DNA from: a virus
Reading direction: 5' to 3' (one strand)
Length of the DNA stretch: 64,000 bases
Virus record (IMG/VR): IMGVR_UViG_3300032893_000016
Coordinates: 1 to 64,000 of that record
This document shows positions 1-64,000 of this stretch, one piece after another. The position numbers and the translations under genes were made by a program. The notes under the pieces were generated by a model, which had not been told where the DNA came from, ran no database searches, and saw only the letters and a program-made list of their open reading frames with translations. Numbering within the stretch: position 1 is the stretch's first letter; each line of letters starts with the position of its first letter.

Positions 1-1788
1 GCAACCACCCCAGTTCGGATTGCCGGTTTCCGAACACGTGGCCAGCCATGTCTCCAGACCGATCACGTTGGCAAGCTGGACGGGCACATCGAAGATCGCC
101 GGCGTCAGGGCATCGCCGGGCGCGACATTGAAATTCTGAATTAGACCTTGGCCCGTGTCGATGTTGAACTGCGGAACCTGCCCAAGAGTACCAGGGTATT
201 CTTCCGCCGTGCAACCAATCGAGCCGTCATCGTTCTCGACGAGGTCTAAAATCCGCACGCCCACATTGGTCAGACCGGGAAAGTTCGGATCGGTGGCCTC
301 AACGAGGTCCATTGGATCGAGAATGCAGAACCGCTCATCAAGCTGGAAAGAGTACATATTCAAGATGCTTTGATCTTGAAGCTGCAAGTGGGCGGAAACG
401 TTAGCTGCGTTTACATCACAGAAAAGGTGCAGGGACTGGGTCGATCCGCCGCGACGCCCGAACCGATCAATGAGTGCCGCGTCAGATACTTCCACAATCG
501 CCGTCGCGTACTGATTGGCCCGATCGAGGCACTCAATCTTGATATTGTTGATCTGGTCGCTTTTGCGGATACGAGTAATACTGACCGGATCATCACTTGA
601 CCCACCACCACTTGCCGCGCCCGCCGCACTACTTGCCGAACTGCCCACGGAGGCCGCGCTGCCCGTGTTGGCCATAAAGTCGTCGTCGGTCAGGCTGAAC
701 AGCGGGGTCGTGTTTGGCGTGTAAGTATACCCATTGGCGTTGAGCGCCACCGTGCCGCGCGGGATCATTTGCAACACGCCCGATGACCAGATCACCTCCG
801 AATAAGTGGCCTTAGCAATGTCGTCAATCAAAGAGGACATTTGCGTCTGGTTGACGTAGGCCGGGCTGATCCAAAGGCCGGAGGCCAAGCAGAAGCTTTG
901 GTACGTGGCCATCGTGCTGAGCCACACGTACCGAATGTTCACCGTCTGCCCGTTCTGTGCACTATTGAAGTGGTACGTGCCAGTAGTGCTGTCGAACGAG
1001 AACTGCATCGACTGCGGACCACCGGGTACGCATTTCAGCGTCTGGCCACCAATGACGCAGTTGATATTGTACAAAAAGGACGGGCCATGATTGACTACGG
1101 CCGTGTTGCCACTAATAACATGCGCTTCGTCGGCGCTATTGACCTGACCAACCATGCTGGCGGGGAAGCCAATTCCGTACTGCGCATTGGACAGCATGTC
1201 AGGCAGGACTTGGCTGGGGTCCGCATCGCCGCCCGCAAGGCAGCCGTTACCCCCATAGGTGCCGGGGGCGGTGTTGTACAGAAGCGCCATCACCTCCCAG
1301 TTCATGTTGGGCAGGTTGGCGCTGGACCCCAAGCCAAGGTTCTCAGCCGCCGCTTGCGCCCACCCGCTATAGGTCAGGGCATGGGAAGGGTAGGCCGTTG
1401 ACAGATAGGCCCAAGGGCTCTGCGCGATGGTTCCGTCGATGATGTCAAAGCCCGGCGTGCCGACGTTTTGGGTTTGGCTCGTCCATGACGAATTGACGCC
1501 GGCGATGGGGCCTTCACAAAGCGTACCAAGCACGCTGGCGGAATAGGTCACGGTGCTGCCACCGCCACCTTTGCCACCGCCGCCAACCACGCCACCCTTG
1601 CCGCCGCTTTTCTGCGGAGTCACGACTTTGTTGAAGTTCACGTAATCGGTGAGGTTCCAGCCGATGCGCGTCGCGCCGTACACAACCGCAACCGGGATAC
1701 CATAAGCGCTCGACTGGAGCTGGATACCGGTGTAGTTCGGGGTCTGTGCATTTGTGGGTGCAGAGTGGTTTCCGAAAAGGAACGCCAT
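1..1788 (-). CDS. Tail tip / host-specificity hub protein (partial, runs off left edge)
   Basis: 596 codons are visible and no stop is reached, so the C-terminus lies outside the window. The ATG at 1788 has GGAAGC about 8 nt upstream and lies 1 nt past the stop of the NlpC/P60 gene. The protein opens MAFLFGNHSAPTNAQ and soon has YGIPVAVVYGATRIGWN, the type of start seen in large tail-tip proteins that follow NlpC/P60 genes in gene-transfer-agent-like tail cassettes. There are Gly-rich linkers near residues 61-78 and 376-395, a possible domain boundary before a segment beginning ITRIRKSDQ that would fit the phage tail protein module. Expected role: distal baseplate hub contacting the cell surface. 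Family assignment rests on position and general resemblance; the receptor-binding part may be outside the window. Confidence 0.8.
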   Translation of the reverse strand, partial: MAFLFGNHSAPTNAQTPNYTGIQLQSSAYGIPVAVVYGATRIGWNLTDYVNFNKVVTPQKSGGKGGVVGGGGKGGGGSTVTYSASVLGTLCEGPIAGVNSSWTSQTQNVGTPGFDIIDGTIAQSPWAYLSTAYPSHALTYSGWAQAAAENLGLGSSANLPNMNWEVMALLYNTAPGTYGGNGCLAGGDADPSQVLPDMLSNAQYGIGFPASMVGQVNSADEAHVISGNTAVVNHGPSFLYNINCVIGGQTLKCVPGGPQSMQFSFDSTTGTYHFNSAQNGQTVNIRYVWLSTMATYQSFCLASGLWISPAYVNQTQMSSLIDDIAKATYSEVIWSSGVLQMIPRGTVALNANGYTYTPNTTPLFSLTDDDFMANTGSAASVGSSASSAAGAASGGGSSDDPVSITRIRKSDQINNIKIECLDRANQYATAIVEVSDAALIDRFGRRGGSTQSLHLFCDVNAANVSAHLQLQDQSILNMYSFQLDERFCILDPMDLVEATDPNFPGLTNVGVRILDLVENDDGSIGCTAEEYPGTLGQVPQFNIDTGQGLIQNFNVAPGDALTPAIFDVPVQLANVIGLETWLATCSETGNPNWGGC

Positions 1789-1789
1789 T

Positions 1790-2290
1790 CTAAAGCTTCC
1801 AATCCTTGACAGTGAAAAAGCGACGCGGCCTGAGTTCCCCGCGCTTCGTCGTGACCTCGTAGATGCGCTTCAACGAAGACTTGCGCTCCGCATCGTCAGG
1901 CCCCACAGGACGCAAGGCCCATGCGTGAATGATGCGCGGCCAGTCTTCTACGATCGCTGCATGGGCAAAGCAATGCCCGAACTTGAACAGAACAATATCG
2001 GCAGGCTTGGGTGGTCCTTCAATCTCTGTACAGAAATGAAGGATGCCCGGAGTATCGTCCTTGCCATACAAATAGTACTCCGCATCCTGGTGCAGATGGA
2101 AGTCATGCCTGTAGAAAGGGATGGGCAGCCGGGGGATGATGCCCGCATATTCGTAGACACCGGCTACGAACGTCAGGCAATCGACACCACCTTGCAGCCC
2201 CTTCACGCGCGCATTGGAACGGTAAGGGGTGCCGATCCACTCGCGCGCTTCCTTGATGACGCTGGCGCGCGCTTCTTCTTCTGTGCGCAT
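1790..2290 (-). CDS. NlpC/P60-type tail-associated peptidase
   Basis: 166 residues. The ATG at 2290 (MRTEEEARASVIKEAREWIG) sits 1 nt after the stop of the upstream gene. The segment WIGTPYRSNARVKGLQGGVDCLTF contains the GVDC nucleophile-cysteine motif of NlpC/P60 cysteine peptidases, and a downstream KFGHCFAHAAIVED supplies the catalytic His. Such proteins sit at the tail tip and cleave peptide crosslinks of peptidoglycan during DNA entry. The neighbours (DUF2163-like gene upstream, hub gene downstream) are the classic order of GTA-like tails. It is the only peptidoglycan-active protein recognised in this window. Confidence 0.88.
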   Translation of the reverse strand: MRTEEEARASVIKEAREWIGTPYRSNARVKGLQGGVDCLTFVAGVYEYAGIIPRLPIPFYRHDFHLHQDAEYYLYGKDDTPGILHFCTEIEGPPKPADIVLFKFGHCFAHAAIVEDWPRIIHAWALRPVGPDDAERKSSLKRIYEVTTKRGELRPRRFFTVKDWKL

Positions 2291-2291
2291 C

Positions 2292-3188
2292 TTAGACCGC
2301 CGTGCTCGGCTGCGGCACGAACGGCATGCCCCGGAAATGTACTTGGTTGCTGAACTTGGGGCAACCATTCCCATCCGTGTAACTCTTGTTGCATCCGTAG
2401 GTCAACGTGACACCGTCGCCGGGGCTGGGAAGGCCCGTCACATAGCCGATCAGATTGATGGCACCTGTAGGGCCTCCCATCAGTGTCGTGTCTTTAATAC
2501 CGAACGACTGCCCGGCCAAGATGCCGGTAGTGAAGGTGATCTTGCCGAGATCAAAGACCCCATCGGGCAGGAAGCTTCCAATGCCGACCTGGATGGCGGA
2601 TAAGGTACTACCCGGCTCCACAAGACCCGACACCTGATAACTGCTCAGGTTGACTTGGCAAACGGAATCACCCAACTGATTGACGCAGGTGGTCTGAGCA
2701 ACGTTGCGCGGGAATTGCAGATTCAGCAATTCGGTAAAGGCGTTCACCGTCATGGTGATCAACGAACGGCCAGCCACCACTTCCGCGACGCGACCCACGA
2801 AGAACCGGATCACGCCGTACGAAGTGTCGCCGTAGGTTGGCATGAAGGCGCGTTCAAGGAGCACGGTCGCGCCATCGAAGAGGCCCTCACGCATCGCTTG
2901 CAGGAAGGGCGTACCACTGATCGTGGCGGAGCCGGGAATGATCTCCACCGTCAAATTGTCGACGCTAGTACCCACACCCCAATGACACTTGGCCTTGCTG
3001 CCAGTGCGGTCGAAGTAGGGGCCTGTCTGCCCGCCAGCGGAATAGACATTGCCGTTGGCGGAAATGTCCTGATCACCTGAGGTGTAGCACAGGACCAGCC
3101 CGCTCACAAGCTGAATGGTCCACAGATCGGCCGCGTAGAACTGACGGCTTGCAAGCAAGGTCAGCATCTCGGGAGACACGGGCTTCAT
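2292..3188 (-). CDS. DUF2163 / phage BR0599-like tail protein, possible metal-cluster site
   Basis: 298 residues, ATG at 3188 overlapping the previous stop (ATGA). It has the usual start of this family (LTLLASRQFYAADLWTIQLVSG) and its C-terminal signature around YGCNKSYTDGNGCPKFSN followed by FRGMPFVPQP. Four cysteines are placed as C-x8-C (TTCVNQLGDSVC) and C-x10-C (GCNKSYTDGNGC), consistent with a bound metal or Fe-S cluster as established for lambda gpL, to which these proteins are functionally analogous. Role: hub component between the distal tail protein and the host-specificity protein. Cluster binding is inference. Confidence 0.82.
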   Translation of the reverse strand: MKPVSPEMLTLLASRQFYAADLWTIQLVSGLVLCYTSGDQDISANGNVYSAGGQTGPYFDRTGSKAKCHWGVGTSVDNLTVEIIPGSATISGTPFLQAMREGLFDGATVLLERAFMPTYGDTSYGVIRFFVGRVAEVVAGRSLITMTVNAFTELLNLQFPRNVAQTTCVNQLGDSVCQVNLSSYQVSGLVEPGSTLSAIQVGIGSFLPDGVFDLGKITFTTGILAGQSFGIKDTTLMGGPTGAINLIGYVTGLPSPGDGVTLTYGCNKSYTDGNGCPKFSNQVHFRGMPFVPQPSTAV

Positions 3189-3454
3189 TGGGGTGCCTCC
3201 TGATACTTGCCATCCAGGTCCGTGAATCCGATGATGGCGGGTTTGGGTACATCAATTTTGCCGAACCCTTGCAGGATTGTGCCGGGCTCCGGGTGCTTGA
3301 AAGGGGTGGGGTCAAGATAACGGTGAAGCTTTTCGCCTAGCAGCGAACAGGCACTCTGCCTCGTCGGCGCTGCTACGCGGATGCTCAAGCATTCTCGATC
3401 TTCTTGCGTAAAGGTAAAGAGCCAGATTTTCATCTGCCCAATCTGTACTTCCAT
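3185..3454 (-). CDS. Small protein of the tail-tip cassette, unknown
   Basis: 89 residues beginning MEVQIGQMKIWLFTF. The ATG at 3454 has a strong GGAAGGGG upstream. The stop overlaps the next start (ATGA). It lies between the DUF2460-like and DUF2163-like genes. No domain is recognised; a pair of cysteines is present but no clear motif. Probably a tail assembly or tip component by position only. A second in-frame ATG at 3433 is possible. Confidence 0.6.
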   Translation of the reverse strand: MEVQIGQMKIWLFTFTQEDRECLSIRVAAPTRQSACSLLGEKLHRYLDPTPFKHPEPGTILQGFGKIDVPKPAIIGFTDLDGKYQEAPQ

Positions 3455-3470
3455 TACGGAACCCCTTCCG

Positions 3471-4097
3471 TTACTTGATGCTGGTGAATGTGAGCGACTT
3501 ACACTCGTACACATAAGACAGGAACTTGTCAAACGAAATGCTGTCGTCATCGAACCGGCACGGGAAATAGTACGAGAAGTCGGCGGAAATGTTGACGCCG
3601 GCACCGGGCGGGCTACTGAAGGTAACCACACCGGGATTGGTCTGCCCCCAATGCGTCACGACATAACTACTTGTGGGGGAACCATTCAGATAGACGTTGA
3701 AGGTCTGCGACAGATTCGGTGCAAGAATAGGGCAAGAGCCGCCACCGAAGGACCGCTTCAGCTGGAAGCTAATCGTGCTGCCATCGCCTTGCGCAAAAAT
3801 CTGGCTGGTGACTTTGTTGTCATCCACATCCTGGTACTGAAAGCTATCCCAGCCGCCGAGCATGCTCTCGAAGAAGCCTTCGAGTTGCGAGTACTCAGTA
3901 AAGGTGATGCCGTTGAACGGACCCGCACCTTGACGCAAAAAAGCGAAAGGCAGCTTCCACTGATACCGCGGTGAGGACCAATCCGCGATGCGCACTTCCT
4001 TGCCCGATATGTTCGTCTGCGTCCGGGTCTTGTAGATCGGGGAGCGAGTAACCGGCCAACCAATGCCGGACAAGGTGGGGAATACCGAAGTGCTCAT
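3471..4097 (-). CDS. Distal tail protein, DUF2460-like
   Basis: 208 residues, ATG at 4097 overlapping the tape-measure stop by 4 nt. The N-terminal half contains GKEVRIADWSSPRYQWKLPF and a later RQGAGPFNGITFTEY stretch, and the C-terminus has DSISFDKFLSYVYECKSLTF; these are the recognisable segments of the DUF2460 family, whose members form the distal tail ring in gene transfer agents. Its place immediately after the tape measure agrees. A Gly/Ser-containing stretch (QGDGSTISFQL) links the two halves. Confidence 0.82.
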   Translation of the reverse strand: MSTSVFPTLSGIGWPVTRSPIYKTRTQTNISGKEVRIADWSSPRYQWKLPFAFLRQGAGPFNGITFTEYSQLEGFFESMLGGWDSFQYQDVDDNKVTSQIFAQGDGSTISFQLKRSFGGGSCPILAPNLSQTFNVYLNGSPTSSYVVTHWGQTNPGVVTFSSPPGAGVNISADFSYYFPCRFDDDSISFDKFLSYVYECKSLTFTSIK

Positions 4098-6685
4098 CCT
4101 GACTTACCTGCTCCCATGAGGGCCGGGTGCATGTTGCGCCGCGCCTTGGCGAAGGCGCTGACCAGCGCTCCCTCATTGTTGCTGAGGACGCGCGCCACCG
4201 ATTGGCCATCCATTGCGTGGATGTGGACATTGTAGGTGTCGCCACCTCCGCCGCCTCCTCCTCCACCATTGTTCGCGATGATGTTCTGCACGCCGCTGGA
4301 AAGGTGCGCGGGGAGGATCATTTCGTCTTCATGGACCATGGCCAACGTATCGTGGGGCACCACCATACCGCCCGCTGCGGAAAGCAGCGAGGTCATCGCA
4401 GAAACCGTGCCGTAGGCGGACGCCGCAGCGGCGGGCGCAAGCTCCGGCCCGACAATTGGAATGGCGGCCGTTGATGCGAAGGCATTTGCCGCCGCAATTG
4501 CCGCCGCGGTCATGATCTGCGTGACCCCAGCCGCGGTTTCAGAGGTCTTGGTGACGATCAGCTTGGCAATCTGCTGTTTGATCCAATCGTCAACGATCTC
4601 CACGCCCATGTTGATGAAGGCATCGGTGATACTGGAAATCACGTTGATCATGGCTTGACGCCACGTCATGGTACCATTCAACATTCCACTCAAGGCGTTA
4701 CCAAAGCTGCGGGAGATCGCAGTGCCCAACTGCTGCCAGCGGTGAACCTCAAACTCAACCAACTGATCGTTTAGTTTGTCGATCCGCGCATTGGACTGCT
4801 GGGTGACCTGCTCCTTCTGTTGCTCCAGCTTTTTGTACTGCTCGCTTTCCTTATCCAGCCCAGCTTGGGCTGCGGTCAAGCGGTCAATGATCTGTTTACG
4901 AATAAAATTCGTAAACGCGGTCTCAAGCTGGGTCTTCTGCTCGATCGTGATCAGGTGCATCTGATAGTCACGATCGTAGGCGCGCAAACCTTCCTGGAGC
5001 TCGCGTTCTAGGTTGGTAACTTCGCGCTGGGTGTCACGCTCCGCATCCGCTTGGCGCTTCTGGTAATACTTATCCCACAGCGCCTGCTTCTGCGTCATGT
5101 ATTCCGCATCTAAGGAGCGGAGCTGTCCGGTGTACTCAGCCTGCTTATCCTTATCGCCGGCGTAAAGGGCTTGCAGCTTGACAAGAGCGGAGCGCTTGGC
5201 TTCGTACGCCTCTTGCGCGGTATCCAGCTCCTTCTGCAGGTGCGCGTTCAGACTTTCCGCGCCCATTGCGTAGGCGGTATTGTCGACCTCCTGCTCCAGC
5301 TTGATGCGGGCTTGCGCGACTTTCTCTTCCGCCTTGATCGCCTCTTCAGCCGCCTTCTGGCCTTCGTTCAGCGGATGAACGCCGGGCGCGTTCTGAAGCT
5401 TGAAATCCGGCAACGCGGCCGAGGGACTTTTGGGAGTAATGAAGCCGGGCAGATCTTCAGGGGTCTTGCCGAGATGGGCAAGTTCGCGCTGGGTGTCCAA
5501 CCAGATGTTCTTGATATTGGTGGCATGATCGCGCGCCGCTTGCTCCCAGCGCTCCATCATAGTTTCCCAGTCTTTGGTCGCCTGACCAAAGTGGCCGGTG
5601 GCTACATCGCCTAGGATATCCGCAACGCCAAGGAACGCGCCGCCCGCTTCCTTACCAAAGGTGATGGCCCACTCAAGAATGGTACGCAGGTCACCGATCA
5701 GCGAGATAATGATCGCGTCGGTGTAGTATAGAATGAACTGAAGTTCTTTCCACGTCTCTTTTACGGATGGGAGCTTTGCATCTTGAACGCCCAGCTCATC
5801 TCCAAGCTTCTTGAAGTCACCCAGCAAACGTTCGACAGCGTCAGAGGTCTGGTCGAACTCGGTCTGGATATCAAGCCACAGATCGTGAAGACCAAAGCCC
5901 TGTTCGTAAACTTTCTTGGACCATTCGTACAGGTCCTGAAATTTGTCGACGACGCCGAGGATGACAGGTGCCAGATCAAGGAACGCCTGAATAGTGACGC
6001 CGTGAATTTCCTGCCCGAGCTTGTACAAAGCTTCGTGGATAGAAGCCAAGGCCGTCGTGGCCTGATCGTCAAGGGCAACGCCGGCACTATCCGCCGCGTC
6101 GCTCAACTCTTTCAGACCCGCCGCACCCTTATCCAGGATCGGGATCATCTGCGCGCCAGCGCGGCCAAACATATCCATAGCCAATGCGGTCTTGTTAGGA
6201 CCATCGGCCATCATTTGGAATTTGTTGGCGATCTGCGGCAACAATTCGTTCAGGGGTAGGATCGCGCCCGTGATCGCATCTTTGTACGTAATATGCAGAG
6301 CAGCCATCGCCTGCTGAGCAGGAGAACCGGCTTTGCTCGTCTCCGAAAGGCTGCGACTCAAACGCTCCAACGCCAGCGCTGCGCTCTCGCCCGAAATGCC
6401 AACACTACCAGCAATGTACTGGAACTCGCCCACCTCCTTGGTGGTCATGCCCAGTATGGCGGCCATCTTCTCGGTCTCTAGACCGAGTTCGGCCATCTTC
6501 TCAGTGAACTCGACAATCTGTTCGACGGCGAACGCAGCGACGAAAGCTTCACCGACTTCCCCTAGCGTGCTTCTGACGGCACGCAGGGGGTCGGTCAAAC
6601 CTTCAATGGCGAACCGGACTTGGTTAAGGGCCGAGATCGCCTCTTCGTTCGCAACGCCAAATTGGACCTTGACGTCGTCACTCAT
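4094..6685 (-). CDS. Tape measure protein
   Basis: 863 residues. The N-terminal part is helical and contains a region like phage-tail tape-measure domains (residues about 60-220, with LGMTTKEVGEFQYIAG and AMDMFGRAGAQMIPIL). The middle is charged coiled coil (EEKVAQARIKLEQEVDNTAY, QKEQVTQQSNARIDKLNDQL), followed by an Ala-rich hydrophobic stretch near residues 725-790 and a run of nine glycines before DTYNVHIHAMDGQSVARVL. It sets tail length and is probably injected or forms the DNA channel; at about 1.5 angstrom per residue this length fits a tail of roughly 130 nm (inference). It sits between the chaperone frameshift pair and the distal tail protein, the standard position. Confidence 0.92.
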   Translation of the reverse strand: MSDDVKVQFGVANEEAISALNQVRFAIEGLTDPLRAVRSTLGEVGEAFVAAFAVEQIVEFTEKMAELGLETEKMAAILGMTTKEVGEFQYIAGSVGISGESAALALERLSRSLSETSKAGSPAQQAMAALHITYKDAITGAILPLNELLPQIANKFQMMADGPNKTALAMDMFGRAGAQMIPILDKGAAGLKELSDAADSAGVALDDQATTALASIHEALYKLGQEIHGVTIQAFLDLAPVILGVVDKFQDLYEWSKKVYEQGFGLHDLWLDIQTEFDQTSDAVERLLGDFKKLGDELGVQDAKLPSVKETWKELQFILYYTDAIIISLIGDLRTILEWAITFGKEAGGAFLGVADILGDVATGHFGQATKDWETMMERWEQAARDHATNIKNIWLDTQRELAHLGKTPEDLPGFITPKSPSAALPDFKLQNAPGVHPLNEGQKAAEEAIKAEEKVAQARIKLEQEVDNTAYAMGAESLNAHLQKELDTAQEAYEAKRSALVKLQALYAGDKDKQAEYTGQLRSLDAEYMTQKQALWDKYYQKRQADAERDTQREVTNLERELQEGLRAYDRDYQMHLITIEQKTQLETAFTNFIRKQIIDRLTAAQAGLDKESEQYKKLEQQKEQVTQQSNARIDKLNDQLVEFEVHRWQQLGTAISRSFGNALSGMLNGTMTWRQAMINVISSITDAFINMGVEIVDDWIKQQIAKLIVTKTSETAAGVTQIMTAAAIAAANAFASTAAIPIVGPELAPAAAASAYGTVSAMTSLLSAAGGMVVPHDTLAMVHEDEMILPAHLSSGVQNIIANNGGGGGGGGGDTYNVHIHAMDGQSVARVLSNNEGALVSAFAKARRNMHPALMGAGKSG

Positions 6686-6686
6686 C

Positions 6687-7034
6687 TCAGTTCATTCTGC
6701 TGTTAGCGGTGATAACCCCGCCATTGAATAGGCTGGCAAGGCTTCGGAGTTCTTCCGCCCGCGCTGCGCTGGTCGAAACGTTCGTCGCGCCCGGCTTGGC
6801 AAAAGGCTTGGTAGGCAGCTTCTTTGGACGAGGCTTGAACTTCATTCCGTGGGCTGCCGCGACGAAGGCCGATGTGACCATCGCAGGCGGCACATGCTCC
6901 CACTTTTCCATGAAGGCCATGAGCATCGGCATGGTCAGGGTTTCTTCCAACACATGCGGGGGCACACCAGTGTAGCTACAGACTGAGGCGATGATTACGT
7001 CCCAGTCTGGCGGTTCGCTTCCCCCTCGGTGCCA
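6687..7034 (-). CDS. Tail assembly chaperone, -1 frame extension (gpT-like part)
   Basis: Open frame that ends just before the tape measure. Taken from the first available start codon (GTG at 6965) it would be 92 residues, but the coding-like sequence begins further upstream: reading -1 from the chaperone frame gives GSEPPDWDVIIASVCSYTG directly before VPPHVLEETLTMPMLMAF and FMEKWEHVPP, a continuous domain typical of gpT-like extensions. The frame is closed by a TAG just upstream of 7034, so a shift must occur between about 7034 and the frame-0 stop at 6995-6997. A run of five G on the coding strand at 7021-7025 lies inside that interval. The likely product is a fusion with the 6995-7408 protein. 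Confidence 0.72.
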   Translation of the reverse strand, partial: WHRGGSEPPDWDVIIASVCSYTGVPPHVLEETLTMPMLMAFMEKWEHVPPAMVTSAFVAAAHGMKFKPRPKKLPTKPFAKPGATNVSTSAARAEELRSLASLFNGGVITANSRMN

Positions 7035-7408
7035 CTATTGGCTTCCTCCCCCGGCTTGGTCGGACCGCGGCTGGCCAAAGCCACCACCGGGATCATCTTC
7101 ATCATCTCCATCATCGGGAGATCGACATCATCGAAATCATCCCGCGTCAGGGTAGGATGCGCACGCTTCAAGCCCCAGTAGACAATATCGTACAGATCAT
7201 CCATCTGCGCCTCAGTAACGTCAAGGCTTCCGCTCTTGAGTTTCTCAGGCGACATGCCCGCAACCACTTTCATGGAACGCATAAGTGCGGGGATGACATG
7301 ACGATTTTGCTTCGGTGCGAGCAAGGGGATGGGCCACTTCTTGCCCGCCCACTCGATCGTTGGCGTCTTCCCGTCAAGGAAGTCCGCATTGGGTTCTGGA
7401 ATTGCCAT
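6995..7408 (-). CDS. Tail assembly chaperone (gpG-like)
   Basis: 137 residues, ATG at 7408 with GAGGTG upstream. Begins MAIPEPNADFLDGKTPTIEW and is mostly helical and acidic in its second half. It lies between the tail tube gene and the tape measure gene, where the gpG/gpGT pair is found. Its last codons overlap the -1 frame that encodes the gpT-like extension, so both a short form ending GEANRQTGT and a long fusion form are expected. These proteins coat the tape measure before tube polymerisation. Function is inferred mainly from position and the frameshift arrangement. Confidence 0.78.
   Translation of the reverse strand: MAIPEPNADFLDGKTPTIEWAGKKWPIPLLAPKQNRHVIPALMRSMKVVAGMSPEKLKSGSLDVTEAQMDDLYDIVYWGLKRAHPTLTRDDFDDVDLPMMEMMKMIPVVALASRGPTKPGEEANSGTEGEANRQTGT
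7019..7025 (-). other. Candidate -1 ribosomal slippery site
   Basis: On the coding strand the sequence reads G GGG GAA in the frame of the chaperone gene. A P-site Gly-tRNA can re-pair on GGG after slipping by one. It is not a perfect X XXY YYZ heptamer, so efficiency is uncertain. It is the best slip site in the short window bounded by the -1 frame TAG and the frame-0 TAA. Confidence 0.5.
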
Positions 7409-7454
7409 AGTTCACCTCTTGGTTGAAAGAAAAACCCCTTCACACGACTACGTA

Positions 7455-8213
7455 CTATTCGGTCGTGGAAATAACGCCAATGTTGCCGTTCTGGTCCGCG
7501 AACGCTTGGAAGTCGAATTCCTGGATCGTGTAATCCGTGTTCTTGAACGGGAACGTCAGCTTGGAAGAACGACAGGCATTCAGCTGGAGATTGAAAGTAT
7601 TCAGCTGGCCTGCATTGTTGGTGTAGCTCTCCGCGATGAAGAGCTGGAACGCCGGGCCCGTGCCCATCGCGCTGTTCGACACCGTCGACTGCACGAGGTT
7701 GGTCACGGTGTAGGCATAGTACAGCGACATGGCGACGTTGTTGTCGCTGGCATTGAACGTATAGACGCCCGTGGCCTCATTCACCGAATACTGGCCAACC
7801 GACGGGGCGCTGGCCACGCGGGTAAGCTGGGAGCCACCAATGGCGTAGAACACGCCATAGTCTGCGACGAACGCCGCCGCATGCGACACGGTGATCGTGT
7901 TGCCGACGCCGGGCGTGCCTTGCTCACCCGTGACGAACTGGGTGCCGGCGTTGCGGGTAAGGGTGGCCGCAGCACCGAACAGCAGGTCACGCATGGTGCT
8001 GCCTTCGATACGCGCGAACTTCGCCTTGCCCGTAATCTTCAGGTTCGCGGGCGCGACGTCGAACGCAATCTTGTTCTGACCGATCAGCTCCTTCAGGGTC
8101 TGATCGAAGTCAATTTCCACATCCTGCAACACGCCGAGGAAGCTCGGGGTGGGGTTGCTGATGTCCGTGCGGCGACCGACAACGGTGCCGGAACCAAAAT
8201 TTACAGCCGTCAT
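7455..8213 (-). CDS. Major tail tube protein (probable)
   Basis: 252 residues. Opens MTAVNFGSGTVVGRRTDIS, then LGVLQDVEIDFDQTLKELIG, which resembles the start of tail-tube proteins where the first strand pairs with a loop of the next ring. The rest is rich in beta-type, Thr/Ser/Asn-containing sequence. It is placed between the tail terminator-like and chaperone genes, the normal order. The overlap with the upstream stop (ATGA) shows translational coupling. About 40 nt separate it from the chaperone gene. Confidence 0.8.
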   Translation of the reverse strand: MTAVNFGSGTVVGRRTDISNPTPSFLGVLQDVEIDFDQTLKELIGQNKIAFDVAPANLKITGKAKFARIEGSTMRDLLFGAAATLTRNAGTQFVTGEQGTPGVGNTITVSHAAAFVADYGVFYAIGGSQLTRVASAPSVGQYSVNEATGVYTFNASDNNVAMSLYYAYTVTNLVQSTVSNSAMGTGPAFQLFIAESYTNNAGQLNTFNLQLNACRSSKLTFPFKNTDYTIQEFDFQAFADQNGNIGVISTTE

Positions 8214-8725
8214 TTGGGTACATACTCCTTCTGGAACAGGGAAAAGGTTGGGACAGTTACTGAGATCGGGATCATGGCGAGACCATCGCCGTCAAGGTCG
8301 CCCGGGTCCTTGATGATCGTGCCAGTGATCCACGCATGTTGGCACATGCCGCCAAGGTTTTGCATGCCTGTGATGGGATTGGGGGAAAGCGTGGCTGTGA
8401 CGATGTCGCACAGCTTATTGAGAAGGGATGCGGGAACGTCGGCGCTCTCCGCGTTGGTGTAGATCAGCAACCGCGGCTTCAGCGTTGTCAAGGACGGGCT
8501 GCCTCCGCTACCGCCGACGACATCCTCATCGGTCTCCTGTTGGAAGATGGCCGGGCGCTCGCTTTTGGGCACATCACCCCACAGCTTCAGCTTGCGGTCC
8601 TTCGTTTTCCACACGGGGCTGGAACTGACCCAATCGAAGAGGGCTTGGTACACGGCATCGCGCCCGGTCAGAAGGCCGGACAGCGGGTCGCCGGACGACA
8701 ACCCCGTGATAGGATTCTCAGGCAT
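8210..8725 (-). CDS. Tail terminator-like protein
   Basis: 171 residues, starting MPENPITGLSSGDPL. The body (GRDAVYQALFDWVSSSP, then LKLWGDVPKSERPAIFQQE and LKPRLLIYTNAESADVP) is the pattern of small proteins that cap the tail tube and join it to the head: helix, then a strand with a W-G-D-V-P turn. It sits between the HK97 gp10-like gene and the tail tube gene. The start overlaps the preceding gene by 8 nt. Assignment is by position plus resemblance. Confidence 0.68.
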   Translation of the reverse strand: MPENPITGLSSGDPLSGLLTGRDAVYQALFDWVSSSPVWKTKDRKLKLWGDVPKSERPAIFQQETDEDVVGGSGGSPSLTTLKPRLLIYTNAESADVPASLLNKLCDIVTATLSPNPITGMQNLGGMCQHAWITGTIIKDPGDLDGDGLAMIPISVTVPTFSLFQKEYVPK

Positions 8726-9209
8726 TTTTGATCCCTTCGACGCCAGCCTCTTTGATGCCTTCTACGATCTCATCCTTCATTTCCTCCAGCGAGGAACGAA
8801 TGTACGATCGTTCGGGAATTTTGGAACCGGGATGATGTACAATTTTGGCGAAGCGCTGCTTTCCACCAGCGACGAAGGCCAGCACCTCTGCCTTGACGGG
8901 CTCGATAATATGCGGGCGGGTGGTGCCACCGAACTCATGGATCGCGGCATAGGGTACGCTTTTCAGCGAGCCCACAGCGATGATCAGGTTATTCTTGCTC
9001 TCCGAAATCCATTTGTGGTCGATGCTGGAGGCCAGTGCACCTGTACGCTTATGCAGCACCTGCCCGGAAAGCTTCTCGGTGACGATCTTCCGTTGCAGCT
9101 TCAACGCCAGCGCAAGGAGCTTGGCCTTCATGGCGCGGTACAGGCTATCCGGCATCCGGCCGATCTTGGCGATCAGCGCCTGATCACCTTGGAGGCTGAT
9201 GGAGAGCAT
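8718..9209 (-). CDS. HK97 gp10-like / minor tail (neck) protein
   Basis: 163 residues. The ATG at 9209 forms a TAATG junction with the upstream stop and gives MLSISLQGDQALIAKIG. The pattern of a helical start, then LHKRTGALASSIDHKWIS and a strand leading to VPYAAIHEFGGTTRPHIIEP, is the recognisable HK97 gp10 family core (the Y-A-x-x-x-E-F-G motif). Members act in head-tail joining or tail completion. The neighbours, connector upstream and tail terminator downstream, agree. Confidence 0.84.
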   Translation of the reverse strand: MLSISLQGDQALIAKIGRMPDSLYRAMKAKLLALALKLQRKIVTEKLSGQVLHKRTGALASSIDHKWISESKNNLIIAVGSLKSVPYAAIHEFGGTTRPHIIEPVKAEVLAFVAGGKQRFAKIVHHPGSKIPERSYIRSSLEEMKDEIVEGIKEAGVEGIKNA

Positions 9210-10063
9210 TAGACCGGCAGTACATTCTTGAAGGGCTGCAAGGTGCTCGTGAACCACTTGGGCAAATCGTTCACGTCGTACGACATGACCTCCTGACCGC
9301 CCAATGACTTGGAGCGACTACCAATGCGGTCGCGGTACTTGAAGCGTTCGCCCACCAGCTCGCAAACCGCGTTCTCAATTGTGTACGGAATGAAGCCGCC
9401 CGTGATGACAACGTTCGCCCCAGCTTGGGCTGCGTTGAATACGTACTTAGATTGCTTGGGCTTGCCGGTCGAGTCGTCGGGGAACAGCGGGGCAGCCGGG
9501 GTATACTGCATAGCGCTGGGGTCGCCCGTGACAGGGGTCAGGGCCGTGCCATCGAGGGTTACGCCGGCGTCCACGGCAAACATGCCAGCCGGGAAATCCG
9601 GGCAAAGCTCATAGGGCGCAGACGTGGGCACCTGCATCGTCACGGAGGCTTGGTAGCCCGCGGTATAGGTAAGGCCGATATTGGCCATCCCACGTGGCAA
9701 GCCATAGCCGCTGACGAAGAGTTGCTGAGCCTTGGCGGGGCAATAGCCATCCCAAGGCTCAAGCGTCCAGCCCGTTCCCATGCCCGGAGGCTGGGTGTTG
9801 GCCGGAATGGACACGCCACTAGCCGTGAAGGACGTGATCTTGGTGACCGGGCGCTGTTTGAGCAGGATGCGGCAAGAGCCGGTCCCACTTAGAATATCAT
9901 TGTAGATCGCAGGCAGGATGGAGGAATACCCTAGCCAACTTAGGGTCACAGCCGACAAGCGGGTGATCTCCTGTTGCAGGATGGGGTTTGCCGCGTCTTT
10001 ATTGTCCTCGATGGCAAGCCATGTGCGGACACGCGACAGGGTCGTCAGGTCTTGCAGGGGCAA
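9209..10063 (-). CDS. Head-tail connector (adaptor) protein
   Basis: About 284 residues with the TTG start at 10063 (PLQDLTTLSRVRTWL), preceded by GGAG at a 6-nt spacing. An alternative GTG at 10123 would add 20 residues (304 in all). The first 60 residues (LTTLSRVRTWLAIEDNKD then LQQEITRLSAVTLSWLGY) match the helical start of gp6/gp15-type adaptors that bind under the portal. The middle is longer than the usual ~100-residue adaptor and carries a beta-rich insertion, and the end returns to helix (YTIENAVCELVGERFKYRD). Probably the ring that joins portal and tail. Confidence 0.72.
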   Translation of the reverse strand: MPLQDLTTLSRVRTWLAIEDNKDAANPILQQEITRLSAVTLSWLGYSSILPAIYNDILSGTGSCRILLKQRPVTKITSFTASGVSIPANTQPPGMGTGWTLEPWDGYCPAKAQQLFVSGYGLPRGMANIGLTYTAGYQASVTMQVPTSAPYELCPDFPAGMFAVDAGVTLDGTALTPVTGDPSAMQYTPAAPLFPDDSTGKPKQSKYVFNAAQAGANVVITGGFIPYTIENAVCELVGERFKYRDRIGSRSKSLGGQEVMSYDVNDLPKWFTSTLQPFKNVLPV

Positions 10064-10175
10064 GGTGGTCTCCGGGCGGAAAAGGGCATGGGGTGACGGA
10101 GAGGTGAATAACCGCCACCCCACTCGCCCTCACGCGATGCGAAGGGGTTCTCACCGCGTGACTATGATCCCTCTC

Positions 10176-10886
10176 TTACGAGAAGGAAACGGTGAACGCA
10201 TAATCGACCAGACCGTTGGCAGCCGGGGCCGTGGTCGGGTTAACGGTGCGCGCCACAGTGTCGACGGTGGCGGTGGAGGCCACATCATCGGCGGACACGT
10301 TGCTGGTGCCGAGGACCTTGGTGGTCTTGGTCACCTTGAGCAACGCGAAGTCCACCACACCCTGCCGGGTCGGGATGCCGAAGTCATTCGACACGCCAAT
10401 ACCGAGGGTGGACGAACCACCGCCCGCAAGGCCAGCCACGGTGCCCGACGTCAGCGACGCAAAGGCATTTGCCGTAGTGACCGTACGGTCGGCCGTGCCG
10501 ATGAGGCTAATGACCTCGGTGATGGCATTGCCATCCTGGTCAAAGCCAACCAGCGTCAGCGTACCCGCGGTAATGTGCGTGCCGCCGTCGACCACACGCA
10601 CCTGCAACTTGCGCGCGTGCACAGGCTGAGCGGCAATGGTGATCGTACCATTCGCCGGCGTCGCCGCCGCCTTGATCGACACCAGGTCAGCGGGGAGCGG
10701 CGAACAGACGAACACCTGCCGCACGCTGGTACCGAAGAAGGTGAAGCCGATGTTCATCAGACCATCGACGTCACCGCTGGCGACGTTGGACACCGAACCG
10801 TCGGAGGCGACCTGATAAACGGTACCCGACTTTCCGGTGATCAACGTGACTTGATTGCCCGCAGGGGCAAGCATTTTGTAACCCAT
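10176..10886 (-). CDS. Virion structural protein, possible head decoration
   Basis: 236 residues starting MGYKMLAPAGNQVTLITG. The first ~60 residues look like a small globular domain (VYQVASDGSVSNVASGDV, then DGLMNIGFTFF), followed by a beta-rich, Thr/Ala/Val-rich part. No catalytic motif is seen. Located between the small head gene and the connector. Many phages encode head decoration or neck proteins here. Function beyond structural is not claimed. It is preceded by a hairpin followed by a T-run that may lower read-through from the capsid operon. Confidence 0.6.
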   Translation of the reverse strand: MGYKMLAPAGNQVTLITGKSGTVYQVASDGSVSNVASGDVDGLMNIGFTFFGTSVRQVFVCSPLPADLVSIKAAATPANGTITIAAQPVHARKLQVRVVDGGTHITAGTLTLVGFDQDGNAITEVISLIGTADRTVTTANAFASLTSGTVAGLAGGGSSTLGIGVSNDFGIPTRQGVVDFALLKVTKTTKVLGTSNVSADDVASTATVDTVARTVNPTTAPAANGLVDYAFTVSFS

Positions 10887-10902
10887 GTTCTTTACTTTCT
10901 CC

Positions 10903-10924
10903 TAAAAAGCCGGAACCGTTCCGG
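10903..10924 (-). terminator. Candidate intrinsic terminator before the 10176-10886 gene
   Basis: On the minus strand a 6-bp perfect stem CCGGAA/TTCCGG with a 3-nt loop is followed by CTTTTTAGG. It lies between the 10943-11314 gene and the 10176-10886 gene. The stem is short, so it may act as a partial terminator that adjusts expression across the head-tail boundary. Confidence 0.5.
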
Positions 10925-10942
10925 GGTTGGTTGAACCAGACC

Positions 10943-11314
10943 TTACGAGGCGGTTTCCGCCGCCTTGATAATGTCCAGCGTGGATGTGGAATGCGCGAGC
11001 ACGATCTCCCGGAGTTTGGCGTCGGGCAGACGACCTTCCGGAAGCTGAATCTTGTTGTCCTCGCAGTAGCCCATCAGCTGACCGCGGCCCATCTTGGCGA
11101 TATTGTCGGCGGCCAATTTGTCAGCGGTCTTGCGGACGTCCTGCAACATGCCAGCCAAGGCTTCAGTTGAGGCTGCCTTGTCGCCATAGCCAAAACTTTC
11201 GGCCAAGGGTGCAAGGTGATCGGGGACGACCAAATGACCATCCTCGACTTTGTATTCAACATTTTCGTGATAGAAAGCGGTGCAGCCTTTCGGTGCACGG
11301 AGCTTCTTGGCCAT
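10943..11314 (-). CDS. Small head-region protein, unknown
   Basis: 123 residues from ATG at 11314 with GAAGGG upstream (MAKKLRAPKGCTAFYHENVE). The N-terminal half looks like a short beta domain (VEYKVEDGHLVVPDHLAPL), the C-terminal half is helical (MGRGQLMGYCEDNKIQLP and KLREIVLAHS). This layout is common in small proteins found directly after major capsid genes. No function is assigned. Upstream lies a stable hairpin that separates it from the capsid gene. Confidence 0.55.
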   Translation of the reverse strand: MAKKLRAPKGCTAFYHENVEYKVEDGHLVVPDHLAPLAESFGYGDKAASTEALAGMLQDVRKTADKLAADNIAKMGRGQLMGYCEDNKIQLPEGRLPDAKLREIVLAHSTSTLDIIKAAETAS

Positions 11315-11353
11315 TGTTTTTCCCTTCAGTGTTTGGAGCGGTGGATGGAAATA

Positions 11354-11385
11354 CAAAGGGGCTGAGAATTACCCCAGCCCCTTTG
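11354..11385 (-). terminator. 11-bp perfect hairpin after the capsid gene
   Basis: CAAAGGGGCTG pairs perfectly with CAGCCCCTTTG around a 10-nt loop. Read on the minus strand it follows the major capsid stop and is followed by TATTTCC, only weakly U-rich. It could be a partial terminator or a 3' stabiliser that raises capsid mRNA over downstream genes. Confidence 0.55.
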
Positions 11386-11421
11386 GTCTCTAATAGGCTA
11401 TGTCGATTACGCCGGCGTCAA

Positions 11422-12948
11422 TTAAGACGAGGGCGCAATGTTACTGATGACGCCGAAGGCCGGGGGGAAATAATTCTGCAACAGGCCATCGGCCCACACA
11501 GAATACTCATACGCCGGACGGGTCTGCGGCCACTCGATCTGGAAGTAGTCGCGACGCATCTTCATCTGCATCAGGTTGCGGACGTTGCTCATCGGGTAGG
11601 GCAGATCGTTCGACCAGAAGATGATCATGCCGGGCGGCACGTTGGGGTGCAGCAGCACCTGGACAAGCTGGCCACCGGACATGGTGTACTTGTTCAGGTA
11701 ATTGCCGACCACGGTGCCAGCGGTGAGGCTGATGCCAGCCGCGCTGTCCTTGCCCTGCATGTCACCATAGAAGCGGAACAACGGCGCACCGCCGCCCGCA
11801 ATGCTGATCTTGGTGATCGTGCGCAGCTCCTGGGAGTTGACCAGCATGACCTGGGGGCCAAGACGGTAATTATCCCAAAACTGCTTGAGCGCGGCGTCAA
11901 TCTCCACAATGCCGCCCGCACCATCGGTCGTGAGGGTCGTACCGGTGCCGGGGGTGCCGGTCGCCAGCGCATTGTAGTAGCTGTTGCTGCCGCTGGTGCA
12001 AATCTGCGTGATCACACCATCGAACTGCAACTGGTTGCGGCTGTTGTCCGCAGCCGGAAGCGACGCGGCCGTCTGCGTGCCGGTGGCATTGGCGGTAATG
12101 TTGACGCTGTTGATCGAAGTGATCGCACCCAGCGTCTCGGCACCTGCCAAGCCCCAAAACCACGCATAACCCGAGGCGCCCTTGACTGCCGTGGTCGACG
12201 CCTGACACGAGCCATTCGGGCCGGTGATCGAAGCGGTGGCCGCAGCGGACTTCTGACCGGAGCCGCCGCCATACTGAGCGACGGAACCATCGGTGTTCGT
12301 GCGGGTCACCAGACCGCGGATGATATTCGCAGCGGTCGGAGCCGGCGTCACGCCGCCAGCGTAATTGAAGCCGTCGAAGGACAGCGCAACCACGATGACA
12401 GAAAGCGTGATGGAACCCAGCGTGCCACCGGAGCTCGACGCATTGAGGGTCGGGGTCGCGGCCGTGCCCAGCGCAAGGCTGGAGTTGGAGCCGACGATCA
12501 TCTTCTCCTCGCCGATCATCGTCGCCTTCAGCAGGTTGTCCACCGCAAGCGCCTTGGCATCGTCAAGGTTCTTGGCAGCGAGGTCAGCCTGGAAGGTGAC
12601 GCTGTCATCCAGACCGAACGACGCATAGGTCGCGACGTTGTTCTGGACCTGCGTCGTCACCGTGCCGCCGCGCTGACCCTCACCGAGGCCCAGGTCGACG
12701 TTGGTGATGTTGACGCCGGTGATCGAAATCCAATGCGTGGCCGTGCCACCATCGGCAGGCACGCGCGGGATGCGATTGCGGAGCGGCGTCAGAACCGGGA
12801 ACAGGAGCTTCGCATAGGGCTCCAGGTCATACCACACAAGGCCGGTGGCCTGCGTGATCGCCTTCTGGAGCTCCGGGGGAAGCCCGTTGCCGGGGGACTT
12901 ACGGACCTGTTCCCAAATTTGGGCAAAGGTCTCTTTGGTGGGATTCAT
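11422..12948 (-). CDS. Major capsid protein
   Basis: 508 residues. The gene follows the protease-scaffold gene and precedes small head genes, the HK97-type order. The start MNPTKETFAQIWEQVRK fits a helical N-terminus. The middle (about residues 150-330) is an extended Ala/Gly/Thr/Ser-rich part that looks like an inserted domain. The C-terminal part holds the capsid-like features LKQFWDNYRLGPQVMLVN and MKMRRDYFQIEWPQ. It is longer than typical HK97-fold capsid proteins (about 300-400), in line with an insertion. No N-terminal delta domain is seen, consistent with the scaffold being fused to the protease instead. Confidence 0.85.
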   Translation of the reverse strand: MNPTKETFAQIWEQVRKSPGNGLPPELQKAITQATGLVWYDLEPYAKLLFPVLTPLRNRIPRVPADGGTATHWISITGVNITNVDLGLGEGQRGGTVTTQVQNNVATYASFGLDDSVTFQADLAAKNLDDAKALAVDNLLKATMIGEEKMIVGSNSSLALGTAATPTLNASSSGGTLGSITLSVIVVALSFDGFNYAGGVTPAPTAANIIRGLVTRTNTDGSVAQYGGGSGQKSAAATASITGPNGSCQASTTAVKGASGYAWFWGLAGAETLGAITSINSVNITANATGTQTAASLPAADNSRNQLQFDGVITQICTSGSNSYYNALATGTPGTGTTLTTDGAGGIVEIDAALKQFWDNYRLGPQVMLVNSQELRTITKISIAGGGAPLFRFYGDMQGKDSAAGISLTAGTVVGNYLNKYTMSGGQLVQVLLHPNVPPGMIIFWSNDLPYPMSNVRNLMQMKMRRDYFQIEWPQTRPAYEYSVWADGLLQNYFPPAFGVISNIAPSS

Positions 12949-12972
12949 GGCTATTCATTCCTCATGAGTTGT

Positions 12973-12988
12973 GGCCGACGCGTCGGCC
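12973..12988 (-). promoter_or_regulatory. 16-nt perfect palindrome in the capsid leader
   Basis: GGCCGACG followed by CGTCGGCC is a perfect palindrome about 25 nt upstream of the capsid start codon. In RNA it would need to open a small loop, leaving about 6 GC-rich base pairs. It could end transcription from the protease gene, block 5' decay or bind a protein dimer. No function is shown. Confidence 0.4.
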
Positions 12989-13059
12989 GTTCTTGTTGAA
13001 CACAGGTTGGAGGTTGATGGAAATTCCGCGACGCCCGCCGCGGAGGTTAGAGGTTGAAA

Positions 13060-15417
13060 TTATTCTCCCGGATGCGCCGCGTTGAAGTAGGTCGGACGAG
13101 ACCGGACCATCTTCAGCACGTCAGCGGGATTCTTGGGATCGAGAGCAGGCTGATCGTTGCCCTCGACATTATCGAGGCCGGTGCCTTTGGCAACGACCTT
13201 ACCGCCGCCCGGAGGGGCCGGGTTGCGACGGGACTTGGACAGATCGTCCACCGTCGCGACGACGGTCTCGACCTTTTCGCTGATGGGCTTGAGCAAGCCC
13301 TTCAGAACCGTTTCGATGTCAGCGACACTGACACCCTTGGTCACGACGTCAACCGTACCAGCGGCGGGCGCAGCATCCGCGGCAGGAGCAGCCGCAGCGG
13401 CAGCGGCAGCCGGGGCGGCGTCAGCGGGCGCAGCACCAGCAACCTTGTTGACGTCACCGGCAGGAGCCGCATCTTCCTTGGGGTCGGGCTTCGGCGGATC
13501 CTTCTTGTCGCCCGGCTTGTCGGCCTCACCATCCTTCTTGGCCTTGTTGGTATCACCAGCCGCCGCAGCGGTGTGATCACACTTCGCGCCCAACTGGATG
13601 GACAGATCGTGCATCGACTGCGCCTTGGCGATGACATTGCCATTCCAGTCGTCATTGGCACCCGACGTGTCGGGCAAGCCACCCGGCCATTCTTGGGTCT
13701 GCGGCGTGCTGGTCTTCTCGATCTGCTCCGCCAACGCCATCAAGGAGCCGTAGCCCTTGTCGCCGGTGCGGTCGCCGATGGCCTTGGTCAGGATATCGCC
13801 GGCACCCTTGGTGAAGCCAATGCGCTTGATGATATCGCCCGTGCGCTGCGCATAGGCAATGAAGTCGACATCTTCATTGTTGAGCATTTCGTCGACTTCT
13901 TCCGCCAGCAAATCCTTGACGGCGCTGGACATCTGAACCAGCAAAGCCTCGAAGCGACCCGGCATCGAAGAGCCATCGCCCTCCACAGCCGCTTCCGCTT
14001 CCAGCGAAGAGTGCAGGTAATCGAGGTTGCACAGAAGATTGATGGCGCTGCACGCAGCCATCAGGCCCTTGCGAAGATTGTCCTTCGCATCGGGCCCCAT
14101 TTCAGCAATCGTTTTCGTCACGGGAACTTCCTTTTCCGTTGGAGTGTCTTTTTCGATCTCCACCGCCCACGCCTTATTGATCGCATCAAGGACCTTGGCA
14201 GCATCAGCAGGGGAGTACAGATTTGCATTCTTGATGAGGTACCCTTTCGCGGCGCGAATGCGAGCCGCACAGTACTTGCCATCCTCCATCAAGGGGAGGC
14301 GAGGCTTGGCATCTTTCTGGAGGCCGGGGTCAGCGTACCCAGCTTGCTCCTGCGTACCATAGTCGCCTTTCGGCGCATTGGCCGGAGCAGCTTTGGTAAC
14401 CACCCCCGTCGCATCGGCCGCAGCCGGGTCGACGATCGTAGCCGCAGTCTTGGCCATCGCCGCGCCAGCCTGACCGGGGTCGGGCTTGGCCAGCACCTCG
14501 GCAATAGTACTGGCGCGCGTGAAGGTCTTCTCCAGAAGCGGGGTGACCTTTTCCAGAAACTGGGGGTTGTTAGCGAAGTACCGATTGAGGGCATTCTTGC
14601 CCATCTTGGTCAGGCCCTCGACCTGCGCGTCGGTCATTTCCAGCGCCGCGCCCACGGCCTTGCCAAAGCCAACCTTGTCATCCGCCAAGAGGAGGCGCTC
14701 CGCCACCTTCTCGCTATCGGGCTGCGGCGGCACGGCAGGGGCAGCCGGTGCCGGCGTGGGCTCCGCAGCCTTGGCCACCGGCTCCGGGGCTGGCGTGGGC
14801 GGATTTTGGCTGTCAGGAGGGGTTTCGACCTGGAGGTCGGCGGCCACGAAGGCTTTGCGCACCTCATCCTCCGGGAGGGCCTCAACCGTCTTGGCCAGCG
14901 CCGCGCGCATCTGCTCCACCGTGGGCTCCGGCGCGGGGGTGGAGGCAGGCTCATCCTCCACCGGCTTGACCGCCTTGAAGAAGTCGAAGTCGCACTCGGG
15001 GTTGGCCGGGCGGTCGACCAAGCTGATCTCCACCAGCTCCAACTCCGTGATGACATGGCGGTCGCGCGGGTCCCGGCTCTTGGCGTTACCGCCAATGCTG
15101 AACCCCTTGTACACTTCCTCGACCACCTTCTTCCACGCATCGTCATCGACGACCTTGGCGCAAAGGTACAAGCCCTTTTCATCCACGTCGGCCGACTTGG
15201 CAACGCCCACCGCGGACGTGGTGTGCATCTCGCGGATGTTGCCATATTTCATGTACCCGGGCACCGCTCCCTTGATGGCATCCAAGGTAATGGTGTCCCC
15301 GTCATAATCCTTGGCCGGGGTACTGGCATAGCCGTAGACCAGCCGCTTTTCCTTATCGACCTTGGTGATGGGCATGAAGGCCCGGCCACCGGGCATGGCC
15401 AGCATTTGAAGGGACAT
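13060..15417 (-). CDS. Prohead protease fused to a long scaffold-like region
   Basis: 785 residues. The first ~155 residues resemble XkdF/S78-type prohead proteases: LVYGYASTPAKDYDGDTI, then NIREMHTTSAVGVAKS, then YKGFSIGGNAKSRDPRDR and ELELVEISLVDRPANPEC. His in REMH and Ser in GFSIGG are the candidate catalytic pair. The rest is a Pro/Ala/Glu-rich spacer, helical parts and an Ala/Pro low-complexity stretch near residues 620-690 before a short helical end. This fits a protease carrying its own scaffold, processed on head maturation. A motif MHDLSIQLGAKC recurs in the 20804-21190 product. At nearly 800 residues it is much longer than most such fusions. Confidence 0.84.
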   Translation of the reverse strand: MSLQMLAMPGGRAFMPITKVDKEKRLVYGYASTPAKDYDGDTITLDAIKGAVPGYMKYGNIREMHTTSAVGVAKSADVDEKGLYLCAKVVDDDAWKKVVEEVYKGFSIGGNAKSRDPRDRHVITELELVEISLVDRPANPECDFDFFKAVKPVEDEPASTPAPEPTVEQMRAALAKTVEALPEDEVRKAFVAADLQVETPPDSQNPPTPAPEPVAKAAEPTPAPAAPAVPPQPDSEKVAERLLLADDKVGFGKAVGAALEMTDAQVEGLTKMGKNALNRYFANNPQFLEKVTPLLEKTFTRASTIAEVLAKPDPGQAGAAMAKTAATIVDPAAADATGVVTKAAPANAPKGDYGTQEQAGYADPGLQKDAKPRLPLMEDGKYCAARIRAAKGYLIKNANLYSPADAAKVLDAINKAWAVEIEKDTPTEKEVPVTKTIAEMGPDAKDNLRKGLMAACSAINLLCNLDYLHSSLEAEAAVEGDGSSMPGRFEALLVQMSSAVKDLLAEEVDEMLNNEDVDFIAYAQRTGDIIKRIGFTKGAGDILTKAIGDRTGDKGYGSLMALAEQIEKTSTPQTQEWPGGLPDTSGANDDWNGNVIAKAQSMHDLSIQLGAKCDHTAAAAGDTNKAKKDGEADKPGDKKDPPKPDPKEDAAPAGDVNKVAGAAPADAAPAAAAAAAAPAADAAPAAGTVDVVTKGVSVADIETVLKGLLKPISEKVETVVATVDDLSKSRRNPAPPGGGKVVAKGTGLDNVEGNDQPALDPKNPADVLKMVRSRPTYFNAAHPGE

Positions 15418-15474
15418 TGGGTACCTCTGTTCGGGGTTGATGGGGGATTAGGGTACAAACCCTAGGTTTTTACC

Positions 15475-15516
15475 AAGTACTGAAAATAGCAATAAAATTG
15501 CTCAATTTTAGTACTT
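15475..15516. promoter_or_regulatory. 42-nt imperfect inverted repeat in the divergent control region
   Basis: Between the leftward protease gene and the rightward 15588 gene, AAGTACT and AGTACTT bracket GAAAATAGCAAT and ATTGCTCAATTTT around a central AAA. The arms are AT-rich and nearly symmetrical. Its placement just upstream of a promoter-like sequence on the plus strand suggests an operator or a hairpin serving both directions. The rest of 15418-15587 holds no gene on either strand. Confidence 0.5.
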
Positions 15517-15523
15517 CTTTTTC

Positions 15524-15552
15524 TTGCATTGTGTACTTAATGGCCTTTTAAT
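15524..15552 (+). promoter_or_regulatory. Sigma70-like promoter for the 15588 block
   Basis: TTGCAT, 17 nt, TTTAAT. It lies 35 nt before the ATG at 15588, right of the inverted repeat at 15475-15516. The spacer holds GTAC, as in the other plus-strand leaders. Confidence 0.55.
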
Positions 15553-15587
15553 GGCGGTGTTGAAAAAAGCTGCCTCAGGAGGGCACA

Positions 15588-15818
15588 ATGCGCAAAGTGG
15601 TTCATATTTTCACAGCAGCATTTGTCAAGCTTTTCACCGAAGTCCATAACGTGCTCTTGGGAACGGCCCCCTTCGTGGTCGATCATCATTATGTCTTTGC
15701 CGGGGTCGCCGTCGTTCTGGTGATCCTGATCTTCATTGCACAAATTAGTGTCAGAAAGGGGGCCGTCGATGAGACGGCCTTCACCCCTACCCCTCGCCGC
15801 CTGCGCAGGAGGGCCTAA
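15588..15818 (+). CDS. Small membrane protein
   Basis: 76 residues (MRKVVHIFTAAFVKLF) with one strong membrane segment near residues 37-53 (VFAGVAVVLVILIFIAQ) and a basic C-terminal tail ending in several arginines. Its leader carries the 13-mer GCCTCAGGAGGGC, 3 nt from the start codon, that is shared by four genes of the plus-strand blocks. First gene of the rightward operon. Function unknown; the charged tail would lie in the cytoplasm if the N-terminus is outside. Confidence 0.6.
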   Translation: MRKVVHIFTAAFVKLFTEVHNVLLGTAPFVVDHHYVFAGVAVVLVILIFIAQISVRKGAVDETAFTPTPRRLRRRA

Positions 15819-15820
15819 CG

Positions 15821-16207
15821 ATGCGCACAGAAATTTTCCGCGTTGAAGATGCCGATCACGTAGGCCCCTATCAGCCCCTTCACAATGATGGGGACGATTA
15901 TTACAGCAAGAAGTTCTACTGGAACAATTTCAACGACAACGACATGCGGCATCCGGCCCCGGCGATGGACCTGCCCATCAAGGAAGGCACGAAGCATCGG
16001 CCGCTGGAATACAAGTACGGCTTTTCCAGCATGGCGCAGCTCAAGGCTTGGTTCAACAAGCCGCGCCGCGCATGGCTGCGCAAGCATGGCTACAAAATCG
16101 TCCGCTATTGCGCCGACGCCGCCGACCTGCTCATTGGCAAGAAGCAGACGGCCTTTTATTCCGAGACGGCCAAGCGGCTTCCGGGCGAACAGGAGCTGCC
16201 CGCTTAA
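15821..16207 (+). CDS. Unknown accessory protein
   Basis: 128 residues. The ATG is 3 nt after the previous stop, and AGGAGGGCC inside the previous gene is its ribosome site. The sequence is rich in Asp, Asn, Tyr and Lys (YYSKKFYWNNFNDND), with a helical C-terminal half (SMAQLKAWFNKPRRAWLRK). No domain recognised. Confidence 0.5.
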   Translation: MRTEIFRVEDADHVGPYQPLHNDGDDYYSKKFYWNNFNDNDMRHPAPAMDLPIKEGTKHRPLEYKYGFSSMAQLKAWFNKPRRAWLRKHGYKIVRYCADAADLLIGKKQTAFYSETAKRLPGEQELPA

Positions 16208-16226
16208 AATTAAGTACGCAGGGGGC

Positions 16227-16256
16227 TTGCGCTTTGCAGGCCCCTTGCCATATTAA
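16227..16256 (+). promoter_or_regulatory. Sigma70-like promoter with overlapping hairpin
   Basis: TTGCGC, 18 nt, TATTAA, upstream of the gene at 16289. Just upstream and overlapping, GGGGC and GCCCC can form a 5-bp hairpin that may end the preceding transcript. The leader also has AAGTACG, as in other plus-strand leaders. Confidence 0.42.
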
Positions 16257-16288
16257 GCAAGTACGAAGCAACAGCCTCAGGAGGGCTT

Positions 16289-16609
16289 ATGACTACCAAA
16301 CGACAAGCAATACTCGTGGACCGCTTTGGGGCTTTAAAAGCCCGCGCGGACATAGCATACGAGAAGGCGGAAAAGGTCCGCAAGCGCATCGCCCACTGGG
16401 GCGACGGCGCGTATGATGGCAGCCGCTATCGTTCCACCGTTTCCACCTTTGACGTCGACCGGGTCAACAGCGACCTGCTCGCCGCTCGGCTGCGCAAGCT
16501 GCTTTCCCATCGCGCCTACACCAAGCTGATGAAGGCCGCGACCAAGACGACTCCCTGCACCAAGGTGCTGTGCACCTCGCGGCGCAAACCGAAACGGGGG
16601 CGCGCATGA
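16289..16609 (+). CDS. Small basic protein, unknown
   Basis: 106 residues, strongly basic (MTTKRQAILVDRFGALKARA; C-terminal SRRKPKRGRA). Leader has the exact 13-mer GCCTCAGGAGGGC. Largely helical. The stop overlaps the next start (ATGA). No family recognised; the basic tail could contact nucleic acid. Confidence 0.48.
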   Translation: MTTKRQAILVDRFGALKARADIAYEKAEKVRKRIAHWGDGAYDGSRYRSTVSTFDVDRVNSDLLAARLRKLLSHRAYTKLMKAATKTTPCTKVLCTSRRKPKRGRA

Positions 16610-16761
16610 GCTATACCCCAAATCGAACACCGCTTCAGTGTGCCCACCCCGGCTGTAAGGAGCTCGGCACCATTGCGGTCGGAGGCCTTCGGTTCTGCGA
16701 CGAGCACGCCGAAGAGCGGCAGGAAGAACTCGCCGCGGAGGAACCCGACTTTGACGAATAA
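16606..16761 (+). CDS. Small zinc-finger-like protein
   Basis: 51 residues from ATG at 16606 (MSYTPNRTPLQCAHPGCKE). Cys and His are placed as C-x4-C, then C-x3-H (QCAHPGC, FCDEH), enough for one zinc site. The acidic tail ends PDFDE. Overlaps the previous stop (ATGA) and the next gene's start. Confidence 0.5.
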   Translation: MSYTPNRTPLQCAHPGCKELGTIAVGGLRFCDEHAEERQEELAAEEPDFDE

Positions 16762-16960
16762 GCGGCCCACCGACGAGGAGATCAGAACGGCCCTCACCCT
16801 TGGGCTGAAGTGCATCAACGATATGATGCCCGGCGTGCGCCATATCGCATTACAGGATTACGCCATCATCAATGACGCACCACTTGCAATGACGAAAATT
16901 TTGAACGGCCTAGGAGGGCCAACAACATGTCCGCAAAACGCGACACCAAAATCGAACTGA
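16751..16960 (+). CDS. Small helical protein, TTG start
   Basis: 69 residues. Starts at TTG 16751 with GCGGAGGA 8 nt upstream inside the preceding gene; no ATG of the frame gives a better start. Contains a helical core (TDEEIRTALTLGLKCIND). It overlaps the next gene by 34 nt. Real coding is supported by the ribosome site and tight packing; function unknown. Confidence 0.42.
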   Translation: MTNKRPTDEEIRTALTLGLKCINDMMPGVRHIALQDYAIINDAPLAMTKILNGLGGPTTCPQNATPKSN

Positions 16961-17325
16961 CACCTGAACAAAAAGAACTTCGTGATAAGGCCCTGTTGCG
17001 GCCTTGGGATTTGACCGACGATGACTTCGCCAAGCTGACGCCGGGGCAGATCACCCTCGCCATCGAAGCGCAGCTCCTGCGCATGTTCGGCGGGCTGCCC
17101 GACGTCCATAAGCACATTTGCTCCAACCGGCACTGTAATTACATTTGGGAGCATGATGGCTCGAAGATCGGCCCGAAGAACAACAGGGCTGCCCATACCT
17201 GCGCGCGTTGCGGCTGCGAAGCCTACGATCGTACGGGGCATGGCGAAGGCTGGAGTAAGTACGGCAGCGTCGAGGCCGCTTGCAAGGCCGTGGGTATAAC
17301 AATAGAGCAGGCGGTTACCGCCTAA
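16927..17325 (+). CDS. Zinc-ribbon-like small protein
   Basis: 132 residues with a helical start (LTPEQKELRDKALLRPW), then CSNRHCNYIW and HTCARCGCEAYD, two cysteine pairs of a zinc-ribbon type. TAGGAGGGCC precedes the start at 16927. Could bind DNA or RNA, but no family is recognised. Confidence 0.5.
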   Translation: MSAKRDTKIELTPEQKELRDKALLRPWDLTDDDFAKLTPGQITLAIEAQLLRMFGGLPDVHKHICSNRHCNYIWEHDGSKIGPKNNRAAHTCARCGCEAYDRTGHGEGWSKYGSVEAACKAVGITIEQAVTA

Positions 17326-17339
17326 CCAGGAAGGGAAAC

Positions 17340-18329
17340 ATGGGCCACCAACAGCAGAAAATCGAGCAGGAAATTGCCTCTGCCGGTTTCGTCAAAACCA
17401 AAGACCCAAATTATCAGTACGGCACCCGCACACTATACATCCTAAAGTGTTCGGTTGAGGGCTGCCAAGAAGAACAGCGAAGACATTGGGATGCCGGACG
17501 GCCGCCCGATCCTTTGATAAAGCAGGTCAAGAACAGCGGCTGGTTCTGTGACAAAGGCAAGAAGCCAAGATGCCCCACACATTATCGTCAGCGCACAGCC
17601 GAACTCTTAGCCAAGCACACGGGCCTCAGCCATGAAAGCATCGACGCCGGCGAGGCACAGCAGAAAAGCATTTTAATCGTACCGCCCGCAAAGCCCCGCA
17701 CACGAATGGGCGAGCAGCTTGCGGCGCAACTCAAAGCCGGATCAGCAACCGATGCCGTCGCGGCTGGTGCATTGGATCAGGCCGCTACCAATTACGTCGA
17801 AACGGTATCGCATGACCTTAAAGTCATCGCGCATGCGCTCGTTACGGCTCCCATATCACCGCCAGCGCCTACCATTGCTTTAGTCGATCCCCCAATCTCA
17901 AAGGAAACCAATATGTCAAACAAAGAAGACGCACGCTTCCGCCAGTTCACAAAAGACATTCGCGACCTGCAGGAGCTCATCGAGCTCTTCGGCGGCAACC
18001 AGACCGAAGCGGCCAAGGCCATCGGGCTCTCGCCCACGGCCGTCAGCAACTATTTGCGGGAAAGGGAAATCCCAGTCACCAGCAACCTTGCGGTGAAGTG
18101 GGCACTATCCCAGCGCAAGAAGGCCAAGGCCGCCGAGGTCACTACTATTTTCCGCGTGCCTGACGAAATGCAGGCCGCGGTCAAAGGCATTGCCGAAGGC
18201 CACAAAGGCTGCGTTGTCAGTACTAATGGGCTGTACGTCTTTTGCCTCTTGCCGGGCGATAAAGTACAAAGCGTCTTGAACGTGGTCAAGATGCTGCCCA
18301 ATTGCGAAATAGTGGGCACAGTACCTTGA
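17340..18329 (+). CDS. HTH regulator with N-terminal cysteine-rich domain
   Basis: 329 residues from ATG at 17340 with AAGGGAAAC upstream. Residues 1-110 hold several Cys and His (LKCSVEGCQEE, CPTHYRQR), a possible zinc domain. Residues about 192-260 contain a Cro/C1-like helix-turn-helix (LIELFGGNQTEAAKAIGL then SPTAVSNYLREREIP). After it, a small domain (VPDEMQAAVKGIAEGHKGC to the end) might be for dimerisation. An internal in-frame ATG at 17913 has its own AAAGGAAACC and would yield a 138-residue HTH-only form. A good candidate for the regulator of this island. Confidence 0.65.
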   Translation: MGHQQQKIEQEIASAGFVKTKDPNYQYGTRTLYILKCSVEGCQEEQRRHWDAGRPPDPLIKQVKNSGWFCDKGKKPRCPTHYRQRTAELLAKHTGLSHESIDAGEAQQKSILIVPPAKPRTRMGEQLAAQLKAGSATDAVAAGALDQAATNYVETVSHDLKVIAHALVTAPISPPAPTIALVDPPISKETNMSNKEDARFRQFTKDIRDLQELIELFGGNQTEAAKAIGLSPTAVSNYLREREIPVTSNLAVKWALSQRKKAKAAEVTTIFRVPDEMQAAVKGIAEGHKGCVVSTNGLYVFCLLPGDKVQSVLNVVKMLPNCEIVGTVP

Positions 18330-18583
18330 AGCCCACGGAACAATTTCGAGCCGGCGTTCGTGGCTCGATAATGGGTCAGCTCCCGACGCACCCTTTGACA
18401 GGATGCGTCCGCAGTACCGCCCTCCTAGAGTATGCGAGGCGCATGCGTCGGGGGCTGAACCCAGCTTTGCCATTGGACAGGCAGCTGATGGGCGCGGCTG
18501 CCACATACGTCAGACTTGCCACAAAGCTGCGGGAGCAGGAACAGTTGGCCGCCAGAAAGGAACGCATCCGTGAGCACTATTGA
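18326..18583 (+). CDS. Small basic helical protein
   Basis: 85 residues if it starts at TTG 18326, which overlaps the previous stop (TTGA). An ATG at 18371 (MGQLPTHPLTG) would give 70 residues; neither has a clear ribosome site, so the start is uncertain. Mostly Arg/Ala/Leu-rich helix. Its end overlaps the next start by 14 nt. Function unknown. Confidence 0.4.
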   Translation: MKPTEQFRAGVRGSIMGQLPTHPLTGCVRSTALLEYARRMRRGLNPALPLDRQLMGAAATYVRLATKLREQEQLAARKERIREHY

Positions 18584-18815
18584 GCATCGGCCCAAGAAGG
18601 CACCCAGCAAGGCCATCCTCGTGCTGGCCATCAGAGCCATCCGCAAAGATGTCAACGAAATCATCAACGACACCGTCAAGCAGGACGATGTCGGCCAAGG
18701 CTGGTTTGAAGATCACCAACGAATTGCGAGCAACGCCCTCGATCAGCTGTGCACGGCGTTATCAGAGATGCACGGCATCGAACCGGAAGTGAAGAAGAGA
18801 GTGAGGCTGGGTTGA
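18570..18815 (+). CDS. Small acidic-basic helical protein
   Basis: 81 residues from GTG 18570 with AAGGAA upstream (STIEHRPKKAPSKAI). Helical (VLAIRAIRKDVNEIINDTV). Tightly packed with its neighbours. No function assigned. Confidence 0.45.
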   Translation: MSTIEHRPKKAPSKAILVLAIRAIRKDVNEIINDTVKQDDVGQGWFEDHQRIASNALDQLCTALSEMHGIEPEVKKRVRLG

Positions 18816-18817
18816 AA

Positions 18818-19291
18818 ATGGAAGTCATCGAAGGCGGTGGGCAGGAGCCTGAGGAGCTGCTCACGATAACAGAAGCCGCAGCACGAGCGGCTGAAGCACT
18901 TGGGATCTCACCTGAAGAAGCTCTCAAGATGATGATGGAAGATTTGGGCACTGAAAGGCTGCCCGCTTCCTATCACGACTACAAGACCGGTAAGATAAGC
19001 AACGACCCCGGACAAGAACCCCTTCCTTGGTCGAAGTGGCTGCCCGAGCGCTTCCGCTACTGGTTTTGCCTCAAGCTGCTCCGCTTCGCACTGGACTTCA
19101 TGCCCGACGGCACCGCGCGCCTGATGCTCATTGATTACTACATGGAATGGTGGGACATGATGAATGAGGTTGCGGAAGGCGCTGGCAACAAGCTGGCCAA
19201 GGAAGCCAACCCCGACCTGCCACGTATTCCTGCCGAAAGAAAGTATGGCAACTACAACCTTGACCGCATCCCGGACATATTACGCCAGTAG
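18818..19291 (+). CDS. Unknown accessory protein
   Basis: 157 residues from ATG 18818, 2 nt after the previous stop. N-terminal part is acidic and helical (ELLTITEAAARAAEALGI, EEALKMMMEDLG), perhaps a small helical-bundle domain. The centre has an aromatic patch (WSKWLPERFRYWFCLKLL) and DYYMEWWDMMNEVAEG. Could be membrane-associated, but no clear membrane helix. Function unknown. Confidence 0.5.
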   Translation: MEVIEGGGQEPEELLTITEAAARAAEALGISPEEALKMMMEDLGTERLPASYHDYKTGKISNDPGQEPLPWSKWLPERFRYWFCLKLLRFALDFMPDGTARLMLIDYYMEWWDMMNEVAEGAGNKLAKEANPDLPRIPAERKYGNYNLDRIPDILRQ

Positions 19292-19302
19292 GAGGAACGC
19301 AT

Positions 19303-20091
19303 ATGAAGATCAATACAATAGCCCTGAACAGGATACTAGCGAACGCGACCATCCTGAAAGAAAACGACCAGCTTCACGACGATGTTCAGCGAGCCATAAT
19401 CTCGAACATCAGGCATGAAGCCGGAGCCCTCGTAAACGATGCGCGGGCAGCGGAGCCCGTTGTCTCGGTGACGCCGGCGTCAGAACTCAGGCGGCCCGCC
19501 AGCCAGAAGCGTGAAACGGTCCCGCTCAAGAAGTGGCCTTCCGTGAAGGGCGTGCTGCTTGTTGACCGCGCCCATATTGCGCTGGCAGCCCGCAACTTTA
19601 TCGAGAAGATCACGAACAAGGACTGCAAGTTCATCCACATTGCGGAGCACATCGAAAAGCACTACCCGCATTTTTTCCAGAAGGGCGCTACCGCTCAGCA
19701 GATCCGCAAGGTGATCAACAATGGTGTCACCGCCAGCCGCATGCGCAAGCTTGCCCGGCTGAAGATTGACTGGCAGCACTTCTACAGTGTGACAGGCCCG
19801 CTCGGGGTAAAGGGCCTTGCCGCTGCGAAGACCTTCGTTCCGTACACGCCGACCAACATCCTGGACAGGCCCTTCGATGATCTTGGTCTTCCGACCCGCG
19901 CCTACAACGCAATCTTTCAGGAGCTCGGCAGGGAAGGCACCGTCCGCCAGCTCACGACACTGACCGAAGCACAGCTTCTGCGGCTCAACAACTTTGGGCG
20001 CAAGTCACTGACTGATGTGAAAATGATCCTGATGGAGCATGGCCTCCACCTTGGCATGGGGCGCGGGGAAGCCCGGCCCGTCGAGCGCTAA
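19303..20091 (+). CDS. RNA polymerase alpha-CTD-like protein
   Basis: 262 residues, ATG 19303 behind AGGAGGAACGC. Residues 190-252 align closely with bacterial RpoA C-terminal domains: PFDDLGLPTRAYNAI, TVRQLTTLTEAQLL, NNFGRKSLTDVKMILMEHG, LHLGM. The residues matching E. coli alpha R265, N268, G296, K298 and S299 are kept (R199, N202, G232, K234, S235), with Asp at E302, so UP-element DNA binding is likely preserved. Residues 1-185 do not resemble alphaNTD; they are helical and basic with a possible HTH-like stretch. Likely role: modulating host transcription by competing with or replacing alpha-CTD contacts. It is the last gene of the first plus-strand block and overlaps the convergent gene by 4 nt. 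Confidence 0.8.
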   Translation: MKINTIALNRILANATILKENDQLHDDVQRAIISNIRHEAGALVNDARAAEPVVSVTPASELRRPASQKRETVPLKKWPSVKGVLLVDRAHIALAARNFIEKITNKDCKFIHIAEHIEKHYPHFFQKGATAQQIRKVINNGVTASRMRKLARLKIDWQHFYSVTGPLGVKGLAAAKTFVPYTPTNILDRPFDDLGLPTRAYNAIFQELGREGTVRQLTTLTEAQLLRLNNFGRKSLTDVKMILMEHGLHLGMGRGEARPVER

Positions 20092-20801
20092 CTCTTCGGC
20101 ACGGCCCGCTGCGCAAAGAACGGGGTCACGTAGAAGTGGCCGGGCGCACCCATCTTGATCTTCTTGTTATTGTACAGATCGATGAAGCGCGTAATGTCCG
20201 CTTCACTGAAATGCTGGAAGTAGAACTTACTGTCCGTTGTCGCCGGAGCCGGGCCTACGGTGATACGATCGTAGCGCCCGTTGGCAATCTCCTGCTCCGA
20301 CAAATCCGGTTTGCTGGGCTCCCCGTTCCGGCCAAAGGCCGGACCTGATTCCCCACCCTTGTACACCTCCTGCCCCGCGATGGGATTGGGTATACCGTAA
20401 ACGTAAATCTTGTACGATTTATCAGTGGGTCCGATCTCGCAGCCCAACTCGATCAGCTCAAAAAGCTTTTCAGGGCTGAGGCTTCCGCAGTAGCTGCAAA
20501 CCGGAAGCCCACTACGATCGTGGTAGAAGTCTTGGGGCTGCTCGGTGAGCTGCATCCCAAAATTGTCGTGCCGGCGTCCACAGGTGTGGCGGCCTTCAGG
20601 CCCCGGATGCGCTTCGTTCATGTGGCCGGTCAGCTTCCAGAACGCATTGCCGCCGCAAGCCTTGTTGCGACCGGCAGCGGCACCCAAGGGGCTGTCTTCA
20701 TCGAAGCCCCACGAAAAGGTACGCGGGCAGAAGGGGCACTTCTCCGGAAGGTACCCATGATGCTCGATCGTCTTGTGGATTGTACGATCCCCCGCCGCCA
20801 T
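20088..20801 (-). CDS. Zinc-site-containing phage protein, unknown
   Basis: 237 residues from ATG 20801 (MAAGDRTIHKTIEHHGYLPE), 2 nt past the upstream stop with GAGGACGAG before it. Contains CPFCPRTFSWG, later CGRRHDNFG and VCSYCGSLSPEKLFEL, two or more CxxC-type zinc sites, with a DKSYKIYVYGIPNP segment after them. Similar hypothetical proteins are found in many phages near head genes (from general memory). It shares the short minus-strand block with 20804-21190. Confidence 0.58.
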   Translation of the reverse strand: MAAGDRTIHKTIEHHGYLPEKCPFCPRTFSWGFDEDSPLGAAAGRNKACGGNAFWKLTGHMNEAHPGPEGRHTCGRRHDNFGMQLTEQPQDFYHDRSGLPVCSYCGSLSPEKLFELIELGCEIGPTDKSYKIYVYGIPNPIAGQEVYKGGESGPAFGRNGEPSKPDLSEQEIANGRYDRITVGPAPATTDSKFYFQHFSEADITRFIDLYNNKKIKMGAPGHFYVTPFFAQRAVPKS

Positions 20802-20803
20802 GA

Positions 20804-21190
20804 CTACTCGTCCTCGTTGTCCTCGCCGTCCTTGGCAGACATACTCGTGCCCTTGCACATGGCCCCGAGTTCGACGCTGAGCGCGTGCACCTTGGCGATG
20901 CGGCCAAGGTCCTTCTCGCTGTGCCGCTTGCCCGCCTTTTCGAGATCGGCCGCGCTGACGCCCTTCTCGGCCATCTCACAGCAATGCACGCAGTCGACGA
21001 GACCAGCGGCGGCGTCGTGGATGGTCTGGACCGCGGTCTGGTCCTTCTTGCCATGCCGCGCGCCCATCTTTTCCAGCTCGCCAACCAGCGAGCGGAAGGA
21101 ATCCCCCTTCGGGACTGATTTGAAGACTGGGTCATCCTTGGGCTGGGCGAGGGCACCGCTGGAGACCATGGACTCAAGAGAGACAGGCAT
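20804..21190 (-). CDS. Small head-region protein sharing a motif with the protease-scaffold
   Basis: 128 residues (MPVSLESMVSSGALAQPK). Contains VQTIHDAAAGLVDCVHC and IAKVHALSVELGAMC, related to IAKAQSMHDLSIQLGAKC in the C-terminal half of the 785-residue protease. Acidic end (SAKDGEDNEDE). The shared motif suggests a common partner, perhaps the capsid protein or scaffold core. No enzymatic motif. Confidence 0.55.
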   Translation of the reverse strand: MPVSLESMVSSGALAQPKDDPVFKSVPKGDSFRSLVGELEKMGARHGKKDQTAVQTIHDAAAGLVDCVHCCEMAEKGVSAADLEKAGKRHSEKDLGRIAKVHALSVELGAMCKGTSMSAKDGEDNEDE

Positions 21191-21224
21191 TCGGGGGATT
21201 CCTTTCGCTTTATGTACGCTAGGC

Positions 21225-21392
21225 TTACAGGATCACGCCAAGGATGCCCTTGGCGAGGCCATGCCCAATCCAGCCCGCGCCGAAGGCGACCAGGAGGGTG
21301 TAGGAATAGGGATGGGCAGCCAGGAAGGTGCGGACCACGCCCACCTCTTCCTTCAGCTTGGCCTTGAGTTCATCAGACAGACCTTTGAACAT
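21225..21392 (-). CDS. Short single-span membrane protein
   Basis: 55 residues from ATG 21392 with AGAGGAG about 8 nt upstream: a charged helix (MFKGLSDELKAKLKEEVG) followed by a hydrophobic part (YSYTLLVAFGAGWIGHGLA). First gene of the short minus-strand block. Coding is supported by the ribosome site and continuous frame. Could be a holin-like or assembly protein, but nothing shows this. Confidence 0.5.
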   Translation of the reverse strand: MFKGLSDELKAKLKEEVGVVRTFLAAHPYSYTLLVAFGAGWIGHGLAKGILGVIL

Positions 21393-21497
21393 GCTTCGTA
21401 CTCCTCTGGGGTTAAAATCCTAAAAGGGGGCGGGGCTTTTCCGGGGTGCGGAGCTTTTTTCCGCATGTTTTTTCGTGCTTTTTAGTACGTAAAAGGC

Positions 21498-21526
21498 TTG
21501 CATTTAAGTACTAAAAGGCGCAGCAT
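21498..21526 (+). promoter_or_regulatory. Leader of the second plus-strand block, promoter-like
   Basis: TTGCAT, 17 nt, CAGCAT (weak -10). The surrounding DNA repeats elements of the other plus-strand leaders (TTTAGTACGTAAAAGGC and TTTAAGTACTAAAAGGC) and ends in the 13-mer GCCTCAGGAGGGC before the ATG at 21560. The -10 is poor, so another factor may help or the true promoter is the repeated AGTAC element. Confidence 0.4.
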
Positions 21527-21559
21527 CATGGGGTAATAAATGCGCCTCAGGAGGGCCAT

Positions 21560-22060
21560 ATGATCCGCTTTTCAGCTCCCGGCCAAAAGGACTGGTACCT
21601 AAAGCCGCTGGACGGCCGCGCCCGCAAGGGTGGCGAGTGGGGCCTAAACGCCAAGGACTACCGGGGCGGCGAGTTCCTGCCCAAGTACATTCCCCGCCCG
21701 ATCATGCCCCAAATCGACGCCAAGGATTTGCATGCCCTGCTTCATTTCCTTCGGGCGCACAAGATTGGCGTTAAGTTCGCCAAGGTGCCCGCCAGCCGGT
21801 TCCACCATGAACAGCGCACGGACGCGCTGAAGGTGGCCGCCATTGCTGGCCAGCCGCAGCTTCTTAAGAAGCCCATTTTGGCGAGCCGGGACGGCGGGGT
21901 GCTGGATGGCAATCACCGCCTTGATGCCCATGTGGCCACCGGGACACCTGTGCCGGCGTTCATCATCGACCTGCCCTTCGAGCAGGCCATTGCCGCCTTG
22001 TTCGCCTTCCCCAAGACTTATGCCTTTGGGGACGGCGCAAAACACCCCATTGCAAATTAG
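21560..22060 (+). CDS. ParB/Srx-like domain protein
   Basis: 166 residues. The C-terminal half reads QPQLLKKPILASRDGGVLDGNHRLDAHVATG, where VLDGNHR is the core motif of the ParB N-terminal (ParB/sulfiredoxin) fold; PVPAFIIDLPFEQA follows. No HTH domain is present, so this is a single-domain member, as in small phage ParB-like proteins. Possible roles: nucleotide-dependent DNA clamp, nuclease or regulator. The leader contains the exact 13-mer GCCTCAGGAGGGC. Confidence 0.68.
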   Translation: MIRFSAPGQKDWYLKPLDGRARKGGEWGLNAKDYRGGEFLPKYIPRPIMPQIDAKDLHALLHFLRAHKIGVKFAKVPASRFHHEQRTDALKVAAIAGQPQLLKKPILASRDGGVLDGNHRLDAHVATGTPVPAFIIDLPFEQAIAALFAFPKTYAFGDGAKHPIAN

Positions 22061-22077
22061 TACGCAAAGCCTATATC
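22050..22077 (+). promoter_or_regulatory. Sigma70-like promoter for 22105
   Basis: TTGCAA, 16 nt, TATATC, overlapping the end of the ParB-like gene. Contains TTAGTACGCAAAGCC, related to the other plus-strand leaders. Confidence 0.5.
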
Positions 22078-22104
22078 TTAGCCAAGCCTCAGGAGGGCCA
22101 AAAG

Positions 22105-22488
22105 ATGATTACACTGGACAAATTGCGCTTACCCAAAGCGGGCTACACGGCCCACATCGACGGCAATGGTGGCGAGGCCGAACTCGTGCTTTGCATGAGC
22201 CCCAGCCAAGCCTACCAGACCGCCTTGGTCGCCATATCGTGCGAGGTCGATGGAACAACGGACGTCATTGCCGACCACCGGCTCAGCGGGAAAGGAAAAC
22301 ACGCCAGCTTCCCGGATGCCGATATGTACAACTTCTTGGTCGGCCTCATCGCTTCATGGGCTGCCAAAGGCATCAAGCCCGATGCCGAACAGCGGGAGGA
22401 ACTGCAGCGCAAAGCCGTCGAGTTCGCACAAAAGATTTGCAAGCACTTCTACTTCCCGATCCCAAAGGAGGCCAAGCGGAAGAAATGA
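22105..22488 (+). CDS. Unknown accessory protein
   Basis: 127 residues (MITLDKLRLPKAGYTAHID). Leader has the exact 13-mer GCCTCAGGAGGGC. Mixed alpha/beta with a helical C-terminal half ending KEAKRKK. The stop overlaps the next start (ATGA). No family recognised. Confidence 0.48.
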   Translation: MITLDKLRLPKAGYTAHIDGNGGEAELVLCMSPSQAYQTALVAISCEVDGTTDVIADHRLSGKGKHASFPDADMYNFLVGLIASWAAKGIKPDAEQREELQRKAVEFAQKICKHFYFPIPKEAKRKK

Positions 22489-22637
22489 AGCTGTCCAGCC
22501 TCCTTTACAAACTCGCCCGCGGTAGCCGCGACGTCAACGCCATCAAGCGTGGGCCGAAGGCCATCGTCAAACGGCAGGTGCGCAAGACACTCATGAAGGG
22601 CGCGGCTGCGCTCATCGGAAAGGTCGTGGGCAAATGA
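22485..22637 (+). CDS. Small very basic protein
   Basis: 50 residues from ATG 22485 (ATGA overlap with the previous stop): KLSSLLYKLARGSRDVNAIK then VKRQVRKTLMKGAAALIG. Highly basic, helical. The next gene starts at 22634 (ATGA). The gene packing supports it being real; it may bind nucleic acid or membrane. No function assigned. Confidence 0.5.
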   Translation: MKLSSLLYKLARGSRDVNAIKRGPKAIVKRQVRKTLMKGAAALIGKVVGK

Positions 22638-23026
22638 AGGAGCGTGAAGGCAAACGGTACTATGGTTGCTGGGCAGGCAACCCGGAAGGTCGCGCCGAAG
22701 ACCCCAAGCTCTGCATTGAATCGGTCTGGTCGAAGGATCGGTTCAGCCAAGAGAGCCAGTGCTCTCGTAAGCGCGGCCACGGGCCGAATGGCTTGTACTG
22801 CAAAATCCACGATCCCGCCGCTGTCAAAGCGCGGGAGGAAAAGTCCAACGCCAAGTACGAGGAAGGCTTGGAAAAGCATCGCCTCGGCTGGGATGGCCCC
22901 ACCATGCTGAAGGCTTTGATCGACATCGCCAACGGGCACAATGATGCTAGGAGTCTTGCCAGCGAAACCATTACCAAACTCGACCGCGATATCAAAACCG
23001 GAAAGAGGCTGAAGAATGATGACTAA
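22634..23026 (+). CDS. Cysteine/histidine-containing small protein
   Basis: 130 residues (MKEREGKRYYGCWAGNPEG). Cys and His are spaced as in a zinc site: CWAG, LCIESVW, QCSRKRGHG, LYCKIHDP. C-terminal part helical (TMLKALIDIANGHNDARS). No named family. Overlaps both neighbours. Confidence 0.5.
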   Translation: MKEREGKRYYGCWAGNPEGRAEDPKLCIESVWSKDRFSQESQCSRKRGHGPNGLYCKIHDPAAVKAREEKSNAKYEEGLEKHRLGWDGPTMLKALIDIANGHNDARSLASETITKLDRDIKTGKRLKNDD

Positions 23027-23117
23027 GCACTGGCCACTCATCGCGCTGTGGGCTTGCGCCGCTGGCATCTTTATCCTGACCGCCTACCGCATGATCCACC
23101 CCTTGGGGGCTGAATGA
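23016..23117 (+). CDS. Tiny single-span membrane protein
   Basis: 33 residues from ATG 23016 (MMTKHWPLIALWACAAGIF). One hydrophobic span with a cytoplasmic-looking start. Overlaps the previous gene's stop region and the next start (ATGA). Confidence 0.42.
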   Translation: MMTKHWPLIALWACAAGIFILTAYRMIHPLGAE

Positions 23118-23470
23118 CGCGCGAACTAATCGAGAAGCGCATCGGCGCATGCGGCTGCCCGGAAGAAGTCTGGCGCATCGACGGCCTTGATGTTGAGATC
23201 CATTTTGAGAACGCGCCCGAGGGCCCGTTCGCCGATGTGTGGGTCGACGCTGGCGACTGGGATGTGCTGAACCGCTACTCCGGTGAGCCTGACGTGGCGC
23301 GCGAAGCAGCGCTGGCTGATATTGAAAGCTGGCCAGACGAACCCTTGCGTGACCCACAGCAGGAAAGGAAACACATGCTGAAGAAAATCGCCAAAGCTAT
23401 CATCCTCCTTGCCGCGCTTGCTATCATTCTACCTTTGGAAGCAGCGCAGCTCGGGCTGTGGCCTTTCTAA
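23114..23470 (+). CDS. Small protein with C-terminal membrane segment
   Basis: 118 residues (MTRELIEKRIGACGCPEE). Residues 1-80 are acidic and globular (VWVDAGDWDVLNRYSGEP). Residues 88-118 are a membrane span (MLKKIAKAIILLAALAIIL). An in-frame ATG at 23375 with CAGGAAAGGAAAC upstream could give the last 31 residues alone, so this may be two products from one frame. Last gene of the second plus-strand block. Confidence 0.48.
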   Translation: MTRELIEKRIGACGCPEEVWRIDGLDVEIHFENAPEGPFADVWVDAGDWDVLNRYSGEPDVAREAALADIESWPDEPLRDPQQERKHMLKKIAKAIILLAALAIILPLEAAQLGLWPF

Positions 23471-23473
23471 CCA

Positions 23474-23602
23474 GTTAAGGGAGGCTATGTACTAGGCGAG
23501 CGTGGGGCGTCATAGCGGTGACCCCGAAAAAAGATGCGATGAGTCAGATCAAGGTATTGCTCAACCAGCCTTGATCTGAGCAGCGGGCCTCCCACCCTTA
23601 AC
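23474..23602. ncRNA. Structured intergenic element (candidate ncRNA or terminator)
   Basis: Lies between convergent genes ending at 23470 and 23642. An outer stem pairs GTTAAGGG with CCCTTAAC (23474-23481 with 23595-23602), continued by AGGC with GCCT and a 4-nt bulge. Inside are hairpin A (GGGG, TCA with TGA, CCCC, around 23504-23525) and hairpin B, an 11-bp perfect stem TCAGATCAAGG with CCTTGATCTGA (23544-23554 with 23569-23579, 14-nt loop). The layout is a three-way junction. There is no U-tract, so it is not a simple intrinsic terminator. It is too long and has the wrong arms for a tRNA. Confidence 0.5.
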
Positions 23603-23641
23603 CCGGGTGACTCACTCCGCTAATTGCATCAACCCCCGCAT

Positions 23642-24529
23642 TTATTCTCCTAAGACCACGGGAACGATCGTACACTCACAGCCGGGATGAGCCGTAGGCG
23701 CATCGTCCCCAGACGGGAATACATCATCAAGCTCGATGGGTCCAGCGTCTGCATTTTCAAGGCAGATCTCGCAAGCTTCCGCATCAGGCCACCATTCTTT
23801 TTGGACGTTGACGCCGGCGTCTTTCGCTTCTTTGAAGCCACCCAACACCCCCGCATTGTGCGCGTCAATCGTTTCGGTCCGCGCGATCATGCGCGCCCGA
23901 TAATCCGAGAAGGCGAACATTTCGTCCGTGCTGTTCGGACCATCCTGAATGAAATCGGCCAGCTTATTGATTCCCCAACCTTCGTCGATGGCTTGGGTGA
24001 TCGTGCGGTTCAGCATGTCGCGCGTGGTCTCGTCGATGTTCCACTGCGCATTGGGATTGTCGACCAGCTTCCCATCGACCCACTTCTTGCCGACCAGCTC
24101 CGCGCCACGTTCCTTTGCGTAGGCATTGGCCCGGCCGTTGACGAGGTTTACGATGTCGCTTGATGAAGGGCCACCAACAGCAGCGTAAGCATCGCGACCA
24201 GCAGTAGCGAAAGTTGCTGACAGCTGTGGCTCAATATCAGTTGCGAGCTGATCCAAGCCCGACAGGTCGACAATGAGATGACCATTCAGCTCATCCCCTT
24301 TTTTCTTGGCCTTCGTGACCAGCTTCTGCTTGCGGATTTGATCCGCGACATCCTTGGCCATTTTCTTGAATAGGTCAAGAACGATCGTTGTAGCTGCTTG
24401 ACGCTGTTCCGAAGTCCGCGAGTATGGAACAGCAAGGTCATGCGGCCTCTCTTTGGTACTCTTAGTAAGGGATGACGAGTTGGCGGTAGCTGCGCCATGC
24501 GCGTGCGGCGAGTTGCTTTTCGTCGACAT
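23642..24529 (-). CDS. Head morphogenesis protein (SPP1 gp7 / Mu gpF type)
   Basis: 295 residues with ATG 24529 (MSTKSNSPHAHG), preceded by TGGATGGACG; it overlaps the portal gene by 68 nt. The C-terminal half has the family signature: ARMIARTETIDAHNAGVL, then WWPDAEACEICLENADAG and TAHPGCECTIVPV. These proteins are packaged in small number with the portal and aid assembly or ejection. It directly follows the portal gene, as usual. Other starts are possible because few codons in the N-terminal part qualify. Confidence 0.82.
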   Translation of the reverse strand: MSTKSNSPHAHGAATANSSSLTKSTKERPHDLAVPYSRTSEQRQAATTIVLDLFKKMAKDVADQIRKQKLVTKAKKKGDELNGHLIVDLSGLDQLATDIEPQLSATFATAGRDAYAAVGGPSSSDIVNLVNGRANAYAKERGAELVGKKWVDGKLVDNPNAQWNIDETTRDMLNRTITQAIDEGWGINKLADFIQDGPNSTDEMFAFSDYRARMIARTETIDAHNAGVLGGFKEAKDAGVNVQKEWWPDAEACEICLENADAGPIELDDVFPSGDDAPTAHPGCECTIVPVVLGE

Positions 24530-26549
24530 CGTCCATCCAGTTCTCTTTGACGGGGGCGTACACTTCCGGCCCGAACACCAGCTTGCCATCATAGGGCACG
24601 ACCTCGTCAAGGTCGAGGCCCTCCGGCGCATTGTAGGTGATGGTCACGTGGGACTTGTACGAAGGATGATCCCAGCTCGCACCAATGTCCTTGAAGTCCT
24701 GCCACCGGTTCATCAATTGCAGGCTGCCAAACTGAAGTACAACGGCCTCACCGAACTGCTCGATTGAGCGGCTGCCCGTGCTGACGATGACCTTGTCCGG
24801 GGCGCGGGTGATGCGGTCCCAATCGACGGGCTCCCGGCTGAAAGCGATCGTCACGTGCATGTCATCGGGCGGAAGGGTGGTTTCAAAGCCCTGCTCCCTT
24901 GCCCACTTGATGAGATCGTCGGCGTTCAACAGCGGCCGATGGACGTAGAGGGTAGATAGGCCAGCCACCTTGCGCAGCTTCTGCGAAGGTCCAGGAAGGG
25001 CTTTTGCTCCATCCGCTCCCTGTGCCCCCGGCTTGGCCTTCCCGCCAGCAGGGCCAGCTCCAGGCGCGACCAATGGAAGGGGAGGCCCTCCAGGTTCGCC
25101 GGGCGCGGGCGGGTTCACAACGTGCTCAAGCAGGACAGGAGACCCACCCAAGAAGATGATGGGCTTATCGCCAATGTCGCCGTAGGGCTCGCGGCCCATT
25201 GCCTCACGGTACTCATTCAGCGTGATGGCACCCTTGGCGACCTGCGTGTCGAGAAGGCTGACCTTGACCTCGGGGTCTTCTTCCTCATCCTCAGCCCAAG
25301 CAAACTCAAGATCGTACTGGCCAAGATGCTCCTGCACGAGCATGTTGATCAGGCGCAGCACATACCCAAGGAGCGGGGCGAGCCCTTCCTCTGTCGCGGC
25401 CTCTTTCGCGGTCTGCGCCGTGGCGCGGTTGACCTGCTTTACGAAAGCCGTCGGCGGAATCGAGAAGGCGTAGCAGCACACGCGCGCCAGCCATTCATCG
25501 AATTCATCCTTGAGGACCGCGGGCTTGGTCTGCTCCATCTTCGTGCCACCCGGCACGAACTTGGCACGCCGGCGTTGCGCGGTGTTGCCCTCAAAGATGG
25601 CATCCCATGCGTTCTGGAAGTCGGCGATCTGTTGCGGCGTCCAGCTTTCCGGCGTACCGATCAGGGCATCCGGGATGTTGCCCATCGTATAGTACTCAAG
25701 CTGGCTCGTCTGCTTCCGAAGCGCAATGTTGACCGTCATCACGATTTGCTGGACGGGCGACATGCCGTAAATGCGATTGGGGCGCGGATTGCGCGGCTGG
25801 TAGATCAGCTGATCGCGGGTGTAATTCCAAGCAGGCATGCCCTTGATGACCTGCTGATAGGCCACGGAGGGCGGAGCGGGTGTACGACCCTGCTCATCAA
25901 TCACGCGCTTGATGGTCATGCCGGAAACGATCTCGAACTTCGTCTCCATCGGATCGTCGCGGTTGATGTAGATGCTGGGAGCATCATACACAAGCACATC
26001 TTCCAGCAACATGCGCAGCCAAGTGGGGAAGGGGGTAATGCCGTCCGGCTTCTCCATAAACTTGGTGGTCTGGTCGATCCGGGCTTGCTGTTCCGGGGTA
26101 ATGGCCGCTTCCGCTGCCTTCCGTTTGGCCGCGCGAGCAGCCTTACCCAGCTTCTTATTCTCTTCCTCTTCGCGCGGGCGGATCTTCCAACCCAACGCCT
26201 CGATCTGGTCCTTGCGGGTTTCGATCAGCAGCCGCGTGATGTCATGGTATTCCGCCAGCATGTACAAATCCCACATGCTGATGAATTCATCATTGCGAGG
26301 CGGGACAGTCGTGTTCTGACCAACGCGGTAGTCAAGGGCGCGAGCCTGCTCCTGCTTCGGCCCCATCGGCCGCAAGGGTTGACCGGGGCTGAACCATGAT
26401 TCATTGGTCACGTTCTGCACGGTTTCAGAAACGTACTGAACAGCCTTGGCGATCCCCGTACTCTGGAGGAGCCGCCCAACGAGCGAAGGCTTGCCCGCGC
26501 GTACAGGCGCGGGCGGCAGTTGCGCCGTACCGTTGGGATTCATATTCAT
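24462..26549 (-). CDS. Portal protein with a C-terminal 2H-phosphoesterase-like domain
   Basis: 695 residues. Residues about 80-440 are portal-like: MWDLYMLAEYHDITRLLI, WLRMLLEDVLVYDAPSIYI, NRIYGMSPVQQIVMTVNIAL and FVKQVNRATAQTAKEAATEE are typical of DUF935/Mu-type portals. A Pro/Gly/Ala-rich linker (about residues 479-524) leads to about 170 extra residues. These contain two H-x-T motifs, MHVTIAFSREP (H565) and SHVTITYNAPE (H634), 69 residues apart, the hallmark of 2H phosphoesterases (LigT, cyclic phosphodiesterases, phage Acb1). The portal role is well supported; the activity of the added domain is inference. Functional options are anti-CBASS cyclic-nucleotide cleavage or RNA-end processing. 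Confidence 0.86.
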   Translation of the reverse strand: MNMNPNGTAQLPPAPVRAGKPSLVGRLLQSTGIAKAVQYVSETVQNVTNESWFSPGQPLRPMGPKQEQARALDYRVGQNTTVPPRNDEFISMWDLYMLAEYHDITRLLIETRKDQIEALGWKIRPREEEENKKLGKAARAAKRKAAEAAITPEQQARIDQTTKFMEKPDGITPFPTWLRMLLEDVLVYDAPSIYINRDDPMETKFEIVSGMTIKRVIDEQGRTPAPPSVAYQQVIKGMPAWNYTRDQLIYQPRNPRPNRIYGMSPVQQIVMTVNIALRKQTSQLEYYTMGNIPDALIGTPESWTPQQIADFQNAWDAIFEGNTAQRRRAKFVPGGTKMEQTKPAVLKDEFDEWLARVCCYAFSIPPTAFVKQVNRATAQTAKEAATEEGLAPLLGYVLRLINMLVQEHLGQYDLEFAWAEDEEEDPEVKVSLLDTQVAKGAITLNEYREAMGREPYGDIGDKPIIFLGGSPVLLEHVVNPPAPGEPGGPPLPLVAPGAGPAGGKAKPGAQGADGAKALPGPSQKLRKVAGLSTLYVHRPLLNADDLIKWAREQGFETTLPPDDMHVTIAFSREPVDWDRITRAPDKVIVSTGSRSIEQFGEAVVLQFGSLQLMNRWQDFKDIGASWDHPSYKSHVTITYNAPEGLDLDEVVPYDGKLVFGPEVYAPVKENWMDDVDEKQLAARAWRSYRQLVIPY

Positions 26550-26558
26550 GTTTGGGTC

Positions 26559-26972
26559 CTAGATCGAGAAGGCCGGTTGGCCCTCTTTCTGTTCATAGTA
26601 CTCAATGAGGCGCGCGATCTGCATGACCGAAAGGTCGGCCAGCTTGGGCGCGGTGTGCTTGTTCGGGCCTGCCAACGTATCCCGCATCTGATGTACCAGC
26701 TTGAGCCGGCGAATGATGGACTTGGCGATCATGTCACGCGGGAAGCCGCTGGCGATCCAAAGGTTCTCGCCTCCGAAGTTCACCAGCGAATAGGTGCACA
26801 CCAATGTATGTGATATGTGCTTTGGCGGCTCCGTTGCCTCTTTCAAGGTAATGGGCGCGGTGTATTGATAAGAGAACTGAGCACTCCCATTGGGCTTGTG
26901 CAGCACGTCAGGACCTTCAAAGGCGCGCTCTTGCATATCCAGCGGACCACCAATGCACAGGTACTTAACCAT
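26559..26972 (-). CDS. Small conserved-looking protein between terminase and portal
   Basis: 137 residues (MVKYLCIGGPLDMQERAFEG). The N-terminal half is beta-rich and repeats a pattern often seen in small phage proteins near the portal (YLCIGGPLDM then TYSLVNFGGENLWIA); the end is helical (LSVMQIARLIEYYEQKEG). It lies 9 nt from the terminase stop. Function unknown. Confidence 0.5.
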   Translation of the reverse strand: MVKYLCIGGPLDMQERAFEGPDVLHKPNGSAQFSYQYTAPITLKEATEPPKHISHTLVCTYSLVNFGGENLWIASGFPRDMIAKSIIRRLKLVHQMRDTLAGPNKHTAPKLADLSVMQIARLIEYYEQKEGQPAFSI

Positions 26973-26981
26973 GTCAAACCT

Positions 26982-28748
26982 CTAAGCGTCTACCCATCCA
27001 GACTTACGCAACTGCTTTGCGTGATCGGGATTGAGGACGAATGATCCGTCCACACGGGGCAAGATGGGCTCACCACGCAATCCAATCAAGAGCTGGACTT
27101 CGGAAGGGGGCTTTAGTACAACGCCGCCATTGTCGACCGTAGGTGTTACAGGCGGAGCTTTTTCCTTGAGTTCCTTTGCGATCGTTTCTTCAGCAAGCTT
27201 ACGATAGTAGTCGATGAGGCCGGTGGTGCCATCGAGGAAAGCGTTGAACGCACGGCTTGTGCTATCAACGTCGTCATCATGTTGCTCGCCAGTATTATCG
27301 AAGGCCTCAAGTACCGTGAGCCACCTTTCGTTCCACGGGGCGCGCACGACTTTGACAAGGCGGGCTTCCGCGACTGAACTGAACGGACCAAAGCGGACAA
27401 GCTTGTCGCCTGCTTCGGGGGTAGTATAACACGAATAACCATCGAGCAGCTTCTTGAAGTTGAGGGCTTGCGACTTACCAGCCTGCCCCGGGTCTTGGGG
27501 AATCCATTGCTGTACTTCGCGGCCGTCCATCGCGGCCTTCTCTTTGATCTGCGCTTCGACCTTGCCGCTTGACCACTGAACGTACGAATGATCCAAGATA
27601 TAGGTGTAGGGGTCTTTCGACGCATCCTTGGCCTTACCGATCAGCGTCGAACAGGTATAGTCGGGATCGTTGAGCTGGGTCTTCTCCGTCGCGGCCAAAT
27701 CCCAGCCGCGCTTCTTTACCAGGTCTTTCGGTACCTCGTCCGCGTTGATCCAATTCTCAGGCAAAATCCAGGAGCGCTTGAAATGCAAACCAGCGGCAGG
27801 CTTGATGAGCCAGTTGCCTTTGAGCAGGCGCTCGCGTTCGACCGTGGGCAGCGCCAGCAGGTTCGCAAGGTAGCCGGGGTCCTTCTTCATCAGCTCCTGG
27901 TTGTCGAACAACGTGGAGGGGATGAAGGTCACGCTCTTGGGGCGCAACTCAATCTCATTGCCGTTCTTGTCGAACTTGGCAATGCCGAGGAACTCGTGCG
28001 TCAGGTCTTGTGGGCTGCCCGCCCAACGAAGCTCATCGCCGACGCGCACGAACCAGCGCTTGACGCCGGCACGCTCCGGAATGGGGAAGCCCGTTTCAGG
28101 ATCAATCCACCATGCGATGAACTTGGCCACCCAGCTATCCGCATCCGGGTTGCAGGTGGCGCGGATGAAAGGCTTCACGCCGCACGTCGAACGATTGCGG
28201 GACAGCATGTAGAAGAACTGCTTCTGCGTGAACTCGGTAAGCTCGTCAAAGCAGATCAGCGGTACTTGCGAACCATGCCAATCGTGAACCGTATCATCGT
28301 ACTCAAGGTGCGCGAACTTAACCCGCGCGCCCGGCCCCGGCACGTCCGAGTAGGTCGTGGGGAACGTCCACTCAAGCAGGTTCTTGGTCGGGTTCGGCAC
28401 AGCGAACGGGGGCAGGCCCATGTACATGGACATGCTCTCATCCCACAGCGCACCCGGGTTGCGAATGGATGGGGTCGTACGACGAAAGATGACACAACTG
28501 AAGTTCGCATTTGTCCAGGTACGCACAGGCTCCATGAGCAATGCGTACGACTTGCCACCGCCCGCGCTGCCACCAAAGATGGCAATGTCGGCATCGGTGT
28601 GGGCGAAGAGCGCTTGCGGTCCGGGCTGCTCCTCGGGAAACAAGGGCGTAATGCCGTTGGCACGGGCCCAATCATTGTAGCGAATGATGCCGGAAAAAGA
28701 ATTGTAATCAGGCTCCTTGACATCCTCCGCAAGGCGGATGCGGGTCAA
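26982..28748 (-). CDS. terL: Terminase large subunit
   Basis: 588 residues, ATG 28748 overlapping the small-subunit stop. Walker A is FGGSAGGGKSYALL and Walker B is VPLICFDELTEF; ATRNP-like RATCNPDAD follows as a coupling motif. The nuclease half holds KRGWDLAATEKTQLNDPD and the later acidic HDDDVDSTSRAFN (catalytic aspartates). Packages DNA through the portal. Neighbouring genes (small subunit upstream, portal downstream) agree. The C-terminal ~60 residues are an extra Pro-rich and charged part. Confidence 0.95.
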   Translation of the reverse strand: MTRIRLAEDVKEPDYNSFSGIIRYNDWARANGITPLFPEEQPGPQALFAHTDADIAIFGGSAGGGKSYALLMEPVRTWTNANFSCVIFRRTTPSIRNPGALWDESMSMYMGLPPFAVPNPTKNLLEWTFPTTYSDVPGPGARVKFAHLEYDDTVHDWHGSQVPLICFDELTEFTQKQFFYMLSRNRSTCGVKPFIRATCNPDADSWVAKFIAWWIDPETGFPIPERAGVKRWFVRVGDELRWAGSPQDLTHEFLGIAKFDKNGNEIELRPKSVTFIPSTLFDNQELMKKDPGYLANLLALPTVERERLLKGNWLIKPAAGLHFKRSWILPENWINADEVPKDLVKKRGWDLAATEKTQLNDPDYTCSTLIGKAKDASKDPYTYILDHSYVQWSSGKVEAQIKEKAAMDGREVQQWIPQDPGQAGKSQALNFKKLLDGYSCYTTPEAGDKLVRFGPFSSVAEARLVKVVRAPWNERWLTVLEAFDNTGEQHDDDVDSTSRAFNAFLDGTTGLIDYYRKLAEETIAKELKEKAPPVTPTVDNGGVVLKPPSEVQLLIGLRGEPILPRVDGSFVLNPDHAKQLRKSGWVDA

Positions 28749-29431
28749 TGTACAGCTCCGCTCCCGTTCAGGACCTTCTTAGGGTCCGTCTTCTTAAGAT
28801 GCTCATCCAGTGCCTTGTGGAACTGGCGCATGATGAAGTTGGGGTCGCCGTTCGCGCCCGTCTCCCGCCCATTGGGAGCCATGAAGGCAATCGCACTGGC
28901 GGGAATGCCGGGGATCAGGTCCTTACCATCCTTGCCCGTGTGCTCGCGTACTTGAGTTTCCTTCTGGACCCAAGCGTTGAACAGACGCAGCAGAAGCTGA
29001 TTGTCGCCGGGCACCCACTTCTGGTACGGAACCATCTTGGGTTCGCCCTCGAGGTCATTGCCCTGCTCATCCTTGGCACCCTTGCCATGGTACTGGAGCT
29101 TGCCATTCTTTGACTGATGGCGGTAGGCGGTCGTCCAGTAACCCATCGCTCGCTTGTACGTTTCGGTTGCGACGCAGACGCCAAGTTCGGTCTGGCCTTC
29201 ATCGTAGCTGAACCGAAAGTACTTATCGAACGTATCGGCATCAATGCCGAGCAACTCGTAGCAGGTCGACTTCGGCGTCCGCATGGACGAGCAGAAGCGT
29301 ACCCATTGGCGGTCACGCTCGCTGGGCTCATAAGGAGGGCGCCCTTCTCCGCTCCCAATGCGATGCTCATTGGTACGCCTATCAGGCGTACCATCCAACT
29401 TAATGCGCGGCCGTTTCTCTTGCTTGGCCAT
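28745..29431 (-). CDS. terS: Terminase small subunit (probable)
   Basis: 228 residues. The N-terminal 50 are basic and flexible (MAKQEKRPRIKLDGTPDRR). Residues about 35-80 carry an HTH-like helical stretch (WVRFCSSMRTPKSTCYEL then LGIDADTFDKYF), as expected for recognition of the packaging site. The rest is helical and charged and would form the oligomer. Assignment rests on its overlap (ATGA) with the large subunit and the HTH. Confidence 0.75.
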   Translation of the reverse strand: MAKQEKRPRIKLDGTPDRRTNEHRIGSGEGRPPYEPSERDRQWVRFCSSMRTPKSTCYELLGIDADTFDKYFRFSYDEGQTELGVCVATETYKRAMGYWTTAYRHQSKNGKLQYHGKGAKDEQGNDLEGEPKMVPYQKWVPGDNQLLLRLFNAWVQKETQVREHTGKDGKDLIPGIPASAIAFMAPNGRETGANGDPNFIMRQFHKALDEHLKKTDPKKVLNGSGAVH

Positions 29432-29442
29432 AGTACTTCCCC

Positions 29443-29826
29443 TTACCGATAGGCGATTTTGATGATGGCTTGGCGTGCGTAGTACCGCAGGCCATTGGTC
29501 ACCATGTTACACTGAACTCTGTACTCAGCCCCAAGCGTGCCACCGGCGAAATGGGCGACGCTCAGGTACGAAGTATTGGCGATACCCGCATGGATGTACT
29601 TTGGGCTGCCATCATCCCCCGGCGTCAGGCCATAGTCGACCTTGACACCATCAGCGAAGGCCAGCCATTCAGCAGCGGGGTCATCCGTGTCGCGGCTAGG
29701 CACAATCCAGAATACGGAGGCGATCGTATCATTGATCGCCTGCAACTCACGTGTCAGGTCACAGGTATAGTCGAGGGTTTCGGCGGGCGACTTGGTGAAC
29801 AGCTTTGGTACGATAATGGTGTCCAT
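29443..29826 (-). CDS. Virion structural / fibre-adaptor-like protein
   Basis: 127 residues from ATG 29826 (ATGA with the previous stop). Contains the pattern of small phage structural proteins of the tail-fibre adaptor type: VPKLFTKSPAETLDYTCDL, then FAGGTLGAEYRVQCNMVTN and ARQAIIKIAYR. It follows the long repeat protein in the same operon, so it may attach that fibre to the virion. Family assignment is tentative. Confidence 0.55.
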   Translation of the reverse strand: MDTIIVPKLFTKSPAETLDYTCDLTRELQAINDTIASVFWIVPSRDTDDPAAEWLAFADGVKVDYGLTPGDDGSPKYIHAGIANTSYLSVAHFAGGTLGAEYRVQCNMVTNGLRYYARQAIIKIAYR

Positions 29827-32150
29827 CAAAGTTGCCGATCATCCACAAGGGTTGCGAAGCCACGATCGTCCACCGACAAGGCGAACTGCCGGTCGTCGAT
29901 TATAGTACCGAAGAAACGTTCCCGTGCCGGGCTGCCAAACCCGAGGGTTGACAGCAGCATGCGGGCATCCTCGACCACCGCCAAAAGATGCTCGATTTGG
30001 AGGGTGTAGAGGCTGGCATGCGCCAGCACTCCCCCTTCCACGGGAAATTTCCAATTCTGGACCAAATTCCCGGCCGTCAACAAGGGAATGCGCGCCAGCC
30101 CGGCTTGGGCTGCCAGTTCCTCAAGGACGGCCTTAGCGGCGCTCCTAGAGGCTGTCAGGTTCTCCAGCGCAAAGACTGTGTTACTCCGGATGGGAGCGAG
30201 CATGTCCCACGGCATCTTGGCATCACCGGAAACCCGCGCCAGCTCCTCCAGCGCCATCTTGGCGGCCCGGCTGGCGCTGACTAGCGCCTCGAGTTGCAGG
30301 ATGGCTTTTGTCGCGGCCCCGGCCAACGCCTCAACAGGCATGCTGACCTTGGACCGCAGGTCTGCAATCCGCTCGTTGGGGAACGTGACGGAACGCGACA
30401 CAGTACCGAATAACAGCTCAACCGGCATCTGCACCGACCGTGCGCAGGTCACAAGCTCCTCAAGGCGCATGGCCAACGTAACCGCGGCTGCTACGCCGGC
30501 GTCTTCAAGGAAGGTGGCATTACGCCTGATGCTGGCGGATGCGTCCGTGATGAACTGATATTGTTGCTGGACCTGCCCGATGAACTCGAGCGGGAAGATG
30601 CTCTCCTGATCAACTCGGATCAGGCCCGTCAACTCCATCGGGTACTTGGCCGTGGCGTTGACAAGCTGGGACACCACCACCGGAAAGCCATACTGAATAT
30701 TGAACAGGCCGTGCGTCTCAATGTTGAACGGCAATGTGGACGTGATGCGTCCAATCAACTCGAACGGCATCTGCGCGCGCCCGATCAGGGCGGACAAATA
30801 CTCGTTGGGGAAGACCCAGTTGGTCGGCCGCACCGAAGCAAGTACTTCTTCCTGTAAGGGCTGGTTGACCTGCACCTTGCCCGCGGTCTCAACCAACATG
30901 GCCGCTTGGGCACGAAGGTTGCCGATGAACTCCATCGGGACGCGCTTGTCGGCGTTGATGAACCCGATCATTTCCAGAAGCAGCTTGGACTGCTTCGTGA
31001 CAGCGACCGACGTGTCCATGTTGAAAGCGTACGACATGCGCATCAGCGCGAAAGGAATCTCGAAGGGCATGTTGGCATTGCCCGCGATCCCGCCCGCGGT
31101 CTCGGTCGGCATCACTTGCGTGCGCCCGGCCGTCAGCAACCATTCATCCGCGAACTTATACTGAACCTTCTCAGACGTACTCGTATCCATCAGCATCTTG
31201 GCGTTGGACACGAACGTGTGCTGAAGCAAAGTTTCCAGCGGGAAGTTGCGCGAAGCAAGCACGCTAATAATGGTCTGGCTATTCTCACCGTACATAGTCA
31301 CCAAGCGGCGCACGATCGTCAACCGCTCCTGCACCAGCTTGGCGTCGCGCTTGATGGCGCTGGACGCATCCATCGGGCTGACACCCGACACGCGCATATT
31401 TGTCACGTCATCGGTCAGGATCACCCACGGAAAATTCAATGTGGCACGCGTGTCGACCAGCATCTTGGCGAACGCCAGAACGCTCAGGCCCGCTGCGTTC
31501 AAGGCCAACATGGGAAGGCTGACCTGAACGCTGGACAACTCCTCCAACGCCAGCTTGGTACTGGCACGGAGCAAACCATTTGGCTCAATCTGGAACGCGT
31601 AGGTGCCATTCATACTGGCCGCAATGGTCAGCAGGAAAGGAATATCTTTATTCCACTGACTATGGCTCTCTTCCGGCACCTGCGCGTTGCCCACGACTGA
31701 TGCCAGCTCTTCGGCAGGCATTAAACCCTGACCGCGAGCAGCAACCAATTCTTCCAGCGAAAGCGACCAACCGTTGCCTTTGATGTTTGCCGCAGCATCG
31801 ATGACGAAGTTGGTATTCTGAACCCACGCACCCTGCGTATCCATCGGCATCTTGCCAAAGCCAAGGATGCTGAAGCCCGCGGTATTTAGTGAGTACAGAA
31901 CGACGTTGCTGTTGACCGAGATGAGTTCTTCAAGCGCGGGCTTGACATTGCCGCGGATGCTGGACAGGTCCTCGGAAGCAAACAAGCCCTTTACATTGAA
32001 GCTACCCGCATTGTCGGTGTACGCAATGCCCTGCCCCCGCACGCTGTCCAGTACCTCGACCTGGAAACTCCACGAAGAGGTAATGGAGAAGGATTTGATG
32101 GCCAGGTAAACTTGCGGCTTGAAAGCTTGACTTCTACCTAGCCGTGCCAT
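29826..32150 (-). CDS. Long 14-residue-repeat virion protein (fibre or fibre-like)
   Basis: 774 residues. Most of the chain can be cut into 14-residue units of the type M/F-P-x-E-x-L-x-x-I/L-x-S-x-x-K. Examples in order are MPVEALAGAATKAI, LQLEALVSASRAAK, MALEELARVSGDAK, MPWDMLAPIRSNTV, FALENLTASRSAAK, and earlier MPFELIGRITSTLP, FNIETHGLFNIQYG, FPVVVSQLVNATAK. Position 1 is hydrophobic and position 4 is usually acidic. Such short repeats suggest a fibrous structure such as a triple beta-spiral or beta-solenoid. No enzyme motif. The end (IIDDRQFALSVDDRGFATL) is a different, DDR-rich mini-repeat. It sits among virion genes upstream of terminase. Confidence 0.72.
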   Translation of the reverse strand: MARLGRSQAFKPQVYLAIKSFSITSSWSFQVEVLDSVRGQGIAYTDNAGSFNVKGLFASEDLSSIRGNVKPALEELISVNSNVVLYSLNTAGFSILGFGKMPMDTQGAWVQNTNFVIDAAANIKGNGWSLSLEELVAARGQGLMPAEELASVVGNAQVPEESHSQWNKDIPFLLTIAASMNGTYAFQIEPNGLLRASTKLALEELSSVQVSLPMLALNAAGLSVLAFAKMLVDTRATLNFPWVILTDDVTNMRVSGVSPMDASSAIKRDAKLVQERLTIVRRLVTMYGENSQTIISVLASRNFPLETLLQHTFVSNAKMLMDTSTSEKVQYKFADEWLLTAGRTQVMPTETAGGIAGNANMPFEIPFALMRMSYAFNMDTSVAVTKQSKLLLEMIGFINADKRVPMEFIGNLRAQAAMLVETAGKVQVNQPLQEEVLASVRPTNWVFPNEYLSALIGRAQMPFELIGRITSTLPFNIETHGLFNIQYGFPVVVSQLVNATAKYPMELTGLIRVDQESIFPLEFIGQVQQQYQFITDASASIRRNATFLEDAGVAAAVTLAMRLEELVTCARSVQMPVELLFGTVSRSVTFPNERIADLRSKVSMPVEALAGAATKAILQLEALVSASRAAKMALEELARVSGDAKMPWDMLAPIRSNTVFALENLTASRSAAKAVLEELAAQAGLARIPLLTAGNLVQNWKFPVEGGVLAHASLYTLQIEHLLAVVEDARMLLSTLGFGSPARERFFGTIIDDRQFALSVDDRGFATLVDDRQL

Positions 32151-32153
32151 TGG

Positions 32154-33413
32154 TCACCAGAAACTTGCGCGTCTCACCGCTTGCATAATGACGAGTTGTT
32201 CGTTCGGGATACTCACATTGGCACCATCCCACGGCGTGAAAGTTGAAGCGTTAGACGGCTTACCGGATGCAAGCGGGTCAAAGATCAAAGCATCACTAGT
32301 GTTAGCACCACCAAAGCAGGGGTACCAAGGGAGAGTGATACTCCACGTCGTGCCTTTGGTACTTGTTCCTATATTGCCGAAACCGCCAACTTGTGCATCA
32401 GGAGATGCAGCCGCATCATCATTCCAGTATCCAGTATTGGGATCGTAAATCCACATCCCGCCGTTGCCGGTACCATCAGAGATAACGGCAACGTACCCCT
32501 TATTTGAGGTATTGATAATCTCGCGGGACATGTTGGTGTCAAAGCCATTGGTGCCCCAAAAAGTAATGGTTCCACTACCTGGATCAAAATTACCGCAACC
32601 CGCACCATCAGCATTGTCAATACCGTGCGCCAGATCTTTGGCGCTATCAGCAACACCAACTTCAGCGTTGACAACAGAACCGCCGCCTGTGAAACCAAAG
32701 ATGGCTGAGAAGGAACCAAAACGCGGCAACGAACCACGAACCATTCTATCAGTACCAGAGGCATTGATAGTAACGGTCAGGTTGGAATTTGATAAGGTTA
32801 GGTTTGTACCAGAGTCGTAGGGGTTAAGCGTCGAATTATCAGCCAACAACTCAAACGTAAGTTGAACATGCCCCGACGAAGCAGATACTCCAACACTAGC
32901 AGTCGACCAACTAGTAACACCACCATTGGTATCGCTGATGGCCGCAAAGCCGGTATTGGCCGCCGTGCGGATCGTCATGCCGGTTGGCGCGACGTTCACA
33001 GATGCAGCGGATGCTGTACGATGCCCCGCGCAACCTACGCTCCAAGAATTCCCACCACTCTGAATAAATGTTCCGGTTGTCGGATAAGCAATTGTACTGC
33101 TGACTGCACCGGATACCGCAGGCGATACACCAATACCCTTGACACCGCGATAAACAGCGCAAGCCAGACCACTTGCGTTTGTAAATGTACCAGATGTATC
33201 CGACGCATTGGTACAAGTACGAAAATAAGCACCACCCCAAGTCGAGGTAGTCGTGCCTGTTTTGATCGGCAACCATCCTGAAGGAATGGTCGGTGCGGAA
33301 GTAGAACCACTCCGAAATACCCACATAACCTCCAAGTCGCCAATTTGACGACTGGAAGGCATTGTCAGACTTGTTGCAGCCGCTGAATTGGCATTAATGA
33401 AGCTGATGGCCAT
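32154..33413 (-). CDS. Tail fibre / receptor-binding-like protein
   Basis: 419 residues (MAISFINANSAAATSLTMP). The N-terminal part (RQIGDLEVMWVFRSGSTS, then APTIPSGWLPI) is the repeated pattern of phage tail proteins with jelly-roll-like domains. The C-terminal part (TNGFDTNMSREIINTSNKG, DGTGNGGMWIYDPNTGYW) may be a lectin- or SPRY-like domain. Very Gly/Ser/Thr/Asn-rich, and more AT-rich than neighbours, which suggests horizontal exchange. Likely a host-contact structure; exact family unknown. Confidence 0.6.
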   Translation of the reverse strand: MAISFINANSAAATSLTMPSSRQIGDLEVMWVFRSGSTSAPTIPSGWLPIKTGTTTSTWGGAYFRTCTNASDTSGTFTNASGLACAVYRGVKGIGVSPAVSGAVSSTIAYPTTGTFIQSGGNSWSVGCAGHRTASAASVNVAPTGMTIRTAANTGFAAISDTNGGVTSWSTASVGVSASSGHVQLTFELLADNSTLNPYDSGTNLTLSNSNLTVTINASGTDRMVRGSLPRFGSFSAIFGFTGGGSVVNAEVGVADSAKDLAHGIDNADGAGCGNFDPGSGTITFWGTNGFDTNMSREIINTSNKGYVAVISDGTGNGGMWIYDPNTGYWNDDAAASPDAQVGGFGNIGTSTKGTTWSITLPWYPCFGGANTSDALIFDPLASGKPSNASTFTPWDGANVSIPNEQLVIMQAVRRASFW

Positions 33414-33416
33414 GGT

Positions 33417-33755
33417 TCAGCTATCCGCTGTGTAAGGAGCGCATCCCGGGATTACAATGTCTCCACTTATGATCTTTGATCGTGCATCCGCCTGAGCTGC
33501 AACCGCGTCGGAATAAGTATCTGTCACGGTCTCATTGAAGACACATCCACCTTCAGGGCGAACCTGAGTTAAAAACAAAGGCGGGTTAGCATCATGACGC
33601 AACCCACAAAGTTGAGTTGTAATTACATAACCTGCAAGACTGGTGTCATTCAAAAGCACCTGACCGGGATGTTCCTCACAAAATGCCCGCCACTCTTCTT
33701 CCGACGCCGAAACGATGTTGTTGGCATCGTCCAGAATATAGTAGGCGAGCGCCAC
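33417..33755 (-). CDS. Small virion or fibre-associated protein
   Basis: 112 residues (MALAYYILDDANNIVSAS). Three cysteines, no motif. Lies between two structural genes in the same operon, with 3-12 nt gaps. Possibly a fibre assembly chaperone by position only. Confidence 0.42.
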   Translation of the reverse strand: MALAYYILDDANNIVSASEEEWRAFCEEHPGQVLLNDTSLAGYVITTQLCGLRHDANPPLFLTQVRPEGGCVFNETVTDTYSDAVAAQADARSKIISGDIVIPGCAPYTADS

Positions 33756-33767
33756 AGCAGCTACCTC

Positions 33768-34277
33768 TTACAGGAACTTCAACTTCACGTACCCAGTCAA
33801 GCCGACGGTCGAACCAAAGGCCGCGCGGATGCGCGTGAACTTGTTGGCGGTCAGGATCGGTTCCTGATCCAAGGGAATCTGGTACAAGAACTGGGTGGTC
33901 GGTGCGATCTGCTGGGGACCGCACAGATTACGTACGGTTGTAATCGAACCCTCCGCACTGGCGGTGTAGCCCGACGCCGACGTACCAACGCTGATGTAGC
34001 TGGACGTGGGGTCGCCGCTGTTGAACCAAAGCGCTTCGCCATCCACGGCCGTGATATCCGCCGCGACAAAGGCCGTCACTGTGGCCGCAACGTCCGTCTC
34101 GATCAGTTCGACCGTGCCGGGCGCGGCGGCGGCGTAGGCGTTACCGGAAAAGCCCCACTCAATAATCTTGCAGGGCACCAACGGCTTGATCTGCAAGATG
34201 GTCTTTAGTGTACTGACGTTGACCGGGACAAAAGCAGCCGTAGTATTCTTCGGTCCGTTGAATAGTTGATACAACAT
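33768..34277 (-). CDS. Virion structural protein
   Basis: 169 residues (MLYQLFNGPKNTTAAFVPV), beta-rich, Thr/Ala/Val-rich in the middle (AAPGTVELIETDVAATVTAF). No enzyme motif. In the fibre operon. A minor head or tail fibre component by context. Confidence 0.5.
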   Translation of the reverse strand: MLYQLFNGPKNTTAAFVPVNVSTLKTILQIKPLVPCKIIEWGFSGNAYAAAAPGTVELIETDVAATVTAFVAADITAVDGEALWFNSGDPTSSYISVGTSASGYTASAEGSITTVRNLCGPQQIAPTTQFLYQIPLDQEPILTANKFTRIRAAFGSTVGLTGYVKLKFL

Positions 34278-34374
34278 TTCGTCAGCTTCCTCTCAGGTAG
34301 CGCCAAAGTATGGAGGGCGGTGATCTAATCTTTCACCTTGCGGCTTATCCCTTACACAGAGGCCGCCCACAAAC

Positions 34375-35646
34375 TTAGGTCGTCTGCCCGGCAGCGCGGA
34401 GGGTGAATGACGTCTGACCAGGAGCCGCACCAGCGAGCAGCATGAGATTGAGCCACATGGCTTGCGCGCCCGCGCTATTGGGCGCGGCACCATTGGGCAG
34501 ATTCTGCGGTGAAGGCACATTCTCGGATTGCGGGGAAGCACCATTGGTGAAGTACTGATTGACCGCCGCACCGTTGCTGTGCGTGGCAGCCGTCGAACCC
34601 ATGACACCGCGCACGATCGTCCAGGTATTGGTACCTGCGCCCGCCGTGACCTGCACAATTTCGTTGTCGATCTGAACGTAGAAGCCACCTTGCGTGATGG
34701 ACTGCGGAAAGGACGCATTGGCCGTCACGGTCATCGACGTCGCGCCCGTGCTGGCGATAGCACCATTCAGCGTGGTGTTGGCAAGGCTGGCCAAGCCGGT
34801 GATGGGGGCGGTCTGACGATTGGTCACCGTGCCCGTATCATTCAAGGACGAGCACAGCGCGAAGTTCAGGTAGCCGGTACTGGGGTCGGCCTGTTTGGAC
34901 AAGCTGGCCACAGTCAAGGCGGTCGCGGTGTTATTGTTGACCGCGAACACCTTCTCAAAGAACCAGCGGGTCGAACCGCCCGCCACGTCGGCGGCCACAT
35001 TGTAGAACGGACGACGCACCTGGGTGACCTGATTGGGCGACAGATCGAACAGCATGCCATTGTACACGCTGTACACGCTGGTGTTGTCGGGCACCACGGA
35101 CCAGTTGCGATTGACCGCGACGAAGTCCGTACCATAGCTGCTGTTGTCGATAACCTGACGAAGCTGGCCAGCACCGGTGCCACTGATAACGCGGATGATC
35201 ATGCCGACCAAAGCATTGACGCCATCACCGCTCTGCAGCTTGGCCAGCGCCGGGGTAATGCCGGAGGCGTTGGCGGAGCCGCTCTGCATAGTGTGCGAAG
35301 CAATGACCGCGGTGTGCTGGAGCACGGCAATATCGCCGACGGCCGTCGTGCCACCCTGCACCGCCTTCATCAAACGCTGGAACGTGACAGCGCCGCTGAC
35401 AAGGGTGGTACCGTTCAACGTTTTGGTTTCGGTGACGATCGTGCCGCTGGTATTGCGGCCCGAAGTGGTAATCGTGGTGGCGGTATCCGAACCGCTGGAC
35501 GAAAGGTAGTCGACGGTGTCATTGGACCCAAGGTCATCAAAGACCATCTTGGTCGCGAACGAAACCGCGCCGCCCGTGGTCGAACCATCGGTGTCGGGCG
35601 AGTTGGCAGAGCCGTAAAACGTGCAGTCAGAAGGCAGAACGCTCAT
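34375..35646 (-). CDS. Virion structural protein
   Basis: 423 residues, low in charged residues and rich in Ser/Thr/Ala/Gly (MSVLPSDCTFYGSANSPD). Contains YNVAADVAGGSTRWFFEKVF and a C-terminal Ig-like or beta domain (GGFYVQIDNEIVQVTAGAG). First large gene of the fibre operon as transcribed. Resembles virion proteins of unknown type found in large siphoviruses. No catalytic motif. Confidence 0.58.
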   Translation of the reverse strand: MSVLPSDCTFYGSANSPDTDGSTTGGAVSFATKMVFDDLGSNDTVDYLSSSGSDTATTITTSGRNTSGTIVTETKTLNGTTLVSGAVTFQRLMKAVQGGTTAVGDIAVLQHTAVIASHTMQSGSANASGITPALAKLQSGDGVNALVGMIIRVISGTGAGQLRQVIDNSSYGTDFVAVNRNWSVVPDNTSVYSVYNGMLFDLSPNQVTQVRRPFYNVAADVAGGSTRWFFEKVFAVNNNTATALTVASLSKQADPSTGYLNFALCSSLNDTGTVTNRQTAPITGLASLANTTLNGAIASTGATSMTVTANASFPQSITQGGFYVQIDNEIVQVTAGAGTNTWTIVRGVMGSTAATHSNGAAVNQYFTNGASPQSENVPSPQNLPNGAAPNSAGAQAMWLNLMLLAGAAPGQTSFTLRAAGQTT

Positions 35647-35676
35647 CGTCGATCCTTTTCAACAAGGGTTGGGTCA

Positions 35677-35696
35677 ACGCCAGCGAACGCCGGCGT
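35677..35696 (-). terminator. Hairpin before the structural operon
   Basis: ACGCCAGC and GCCGGCGT around GAAC. On the minus strand the eight pairs include one G-U. It sits between the 35712 gene and the 34375 gene, and includes one copy of the decamer ACGCCGGCGT. No U-tract. Confidence 0.35.
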
Positions 35697-35711
35697 AAAT
35701 TCAGGGGCGAA

Positions 35712-35960
35712 CTAGAAGTTGTTAAGGGCCTCGAAATAGTCGCGCGTTACTTCACCGCACACATTCGAGAAAAAGTACTCTTCACCGTGACAGCGCACGG
35801 CCATGACGCGCTCTCCTGTGGCATACACGGTAGAGAAACCGAACCAGCTATCCACGCGCTTGATTCTGTTTCGAACTTCTAGCGAAGCCACATGGCGGTT
35901 GCATTTGGTACACCAAATACCAACGGTACCATTATCAAGCGTGATCGTAAGATCACCCAC
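35712..35960 (-). CDS. Small zinc-site protein
   Basis: 82 residues (MGDLTITLDNGTVGIWCTK). CTKCNRH gives a CxxC plus His. C-terminal part helical (VCGEVTRDYFEALNNF). Overlaps the next-upstream gene by 8 nt. Function unknown. Confidence 0.5.
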   Translation of the reverse strand: MGDLTITLDNGTVGIWCTKCNRHVASLEVRNRIKRVDSWFGFSTVYATGERVMAVRCHGEEYFFSNVCGEVTRDYFEALNNF

Positions 35961-36216
35961 GGCAGAAGCAGTCTACGGCTTCAACTCTGTCGGGCTTGAG
36001 GCCGCCGTAATCCCACTCGGTGATGAGGAATAGCACACAATGCCATTCCTTCTCGGTGAGCTGGCCAAGGGTAACTATGCCGGGCTTGAACCATTCCCAG
36101 CCGCGTGTGCAGACAAAGCCTTGCGCTTCCAGGTACTGATGCGGCCCCGTGTCGTCAATAGGGTCGCCAAAATACCCTTCCATCAGCTCGCGGACTTCGT
36201 CACTTGCTTGCGGCAT
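35953..36216 (-). CDS. Small acidic accessory protein
   Basis: 87 residues with ATG 36216 (GTG at 36219 is possible). Tyr/Trp/Glu-rich (EVRELMEGYFGDPIDDTG; WEWFKPGIVTLGQL). Overlaps both neighbours. No family recognised. Confidence 0.48.
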   Translation of the reverse strand: MPQASDEVRELMEGYFGDPIDDTGPHQYLEAQGFVCTRGWEWFKPGIVTLGQLTEKEWHCVLFLITEWDYGGLKPDRVEAVDCFCRG

Positions 36217-36511
36217 CACGCACCAGACTTATGGGCAGCACGATCGTGGGCTTCTCGCCTATGTGGCAGCACTCTTCAGCCGCAAGGCCGAGCCAATGCC
36301 CCGTGTGGCTGACCACCAAGGTCGGCGTCAACTCGCTTACCCACATGCCAAGCAGCGCTTTCAGTTCCGCTTCATGGCGGATGGCTTGCGCTTTCATTTG
36401 ATTGCGTACAGCCATCAGGCGAAGCTCATCCCATTCCTTCGCTCGTTTCCAGAAGGAGGGGTCGCTGATCGGTCTGGAGAATAGAGGAACAGCGCGGGGG
36501 AGTTCTCTCAT
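36200..36511 (-). CDS. Small helical accessory protein
   Basis: 103 residues (MRELPRAVPLFSRPISDPS), helical centre (RLMAVRNQMKAQAIRHEA), and a beta-type C-terminal part (PTLVVSHTGHWLGLAAEE). Start overlaps the preceding small membrane gene (ATGA). Unknown function. Confidence 0.48.
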   Translation of the reverse strand: MRELPRAVPLFSRPISDPSFWKRAKEWDELRLMAVRNQMKAQAIRHEAELKALLGMWVSELTPTLVVSHTGHWLGLAAEECCHIGEKPTIVLPISLVRDAASK

Positions 36512-36594
36512 CTGCGCAGCACCAAGTACAAGCCAAAGGCCGCGAAGCCTAAGCCCACGATCAACAGCAGGAACTGAATATCATCGCGCGACAC
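36508..36594 (-). CDS. 28-residue membrane peptide, GTG start
   Basis: GTG at 36594 and TGA at 36508-36510, overlapping the next start by 4 nt. Sequence DDIQFLLLIVGLGFAAFG is one membrane span, ending LRR. The frame overlaps the upstream stop. Gene packing supports it, but no ribosome site is strong. Confidence 0.38.
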   Translation of the reverse strand: MSRDDIQFLLLIVGLGFAAFGLYLVLRR

Positions 36595-36709
36595 GATGCT
36601 TGTCCTTGATGCATTGCCAAACGTACAACGGGGTCAATAGGAGGATGACAGCGACACAGAACCAGAAAGACTGCCAGCGGCTGTACCCATGCTTATTGTA
36701 CCCGGGCAT
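36581..36709 (-). CDS. 42-residue single-span membrane protein
   Basis: ATG 36709 overlaps the previous stop (ATGA). Sequence MPGYNKHGYSRWQSFWFCVA, then a hydrophobic stretch (VILLLTPLYVWQ) and a basic end. Function unknown. Together with 36508-36594 it forms a pair of tiny membrane genes. Confidence 0.42.
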   Translation of the reverse strand: MPGYNKHGYSRWQSFWFCVAVILLLTPLYVWQCIKDKHRVAR

Positions 36710-36918
36710 CAGCGGCTACCAAGTCCCTCGCAATTGTCGCCACGTGCGCGAATCGTACCTTTCGCGACGCGATCATCCAGCAGCGCCTTGAGTGCCGGCG
36801 TACCTTTTTCGCACGACCAGCCATTCGGGCCCATCGTCAAATACCGGCAGCACTCGAGCTGCCCGACCTTGCACACCGCCTTGACGTACATATCATCAGG
36901 ATACTGTGGCTTCAGCAT
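36709..36918 (-). CDS. Small cysteine-containing protein
   Basis: 69 residues (MLKPQYPDDMYVKAVCKVG). CKVGQLECC and SCEKGTPALK hold four cysteines, possibly a metal site. Overlaps the next gene. Not assigned. Confidence 0.45.
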   Translation of the reverse strand: MLKPQYPDDMYVKAVCKVGQLECCRYLTMGPNGWSCEKGTPALKALLDDRVAKGTIRARGDNCEGLGSR

Positions 36919-37218
36919 CTAATGCTTCCACCTGGTTGGATGCGTAAGCCCTTCGCGAAGCATGGCCTTGGCTTTTTCCGCCTCGGCCAATTCGGCAGGC
37001 GTCAGGAACACACAGCTCAGCGAACCATCACCAAGGCAAACGCGCTCCCCATCAATGTCCTTGACGAGTACGCGACGCAAGCTGGGGTAAATAGCCAGCA
37101 CTTCCACATCGGGCAGGCAATGGCCTTCCATACAATGCCCGTGGATCATTTCACCAACCTTGACTTCGTGGCCATCGCCGGTGTCGATCAAAAGGACCTC
37201 AGGCTGACTTTGCGTCAT
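36919..37218 (-). CDS. Small accessory protein
   Basis: 99 residues from ATG 37218, with GGAGAGCGCC upstream. MTQSQPEVLLIDTGDGHEV then MIHGHCMEGHCLPDVEVL (three-residue Cys/His clusters). Overlaps the preceding gene by 20 nt. Function unknown. Confidence 0.45.
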   Translation of the reverse strand: MTQSQPEVLLIDTGDGHEVKVGEMIHGHCMEGHCLPDVEVLAIYPSLRRVLVKDIDGERVCLGDGSLSCVFLTPAELAEAEKAKAMLREGLTHPTRWKH

Positions 37219-37465
37219 GGCGCTCTCCATCCTGCCGCAGGTACGCGACGCGCCCCGCTTGTGTAATCTTCCAAACGGGTACATAGAAGTCGCCAGAACC
37301 TTTGGAGCTGACGACCACGTGCTTCAGATCAGCAAAGCCTTCGCGCGAAAGGTGGGCAACATCTTCATACTCAGACGCAGCGACAAAAAACTCGATACCA
37401 CGATTGCCCTGTTCGAGCAACGCCATCTGGCTAGGCGTAAAGTGTACGATCGTATCGTCAGCCAC
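37199..37465 (-). CDS. Small accessory protein, GTG start
   Basis: 88 residues from GTG 37465, which overlaps the previous stop (GTGGCTGA, 8 nt). TTG 37525 or ATG 37498 would lengthen it, but overlap the neighbour more. Helical then beta (VHFTPSQMALLEQGNRGI; DFYVPVWKITQAGRVAYL). Not assigned. Confidence 0.42.
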   Translation of the reverse strand: MADDTIVHFTPSQMALLEQGNRGIEFFVAASEYEDVAHLSREGFADLKHVVVSSKGSGDFYVPVWKITQAGRVAYLRQDGERHDAKSA

Positions 37466-37640
37466 CGGCAGCCTGTTTCTGAATTGCGAGGCCAGCATAG
37501 TATTGACGGGCGCGGGCTTCGCCAAGCCTTTGTCCGTACTTCAACTCGCGAAGGCTGGGGATAAGCGCCAGCCGCTTCTTCAAAGCTTCCGTCGCTTCGG
37601 TTAGGTACCTTTGGCTTTCGAGTGTCGCTTCCGTGGGCAT
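37458..37640 (-). CDS. Small helical protein, paralogue of the next gene
   Basis: 60 residues (MPTEATLESQRYLTEATEA). Resembles the 37640-37864 product in LALIPSLRELKYGQRLGEAR and ARQYYAGL. Both end in -GG. Tandem duplication suspected. Confidence 0.45.
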   Translation of the reverse strand: MPTEATLESQRYLTEATEALKKRLALIPSLRELKYGQRLGEARARQYYAGLAIQKQAAGG

Positions 37641-37864
37641 CAGCCGCCTTCTAAATCCGCCATCTTAATCGTTTCGAGTTCTGAATAGTACTTACGGGCG
37701 CTCTTCTCGGACTTGCGTGCCCCTTTGCGCAACTCCTCCAATGTAGGCAGCGTGCGCAATTTTAGCAAGTACGCATGACCGGTCTGGATGCCGATCTCTA
37801 CGCGCTCAGACCACGGACGATGCCGGACCTTGCTCGGCTTGACGGGCTTCAGTGTCAGAACCAT
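37640..37864 (-). CDS. Small basic helical protein, paralogue of 37458-37640
   Basis: 74 residues (MVLTLKPVKPSKVRHRPWS). LRTLPTLEELRKGARKSE and ARKYYSELETIKMADLEGG align with the neighbour. It overlaps the upstream gene by 59 nt in another frame. Function unknown. Confidence 0.45.
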   Translation of the reverse strand: MVLTLKPVKPSKVRHRPWSERVEIGIQTGHAYLLKLRTLPTLEELRKGARKSEKSARKYYSELETIKMADLEGG

Positions 37865-38117
37865 TGGATACCACTCTACGACGGATGCGACCTGTTTTCA
37901 GCTCTTCTGGCGAATAGGAGAATGAAGGCGTCGGGAATTGACCCCGGCTCGACACCGCGCCAGAGCCAAGGCGAGGGGCTTGGGCGGGCGTTTGGGGGAT
38001 GGCTGCCAATGCAGTGCCGCGCTTCAGCCACCGTTCCTCCTGGGCCTTGCGCTCGCCCTTGCGGGCATAGTAGGCGCTATCATGGGCGCGTCTGTCTTCT
38101 TTATTTGCGTAGGGCAT
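37806..38117 (-). CDS. Small basic protein, unknown
   Basis: 103 residues (MPYANKEDRRAHDSAYYA), N-terminal part basic and helical, then low-complexity Pro/Ser. CCAAGG is 8-9 nt before the ATG. It overlaps the HTH gene's 3' end by 94 nt. No HNH motif is seen despite an N-terminus similar to some HNH proteins. Confidence 0.4.
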   Translation of the reverse strand: MPYANKEDRRAHDSAYYARKGERKAQEERWLKRGTALAAIPQTPAQAPRLGSGAVSSRGQFPTPSFSYSPEELKTGRIRRRVVSNGSDTEARQAEQGPASSVV

Positions 38118-38392
38118 GATTTCAACCTTGGTAATTCGTCGGGCGGCAAGCCGCTCGCCTTTAAGCCATACCCAAGTACGTTAAGGCAAGTCTCTATATC
38201 GGTAAGTCGGATGGATCGTTCCGCGCGCCACCAGCGACCCAACATATTCTTATTGACGCCGGCGTTATCGGCCAACCAATTGCGAGACCTGCCAATCGCC
38301 ACCAAATGGAAGTGGATGAACCAAACAAGATGATGGGCCTTGGCATGCGGCGCATGCTGGTCAACATTGGCAAGGCCATGCGGGCGGCTCAT
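38024..38392 (-). CDS. XRE-like HTH protein
   Basis: 122 residues from ATG 38392 (ATGA overlap with the previous stop). Centre reads SRNWLADNAGVNKNMLGR then WWRAERSIRLTDIETCLNVL, a Cro/C1-type HTH. Long basic C-terminal tail (ARASARPRRNGG). Candidate transcription regulator of the accessory operon. Confidence 0.6.
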   Translation of the reverse strand: MSRPHGLANVDQHAPHAKAHHLVWFIHFHLVAIGRSRNWLADNAGVNKNMLGRWWRAERSIRLTDIETCLNVLGYGLKASGLPPDELPRLKSCPTQIKKTDAPMIAPTMPARASARPRRNGG

Positions 38393-38814
38393 CTGCGGCG
38401 TCGATTGAAACGGAAGTTGTTCAGATTGATAGGCACAGCCGCTGCGGCTTTCATTTCCGCCAGAAAGCTTATGCGCATCCGGCATTCAATGTCCTGCAAG
38501 GCGGTCAGTGCTTGCGCCTCATCACGATTGCAGCGCTGATAGTAAATTTCCACCACCTGCATCGATGTCATACCGATCAGGCTGTTGGCACAGAACTCGC
38601 GCAACCGCTTGGGCAGGATTTCCATACACGCCATTTCCACCACGGCGCGGGCCTCACGACCATCAGCTTCCGCTAAGTTCTTGATATGTATCAGATACCT
38701 AATTACGTCGTCAGCGGACCGAAGCTCCTGCTTTGGTTCCGGGATGACCCAGCTTTGTGCCAAAGCCTGCTGTGCCGGCGTAAGTTCCGCTTCCTTCTTT
38801 AACCGCGATACCAT
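38389..38814 (-). CDS. Helical accessory protein overlapping the PRTase gene
   Basis: 141 residues from ATG 38814 with AGGA upstream. Helical (LTPAQQALAQSWVIPEPK, then DVIRYLIHIKNLAEADGR; MTSMQVVEIYYQRCNRDE). It overlaps the 3' end of the PRTase gene by 104 nt in another frame. C-terminal end basic (RFNRRRR). Function unknown. Confidence 0.5.
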   Translation of the reverse strand: MVSRLKKEAELTPAQQALAQSWVIPEPKQELRSADDVIRYLIHIKNLAEADGREARAVVEMACMEILPKRLREFCANSLIGMTSMQVVEIYYQRCNRDEAQALTALQDIECRMRISFLAEMKAAAAVPINLNNFRFNRRRR

Positions 38815-39367
38815 GCAAGTTCCTGTAGCGGCCATCCGCTGCATCCATACCAAAACCGATAAGCCAACCGAAGTCATGCGGCACGGTAAGCGCGGCCATC
38901 ATGCGCGGCTTGATCTGCCTGTAGAACTCATTGGCCGGATCGCCCTTATCGACGCCCATCATGTAGCGCACTTCTTTGGCCTTGGCCAGCCCAAGATAAT
39001 ATTCCATTTTCTGGATCGTCACGCCGCTGTCGAAGACATCATCCACGACAAGCACATTGCGCCCGAACAGGTCAGGCAGCGAAAAAGACATCCAGGTTCT
39101 GTCAGTGGGGATCTCGAACCGACTAGGCGCGGCCTCAATGCGGTGAATGTCAGCGTACCCAAGTTGCGGAAAGATGCGCCGATCAGCCAGGCGAGAGCAA
39201 ACCTCTGACATCATGGGTATGCCACCTGACATGAGCCCAATGACCATGTCGGGTATCCAACCCTTGCGCTGTCCAATATCGAGCACAGTGTTGAGTACCA
39301 TTTGGTGGATGCGGCCTTCCATTTCAAAGCCGCTGAGCACTCCGATATAGCCTTCAGGCACGTACAT
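38711..39367 (-). CDS. Phosphoribosyltransferase-like protein
   Basis: 218 residues from ATG 39367 (TAATG with the upstream stop): MYVPEGYIGVLSGFEMEG. Contains the PRPP loop NVLVVDDVFDSGVTIQKM, the two aspartates followed by DSGVT as in type I PRTases; an early IGLMSGGIPMM loop also fits. Likely nucleotide salvage or base modification. Long C-terminal Gly-rich tail may not be part of the fold and overlaps the next gene. Confidence 0.82.
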   Translation of the reverse strand: MYVPEGYIGVLSGFEMEGRIHQMVLNTVLDIGQRKGWIPDMVIGLMSGGIPMMSEVCSRLADRRIFPQLGYADIHRIEAAPSRFEIPTDRTWMSFSLPDLFGRNVLVVDDVFDSGVTIQKMEYYLGLAKAKEVRYMMGVDKGDPANEFYRQIKPRMMAALTVPHDFGWLIGFGMDAADGRYRNLHGIAVKEGSGTYAGTAGFGTKLGHPGTKAGASVR

Positions 39368-40218
39368 TACTCGATCTCCGCGATCACGAAGCCGGGATGA
39401 TGCGCCAGCTTCCGCCAATAGTTCATACGATCGAGCACGGACCGCTTGGCCACAGCAGAACCGTTGAGTAAGTAATTGCCGTTCTCCTGCCGCGTGCAGG
39501 CATCACCCTTCAGCTTCAGGTACTTGACCGCGTCGATCTTGAACTTGCTGTCGCCGTACAGCGGCGGGTGCGTATCGAGCTTGGTCGCATCGTACGTAAA
39601 ATCGGAATTGGGCTGCGGAGGCATGCGCGCGGGCCTTGCCGGGCCTTGCTTCTGCTCTTCCTGCTTGATCAACTTGCCTTGCGACACGTCGGCCAATTCG
39701 GAAGGCACCAGCTCCGTTATGTTCTCTTTACCGGTGACGCGCCCTGTCACCGCGCCACCGACAGGTTTCCCTGCCGGGGCCGGGGGCTTGCCACCTTGAG
39801 CAGCCTTACGGCCGCCTCTAGGTTTCTTGTCCGATGTGCCGGCGTCGGCCATCGTCTGCCAATGGTCTTTAGGCAGACAGAAGATGATCTCGTGCTGATC
39901 GGCCTTCTCCATCTCGCACGCAAAGGCTTTGGCGTTGACGAGCGGCAAGCCGGTCACGTACGGAACAGTGATCTGACCACCACCCAGCTTCAGATCCTTG
40001 ACGACGAACAGGGCCTCAGGGTGGTTGAAAGTGCTGAACCGCATCTTGCCCGCAAGAGCGTCAATCTGCACGTGACAGCGATTGAGGTTGTACTGCTTGC
40101 GAAGCGTATCGCTAATACCGATTGTGATGAACGCCGTACCATCCGCCTTGATGCTCATACCCGCTTTCAAGCGGGGAGCAACCTTGACCTGGATGGGGGA
40201 CAAATCAATCCAGCCCAT
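39367..40218 (-). CDS. Unknown protein with low-complexity linker
   Basis: 283 residues (MGWIDLSPIQVKVAPRLK). N-terminal half (about 120 residues) beta-rich (DGTAFITIGISDTLRKQY), then an Ala/Gly/Lys/Pro linker (AAQGGKPPAPAGKPVGG), then a C-terminal charged domain (YGDSKFKIDAVKYLKLKG). Preceded by about 90 nt without a confident gene. Function unknown. Confidence 0.52.
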   Translation of the reverse strand: MGWIDLSPIQVKVAPRLKAGMSIKADGTAFITIGISDTLRKQYNLNRCHVQIDALAGKMRFSTFNHPEALFVVKDLKLGGGQITVPYVTGLPLVNAKAFACEMEKADQHEIIFCLPKDHWQTMADAGTSDKKPRGGRKAAQGGKPPAPAGKPVGGAVTGRVTGKENITELVPSELADVSQGKLIKQEEQKQGPARPARMPPQPNSDFTYDATKLDTHPPLYGDSKFKIDAVKYLKLKGDACTRQENGNYLLNGSAVAKRSVLDRMNYWRKLAHHPGFVIAEIE

Positions 40219-40235
40219 GTACTTTCCCCTTCATT

Positions 40236-40304
40236 TCACCTAAAACATACAAGCATGACTACGGCCACGGCTATAGCGTACGCAAATAGAGCGCACAAGC
40301 CCAT
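40236..40304 (-). CDS. Possible 22-residue membrane peptide
   Basis: ATG 40304, stop 40236-40238, GTGGAG directly before the ATG. MGLCALFAYAIAVAVVMLV is a single hydrophobic span. Very short; supported only by the frame and its place in a tight operon. Confidence 0.3.
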   Translation of the reverse strand: MGLCALFAYAIAVAVVMLVCFR

Positions 40305-40311
40305 CTCCACG

Positions 40312-40572
40312 TCAAACGGTATCGAAATGCCCCAAATGCGCAAACCGTCTGTCCAGGTCAGCCTCGAAGGCGGAAAGCTCCTCTTCCAGCTCTTCGATTT
40401 GTGCTACCATAGCCTCCCGGCACGCCTTCCGCAAACGGGGGTCGACATCCTCGTACTCCGTAGGATGGACCAGCGCTTGGAGGAAGTTTTCGACATCATA
40501 GCATTTGAGCGCGCACTTAAATTTTTCCAGCGCGGTTAATGTGACTTCGTACTGCGTCAGGTCTTCAATCAT
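40312..40572 (-). CDS. Small acidic helical protein
   Basis: 86 residues (MIEDLTQYEVTLTALEKF), with coiled-coil-like end (AQIEELEEELSAFEADLD). First gene of the leftward operon transcribed from the 40573-40758 gap. Function unknown. Confidence 0.5.
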   Translation of the reverse strand: MIEDLTQYEVTLTALEKFKCALKCYDVENFLQALVHPTEYEDVDPRLRKACREAMVAQIEELEEELSAFEADLDRRFAHLGHFDTV

Positions 40573-40694
40573 GGCTCATCCGACATAACGAAATGGCTGG
40601 CAAGTACTTTTTTCTGAACGATGAACGCTACGCATCACGCACCTATACATACTCTTTTCATGCGCGCGGCGCAAATCCGGAGGAACCGATTTGC

Positions 40695-40700
40695 TATAAT
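40695..40700 (+). promoter_or_regulatory. Extended -10 promoter for 40759
   Basis: TGC TATAAT, a perfect extended -10, 58 nt before the ATG at 40759 and followed by TAGTACATC. The region 40573-40758 holds no gene and divergent promoters are expected; the leftward side carries AAGTACTT but no clear -10. Confidence 0.6.
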
Positions 40701-40758
40701 TAGTACATCAGATGGGAATGGTCCTGTCTGCGCTATTTGAAATTGTTAGGAGCACTAT

Positions 40759-41373
40759 ATGAAAACGAGAGATAAGTACGTCTCTGTGAATGGATCATGG
40801 CCAGCCGATGCGGATACGAAGAAGCCCATCAGCCCGGCCTTGGCCAAGCGAGCCTTCAAAGTTCTGTACAGGCATCGCTTTCACAAGCCTTGGAAGTTCC
40901 CCGTGCAAGCCGTCAAGGGCGCGCATCGCAGGACATGGGCTGGGTACGTCAAGCTGCCAAAGCACATCGAAAAGTGGGGCATGATCGTCGCCCCCGATGC
41001 GGGCTGGCATAATTTCGTACACGACCTAAGCCACTGGATACACCGGAAGCAATATCCGAACCAGGATGCGCATCGGGCGAGCAGTCACGCGGCGGTTGAG
41101 AAGGACCTGATCGAACAGGTTGTCAACCGCGGCTGGTTGCAGGCCAAGGAGCCGCAGCGGCGGCCGAGGGCGGCGAAGCCCAAGCCCACGCCGGCACAGG
41201 CCAAGCTGCAACGGATCGAAGCGTCCATTGCCCGCTGGGAGGCTAAACAGCGCCGCGCCGCAAACGCCCTGAAGCGTCTATGTCGTCAGCGGGGTCGGGC
41301 GCTTCGTTATGCTGCACGAGTTCAGTCAGCCGCAGCAACGGAAGCAGTTGTGGCCGTCCATAGCAGTCCCTAG
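40759..41373 (+). CDS. Lone plus-strand basic protein
   Basis: 204 residues (MKTRDKYVSVNGSWPADA) with AGGAGCACTAT before the start. Contains WHNFVHDLSHWIHRKQYP with HxxxH-like spacing and a downstream His, reminiscent of metal-binding protease motifs, but not a standard HExxH. C-terminal half is a basic helix rich in Arg/Ala/Lys. It is divergently transcribed from 40572 and overlaps the next minus-strand gene's 3' end by 131 bp. Confidence 0.55.
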   Translation: MKTRDKYVSVNGSWPADADTKKPISPALAKRAFKVLYRHRFHKPWKFPVQAVKGAHRRTWAGYVKLPKHIEKWGMIVAPDAGWHNFVHDLSHWIHRKQYPNQDAHRASSHAAVEKDLIEQVVNRGWLQAKEPQRRPRAAKPKPTPAQAKLQRIEASIARWEAKQRRAANALKRLCRQRGRALRYAARVQSAAATEAVVAVHSSP

Positions 41374-41791
41374 GTAAGTCGTCCTCCCCACCAATCGTCC
41401 GCAATGGATCGTTGGTGGGGAGGCGACATTCAACCTTTGGTTCGGTCGCGGCCTTGATCTCGCGGATCATATCGAGGCGCCCTACTTCGGCCAGCTTCAT
41501 ACCTAGGTCCCACAAGCCCTCGAAGGGCTCATACTCTTTGGCCATTGCTGCGTACTTATCGCGGCATTTGGCTTGCGCCTCTTCCCACCAGCGCTTGCGT
41601 TCAGCCACGACTTCGTCGTACATGATCCAATGGATCGGACCATGAAGCAGCGCACCTTGAGCAAAACGAATGGTCTCTTTTACGTACAGCTTTCCACCTG
41701 TGAACTGATCTTCATACAGCTCCCAACTGACCCTCAGCAAGACGGCTTTGCCTACGGTGTCGGTGAAGGCAACTTCCATCTCTTGGGTCAT
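41243..41791 (-). CDS. Unknown accessory protein, antisense overlap
   Basis: 182 residues from ATG 41791 (ATGA with the previous stop). MTQEMEVAFTDTVGKAVLL; centre helical (KRWWEEAQAKCRDKYAAMA). Its 3' end overlaps the plus-strand 40759 gene by 131 bp tail to tail. No family recognised. Confidence 0.52.
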   Translation of the reverse strand: MTQEMEVAFTDTVGKAVLLRVSWELYEDQFTGGKLYVKETIRFAQGALLHGPIHWIMYDEVVAERKRWWEEAQAKCRDKYAAMAKEYEPFEGLWDLGMKLAEVGRLDMIREIKAATEPKVECRLPTNDPLRTIGGEDDLPRDCYGRPQLLPLLRLTELVQHNEAPDPADDIDASGRLRRGAV

Positions 41792-41991
41792 CCGGCCAAC
41801 CTCGGAATCTCCATAAGGTAGCGCAGCGCTATCCCGCTTGTGATGCTGGGCATGTACCAGCCGGGCTGTGCATCGGTCAGCTCCCAGTTGGTAAATTCCC
41901 CGCACACCACCGCGCGCAGGTCATCAATGGGGAGCTGGGATAGCGGAATGTACGGACCATTCTCGGCAAGCTGGAAGCGCGGCTCTCTCAC
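41788..41991 (-). CDS. Small accessory protein
   Basis: 67 residues (MREPRFQLAENGPYIPLSQ). Compact alpha/beta. Overlaps both neighbours (ATGA). Function unknown. Confidence 0.48.
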   Translation of the reverse strand: MREPRFQLAENGPYIPLSQLPIDDLRAVVCGEFTNWELTDAQPGWYMPSITSGIALRYLMEIPRLAG

Positions 41992-42329
41992 ACCCGCACC
42001 CTTTCAGCCCGCGCATGCTCCGCTTGACTGCAGCCGCATGTCAGGCAAGCCCCACCCATGACACCTTTCGGTCGCCTGTACTTGGCGCAAGGCTTGAGGC
42101 CGACGTTGCGCATGATCTCATCAACCACCTGCGCATCAGAAGGCGGGTAAATCGTCTTGGATACGTTTACTACGCCGGCGTCAATCTTGCCCGCGATGAT
42201 CTTGCCACGCGGCCCTTGCGAACTTATTTGGCTCGCCCACTCTTCAGGCGGCACGACACCGCATGTGCAGAAGGCGGCCGTACGCAAGGCCACCGGGCAG
42301 CGACGATCGTGCTCAGACTTTTTGGTCAT
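41988..42329 (-). CDS. Cysteine-containing small protein
   Basis: 113 residues from ATG 42329 (MTKKSEHDRRCPVALRTAA). FCTCGVVPPE and a C-terminal CLTCGCSQAEHARA provide two CxC/CxxC sites and a His. Overlaps the previous gene by 17 nt. Function unknown. Confidence 0.48.
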   Translation of the reverse strand: MTKKSEHDRRCPVALRTAAFCTCGVVPPEEWASQISSQGPRGKIIAGKIDAGVVNVSKTIYPPSDAQVVDEIMRNVGLKPCAKYRRPKGVMGGACLTCGCSQAEHARAERVRV

Positions 42330-42762
42330 AGCCGGGCACTTCCACAGGCTTGGTCTGCATGTACTGTTCAAGCTTGCGCAGCTTTTCCAGCGATGCCGTG
42401 TTCATTGTGCCCGGGTTCAGCACGCCGGCACGGCACAGCATCGTCAACAAAGCATGTAGCTGCCCTGCCTCTACGCTGGCGCGGTCGCGATTGGAAAGCG
42501 TGTGGCCGGGATCAGGCTGTACTTGGTCAAGGCCAAAACGTTCTGCCTTGCTGAGGCGGATGCCAAAGCGGCAAAGCGCGGCAATCAGTTCTTCGATGAG
42601 CTCGAAGCACTCTTCCTGCGCAATGGTAATGAGCTCTCGCTCATACTCTGTTGGCAGGGGATCAGGGGATTTGAAACGCGTGGCAGCGTCGGGGTCCGCA
42701 CCGCAGGTACAGAAGTGGCCCGTCTTTTCCTTGAGCTCGCAGCCTGCGTGATGCTCAACCAC
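42313..42762 (-). CDS. MazG-like nucleotide pyrophosphohydrolase
   Basis: 149 residues (GTG start at 42762). IAQEECFELIEELIAALC then RFGIRLSKAERFGLDQ and SNRDRASVEAGQLHALLTML follow the EExxE and later acidic helix layout of phage MazG-like proteins. The second metal-binding helix has E-x3-Q rather than E-x3-D, so activity is uncertain. N-terminal part is Cys-rich (CELKEKTGHFCTCGADPD). Possible role: dNTP pool cleanup or ppGpp control. Confidence 0.62.
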   Translation of the reverse strand: MVEHHAGCELKEKTGHFCTCGADPDAATRFKSPDPLPTEYERELITIAQEECFELIEELIAALCRFGIRLSKAERFGLDQVQPDPGHTLSNRDRASVEAGQLHALLTMLCRAGVLNPGTMNTASLEKLRKLEQYMQTKPVEVPGYDQKV

Positions 42763-42936
42763 TCAGCGGCCTTTCAGTTCGATCTTGCGCGGCTCAGGCT
42801 TCATGGCAACGCTGCCACCTTCCGCCAGCCGTGCAACCAATATAGTGTACGAAGCCTCCTTCGCAAGCTTTTCGGATTTGCGAAGCCAACGCTTGTACTT
42901 ATATCGTTCAACCAGCCGCCGCAGCCACTTGACCAT
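42763..42936 (-). CDS. Small basic protein
   Basis: 57 residues from ATG 42936: MVKWLRRLVERYKYKRWLR, then ASYTILVARLAEGGSVAMK and a basic end. Its stop directly precedes the next GTG start, and it overlaps the 42908 gene by 29 nt. No function assigned. Confidence 0.45.
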   Translation of the reverse strand: MVKWLRRLVERYKYKRWLRKSEKLAKEASYTILVARLAEGGSVAMKPEPRKIELKGR

Positions 42937-43279
42937 TGTTTGCCTGTCCTGTGGCCGTCATACCTGTAACGCCATTTGCGCGGGCGGCCTCTTCCAGCTT
43001 TTCCTTGCGGATGCGATCTGCCTCAGCCTGATCGGCCAAAATCTTCTTGCGCTTGGCGGCCAGATCGTCTTCCTTGGCCACGAAGTACTTGGCGCAGCAC
43101 GTTCCGTTACAGAAGTGCAGCATCGGAGCGGGCTGCGGAAACTCACCCAACGGAAGTACTTCGGTTCCTTCCTTCAGCGGCACAGATTGATACTGCACCA
43201 TCAAGCGGTAGCGGATGCCATCGCCGGCGTCCGTGTTCTTGCCGCATGCGTCACAGGTCGTCACGTGCTGGAGAGCCAT
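42908..43279 (-). CDS. Zinc-finger-like small protein
   Basis: 123 residues (MALQHVTTCDACGKNTDAG). CDACGK near the start and HFCNGTCCAKYF later give a four-cysteine zinc site; C-terminal part is a charged helix (LAAKRKKILADQAEADRI). Function unknown. Confidence 0.55.
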   Translation of the reverse strand: MALQHVTTCDACGKNTDAGDGIRYRLMVQYQSVPLKEGTEVLPLGEFPQPAPMLHFCNGTCCAKYFVAKEDDLAAKRKKILADQAEADRIRKEKLEEAARANGVTGMTATGQANNGQVAAAAG

Positions 43280-43283
43280 AGCC

Positions 43284-43676
43284 TTACCCCTTGTCCGTCA
43301 ATTGCATATACAAACCCGTATCGACCAACTCAGCTACGCGCTTCATGACTTCGGCCACTCTGTCCTCAGGCAAATAGTGCATGACGACCGGGCGCATCAT
43401 CGTATCGCCGGGCTCTCCCAACATGTGAACGATGATGAACGCCTTGACCTGCTCATTGTCGAAGCCGTGCTTGCGCAGCGCCGCCATGTAGGCGGCCTTG
43501 GCAGCGAACAAGGCGTCCGAATACTTTTCCGCATCGGCCTTGGTCTCGACGACCTTCTGATCGAACCCATCAAGGATTTTGCTGATCCGCTCTTTGGGTT
43601 GCAGCGCACATTCGCTTTCGCAAGCGCGTTGGCAGTACTCTTTTGTGTGCGGGCAGCGGACGAAATCCTTGGTCAT
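43284..43676 (-). CDS. Small helical protein with Cys-rich N-terminus
   Basis: 130 residues (MTKDFVRCPHTKEYCQRAC). Cysteines at CPHTKEYCQRACESEC, then helical (KYSDALFAAKAAYMAAL). Overlaps the YkgJ-like gene by 4 nt. Not assigned. Confidence 0.5.
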   Translation of the reverse strand: MTKDFVRCPHTKEYCQRACESECALQPKERISKILDGFDQKVVETKADAEKYSDALFAAKAAYMAALRKHGFDNEQVKAFIIVHMLGEPGDTMMRPVVMHYLPEDRVAEVMKRVAELVDTGLYMQLTDKG

Positions 43677-43996
43677 GTCAGCAGCGGCCTCTCACCAAAC
43701 GCCCTTTGCGTTATGGCATTTGTGTACATAGCGCACAAGCCATCTTCGAGCGGCTGATAATGGCGGCACGTAAATGGACGATCGTTGTACTCACCGCAGC
43801 GGCCATCTTCCGTCAACAGCGGACACCAGAAGCGCCAATAACCTTTAGGTGCTTTGTACCATGGGAGGAAAGGCACGCCGGCACGAACCATCCGCACCAA
43901 TATGTACAATGGATGCACTTGATGATCGTCGCCTATGTTCAGCGTAAAGCCGCTACAGCAGCGGCCCGGCCTTGTGCAGATATCGCACAGGCTCAT
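43673..43996 (-). CDS. YkgJ-like cysteine-cluster protein
   Basis: 107 residues (MSLCDICTRPGRCCSGFTL). The set CTRPGRCC, WCPLLTEDGRCGEYNDRP and TCRHY matches the layout of YkgJ-family proteins (putative zinc or iron cluster binding). Host function in that family is unsettled; in phage it may bind metal or nucleic acid. Confidence 0.68.
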   Translation of the reverse strand: MSLCDICTRPGRCCSGFTLNIGDDHQVHPLYILVRMVRAGVPFLPWYKAPKGYWRFWCPLLTEDGRCGEYNDRPFTCRHYQPLEDGLCAMYTNAITQRAFGERPLLT

Positions 43997-44229
43997 CAGC
44001 CTTCCTTCGTTTCCTGCCTCTCGGCCATCTTGATGGACAGAAGCTTAGTCGTAAAATCGTCCGCGCTCATAGTATGTACCAATTTGAACTCTAGCAGTTG
44101 GATGCGACCATCTTTGATGCGCTCTTTCAAATCGTCCAAGGTCGCCAGCGCGTCTTCTGTCTTAGCGGCAAATGCGTACCCATTCTTGCTATCGCTTGGC
44201 GTGACTTTCAGATCGAACAGCGAACTCAT
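43996..44229 (-). CDS. Small helical protein
   Basis: 77 residues (MSSLFDLKVTPSDSKNGYA), helical centre (EDALATLDDLKERIKDGR). Overlaps the next stop. Not assigned. Confidence 0.45.
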   Translation of the reverse strand: MSSLFDLKVTPSDSKNGYAFAAKTEDALATLDDLKERIKDGRIQLLEFKLVHTMSADDFTTKLLSIKMAERQETKEG

Positions 44230-44558
44230 TTGGGTTCCTCTTCGATACGGCCAAAGGCGTCGCGCATTTCCCGCGCCGTCACTTGATGACTTGCACCGCT
44301 GCCCATGAATGTCAGGACCATATCATTGTCCACGATCGGTCGACCGCTAAGGTGGGCTTCTGCATCCACCATCCGCCACCACATACCAATACTTTCGATG
44401 GCCCGGTTGCGTTTCTCTGCCGCGACAATGTCAATCTTTGGTGTACGAAGGATGGCGGCAATGTCGGGCTGGAACATGCCATCGCTGATGGGGCTGACAC
44501 TGGCCTTCTCAATGACGATTGGCTTCGGCTTGCGGAACCATGACAGGAAATCAATCAT
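44226..44558 (-). CDS. Small accessory protein
   Basis: 110 residues from ATG 44558 (GGGGATGACACGG upstream); starts 44567 and 44573 are possible. MIDFLSWFRKPKPIVIEKA; C-terminal half helical (TAREMRDAFGRIEEEPK). Overlaps the next gene by 8 nt. Unknown. Confidence 0.45.
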   Translation of the reverse strand: MIDFLSWFRKPKPIVIEKASVSPISDGMFQPDIAAILRTPKIDIVAAEKRNRAIESIGMWWRMVDAEAHLSGRPIVDNDMVLTFMGSGASHQVTAREMRDAFGRIEEEPK

Positions 44559-44769
44559 CCGTGTCATCCCCATTCTTGCAGCCGGGCAGGAACTCCACGC
44601 CTATCGTTGGTACAAGGCATGGCGTCCAGACTAACCCACACTTCTGGCATGCGTGGGCCTTGTGCAACTTCAACGCAAATTCATTCTTGTCAATATGTCT
44701 CTCATGGCACACAGGGCACCACAACAACATGGGTATCGGGACGATTACTCTATCAACGGTTTCCGGCAT
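44551..44769 (-). CDS. Zinc-ribbon protein of a common phage type
   Basis: 72 residues (MPETVDRVIVPIPMLLW). CPVCHERHIDKNEF and HACQKCGLVWTPCL, a pair of CxxC sites with a His, the layout of small phage zinc proteins found in many genomes. End CKNGDDTDD. AT-rich 50 nt upstream includes TTTAGTACC. Function unknown. Confidence 0.58.
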   Translation of the reverse strand: MPETVDRVIVPIPMLLWCPVCHERHIDKNEFALKLHKAHACQKCGLVWTPCLVPTIGVEFLPGCKNGDDTDD

Positions 44770-44823
44770 AGGTACTTTTTTCGGAAAAATTAAATACGGG
44801 TACTAAATTATCTTCGTACATAC

Positions 44824-45108
44824 TCAGCGTTTCAACTCAAAGGCAAACCAATTACGCTTGGGTGGTGTCAAGGCTGCCATCATTTGGGCATACGCCTCTT
44901 TCCCTACCCACATTTGGCATGGCTTCAAGGCAACGCCATCCCACTCGCTCATGATCCATGCGGTCCGATCAGCACCGGCACCTGCAAGGTCCCATGCCGT
45001 CTTGAACGTTACGGGATCAATGTCAGCAATTGCGAGTGCTTTCGTTGGGGGAATGACAGTCGAGGCGGCGGCTGCGGCAGTACCTAAAAGGAACGCGCGC
45101 CTATTCAT
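44824..45108 (-). CDS. Twin-arginine (Tat)-type signal protein 1
   Basis: 94 residues from ATG 45108. MNRRAFLLGTAAAAASTVI is an R-R-x-F-L Tat motif with an Ala-rich hydrophobic core and a likely signal-peptidase site after LALA. The mature part (DPVTFKTAWDLAGAGADR) is small with no cofactor motif. It overlaps the next Tat gene's stop by 8 nt. Exported folded protein is expected; function unknown. Confidence 0.6.
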   Translation of the reverse strand: MNRRAFLLGTAAAAASTVIPPTKALAIADIDPVTFKTAWDLAGAGADRTAWIMSEWDGVALKPCQMWVGKEAYAQMMAALTPPKRNWFAFELKR

Positions 45109-45400
45109 CGTCCTTGAACCTGAAAGTACCAAAGTAGGCTTCATGCCAATCCACCCCTGACCATCGGTACAAACGACTATTGGTGGTCAGGAAAAGCAAC
45201 TGATCTGTGTCGCCTTCGATTGGGAGCTCATCCACTACGTACATCAGCGGAGGCATTGGCGGAAGCACAATATCCTTCCAAGGCATCATGCCCACCGAAA
45301 GGGTATCAGCGCTAATGCCATCTGCAATTATGGGCTCAACGATAGCAGGCGCGACTACTACCGCCGCCGTGCTGCCCATCAGGAACGATCGTCTGTTCAT
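45101..45400 (-). CDS. Twin-arginine (Tat)-type signal protein 2
   Basis: 99 residues from ATG 45400. MNRRSFLMGSTAAVVVAP is again R-R-x-F-L with a hydrophobic stretch. Mature part rich in Pro/Met (DIVLPPMPPLMYVVDELP). Tandem to the previous Tat gene and likely its paralogue in the signal region. The preceding gene ends in an ATGA overlap. Confidence 0.6.
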   Translation of the reverse strand: MNRRSFLMGSTAAVVVAPAIVEPIIADGISADTLSVGMMPWKDIVLPPMPPLMYVVDELPIEGDTDQLLFLTTNSRLYRWSGVDWHEAYFGTFRFKDDE

Positions 45401-45555
45401 ATCATGTGCATCAGATTGGCGACGACTACGGAAATAGCTAGTACCAAAAAGCACATGACGGACGCTGTGCCGAACTTCTGATTGATGCCCCCGGCGATGA
45501 ATAGGCCGATGCTCATGCAGGCGAGTACTGATTGGGCGGTCGCCAGCGAACTCAT
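45397..45555 (-). CDS. Small two-span membrane protein
   Basis: 52 residues from ATG 45555 (MSSLATAQSVLACMSIGLF), two hydrophobic stretches separated by GGINQKFG. The stop overlaps the Tat 2 start (ATGA). Holin-like shape, but no evidence of lysis function. Confidence 0.48.
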   Translation of the reverse strand: MSSLATAQSVLACMSIGLFIAGGINQKFGTASVMCFLVLAISVVVANLMHMI

Positions 45556-45559
45556 ACGA

Positions 45560-45835
45560 CTACTTTCCCTTCGGAAGCACTTCCTGATCGTCAGCCATGA
45601 TACGTACGCTGACACCGGGCTTGTTAGCAAGTCCATTGTACACTTGCAAGGCCCGATGCCAACTGTCTGTCCTGATGCCTTCGATCTCTCGGTTCTCTTT
45701 GATGAACCGAACTAGTACCCTGTATTGCTGCACCTCACGCGGCGGTGTGCACCAAAGCCGCATGCGGGGATCTTCTGTTAGTGCAGCGCCACCAGGTTGC
45801 AATTGATTGGCCGGTGTTGCTGAATCATCCTGCAT
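45560..45835 (-). CDS. Small accessory protein
   Basis: 91 residues from ATG 45835 (CCAAGG upstream). MQDDSATPANQLQPGG; later beta/helix mixture (YRVLVRFIKENREIEGI). Overlaps the neighbour by 58 nt. Unknown. Confidence 0.45.
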   Translation of the reverse strand: MQDDSATPANQLQPGGAALTEDPRMRLWCTPPREVQQYRVLVRFIKENREIEGIRTDSWHRALQVYNGLANKPGVSVRIMADDQEVLPKGK

Positions 45836-45990
45836 ACCTTGGACATACGCCCGGACAGAATGAACAGCAAAGACAGAACAATCAGAAGAGAAAGTACTAA
45901 CAATGCACGATAAGGCGTCTGCGGGCTGTACAGCAGCAACAGGTCGATGCCGCCAACAGCCAGGAGACCCAGCGCCATGAACTTGATCAT
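45778..45990 (-). CDS. Two-span membrane protein
   Basis: 70 residues (MIKFMALGLLAVGGIDLLL) with two membrane stretches, the second VLSLLIVLSLLFILSG. Start overlaps the HNH stop (ATGA). Unknown. Confidence 0.48.
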   Translation of the reverse strand: MIKFMALGLLAVGGIDLLLLYSPQTPYRALLVLSLLIVLSLLFILSGRMSKVCRMIQQHRPINCNLVALH

Positions 45991-46454
45991 GTCTGCTCCT
46001 CCTTCTCAAAAGTGAAAACGCGCTGGATACCAAAAGAGCCCAACGCTTTCTGTTCTCGATACGCACTGTGTACTGGGCACAAAGCTAATTCTTCCTTTGT
46101 CCTCCGCCGAATACGGTTCTCAGACAACGTCGACCAAAGAAGATTGCTGCGGCGATTATCCAGACTATCGCCATTCTTGTGATCGCCAATATTGTGGAAC
46201 AGCGATGGCGGGACGCCGGCACGGGCAACCACTACCTTGTGCATGAAGATTACGCCGCGCGGCCTGTGGACGCTCCGCCTGGCGTACCTTTTGCCACGCC
46301 ATGTGACGGCATGCCATGCCCATTGGTTTAGGTACTCATAATCTTCGTTACTGACTATTGCGTACAGATCAGGATCGCGATACGATAGGTAGAGCCTACG
46401 ATAAGGCAGCGGCTCAGGCCAGTGGCGCGGGTCGAAGTCGGGGTCAAGCCACAT
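45987..46454 (-). CDS. HNH homing endonuclease
   Basis: 155 residues (MWLDPDFDPRHWPEPLPYR). Contains FMHKVVVARAGVPPSLFH and IGDHKNGDSLDNRRSNL, the H-N-H core (HNH_3 type) and a preceding N-terminal strand-helix region with DYEYLNQWAWHAV. Free-standing homing endonucleases like this nick phage DNA and drive their own spread. It lies in the accessory operon and overlaps the following gene by 4 nt. Confidence 0.82.
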   Translation of the reverse strand: MWLDPDFDPRHWPEPLPYRRLYLSYRDPDLYAIVSNEDYEYLNQWAWHAVTWRGKRYARRSVHRPRGVIFMHKVVVARAGVPPSLFHNIGDHKNGDSLDNRRSNLLWSTLSENRIRRRTKEELALCPVHSAYREQKALGSFGIQRVFTFEKEEQT

Positions 46455-46645
46455 AGCGGGAACAACCAGACACGCGCTGGGGGCAGACGTGGGTAAGGCG
46501 GCCTAACGGGGGATGACCGTGTGGCCGCCATCTGATTGCCCCTGCTATGGGGCTTTGTACTAAAATTTTGGGCTGTTTTGCAACACAGTGGTCGCGATGG
46601 CTGGACATATTGCCATAAGAATCAGGGGGTTGCAAATAAAATCTA
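46455..46645. other. Non-coding gap upstream of the HNH gene
   Basis: 191 nt without a convincing gene. On the minus strand there is TTGCAA, 17 nt, CAATAT (promoter-like), a GCCCC/GGGGC hairpin, a GGCGGCC/GGCCGCC stem with ACGG/CCGT inside it (around 46498-46532), and TTTTAGTACAAAG. Likely the leader of the HNH operon and the end of the 46646-46987 transcript. Confidence 0.4.
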
Positions 46646-46987
46646 CTACGCTGGTTTGCGGCGCAAGTAGTACTCTGTATCGGCCAAATCGGACAGCGGC
46701 GAGGGCACCCCATTAATGTACACAACACGGGGCACGCGCTTCTGGAAAAGCTGGCCGAAGCCAGTACCCAATTGGCTGACTTTAAACCCCGGCTCTTCCT
46801 TGAGAATTTTCTTTCCGGCTGGCGTTCCGAGCACAAGCGCATAGTTGGCAATCTCGTCGATCAAAGGGATCATACGCCGGTCGCTGGCCAAGGAGCCACG
46901 GTGGTACAAAAGATACTGGCCGGGCTCCAACTTGTTGACGGCTTCGCGCATGGCGTGCATGCTGGGAAACTGCGGGCGGACATTCAT
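46646..46987 (-). CDS. Small protein downstream of the Rad50-like gene
   Basis: 113 residues (MNVRPQFPSMHAMREAVNK). Mixed alpha/beta (PGQYLLYHRGSLASDRRM; PRVVYINGVPSPLSDLAD). Overlaps the Rad50-like stop (ATGA). Function unknown. Confidence 0.5.
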   Translation of the reverse strand: MNVRPQFPSMHAMREAVNKLEPGQYLLYHRGSLASDRRMIPLIDEIANYALVLGTPAGKKILKEEPGFKVSQLGTGFGQLFQKRVPRVVYINGVPSPLSDLADTEYYLRRKPA

Positions 46988-48870
46988 TGTTTGATATACG
47001 AACCTTTCTCGTCCTTCTCAACCACAATCACCTCTTCGAACTCGCCGCGGTCAAACGAGGCGTGATCAACTAGATAGATTGATTTTCTTTCATCCTTGGC
47101 ACGATCGTGCAAGTACTCCAACAACTGATCCACGCCAGCGGGTGACATATGCTGAGTTGGCTCGTCGAGTACTAATACATTGGGAGTGACGCCGGCACGC
47201 GCAAGTAGGATCTCGGAAAGCGCGAACGTAACCGCAAGGTGCCATCGCTGGCTCTCGCCCCCGCTGTAGCTCTCCCACCGAACGGGCTCATCCACGCCGG
47301 GCGGGAATAGAGTAATGTACATCCCAAACTTGGTGTTCCCGCCCTTGACCTCCTTCTCGGTGTTGAACCTGATGGCCCACCCGATCAGCCCGAGCTGTTC
47401 CGCATAGCTGTTGGTCGTAATCTCCAGCTCATGCAGCGCTTCGTCGATCAGCTCCATTCGGATATCTTTGAAAGCCTTATTCCAGTACTTGTAATTCTCA
47501 GCCTCCGCTTCGGCCTTTGAAACCCTTGCTTGCGCTATCTTCAATAGGTCAGCCAACTTGGTGATGCGCTCCTGTGCGCGTCGCTCCGCCACTTCGTGCG
47601 GGTTAGCTTCACGGTAAATGGCGTCTGCTGTACGAGATTTGTCTTGCAAGCGGTCCTCGAGAAGCTTATGCGCAGCTTCCCAATTAGTATAACGGGATGT
47701 TGCTTCCTCCAATGAAGACCTTGCACTATGTACCGCTTCGCCAAAATCCTCTACTTTGGACGCAAGGTCCTCTACCCGCTTGCGCGCGTCCTCTATCGCG
47801 TTCTTGTCACGCTCGCACTGGGAAGCCTTATCTACGCGGACAGCGCGAAGCTGCTTCAGCTCATCTTGCAGATGCTTCTTGCTGACGGGTTGGCCGCACT
47901 GCGGGCACGTGGCTTCCTTGGCAGCGAGAGCCGCTTCGACTTTGGCGATGTCCTCATCGACTATCTTGAGGCGAGCATCCGTCGCGGCCTGAAGGCGCTC
48001 GGCATTGAGGAGTGATTGGCGGGCCTGACGAAGCAACCCTTCGTTACTCGCCAATTGCTGCTCCGCCAGCCGCAACTGCTCCTCCAAGCCTTGGGCGTTC
48101 CGGGGCCTTGGGGGAGCCTTTGCCGCGCTATCCTGAACCGCCTGTTTGGCGTCGTTTTCCTCCTGCTCGGCGGCCTTGAGCCGGGCAGCCTTGTCCTCCG
48201 CCCACCGATCGGCCTCTTTGGCCGCGTGCGAGGCCGCTGCATCGGCTTCCTCCAGCCCTCCCCTATGCCGCTGCTCGTCCAGCCGGGCCTCCGCTGCACG
48301 GGCTTCGCAGGCGCTCGCATGCTTCCCAGCGGCATCCGCGGCATCCAGCCACGTGTCCAAGGCCAGCGCCTCGGCGAACATCTTGGTTTGGGGCTCAGGG
48401 GTCATGTCGAGGAATTGGGTACCGAACTGGCCAATGACCAGCGCCCGCCGAAACAGGTCCTCGGACATGCCGAACGTCTCTGCTACTTCTTTTTGCTGGA
48501 GGACACGGCTGTTGTCATCATCGTCGCCCACATACAACTTGATCTCGTTGGGCTTGCGCGTGCGCTTGATCTCGTACATTTCGCCATTGCGCTTGTAGAC
48601 CAACCGCACCCACGTGTTGGGCTTCTTAACATGCCAAGGCAGGATGGCATCGGCCGGTCGTTCATCCCGGATGGTCTTGCCCCACAGGCACCACGTCAAC
48701 GCATCCCATATTGTACTCTTGGCTGCGCCGTTGGCACCCAGCTCAGGCTCAATCTTGTTGATGCCCGTGATGAAGTACAGGCCAGCCTCTCGGTTCAGAT
48801 CGAACGAGTGCTTGCCGGTGAACGACTTAAAGTCGTTGAACTCAAGGAGGAGTAATTCTAGCTGGTGCAT
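46984..48870 (-). CDS. SbcC/Rad50-like recombination nuclease subunit (T4 gp46-like)
   Basis: 628 residues from ATG 48870 (AAGGGACAGA upstream). Walker A is ELGANGAAKSTIWDALTW (Ala-Ala where Rad50 has x-Gly), the zinc hook is CPQCGQPVSKK in the middle of a long coiled coil, the signature is SYSGGESQRWHLAV, and Walker B is VLVLDEPTQHM. Works with the Mre11-like subunit at 49883-50935 to process DNA ends for recombination-dependent replication. The genes between them are small accessory ones. Confidence 0.93.
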   Translation of the reverse strand: MHQLELLLLEFNDFKSFTGKHSFDLNREAGLYFITGINKIEPELGANGAAKSTIWDALTWCLWGKTIRDERPADAILPWHVKKPNTWVRLVYKRNGEMYEIKRTRKPNEIKLYVGDDDDNSRVLQQKEVAETFGMSEDLFRRALVIGQFGTQFLDMTPEPQTKMFAEALALDTWLDAADAAGKHASACEARAAEARLDEQRHRGGLEEADAAASHAAKEADRWAEDKAARLKAAEQEENDAKQAVQDSAAKAPPRPRNAQGLEEQLRLAEQQLASNEGLLRQARQSLLNAERLQAATDARLKIVDEDIAKVEAALAAKEATCPQCGQPVSKKHLQDELKQLRAVRVDKASQCERDKNAIEDARKRVEDLASKVEDFGEAVHSARSSLEEATSRYTNWEAAHKLLEDRLQDKSRTADAIYREANPHEVAERRAQERITKLADLLKIAQARVSKAEAEAENYKYWNKAFKDIRMELIDEALHELEITTNSYAEQLGLIGWAIRFNTEKEVKGGNTKFGMYITLFPPGVDEPVRWESYSGGESQRWHLAVTFALSEILLARAGVTPNVLVLDEPTQHMSPAGVDQLLEYLHDRAKDERKSIYLVDHASFDRGEFEEVIVVEKDEKGSYIKQ

Positions 48871-49066
48871 TCTGTCCCTTTGCCCACCGCTCAATCTCTT
48901 CGGCCTGCCGCAGGATTTCGTTGGCCGTCTGTTCGGTGCGCATGGGGAGATCGGTGAGCGGGTATGCGGCGATGGCGGCCTGCAAACACATCAGCCGGAA
49001 TTGGGCCTCAGCCGGGCTTTTGTAATCAGCCGGTGGCGGAACTGGATTGGTTCTCACTGACGACAT
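48842..49066 (-). CDS. Small helical protein
   Basis: 74 residues (MSSVRTNPVPPPADYKSP), helical (FRLMCLQAAIAAYPLTDL; NEILRQAEEIERWAKG). Overlaps both neighbours. Located between gp46-like and DUF1643-like genes. Unknown. Confidence 0.48.
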   Translation of the reverse strand: MSSVRTNPVPPPADYKSPAEAQFRLMCLQAAIAAYPLTDLPMRTEQTANEILRQAEEIERWAKGQNAPARITPP

Positions 49067-49625
49067 AATTGAGCAGCCTACAATCGTTGTACGACAGCAT
49101 CAGCGGGTGTCGCGGGCTGCCATCTTTAGCATACCCCAAACACTTCAAAGGTACTGCGTACTTTTTTGCCATAACCCTGATCGCCTCAGCCCGCACATCC
49201 ATCCATTGGTGCTGGACGCCGGCGAAGCCATTGCCGCCCCATGCCGCCACCACGGGCACATTGAGGGCATGCGCCCACTGGAACATTTTGTGTAGTACAA
49301 GATCACCCAGCTCACCCACCGCATCCTCGAAGCCCTCCTTGAAGAGCTCGGCCGGGTAAGGCGTACGCTTGGTGAAAAGGTTAACCACTCCGAACCAGCG
49401 AATACTCAAGCGGCGGTTGAAGCCCACCAGCTTGCGCATCGTGGGGTCATTCTTGCTGCGGCTGGCCAGCGATGGGTTCAGCATCAAGAACACGGCGCAT
49501 TGTATTTCGTACGAGGGCGCGCCGGTGTCGCGCATCAACCAGATGCGATGCCTCTCGGTCGCTACTTCAGGCAACGGCTTGGATGCGAACGAAAGGTTCC
49601 TGATGGATTCTTCTTCAGGGCTCAC
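49026..49625 (-). CDS. DUF1643-like protein
   Basis: 199 residues from GTG 49625 (GTGA with the previous stop). Contains IQCAVFLMLNPSLASRSK then NDPTMRKLVGFNRRLSIRW and VNLFTKRTPYPAEL, a clear DUF1643 pattern (F-x-M-L-N-P-S-x-A and the N-D-P-T motif). Function of the family is unsettled; it is frequent in phages and plasmids. Confidence 0.82.
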   Translation of the reverse strand: MSPEEESIRNLSFASKPLPEVATERHRIWLMRDTGAPSYEIQCAVFLMLNPSLASRSKNDPTMRKLVGFNRRLSIRWFGVVNLFTKRTPYPAELFKEGFEDAVGELGDLVLHKMFQWAHALNVPVVAAWGGNGFAGVQHQWMDVRAEAIRVMAKKYAVPLKCLGYAKDGSPRHPLMLSYNDCRLLNYVVSENQSSSATG

Positions 49626-49876
49626 GGCATCGTCTGTGCGGGAATGATCTTGCTTTCTGCCTTCCACTGGCCGCACCAATCGCGCGGCTGGACAACAGGC
49701 AACATCATCGTTTGATGGATGCGGGGATGGCCTTCAGGGGTCACGCCCATGTTGAAAGCAAAGGGCACAGGCGGGTTCAAGCGGCAAGCGATCCGCATGT
49801 CTTTGCCTGAGCTGACCTCAAGGCGGAAGTGGCAAGTGCCGCAGCACTCTGAAGGAAGCATGGGTCCGGGCATCAT
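49622..49876 (-). CDS. Small cysteine-containing protein
   Basis: 84 residues (MMPGPMLPSECCGTCHFRL). CCGTCHFR and CGQWKAESK suggest one zinc site. GAGGTGA precedes the start. Lies 7 nt from the Mre11-like stop. Unknown. Confidence 0.5.
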   Translation of the reverse strand: MMPGPMLPSECCGTCHFRLEVSSGKDMRIACRLNPPVPFAFNMGVTPEGHPRIHQTMMLPVVQPRDWCGQWKAESKIIPAQTMP

Positions 49877-49882
49877 TCACCT

Positions 49883-50935
49883 CTACGATATCAGGGACAT
49901 ACCAATGTCCTCAAGCTCCCGCGTCAGGTTATGACGCTTGGCATGAGTACGAACTATCTCTTCCGGCTTCTTGACCAGATCACGCAGCGTGCCCGTGTCC
50001 TCAAGGCGGATGCGCTTGGGCGCTGGCGCTGCGGCCTTCAGCTCGGGCCCAAACAACTGCCAGCCCACAGCCGTGCACTCATCCTTGATGGCCTTGCGCA
50101 TGTCGGGCCAAAGGTCGTAATCGGCGCGGGCAAGATAGACGCGGACCTTTACTTGGTCGCCCTTGTAAATGTCCTCATCCTTCTCAGCCTGCTCCAGCAT
50201 TTTGATGGCATCCTTCGCCGAGGAAGGACGGCGCAACTCAACGAGCACCCTTTGAACACCGTTCAGGTGCAGGTCTTGCTGCTGATGCTTCCCAGCCTTG
50301 TTGGTGCCAATGTGTAGAACGCGCGGGGTGAAACGATCACCAAAGTGGATACGATAGGGCGCACCGACATACTCAATTTTCTTGTTGACAAGCTGCGGCA
50401 CGTGGATGTCACCCGAGAAGACTTTGCCCTTGAAGCCATCAAAGATCGTCGGGCTTATTCCGGGGAGGAGCGTTCCGTTTTCGGATTGCGCACCATCGTA
50501 AGTCTGGTGCGTGAAGATGTATTCGTAATCGTTAAACGTGTCCACCGGCCAGGAATGAACGTCCCGGGTGCATGGTAGAAACAAGCCCATCTTGGAACCC
50601 CACAGGGGCAGCGCTTCCGGGCTGCTAACAAAGTCAACGCCGGGTACAAAATGGACGAAATCAAAAAAGGGCTTGCTAAGATCAAAGCCGTCGTGATTAC
50701 CGAGTGAGACCGTAACCCGAATACCCTCCCGGACAAGACCAGCCAGCTCCATAACGATACGGTTAACAAGTACACTACTATGGTGATCCTTCGCATCTGT
50801 CAGGTCTCCTAGAAAGAGAACGCGCTTACATCCAAGCTCCTTGGCTTTAGTTTTCAGAAAAGGGAAGAGTGCCCAGCGGTATTCATCGTTGGGCTTTTCA
50901 GTGAAGTGAAGGTCAGCTGTTACAAGAGCGGACAC
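49883..50935 (-). CDS. SbcD/Mre11-like nuclease subunit (T4 gp47-like)
   Basis: 350 residues (MSALVTADLHFTEKPNDEY). Phosphoesterase motifs: TADLHF, FLGDLTDAKDHHSS, SLGNHDGFD, IFTHQTYDGA, FSGDIHVPQ, all in order for calcineurin-like nucleases. Partner of the Rad50-like ATPase. Its C-terminal part (DLVKKPEEIVRTHAKRHN) probably caps the enzyme and binds the partner's coiled coil. Overlaps the resolvase-like gene by 16 nt. Confidence 0.92.
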   Translation of the reverse strand: MSALVTADLHFTEKPNDEYRWALFPFLKTKAKELGCKRVLFLGDLTDAKDHHSSVLVNRIVMELAGLVREGIRVTVSLGNHDGFDLSKPFFDFVHFVPGVDFVSSPEALPLWGSKMGLFLPCTRDVHSWPVDTFNDYEYIFTHQTYDGAQSENGTLLPGISPTIFDGFKGKVFSGDIHVPQLVNKKIEYVGAPYRIHFGDRFTPRVLHIGTNKAGKHQQQDLHLNGVQRVLVELRRPSSAKDAIKMLEQAEKDEDIYKGDQVKVRVYLARADYDLWPDMRKAIKDECTAVGWQLFGPELKAAAPAPKRIRLEDTGTLRDLVKKPEEIVRTHAKRHNLTRELEDIGMSLIS

Positions 50936-51435
50936 GGGCTGGCCATCAGGGCTTCAAAGTCGTAGATCAGGATGGCCGCGCTACGCCGGCGATAGATCAC
51001 ACCCAACGGAGTAGCCTTAAAATCAACACCTCTTACATCCATCGTGGCGACGATCGTGGGCATCTGGTTCTGATGCGCGATCAGCAGCGGCACTTTATTC
51101 GCGCGCAAAGCATCGTAGCAGGTCTGCTCCCAAAAAGTAATAAACTCGCCTTTGCCCTTGACCATCGCGCTATCCAGCGCAAGATTCCTGACGCACTTGC
51201 ACTCAACGGAGAAAATGTCGATCAGCTTGTGGCCAATGGGATCGGTAGCCGTGATGTCACCGCCCTGCGTCTTGTTCTTCTTGCCGCTCTTGTGCATCAC
51301 CGTCGCGCGCCCACCTGACATAGCGCTGCGCCAGAACAGATCCTCGCGCAACCCACCAGACAGCCATTGGCTGAGCCGCTTGCAGATCAGGCGCTCGAAC
51401 CCCGCGCCTTTTGCTTTGCCGCCACCCTTCTTCAT
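50920..51435 (-). CDS. PD-(D/E)XK nuclease, resolvase-like
   Basis: 171 residues (MKKGGGKAKGAGFERLICKR). GDITATDPIGHKLIDIFSVE and ECKCVRNLALD hold the D...E-x-K core (GD then ECK) of PD-(D/E)XK nucleases, with helical flanks. Could be a Holliday-junction resolvase or an end nuclease. Located between the Mre11-like and UvsX-like genes, so recombination is the most likely setting. Confidence 0.72.
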   Translation of the reverse strand: MKKGGGKAKGAGFERLICKRLSQWLSGGLREDLFWRSAMSGGRATVMHKSGKKNKTQGGDITATDPIGHKLIDIFSVECKCVRNLALDSAMVKGKGEFITFWEQTCYDALRANKVPLLIAHQNQMPTIVATMDVRGVDFKATPLGVIYRRRSAAILIYDFEALMASPCPLL

Positions 51436-51644
51436 TGAGGCATCCTACTTGCACGCCACGTATCCACCCAACCAGAATACTGTTGGCCGCTAACCCACCA
51501 TACACAATCCAACGAGCAAACGTTATCGCGCTTGAAAAGAATACCCTGCACACGGACCTTGCAGGTCTCATCGCCATCAACTATTACGAAGTCACCCACG
51601 CTGGCGAGGCCCCCATCACCAAGGACCGCAACGACGTCATTCAC
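51432..51644 (-). CDS. Small beta-rich protein, GTG start
   Basis: 70 residues from GTG 51644, overlapping the UvsX stop (GTGA). MNDVVAVLGDGGLASVGDF, VIVDGDETCKVRVQGILF. A compact beta barrel is likely. Function unknown; the operon position suggests DNA metabolism. Confidence 0.5.
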   Translation of the reverse strand: MNDVVAVLGDGGLASVGDFVIVDGDETCKVRVQGILFKRDNVCSLDCVWWVSGQQYSGWVDTWRASRMPQ

Positions 51645-52687
51645 GACGGCCGGCTCCTCTTATTGCGCGTGGGCAGGACGGCCTTATCCATTTCCCTCCA
51701 GCGCCTCTCTACAAGCGCTCCGACGCGATCCACTTCCTCCCAATACTTTCCATCGGGCAGATCATTCAGATCGTCAAGCATGTCCAGTATCTTGGTCATG
51801 CGATCCTTCGCACCCTTGGGCCAAGCCCCACCCACGTCCTCGATGGCATCAATCTCATTGAGGAACATAAGACTGGCGCGGAGATCATCCGTACCGAACC
51901 CGAACAGGATATCGAAATGGGCCTCACGCAAGGGAAGGCCAATCTTGTTCTTCTTGACCTTGGCCTTGATCTCCACACCGACAGGCAGCTTCTGACCGCG
52001 GGTCGTTTTGGTGATTGCGCCCATATGATGCAGCCACACGACCTGGGACGCGTAGAAGTTCAGAGCACGGCCGCCGCTGCGGCTGGACTTCTCTCCGAAC
52101 ATTGCGCCAATCTTGTCGCGCAACTGGCTGATGATCATAAGGTGGACGTTAGAGGCCTCCACGTCGCGCACCAGCTTGCGGAAGAGCTCCGACATTTTCT
52201 TGGCCTTCTGCGCGCCATAGCTGCCATCGGTGATCTCCCGCTTGACCTCAGCCTCATCGGAGAGCGCGTCAAGGGAATCCAGCACATAGAAGCCGGGCTT
52301 TTTATACTGTCTGCATTGCTTGCAGACGTCATTCAGATCATCGTGGAAGTCTTCCACGGTGTGAAGCTGCGGCTCCAGAAACTTAACGCGCGACATGGGC
52401 ATGCCCAGCGCCGAAGCGTACGGCTTGTCAAAGGCGCTCTCGGCCTCCCGGAAATAGATGTCGCCCTTCTTAAATTTGCGGGCAAAGTTGCAGCTTGCCT
52501 CGATGGCCAGAAGGGTCTTGCCGGTGGAGTTGTCACCCACCACATTGCTGATGCGCCCCATCGGCCATCCACCCCCGAGCGCAAGGTCCAGTACCCTGCA
52601 CCCGGAGGTGATGAACTCTAAATTGGGCTTTGGGTTGGAAAAGTACGCCCCGCCCTCGTCCTCATTCTCAAGCTGGACCCGCGCCAT
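51641..52687 (-). CDS. RecA/UvsX-like recombinase
   Basis: 348 residues (MARVQLENEDEGGAYFSNP). Walker A is VVGDNSTGKTLLAIEAS, Walker B region GFYVLDSLDALSDE, and the L2-like loop region LRDKIGAMFGEKSSRSGGRA. Lacks the extended RecA C-terminal domain, as in T4 UvsX. Promotes strand exchange with SSB and UvsY-like partner. Neighbours (SSB upstream, small beta protein downstream) fit. Confidence 0.9.
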   Translation of the reverse strand: MARVQLENEDEGGAYFSNPKPNLEFITSGCRVLDLALGGGWPMGRISNVVGDNSTGKTLLAIEASCNFARKFKKGDIYFREAESAFDKPYASALGMPMSRVKFLEPQLHTVEDFHDDLNDVCKQCRQYKKPGFYVLDSLDALSDEAEVKREITDGSYGAQKAKKMSELFRKLVRDVEASNVHLMIISQLRDKIGAMFGEKSSRSGGRALNFYASQVVWLHHMGAITKTTRGQKLPVGVEIKAKVKKNKIGLPLREAHFDILFGFGTDDLRASLMFLNEIDAIEDVGGAWPKGAKDRMTKILDMLDDLNDLPDGKYWEEVDRVGALVERRWREMDKAVLPTRNKRSRPS

Positions 52688-52690
52688 GCG

Positions 52691-54076
52691 CTACCGACGG
52701 CTGCCCCTGCCGCCCCTTTCACTGTCGCGCCCGCTATCACGAGAGCCCCTGCCACCGCGCTCGCCGGCGTCGGCCTCAAGGCGCACCCGCCCACCGCGCG
52801 GGGACTCTTCCTCGGCGGTATCGCGACCCCGGCCCCGGCTTTCGCCGCGCCCGCCACGGTCGCCGCGCCCACGACCAGCATCGGCAACAGCCTCCCGGGC
52901 GGTCTCTTCGACCTCATCCGGAGGGTCCGCTTCCGCAGACCGCGCACCCCCACCACGCCGCCCCTCCGGCTCCGCAGACCGGGCACTCGAACGTCCTTCC
53001 CCCCGTTCGCCGCGCCCCCGGCTGCCCTCCTCCGACTCTTCCCGGCCACCCCGGCTTGAACCCCGGTCGGAGCCGCGTTCTCCGCGCCCGCCACGGGCTT
53101 CTTCACGCCCGCCGCCCCTGCCGCCGCGCTCCTCGCGCCCGCCGTCATCGCGCCCGCCACGGCCCCTGCCGCGCTCTTCCTCCTCCGGCTCATCATCCGG
53201 AGGATCATCCCGACGGCTGCCCCGGCTGCTCCGAGTATCGTCCCGGGTGCGCTCAGGCTCAGAACCCCGGCCCCGGCCCCGGCCACGATCGTCGCCGCGC
53301 CCACCGCGGCCCCGGTCATCATCCCTGCCGCGCCCACGGCCACCCTTGTCCTCGTCTTCCTTATTGGACCGGGCCACCGTGCCAGCGAGCACCTTCTCAA
53401 GGTACTCATTGGTCTGATAATTGAGGATGGATGGCAAGGGATGCTCGGCGATGTAATCGAGCCACTTGATCTGCTCATCCTCGTCCTTGGAAATGTACGA
53501 GGGATCGCGGGCCACATCCATGCCGGGGTAGCGGGTGTTCAGGCCGGTGCCCTCCCGCTTGAAGAACAGATCGTAGCCGTCATCCGGATGATCCAGCACG
53601 ATCACGGAATTGTCCTGCTGAGACTGGCAGCGCGTGGCAATGTCCTTGTCGGTGGACCACGACATGTTCCAGACCTGCGGCCCGGCTTCTTCGTTCTTGC
53701 GGTCGATCATCCAGACCAGCACGCGCTTATTGGCCTTGATCTGATTGAACAGCTCATCATCGCCATCCGCCTTGAGGCGCGCGGCCTCTTCACAGATCGG
53801 GCAATCCTCGTTGAGCATCTTCTTGGGGCAAAGGTACTGCCCATTGTCCGCGCCCACATTGCCGTGGACCCAAACGGTGATGCTCCAATGATCACCCCAC
53901 GTTTCCGTGTCCTCCCACGTCGGGGGCAAGATGCGGACTTGCTGCTTCCCCTCCGGGATGCGCCAGACGGGGAAGTCCTGTTTAATGATCCCGTCGAAAT
54001 TGCCGCCCTGTTGATTGGCGTGTGCGCTAACCGCTGCGGCATTATCGCGCTCGCGATAGCCGGACCACTTACCCAT
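52691..54076 (-). CDS. gp32-like ssDNA-binding protein with a long RGG tail
   Basis: 461 residues. The core (residues 1-235) is gp32-like: QQVRILPPTWEDTETWGDH, zinc residues H71, C83, C92 and C95 (LCPKKMLNEDCPICEEA) spaced as in T4 gp32. The remaining ~225 residues are a low-complexity tail with about 35 Arg-Gly dipeptides mixed with Asp/Glu blocks (GRGRDDDRGRGGRGDDRG; ERGRGRGGRDDGGREE), ending in basic RGSRR instead of the acidic tip usual for SSB. The gene also overlaps the upstream stop of a small membrane gene. Tail function unknown; condensate formation or partner docking are options. Confidence 0.88.
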   Translation of the reverse strand: MGKWSGYRERDNAAAVSAHANQQGGNFDGIIKQDFPVWRIPEGKQQVRILPPTWEDTETWGDHWSITVWVHGNVGADNGQYLCPKKMLNEDCPICEEAARLKADGDDELFNQIKANKRVLVWMIDRKNEEAGPQVWNMSWSTDKDIATRCQSQQDNSVIVLDHPDDGYDLFFKREGTGLNTRYPGMDVARDPSYISKDEDEQIKWLDYIAEHPLPSILNYQTNEYLEKVLAGTVARSNKEDEDKGGRGRGRDDDRGRGGRGDDRGRGRGRGSEPERTRDDTRSSRGSRRDDPPDDEPEEEERGRGRGGRDDGGREERGGRGGGREEARGGRGERGSDRGSSRGGREESEEGSRGRGERGEGRSSARSAEPEGRRGGGARSAEADPPDEVEETAREAVADAGRGRGDRGGRGESRGRGRDTAEEESPRGGRVRLEADAGERGGRGSRDSGRDSERGGRGSRR

Positions 54077-54233
54077 GTTCTTTCCCTTCTCTCGATAGGC
54101 GACCTAAACTCTTCAAATAATCCATACGCGACCGGTAATAGGCGAAGCTTCCCGCCCGCACTACCAGGTACGCAATGAACGGACTGCACAGCGCTAACGC
54201 CAGCGCGGCGATCAACCAGAACTCAGCGGTCAC
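54069..54233 (-). CDS. Small single-span membrane protein
   Basis: 54 residues from GTG 54233 (AAGGAA upstream): TAEFWLIAALALALCSPF and IAYLVVRAGSFAYY, a long hydrophobic helix or hairpin, with a basic end. Overlaps the UvsY-like gene end and nearly abuts the SSB start. Unknown, but its location in the replication operon is notable (membrane anchor?). Confidence 0.5.
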   Translation of the reverse strand: MTAEFWLIAALALALCSPFIAYLVVRAGSFAYYRSRMDYLKSLGRLSREGKEHG

Positions 54234-54759
54234 GAGACTGATTCCTTCTGTTGAACGCCGGATCGTTTTTGTGGGCATTGGCGACTGCTTGGCGCACCGC
54301 GCCATCTGTCGTCCAGTACCCGGACGCATAAAGCTGGACCAAATCCTTAATGGCGTAGCCGCGCTGATCGAACGCGCGTTCCAAAGCCTGCCACAGGTCG
54401 GCCTCAAGGCAGGCGTCACCATACTTGGCCGCCAGCTTCTTGATGGACGGCATTAGCATGATCTTGTTCTTGACGCCCGTCTCTGTCATCTTGCCGTCAT
54501 CTTCGCGCCACCCAGCGCGCACCGAAGCATCCAGCTCGGCTTCCAGCTGTTCCTTTTCCAGCTTCAGCTTGTCACGCCGGCTCTTGGCGAACATGTACTC
54601 TTTGCTGACTTGATGGTACAGATCAGGATGCTCCGTCAGGTCATCATCCAATTCGTACTTTTGGATGCGAAGCTTCGTCTCCAGATCGTCCATGAGCTCC
54701 GGGGTCTTGTACCCATCGGGCACAGGAACATCGTTCAGGGTCACTCTTTCTCTTGCCAT
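54223..54759 (-). CDS. UvsY-like recombination mediator (candidate)
   Basis: 178 residues (MARERVTLNDVPVPDGYKT). Charged coiled-coil first half (KSRRDKLKLEKEQLEAEL), then ADLWQALERAFDQRGYAIKDL, which resembles the C-terminal segment of T4 UvsY (a tryptophan, then a helix and R-G-F-A-I-K). It lies between the clamp loader and SSB genes, near the UvsX-like gene. The assignment rests on this similarity and position; overall sequence conservation is low. Confidence 0.55.
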   Translation of the reverse strand: MARERVTLNDVPVPDGYKTPELMDDLETKLRIQKYELDDDLTEHPDLYHQVSKEYMFAKSRRDKLKLEKEQLEAELDASVRAGWREDDGKMTETGVKNKIMLMPSIKKLAAKYGDACLEADLWQALERAFDQRGYAIKDLVQLYASGYWTTDGAVRQAVANAHKNDPAFNRRNQSRDR

Positions 54760-54778
54760 GCTATGACATACCCCACGC

Positions 54779-55699
54779 CTATCCGATCACGTTGGCACAG
54801 GCAAGGATAACCTGCCCAATACCATCACCCTTGTACATGACCTTGCCAAAGGCTTCGAGAACAGCAAGCGAGCGCGCGGCTTTTTTGGTGGTGTCGGCAC
54901 CCAGCGCGACTTTCGTATGATAGCCGATCACAACCCGGCGTATACTTTCCGGGTCGAGGTCCTTCATCTTTTCAACCAGTGCCATGATCTGCTTGTAATT
55001 GGAACTCTGCAACAGCAGCCGGGCCAGCTCAAAAGCCTCCGGCGCATTGGTCGCGGACTGCAGGAGCTCGGCTGCTTCTTCAACAGACCCAGCTTCCATG
55101 CAAATGTTCAGGTTCGACAGGGCCTGCCGGGGGCTGCCATTTGCCTCGTCGGCGCACAGCCCAATGATCTCCCCGCCGACCTTGTCGGTCAGGATATTTT
55201 CTTTGTCAGCAATGGTGCACAGGAAATTGTACAGCTCATCGCCCGTCAGGTCGCGCAAAGCGTACGAGGCAAAGCGGGTCTTGATGCTGGCCTTCAGCTT
55301 CGTCGGCGCTGTCGTACAGAAGAACCAATAAATCCACGGGGGCGGCTCTTCGAGCGATTTCAGCAAGGAATCCAGCGCTTGGCCGGACAAGCCTTGGCAC
55401 TCATCAATAATGATGGCGCGCGAACCGGACAGCCTATAGTTCAGCGTGGAAGTGATCTTCCGCATTTCGTCGATACCGGTGTTCGACGCTGCGTCAATCT
55501 CAAGGATGCCTTCATCGGGAACCCCGAACGCGCGGGCAGTAATGCGGGCCAAGGTCGTCTTGCCTGTGCCGGCGTTGCCTGTGAACATGAACCCTTGGGC
55601 GGACTTCTTGGCCACGACGGCCTTGAGAGATTTGACCGCGGCGTCCTGCCCTACCACCTCATCAAAGGTCTTCGGACGATATTTCGTAATCAAGCTCAT
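54779..55699 (-). CDS. Clamp loader AAA+ subunit (gp44/DnaX-like)
   Basis: 306 residues (MSLITKYRPKTFDEVVGQD). Walker A GNAGTGKTTLARITAR, Walker B-like AIIIDECQGLSGQAL, sensor region FFCTTAPTKLKASIKTRF. YRPKTFDEVVGQ at the start is the hallmark of clamp-loader large subunits. Loads the sliding clamp encoded at 58722-59849. A small subunit (gp62-like) is not seen, so this may work as a homo-oligomer or with a host subunit. Confidence 0.9.
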   Translation of the reverse strand: MSLITKYRPKTFDEVVGQDAAVKSLKAVVAKKSAQGFMFTGNAGTGKTTLARITARAFGVPDEGILEIDAASNTGIDEMRKITSTLNYRLSGSRAIIIDECQGLSGQALDSLLKSLEEPPPWIYWFFCTTAPTKLKASIKTRFASYALRDLTGDELYNFLCTIADKENILTDKVGGEIIGLCADEANGSPRQALSNLNICMEAGSVEEAAELLQSATNAPEAFELARLLLQSSNYKQIMALVEKMKDLDPESIRRVVIGYHTKVALGADTTKKAARSLAVLEAFGKVMYKGDGIGQVILACANVIG

Positions 55700-58278
55700 G
55701 CGGCCAGCTTCCCCTTCCAGGTGTCGGACGCGTACTCGCCCGCCTTCTTAAGGTCATACCAACTCGGGCCTGCGGACATTTCCACCGTCAAAGGTACATT
55801 GACCCAATCGTAATCCGTGTACAGCATCTCGGTAACCACATCCTGCGCCCATTCATCCGCGCCCTTCTTCTTGCGGAAGAATGTCAAATCGTCATGGATG
55901 AACATATTGCACTGGTAATCAAGGCCGCGCTTGGACAGCCGCGTCGCCGCGCCCATGACGATGAAGGTCTCGCAAGCCTGAATGGGGCTGTTGATGACCT
56001 CGTTCATGGACATAGGCGCATGGCGGATCGTGCCATCCAGACTGATGACGTATCCATTCTGCTTGTAGAACTTAATGGCGCGCTCCTGCCATTCCTTCAC
56101 GCCTTCAAAGGTGTACCAGAACTCGTCATACAGCGGGCTGATGACCTTTTCGGGGATGTCAAGATTGTTGGCCACACTTTGCATGGCCGAGCCAAAGAAC
56201 AGCGGGAACGTCCAGCCATTCTTTACCACATCGCGGAACTTGCGGATCGGATCGTCTTCCAGGTGGAACTCGTCCATACGCCGCGGATATGCCTTGGCCA
56301 GCTTCTCGGTCCACTCCAAATGAATGTCATACCGATCCCAAAGCGCCTTGATGAACGAGCGATCCTGACTGGCCATCGCGATGATGCGCGCCTGAATCTG
56401 GCCGTAGTCGAACGCATAACAGTATTCATCCGAGCCGGGTCGTATCTGCTTGCGGACTTCCTTACCCTCAGCGTCGCGCTTGGGAAAGTTCTGCTCATTG
56501 GGGCCATCGGATGATGTGCGCCCCGTCTTGGTGAAGACCGTGTTCAAGGATGGATGCAGCAGCCCATCCTTCCAATAGTATGCGCCGCCCGGCCCCAGCT
56601 CCCGGATATAGGTCGACAGCATCTTCTCGACGCCGCGAAGGTGGACAATCTTGTCAAGGCCGGGCAGGTCAATTTCGTTCAGCACGTCTTCATCGGTGGA
56701 GTATTTTTCGTTGCCACCGCTATCGGTCTTCCAGCCCTCCTTACATTTGTAGACGTCCTTCAGGAGCTTTTCGACATCGTGGTTATTGGTGGGCTTGAAC
56801 GGCCGCCCGATTACTCTCTTAAACTCTCGCGCAATTTCAGACTTGGCGATCTCGTCGTGCAGATCGCGTGCAATGTCTTCATATTTATGAAGCAGGTCTT
56901 CGTTCTCGTCCGGATCAATAGGCACGCCTTTGAGCTGCGTGAGGACGGCTGTTGGAACGCGAGACATCCGCTCGTTGAAATGCTCTTCACGTTTTGCATC
57001 CCGTATAAGATCAAACTGTCGAACGCCAAGAAAGTAATGGTACCGAGTATCGAGCCCATTATAATGTAGAGTATCTTCCAAAGGCTCATTGAGCATGTCC
57101 TCCTTGTCCAGCGGGCTTAGAACTTTAAGGTCAAAGCCGAAGTGTTGGCGCACGAGGAAGTTCAGGGACAGCGGCCCCTGCCTACCCTTCTCGCCGACAC
57201 GCTCATCGAGCACAGCGGCCTGCACCATCGTGCAAATCCATTCGCCGGCTCGCAGGATGCTGTGCCCGAACAGGTAGCCAACCCACTCCATTTCAAAGGC
57301 CGCATTGTGGACCATCTTGATGACCTTGGAGCACAAGAACGTCTCGAAGGCATCTCGTATCTTCTCAAACTGCGCTTTCGTCCAGTTCGCCCGCGGATGC
57401 TCATAAGGGAAGGCCAGCACCTTCTCGCCCGTGCCAACCGCAATCGTCAGAAGGCGGCCATCATTGTACGGCCGGACAGTTTCGGTTTCAAAGTCCATGC
57501 CGACTGCCCATTGCTCGGCAGCCCATTCAAGGTGTGCGACGATCGTATCAACGTCCTCGTCCGTGCCACCCAGCACAATATCGACATTGATGTCGCGCTG
57601 GTCCACTTCGTGGTAGTACTGATTGACGTCGGCCCACTCGATCTTGTCCAGCTCTTTGAAGACGCGCCTTATGTCGAAGTCGAACGCGCGCTCATCCTCA
57701 TTGTAGATGCCAGCCGCATCGTTCTGCCAATCCTTGCGCTTCTTAAGGAGCTCGGCCGGGCTGACCACCGGGTATAACCAGCACACATGGCCAGCAATGT
57801 TAACCACCGCCCGCCTGCCGCGCCAATCATAGATACGATCGTCGCCTACGGCCCATTTGAGCGCCGCCTGCCCCACGGCAAGAATGGCCTTGGGCTTGGC
57901 AGCGGCAATGTCGCGCTCCACGCTTGGCCTGCAACACTCGACCTCGTACTTGGCGTCGGTCAGCTTGTTACCGGGCGGGTGCGTGCGCACCACATTGTTG
58001 AAGCGGATGTCGCTTTTCCAGTCTTTGGGGATACGCCGGCGTAACAGCAGCCCCGCCTCCCCGGAGAAGTGGTCGTCCTGTTTATCATCGGTCTTGGACG
58101 GGAACTCACCCAGCACATAAAGGAGGGGCTCGGACGCCCCGCTTGGGGCCATGTGGGGGTGGGCGTTCTTAACCTTATCTAAAGGACAAGCTCTACATTC
58201 CAAGCGACGTAGCAATTCCGCGGAAGGTTCTCCCTTCTTGCCCTTGCCCTTGCCCGTGCCTGAGGCTAGGAAACCCAT
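55696..58278 (-). CDS. DNA polymerase A with N-terminal uracil-DNA glycosylase-like domain
   Basis: 860 residues. Residues ~20-190 look like a family 4/5 UDG: LECRACPLDK (Cys28, Cys31), LLYVLGEFPSKTDD, FSGEAGLLL, NVVRTHPPGNKLTDAK, then CCRPSVERD and GHVC (possible Fe-S ligands). Then a 3'-5' exonuclease (VGMDFETETVRPY, HNAAFEMEWVGY, HYNGLDTRYHYFL) and a family A polymerase (motif A FDYGQIQARIIAMAS, motif B region RDVVKNGWTFPLFFGSAM, motif C FIHDDLTFF, with HDD where HDE is usual). Replicative enzyme of this phage by context. Overlaps the clamp loader stop by 4 nt. Confidence 0.92.
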   Translation of the reverse strand: MGFLASGTGKGKGKKGEPSAELLRRLECRACPLDKVKNAHPHMAPSGASEPLLYVLGEFPSKTDDKQDDHFSGEAGLLLRRRIPKDWKSDIRFNNVVRTHPPGNKLTDAKYEVECCRPSVERDIAAAKPKAILAVGQAALKWAVGDDRIYDWRGRRAVVNIAGHVCWLYPVVSPAELLKKRKDWQNDAAGIYNEDERAFDFDIRRVFKELDKIEWADVNQYYHEVDQRDINVDIVLGGTDEDVDTIVAHLEWAAEQWAVGMDFETETVRPYNDGRLLTIAVGTGEKVLAFPYEHPRANWTKAQFEKIRDAFETFLCSKVIKMVHNAAFEMEWVGYLFGHSILRAGEWICTMVQAAVLDERVGEKGRQGPLSLNFLVRQHFGFDLKVLSPLDKEDMLNEPLEDTLHYNGLDTRYHYFLGVRQFDLIRDAKREEHFNERMSRVPTAVLTQLKGVPIDPDENEDLLHKYEDIARDLHDEIAKSEIAREFKRVIGRPFKPTNNHDVEKLLKDVYKCKEGWKTDSGGNEKYSTDEDVLNEIDLPGLDKIVHLRGVEKMLSTYIRELGPGGAYYWKDGLLHPSLNTVFTKTGRTSSDGPNEQNFPKRDAEGKEVRKQIRPGSDEYCYAFDYGQIQARIIAMASQDRSFIKALWDRYDIHLEWTEKLAKAYPRRMDEFHLEDDPIRKFRDVVKNGWTFPLFFGSAMQSVANNLDIPEKVISPLYDEFWYTFEGVKEWQERAIKFYKQNGYVISLDGTIRHAPMSMNEVINSPIQACETFIVMGAATRLSKRGLDYQCNMFIHDDLTFFRKKKGADEWAQDVVTEMLYTDYDWVNVPLTVEMSAGPSWYDLKKAGEYASDTWKGKLAA

Positions 58279-58722
58279 CTAACTGCCCTTCGCAAAGACC
58301 ATACCCAAAGGATGGCGATGGCTGCCACCATAGTGGTGGCTCGACCATGTTTGCGGCTGGAACTGAAAATCAATAGGAAGGCCGGTCTGTGCCCGCAAGC
58401 GTTCGGAGATTGCGACGGTTAGAAGCGTCCACTTCGGATCATGCTCCCAATGGCCACCCCGGCTTAGATCTTTGTACCCCGCATCAGGAAACTCCGCGAT
58501 GAAGGCTTCATCCTTCATGATGAACCGAACGTCAACGTCACGCCAATCAGGCCGGTGCAAGACAGACCCAACTAGGTAGCAGCCGAACCCATCAAAGGCC
58601 CGGTTGATCTGAATGCACGCCTGATCGAGTAGGAAATACGTTGGAGGACCAATGTGGTCAATTTTCTTGCGCCTAGGTGGTATGAGCGGGGGCTCACATG
58701 CGTACTTGCCGGGCTTGAACAT
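58279..58722 (-). CDS. Nucleotidyltransferase-like protein
   Basis: 147 residues (MFKPGKYACEPPLIPPRRK). FDGFGCYLVGSVLHRPDWRD then VDVRFIMKDEAF shows the G-S and D-x-D pattern of the Pol beta-type nucleotidyltransferase fold. Sandwiched between the polymerase and clamp genes. Exact substrate unknown. Confidence 0.7.
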   Translation of the reverse strand: MFKPGKYACEPPLIPPRRKKIDHIGPPTYFLLDQACIQINRAFDGFGCYLVGSVLHRPDWRDVDVRFIMKDEAFIAEFPDAGYKDLSRGGHWEHDPKWTLLTVAISERLRAQTGLPIDFQFQPQTWSSHHYGGSHRHPLGMVFAKGS

Positions 58723-59849
58723 TAGACCAGCCGAGTTGACGCCAAATAGGTGAACGTGCCAATCTGGAAGACGGCCGCCTTGTCGGTCAGCATCATCTTC
58801 ATGGGATCATCCTTCTTTTTCTTATCGGCATCCTCATCGGGATTGCTGACGGGCAACACCCGCTTGATGATGGCGGGGTCAACGTTCACCCTGATATTGG
58901 GGTGCTTACCGAAGTCCATCCGATCGTCCAGCTCGCCGAGGCCGCTCTTGGTGTACAGGATGAGCTCCCCGTTCTTGACTTCCATTTCAAGGGTCTCGCC
59001 CGGGAGGCCGGCGAGCAGCACGAGCGCCCGCTCGATTGCATTGGGGAACTGGTCGGGCACTTTCTGGAAGCAGGGCTTGGCCAGCGTGTCATCCATGGTA
59101 TCGAAGAATTTGTAGGGCTTGTTGACGTTGATCATGCGCCCGAAAATGCGGACGCCGTCATCATTGATGGCGTTGACTTCGCTCTCGGAAACGAAAAGCT
59201 TGCCGCCCTTCTTGCAGAGCTTCCTGACCAGCTCGCAGAAGTCGGAGGGGATGCAAACGCGCTTCAGCTTGTAGCCGGAAGGCAGCTTGCCGCGCACTTC
59301 CGTAATGCTGGCGCTATCGGTCGTGTAGGCGTACAGATCATCCTTGTCGGGGATGAACGTGACGCCGAGCTGATCCTGAACCGAAGTGTCGCGGCCCGCC
59401 GACAGCATGACCGTTTCCAGCATGACAAGAAAATCATTGCCAATCGTCCGGGTGGGCTTGCCAGTGACTTCGGGCTGATCCCACACCGAGGCACTCAAGG
59501 GGAGCAGCCCGGCCTCCAGCTTGGCACCAGCGGCCTTCATCCGCATCAGCGCCCCGTCCTCGCCCTCGACCTCTTCAAAGCTGACCGTGTCGGCCCCGCT
59601 GTGGGAAAGGAAGCCGGTGAGCAGCGCCCCATTCATGCCGCCCTTGAAAGGCGACTTGAAAGGTACCGTGATGCCGATCACATCATTGAAGGCCATCAGC
59701 GTGTCGCCGTTAAACCAGACGCACATCAGCGCCTCCAGCGGGCTCTTGGCCGCTACCGCGGGCGCGACCGTTTCAAGTGCCGCCAGCAAGTCCTTCCGGG
59801 GAAGTGTCTTGCCATCATTCGAAGTTGCTTTGCCGCCTCTGGCCATCAT
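58722..59849 (-). CDS. DNA sliding clamp (beta-clamp-like)
   Basis: 375 residues from ATG ATG at 59846-59849 (AAGGG upstream). DLLAALETVAPAVAAKSPLE at the start, central FLVMLETVMLSAGRDTSV, and the C-terminal half KAAVFQIGTFTYLASTRLV fit the triplicated domain pattern of DnaN-type clamps. It sits with the clamp loader and polymerase. The internal loop NPDEDADKKKKDDPMKM is an unusual charged insertion. Confidence 0.8.
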   Translation of the reverse strand: MMARGGKATSNDGKTLPRKDLLAALETVAPAVAAKSPLEALMCVWFNGDTLMAFNDVIGITVPFKSPFKGGMNGALLTGFLSHSGADTVSFEEVEGEDGALMRMKAAGAKLEAGLLPLSASVWDQPEVTGKPTRTIGNDFLVMLETVMLSAGRDTSVQDQLGVTFIPDKDDLYAYTTDSASITEVRGKLPSGYKLKRVCIPSDFCELVRKLCKKGGKLFVSESEVNAINDDGVRIFGRMINVNKPYKFFDTMDDTLAKPCFQKVPDQFPNAIERALVLLAGLPGETLEMEVKNGELILYTKSGLGELDDRMDFGKHPNIRVNVDPAIIKRVLPVSNPDEDADKKKKDDPMKMMLTDKAAVFQIGTFTYLASTRLV

Positions 59850-60042
59850 CAAAACCCTTGCGTTGCTTTTTAGGCATACGCGCGAGCTTTTCGGGCCTGC
59901 GGTCAGCGGGAATGTCCAATGTACTCTTGACGGGGCTGTGCATATAGAAGTACGACAGAAGCCAAGCGTTGCCTCCGACACGACGAAGCAGCGGGCACCA
60001 AGTCTTCTCACCACGCATGGGAATGGCGTACACTACTCGCAC
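59815..60042 (-). CDS. Tandem paralogue 1 of the DpdA-linked family
   Basis: 75 residues (GTG start; RVVYAIPMRGEKTWC). Core WLLSYFYMHSPVKS and KKQRKGFDDGQRR match the two neighbours (60033-60284 and 60284-60523). It overlaps the sliding clamp start by 35 nt. Function unknown; see findings for a suggested link to the N-terminal region of DpdA-like proteins. Confidence 0.52.
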   Translation of the reverse strand: MRVVYAIPMRGEKTWCPLLRRVGGNAWLLSYFYMHSPVKSTLDIPADRRPEKLARMPKKQRKGFDDGQRRQSNFE

Positions 60043-60284
60043 GAGTCCTCCGTTTGCTTGGCGTGTGCAAGGATGGCCTTCACGCGACGTTTATCGTGGG
60101 TTGTGTTGCCCCATGTCCCGTTGAACTTCTTGGAGGGCGGGCGGATGCCGGTGGCGGAAATGGCCGCCAGCCATTCAGGCTTCCATTCGTGGATGATATA
60201 GTGGTACGAATAAAGGCGCGGGCAATCCATTAGCGTCAGGATGCGCGAGCACCAATCATCGTTCCCAGCGTACAGGATGCGCAT
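60033..60284 (-). CDS. Tandem paralogue 2 of the DpdA-linked family
   Basis: 83 residues (MRILYAGNDDWCSRILTLM). RLYSYHYIIHEWKPEW matches RLLSYYFM and WLLSYFYM of the neighbours. Start overlaps the previous stop (TAATG). Function unknown. Confidence 0.55.
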   Translation of the reverse strand: MRILYAGNDDWCSRILTLMDCPRLYSYHYIIHEWKPEWLAAISATGIRPPSKKFNGTWGNTTHDKRRVKAILAHAKQTEDSCE

Positions 60285-60523
60285 TACTCAACCTGTCGGG
60301 CAGCCGCAAGAACGGCCAGCCTCCGCCGCCGCATGTACGATCCATTGTCAAAGCCGCGCCGTTTCTTGCCCGACACCTTCTTTTCACCATGCAGGTAATC
60401 CTTGAGGTCGGCCTTCTCGGTCACCATGAAATAGTAGGACAGCAGCCGCGGTAGATCGCCCAGCGCGTTCAGCACTTGGCGTTGATACTCCGCGGTGGGC
60501 CAAGTTGCGTACACAAGTTTCAA
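60284..60523 (-). CDS. Tandem paralogue 3 of the DpdA-linked family
   Basis: 79 residues (MKLVYATWPTAEYQRQVLN). LGDLPRLLSYYFMVTEKAD then KKRRGFDNGSYMRRRRLAV. Strongest member of the trio. Next upstream is a small gene and then the DpdA-like gene. Confidence 0.58.
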   Translation of the reverse strand: MKLVYATWPTAEYQRQVLNALGDLPRLLSYYFMVTEKADLKDYLHGEKKVSGKKRRGFDNGSYMRRRRLAVLAAARQVE

Positions 60524-60527
60524 AAGA

Positions 60528-60770
60528 TTACTCGCATTTCAGGAACACCGATGCCAGATAACGGACCTCGGCAAACGGGAACAAAAGTCGCTGCCAATTC
60601 CTAGCCTGATTCTCGGAGAAGCAGAACACAGGCGACCCCTTAAAGAAGATGATACCCATGATGGGGTGAACCAGCCAGTACTTTTCCTTGATGTGAAGCA
60701 CATGGCCTTCCGACGCAAACTGCGCATCGGGCAACGCCTTGTAAGAAACTCTCTGATCGTCAGCTTCCAT
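60528..60770 (-). CDS. Small protein next to the DpdA-like gene
   Basis: 80 residues (MEADDQRVSYKALPDAQFA). YWLVHPIMGIIFFKGSPV, then CFSENQARNWQRLLFPF. Overlaps the DpdA-like stop by 11 nt. Function unknown. Confidence 0.48.
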   Translation of the reverse strand: MEADDQRVSYKALPDAQFASEGHVLHIKEKYWLVHPIMGIIFFKGSPVFCFSENQARNWQRLLFPFAEVRYLASVFLKCE

Positions 60771-61608
60771 GGGAAAGCTTCAGCCGGTGGCGGAACACAT
60801 CTACGCCGGCGTGCTCCTCGAACTTCTTCATAAAGTAGACAATGGCGCGGGCACGAGCTTCATAATCGTGCGCGCAATCCAGCACCGTAACCCCCACCTC
60901 GTTTTCCAGCCAGTTGGATATCATGGCGCGTACCGACGGGCCCATCAAGAGGAAATGGTCGGAAGGGGTGCCCTTGTCACGATCGGTGGCGCTGATGGTG
61001 TGCTTGAGAGGCGCCTCCTTGTAATTGGGCTTTCCGTTCTTGAACTTGGGGATCAGGATTGATCCGTACGCGGCCGTCTGCGCCCATGACGTTGCGTCGC
61101 AGGTCGTCCAAGGGTAGCGGGCCATCAGAGGGAAGCTGCTCATAGCAAAGCCGTGGGTCTTGACCAGCGGCTTGCCCTTGTGATCGGTCAGATAGGTGAA
61201 GCAGGTATCCAGCCAACGCCGGGCCTCAGATGCGCCACACAGATTGGTCGCCGGGGAAAGGCCGATGTAGGGCTCTCTGTCCTGCAACATGCGCTCCAAC
61301 CAGAACCAGCGCTCTCCGCGGTGGAACACAGGAATGGGGGAAAGCCCCGCCTTTTTCATCTTCTGCAGGTTCTGATAAGAGGCGCGGGCACCGGCTTCCG
61401 CATCGTCCGCGGTGCGCTTCTTATCCTTCTCGCCGGGAATCACATCCAGATTGACATAGGTATCAATGTACTGCAGGTTGTCTTTGATGTACTTTATGTA
61501 ATCGTTCAGGTTGATCTCAGTCTTCTTCGTGAACGCGCTGAAAGCCCCTGAATCTAACATAATAAAGACTTTTTCCTTTTTGGGCTCTTCGAGCCTAACG
61601 CGTGTCAT
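60760..61608 (-). CDS. DpdA-like DNA transglycosylase (TGT-like)
   Basis: 282 residues (ATG 61608). Motifs of the DpdA/tRNA-guanine transglycosylase type: FIMLDSGAFSAFTKKTEIN, NLQYIDTYVNLDVIPGEKD, PIPVFHRGERWFWLERML, IGLSPATNLCGASEARRWL, KTHGFAMSSF. These enzymes swap guanine for 7-deazaguanine in phage DNA (or tRNA in the host). The start is shorter than usual for the family: the conserved N-terminal region is missing before MLDSGAFSAF. Context with FolE and QueC supports DNA modification. Confidence 0.82.
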   Translation of the reverse strand: MTRVRLEEPKKEKVFIMLDSGAFSAFTKKTEINLNDYIKYIKDNLQYIDTYVNLDVIPGEKDKKRTADDAEAGARASYQNLQKMKKAGLSPIPVFHRGERWFWLERMLQDREPYIGLSPATNLCGASEARRWLDTCFTYLTDHKGKPLVKTHGFAMSSFPLMARYPWTTCDATSWAQTAAYGSILIPKFKNGKPNYKEAPLKHTISATDRDKGTPSDHFLLMGPSVRAMISNWLENEVGVTVLDCAHDYEARARAIVYFMKKFEEHAGVDVFRHRLKLSHGS

Positions 61609-62053
61609 CAGATGCGTAGCTCCGAATATGGAGGCAGGGCACGTTCAACTCTTGGTACACCTTAATGACTTCGTGCATATCGTCAAAGGCCATCTCAATG
61701 AACCAGCCTTCTCTCCGCACCTTATGGACCATCCCCCGCTTAACCTCGGCCGTCGTTGTGCCCCAGTCGCCATTGGCGCGAGCCAAGATGCGGCTGCCAT
61801 CAATCGGCACGTCATGCTTGTACAGCCAGTCCTGCATTTCAGGGATGGACCCTTCATGCTTGCCGGTAAACAGAAACAACGGATGAACCTTGGCAAGATT
61901 GCGCGCCAGCTTCACCATCTGGTAAAGCGGCGGATCACGGTAGAACTTCTCGTCCCACTCTTTCCACTCTTTCGCCTTGGCGTGGTGAATGCGATGGCTA
62001 GGGTCGGAAAGCGTGCCCTCCATGTCGAACACGTAGCAGGACGGTTTACCCAT
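61595..62053 (-). CDS. HAD-superfamily phosphatase-like protein
   Basis: 152 residues (MGKPSCYVFDMEGTLSDP). Motif I is FDMEGT (Glu where the usual DxDGT has Asp), motif II LFLFTGKHEG, Lys region AEVKRGMVHKVRREG, motif IV MAFDDMHEVIKV. Similar to the phosphatase half of polynucleotide kinases. The Glu change may reduce or alter activity. Lies between QueC and the DpdA-like gene; role unclear. Confidence 0.76.
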   Translation of the reverse strand: MGKPSCYVFDMEGTLSDPSHRIHHAKAKEWKEWDEKFYRDPPLYQMVKLARNLAKVHPLFLFTGKHEGSIPEMQDWLYKHDVPIDGSRILARANGDWGTTTAEVKRGMVHKVRREGWFIEMAFDDMHEVIKVYQELNVPCLHIRSYASDDTR

Positions 62054-62811
62054 TACAAGTCAGCCCAAAGCTTTCGATGCTTTACAATTACGTACGGAAC
62101 AATCTCCGCCTTGCGGTTTCCATCGTAATGAGTACCATGCTTCATTTCGGAAAGGATGGCAAGGTTGGCTTCAACCGAGAGCGGATCAACCTCGTAGGCC
62201 TCCGGGATGCCAAGCTGGCCAAAGACACCCCAGCGCCGGAAGCATGAAATGCAGTGACCGCAAGGCGTCGGCGTGTTGCTGAGGCACGAGTTCGTGTTAT
62301 GGATTTCCTCCACCGACACGCCACGCTGCAACAAATACTCAACGATCGACACCTTGTTCCAACCGCGGGCGGCCAGCGGAAACATGACCTCCAGGTTGGG
62401 CTTCATCGTCGTGTAGCTGAGGACCGTAGTCATCATATGACGGAACGTGTTATTCTTATCAACCGCCTTGGCGTGGGTTTCACCCGCCAACGCCCCAATC
62501 CACAGCTCATCGGGCAAGGTCATGCAAGCCGCAAGCGCCGCCAGCGCCATGTTGCGACCCGGAATGTAAATATCGCCGGCGAGGCCCATGGTCTTGATCC
62601 CATCCTTGGTCTTGCCCAGCCAGTCGACGCGTCGGATATCAGTTTCGGGCGGGAGGGACCTGATCTCTTTCTCCAAGTAGGGCTGGCCAATGTCGAAGAA
62701 GATTGGATGAACTACGACCGGCTCAGCGCCAATGGGGATGTACCCTTTGCAAAGGTAATACATGGCCAAGCTATCGAGGCCACCCGAGTAAAGGATTGTC
62801 ACCTTGGTCAT
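62053..62811 (-). CDS. queC: 7-cyano-7-deazaguanine synthase
   Basis: 252 residues from ATG 62811 (ATGA overlap with FolE). ILYSGGLDSLAMYYLCKG holds the ATP-pyrophosphatase SGGxDS loop; the zinc site is SCLSNTPTPCGHCISCFRR near residue 200. Converts carboxy-deazaguanine to preQ0. Ends with TAA at the boundary with the HAD gene. With FolE it supplies part of the preQ0 pathway. Confidence 0.93.
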   Translation of the reverse strand: MTKVTILYSGGLDSLAMYYLCKGYIPIGAEPVVVHPIFFDIGQPYLEKEIRSLPPETDIRRVDWLGKTKDGIKTMGLAGDIYIPGRNMALAALAACMTLPDELWIGALAGETHAKAVDKNNTFRHMMTTVLSYTTMKPNLEVMFPLAARGWNKVSIVEYLLQRGVSVEEIHNTNSCLSNTPTPCGHCISCFRRWGVFGQLGIPEAYEVDPLSVEANLAILSEMKHGTHYDGNRKAEIVPYVIVKHRKLWADL

Positions 62812-63383
62812 TTGTTGGCCTCCGCCGCCAGCGCCAGAAACTCCGAGCGAGCCTTGGCATCCTGGAACATTGCACCCCGAAAAGCTGTCGTGGTCGTCCA
62901 CGTTCCTGCAATGCAGACACCCCGGCTTTCCATGCACCGGTGTCGACAGCGCACAAGCACGCCCGCGCCCTTGGCGTCAAGATGCTTGAACAAAGCGTCG
63001 ACTATCTGATTGGTCATCCGCTCCTGAACTTGCAAACGGTGGGCAAAAATATCCACCAGCCGCTTCAGTTTGGAAAGCCCCACGATCCCCTTCTCGCCGG
63101 GGATGTAGGCAATATGCGCCACCCCAAAGAACGGGGCCATATGATGCTCGCAGAAGCTATTGACCGGCAGGTTGGCCTGGAAGATCATTTCATCGTAATG
63201 ATGACCGGCCTCTTCGAAGACCTTGAGGACGTCCTCCGGCTTCTGATTGTAGCCGCTAAACCAATGCTTGAAGGCTTTAGCCACACGTACCGGCGTATCC
63301 TTTAAGCCCTCACGGTCGAAGTTGCCGGGCTCAATCTGCTCCAGCATTGCCCTTACGGCCGCCTGAATTTCAACTTCACGCAC
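62808..63383 (-). CDS. folE: GTP cyclohydrolase I
   Basis: 191 residues from GTG 63383, overlapping the methyltransferase stop. VNSFCEHHMAPFFGVAHIA supplies the zinc Cys and His; GVLVRCRHRCMESRGV the second Cys and family signature; LSKLKRLVDIFAHRLQVQER also fits. First step of 7-deazaguanine (and folate) synthesis from GTP. In phages next to queC it is taken as part of DNA modification. Confidence 0.94.
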   Translation of the reverse strand: MREVEIQAAVRAMLEQIEPGNFDREGLKDTPVRVAKAFKHWFSGYNQKPEDVLKVFEEAGHHYDEMIFQANLPVNSFCEHHMAPFFGVAHIAYIPGEKGIVGLSKLKRLVDIFAHRLQVQERMTNQIVDALFKHLDAKGAGVLVRCRHRCMESRGVCIAGTWTTTTAFRGAMFQDAKARSEFLALAAEANK

Positions 63384-63972
63384 GGATAAACAGGCCCCAA
63401 ATCTCAGCGTGCCCGGCACGCAACTCAACTGTCTCTACCGGACATACGGAACTGAACCCATTAAGCTGCATAAAGTGTACTAACCAGCGCTCATCCCAAA
63501 TCGTATAGTGGTACTCCCAAAAGGCCCATTCAGACTTCCGATGGGGCACGGCAATGAAGACAAGGCCATCGTTGGGGTCCAGCATGCTCCGCGCCGCCGC
63601 AATGGCAGCATAGGGATTGTAGACGTGCTCCAAAGAATGATTCAGCACGACGAGGTCGAACTTCTCATCCTTGAACAAATGGCGCAGGTTGGGATCGGTC
63701 ATATCCCAGCGCCGGATATCCAGGTTGAACGGATTGATACTGAAATGAGTGTCGACGCCCGCCACCCGCCGCACAATGCCCGGGTTCATGGACCGAAGCT
63801 GGTTCAGGCAGGTGCCGTAGTCGCACCCCAACTCCAGCACGGACTTGGGCAGCCCAAAATTGTGCTCGAACAGACGATGTGCAAGCCAGTCCATGCCCTG
63901 CCGGGCATAGCTCTCAATCTCCCGCGACCGACCATCATCGTCATGGTTGTGGTGCGCTGTATGCTCCGGCAT
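63376..63972 (-). CDS. Class I SAM-dependent methyltransferase
   Basis: 198 residues (MPEHTAHHNHDDDGRSREI), start behind GGAGGAATC. Motif I is VLELGCDYGTCLNQLRS, motif II region IRRWDMTDPN, motif post-I DLVVLNHSLEHVYNPYAA. Substrate unknown: it has no DPPY-type DNA methylase motif, so a small molecule, lipid, sugar or protein substrate is more likely. First complete gene from the right edge in this transcription direction. Confidence 0.8.
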   Translation of the reverse strand: MPEHTAHHNHDDDGRSREIESYARQGMDWLAHRLFEHNFGLPKSVLELGCDYGTCLNQLRSMNPGIVRRVAGVDTHFSINPFNLDIRRWDMTDPNLRHLFKDEKFDLVVLNHSLEHVYNPYAAIAAARSMLDPNDGLVFIAVPHRKSEWAFWEYHYTIWDERWLVHFMQLNGFSSVCPVETVELRAGHAEIWGLFIRA

Positions 63973-64000
63973 GATTCCTCCTAGAAGGGCTGGACTAGCC

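Follow-up and report, generated by a model that had tools for sequence, protein, structure and literature searches.

Flank-dependent retention of restriction-type palindromes in a phage genome with DpdA-family and preQ0 genes

Why should one eight-base palindrome, ACGATCGT, recur throughout the genome of a phage? The stretch analyzed here (the window) runs from base 1 to base 64000 of a virus record that totals 98,146 bases, a phage whose record ends repeat each other (129/130 bases identical). Copies of ACGATCGT, listed without strand, lie at 4970..4977, 8804..8811, 14432..14439, 17225..17232, 20265..20272, 20514..20521, 23664..23671, 24381..24388, 29862..29869, 31312..31319, 34613..34620, 35435..35442, 36240..36247, 37446..37453, 42303..42310, 43778..43785, 45385..45392, 47101..47108, 51050..51057, 53285..53292, 57539..57546 and 57835..57842. 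This recovers the 22 exact copies between 4970 and 57842 that a preliminary description had reported, at the same coordinates and with the same total. It had estimated about one copy by composition; Markov models of order 1, 2 and 3 give 0.84, 1.2 and 2.0 copies expected in the window. Its counts of near-misses (TCGATCGT 3, GCGATCGT 3, CCGATCGT 1) are confirmed. Order-3 simulation of the window (n=300) gave a mean of 1.95 copies and a maximum of 7, and the complete record holds 31 copies against 3.3 under the order-3 model, far above expectation. When the 96 eight-base palindromes containing four G/C were ranked by count, the runner-up had 8 copies and the median was 0.5. The total of the inner hexamer CGATCG equals expectation, both in the window (36 vs 34) and in the genome (51 vs 52), indicating that selection acts on the full octamer or its flanks and not on CGATCG, in line with the earlier proposal that the complete 8-mer is favored.

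Selection is visible at the level of codons. Within-gene synonymous codon shuffling gave 5.6 +/- 2.0 coding copies of ACGATCGT (maximum 11 in 300 shuffles) against 26 observed, an excess that is thus not a product of codon usage; coding counts are approximate, as genes were called by a simple script. By the same approximate counts, coding CGATCG with A on both flanks stood at 26 vs 5.3 expected, 4.9-fold over neutral, and in all remaining contexts fell to 17 vs 38. The peptide T-I-V, itself abundant (13 vs 4.9), was spelled ACG-ATC-GT in 12/13 instances (2.9 expected), and [YNDH]-D-R was spelled xAC-GAT-CGT in 12/19 (0.9 expected). This biased spelling shows that the octamer is selected as DNA, as had been argued from copies falling in several codon phases; two phases account for most copies and the third is rare. 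The enrichment was absent in the terL relatives L007 to L035. We also considered, and rejected, a half-site (ACG-N-CGT) common to all copies and spaced variably, which yielded the two known spacings, a mild excess at 13 and nothing more.

The octamer is one case of a broader flank rule, overlooked in the preliminary description. CGATCG, CCGCGG, CGGCCG and CCCGGG are kept almost only where the last G of the palindrome precedes T (less often A). With G/C on both flanks, CGGCCG (0 vs 26), CCGCGG (0 vs 25) and CCCGGG (0 vs 11) are missing from coding DNA. GCCGGC follows a related bracket: 63/66 copies in the record have AC, GT, GA or TC on both sides, and among coding copies 46 have such flanks on both sides (5.7 expected), 2 on a single side (23 expected) and 0 on neither (44 expected), placing the locked form 8-fold over neutral. 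The corresponding octamer, ACGCCGGC/GCCGGCGT, has 71 matches vs 9 expected and is a stronger motif than ACGATCGT. No other hexamer of this phage shows the bracket rule of GCCGGC or the A..T flank rule of CGATCG. The window holds 43 evenly spaced bracketed GCCGGC sites within 98..62580 (listed without strand), with their first G at 98, 1498, 3597, 5156, 6080, 7944, 9563, 10654, 11411, 12341, 13798, 14750, 17646, 18350, 19473, 20570, 21952, 23813, 25568, 26705, 28065, 30495, 35689, 36794, 38258, 38774, 39838, 41190, 42174, 42424, 43223, 43877, 46215, 47191, 49218, 50985, 52763, 54576, 55568, 57244, 58035, 60805 and 62575.

Further palindromes are depleted without any flank rescue, including GGCGCC (4 vs 55) and GGATCC (2 vs 22-23). 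ATCGAT, though it contains GA, is still depleted (5 vs 27), and GGATCC likewise contains GA; both speak against the protective role proposed below for modification. Over the whole record the ratio of observed to expected is 0.23 for GANTC and 0.26 for CCWGG; avoidance of GANTC may reflect an alphaproteobacterial host. Dinucleotide tests on whole palindromes found GT-containing ones not avoided (P 0.017), a weak result that we set aside. Deamination of a flanking G to A was ruled out as the cause because C and T flanks vanish too.

The genes of this phage offer a candidate for what sets the flanks apart. A DpdA-like transglycosylase is encoded at 60760..61608 on the minus strand (phrog_887 queuine tRNA-ribosyltransferase, E 8.5e-44) and a QueC-like preQ0 synthase at 62053..62937, also on the minus strand (PF06508, phrog_1550), while a QueD-like gene (record 64758-65309) and a QueE-like gene (record 79593-80438) lie outside the window. 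The phage therefore carries a DpdA-family transglycosylase and the preQ0 genes QueC, QueD and QueE of a DpdA/7-deazaguanine system; no FolE was identified in it. We propose the DpdA-like protein as a candidate modifier of G in phage DNA. A tblastn search of 180 phage records gave as its best match in the phage collection the homologue in Edwardsiella phage ZHS (38.8% identical), and in the DpdA tree its protein joins L334/L335 (90/93) on a branch that is long. Elsewhere in the window, the product of 19303-20091 matches only an RNA polymerase alpha-CTD domain (PF03118), at its C terminus, and 46984-50935 encodes SbcC-like and SbcD-like palindrome-specific nuclease subunits.

The flank preference recurs in phages with related modules. 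A cross-phage statistic, which screened C....G palindromes only, gave an A-flank z of 11.3 for this phage and 8.7 for ZHS, relative to a mean of -0.1 and a maximum of 2.0 in 56 control phage loci; other palindromes within this phage gave z=-0.2. The replication region of ZHS is syntenic and encodes DpdA, FolE and QueC together with a homologue of QueE. Across ZHS and its relatives, CCGCGG had an A flank in 33/34, 25/26, 25/25, 43/44 and 40/42 cases and CTCGAG in 20/20, 27/27, 17/17 and 15/15. In the relatives, which are viral contigs, other palindromes of the same phage are unlocked, and the locked set differs between phages. A search at E 1e-4 detected no DpdA/Que homologues in a DNA-polymerase relative (G004, 41% identity), and there the sites are simply lost (CCGCGG 2 vs 30). 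As a separate observation, nearly all TGGCCA copies retained in ZHS and its relatives G413, G414 and G417 have a C flank (22/22, 23/24, 23/24 and 29/32), perhaps a second protected context in the ZHS group.

A different flank is found where a different context is known. GA and GGC are the contexts reported, in work cited in PMC8306585, for modification by the DpdA of phage CAjan. Among CAjan-type phages, those C....G sites that are depleted favor a T flank, that is, G then A, with T-flank z of 6.7 in MiCath, 5.7 in Iggy, 5.1 in R31B, 3.8 in JG012, 3.3 in Vid5, 2.2 in CAjan and 1.9 in Kpn2P2; CAjan-type Bhz54 shows no T-flank preference at these sites. A lock on A instead of T matches the published GA context, so these phages serve as a positive control in which reading the flanks agrees with a context known independently. 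The correspondence is incomplete: BcepGomr groups with CAjan in the DpdA tree yet has an A-type lock (z 6.0), the stretches of L334/L335 tested have no lock, and in G416 to G418, with related DpdA, the lock is weak or absent. A missing nuclease could account for a missing lock in DpdA phages, an explanation that is ad hoc.

We consider it probable that restriction palindromes of this phage are hidden by a DpdA-dependent modification that falls on G in GT, and that ACGATCGT represents CGATCG with both strands hidden. The phage would make preQ0 via QueC, QueD and QueE, and DpdA would swap guanine for a 7-deazaguanine in the GT context and, more weakly, in GA. A palindrome whose terminal G stands before T would then carry the modified base and be uncuttable, and copies in the remaining contexts would be cut by host nucleases and purged. 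CGATCG and GCCGGC seem to require a protected flank on both sides, which would turn the former into ACGATCGT and the latter into GCCGGC bracketed on each side by AC, GT, GA or TC; for CCGCGG, CGGCCG and CCCGGG one protected flank would suffice. Protected words would additionally be favored beyond neutral expectation. The footprint in the genome sequence alone (flank counts, z=11.3) fits protection of restriction sites in a modified context. Of the three roles first suggested for the octamer, a target of base modification, a segregation or packaging mark and a protein-binding site, the first is the best supported, because the flank rule recurs with related DpdA/Que genes and is missing in the relative without a detected module. 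Even so, ACGATCGT is probably not a stand-alone modification target but a restriction-type hexamer hidden by its own flanks.

The mark might instead be a different one, for example methylation of A in AC by an unrecognized methyltransferase with the deazaguanine genes as bystanders, which we judge unlikely. GT and its complement AC look alike at the sequence level, and the mark may therefore sit on A, C or T; a small SAM-methyltransferase-like gene lies at 63376-63972. Nevertheless, among the proteins scanned, which cover a subset of the genes, no DNA methyltransferase family was found bar a weak match inside a prohead-protease protein, and the lock recurs with DpdA/Que modules and switches base in CAjan-type phages in accordance with the published GA context.

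It is improbable that ACGATCGT and locked GCCGGC are binding sites of a phage protein acting in replication, priming, segregation or packaging. Positive selection reaching codons and peptides would suit such sites, as would the spacing of GCCGGC, which is more even than that of any other k-mer among the 2911 tested in this phage (CV 0.53; gaps <500 bases 2 vs 18), the extreme case in its own genome within spacing tests that carry a multiple-testing burden. For ACGATCGT no clear regularity of spacing emerges (P about 0.07 to 0.16), leaving a segregation or packaging mark unsupported for the octamer. One flank rule on four or five palindromes is ill-suited to a single binding protein, and the AC/GT/GA/TC flank set lacks single-base intermediates, unlike a binding-site profile. 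The existence of an evenly spaced octamer, TRRCCACA, in CAjan-type phages also speaks for binding sites. This non-palindromic word has 34 to 70 copies per phage (CAjan, L278-L280; MiCath, L286-L288; Vid5, BcepGomr and Iggy, L289-L297), which alternate in orientation and on each strand mostly lie at even intervals (about 2 kb, CV about 0.4), and TAACCACA occurs 47 times in CAjan vs 2.6 expected. In Rhizobium phage RHEph04 (L275-L277), CCACAG is the most evenly spaced k-mer, with CV 0.34 and 0.39 per strand.

We find it quite improbable that a host process resembling the cyanobacterial HIP1 system, such as methylation-linked repair or a mutation bias, makes ACGATCGT and that the phage mirrors its host. 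CGATCG is over-represented only within the octamer, as in HIP1 (PMC4390886), and an excess over neutral resembles drive. But dense pairs of ACGATCGT occurred in 0/385 alphaproteobacterial genomes, a set that may not include the host; several palindromes obey one flank rule, and the locked set varies by phage. In addition, every other flank base is replaced by A, for which no simple chemistry accounts. Genome contigs with three close copies of ACGATCGT were mainly scattered, repeat-like matches from many phyla, and a HIP-like host origin was rejected on that search as well.

Codon usage, dinucleotide bias or chance can be dismissed: CGATCG is plentiful in phages of such base composition, but this explanation is rejected by Markov models (orders 1 to 5), by simulation, by the shuffling of synonymous codons and by the comparison phages.

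The record also contains a gene for an RNA-guided protein of the TIGR-Tas kind (NCBIfam NF052498, E 5e-60) with an array after it, outside the window at record 82430-85640 (G000:C1:82430-85640; L005:18430-20000 and L006:1-1640). The array has about 61 degenerate 36-nt units with edge GCTTCAATC and loop GGTACGCTC, whereas 5 to 15 units are the usual size of TIGR arrays in the literature (PMC12045711). The array had no self-targets in this phage that we could find. TIGR guide RNAs were rejected as the cause of the palindrome pattern, as the 61-unit array targets its own phage no more than shuffled spacer pairs do.

DpdA-dependent hiding does not account for everything. Relative to neutral, A-flanked CCGCGG is 1.7- to 2.4-fold in excess in this phage, ZHS and two relatives; in MiCath the protected words are not in excess. 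Two ZHS relatives carry CCGCGG at even intervals (G415 P<0.001, G414 P 0.004), as does ZHS more weakly, and GCCGGC and CTCGAG are not evenly spaced in phages without a lock on them. Hiding alone predicts neither excess nor even spacing, which therefore implies positive selection for carrying uncuttable sites. We tentatively suggest, as a possibility we hold to be less probable than the hiding itself, that DpdA phages actively accumulate their hosts' restriction palindromes in modified form, spaced out and with a positive role; ACGATCGT and locked GCCGGC would then be such accumulated protected sites. That role could be the trapping or poisoning of two-site restriction enzymes, or that of a genome-wide mark. 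We know of no earlier description of a benefit from carrying uncuttable sites.

If DpdA-dependent hiding is correct, a phage genome by itself suffices to reveal the sequence context in which a hidden modification occurs, through the flank that exempts a palindrome from avoidance, and the CAjan-type phages, with their published GA context, give the expected flank. Prediction of modification motifs could then extend to thousands of phages that have not been cultured, and the motifs could be set against the restriction enzymes that their hosts encode.

Context-specific DpdA/7-deazaguanine modification is reported in PMC6884629 to shield phage DNA from restriction. As in the CAjan system, DpdA and preQ0 synthesis genes occur together in this phage. 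It differs from CAjan in its putative GT context, the published CAjan context being GA and GGC according to PMC8306585, in having iterated protected palindromes above neutral and in a DpdA related only distantly. With HIP1 (GCGATCGC, 0 copies in the window) it shares an iterated octamer around CGATCG, coding copies in several phases and no over-representation of CGATCG outside the octamer (51 vs 52, against 31 vs 3.3 for ACGATCGT). The likeness to HIP1 drawn in the preliminary description is thus a formal one, and the dense host iteration that it would suggest is missing from the 385 alphaproteobacterial genomes, which may not include the host. In contrast to HIP1, the flanks are A/T here and G/C there, the carrier is a phage, several palindromes share one flank rule, and no orphan CGATCG or GATC methyltransferase was found among the phage proteins scanned (a subset of genes). 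Finally, the near absence of unprotected palindromes resembles the avoidance of restriction sites known in phages. Plain avoidance differs in that this phage retains its sites and has multiplied them where one flank context is present, while the relative G004, with no DpdA detected, loses them.
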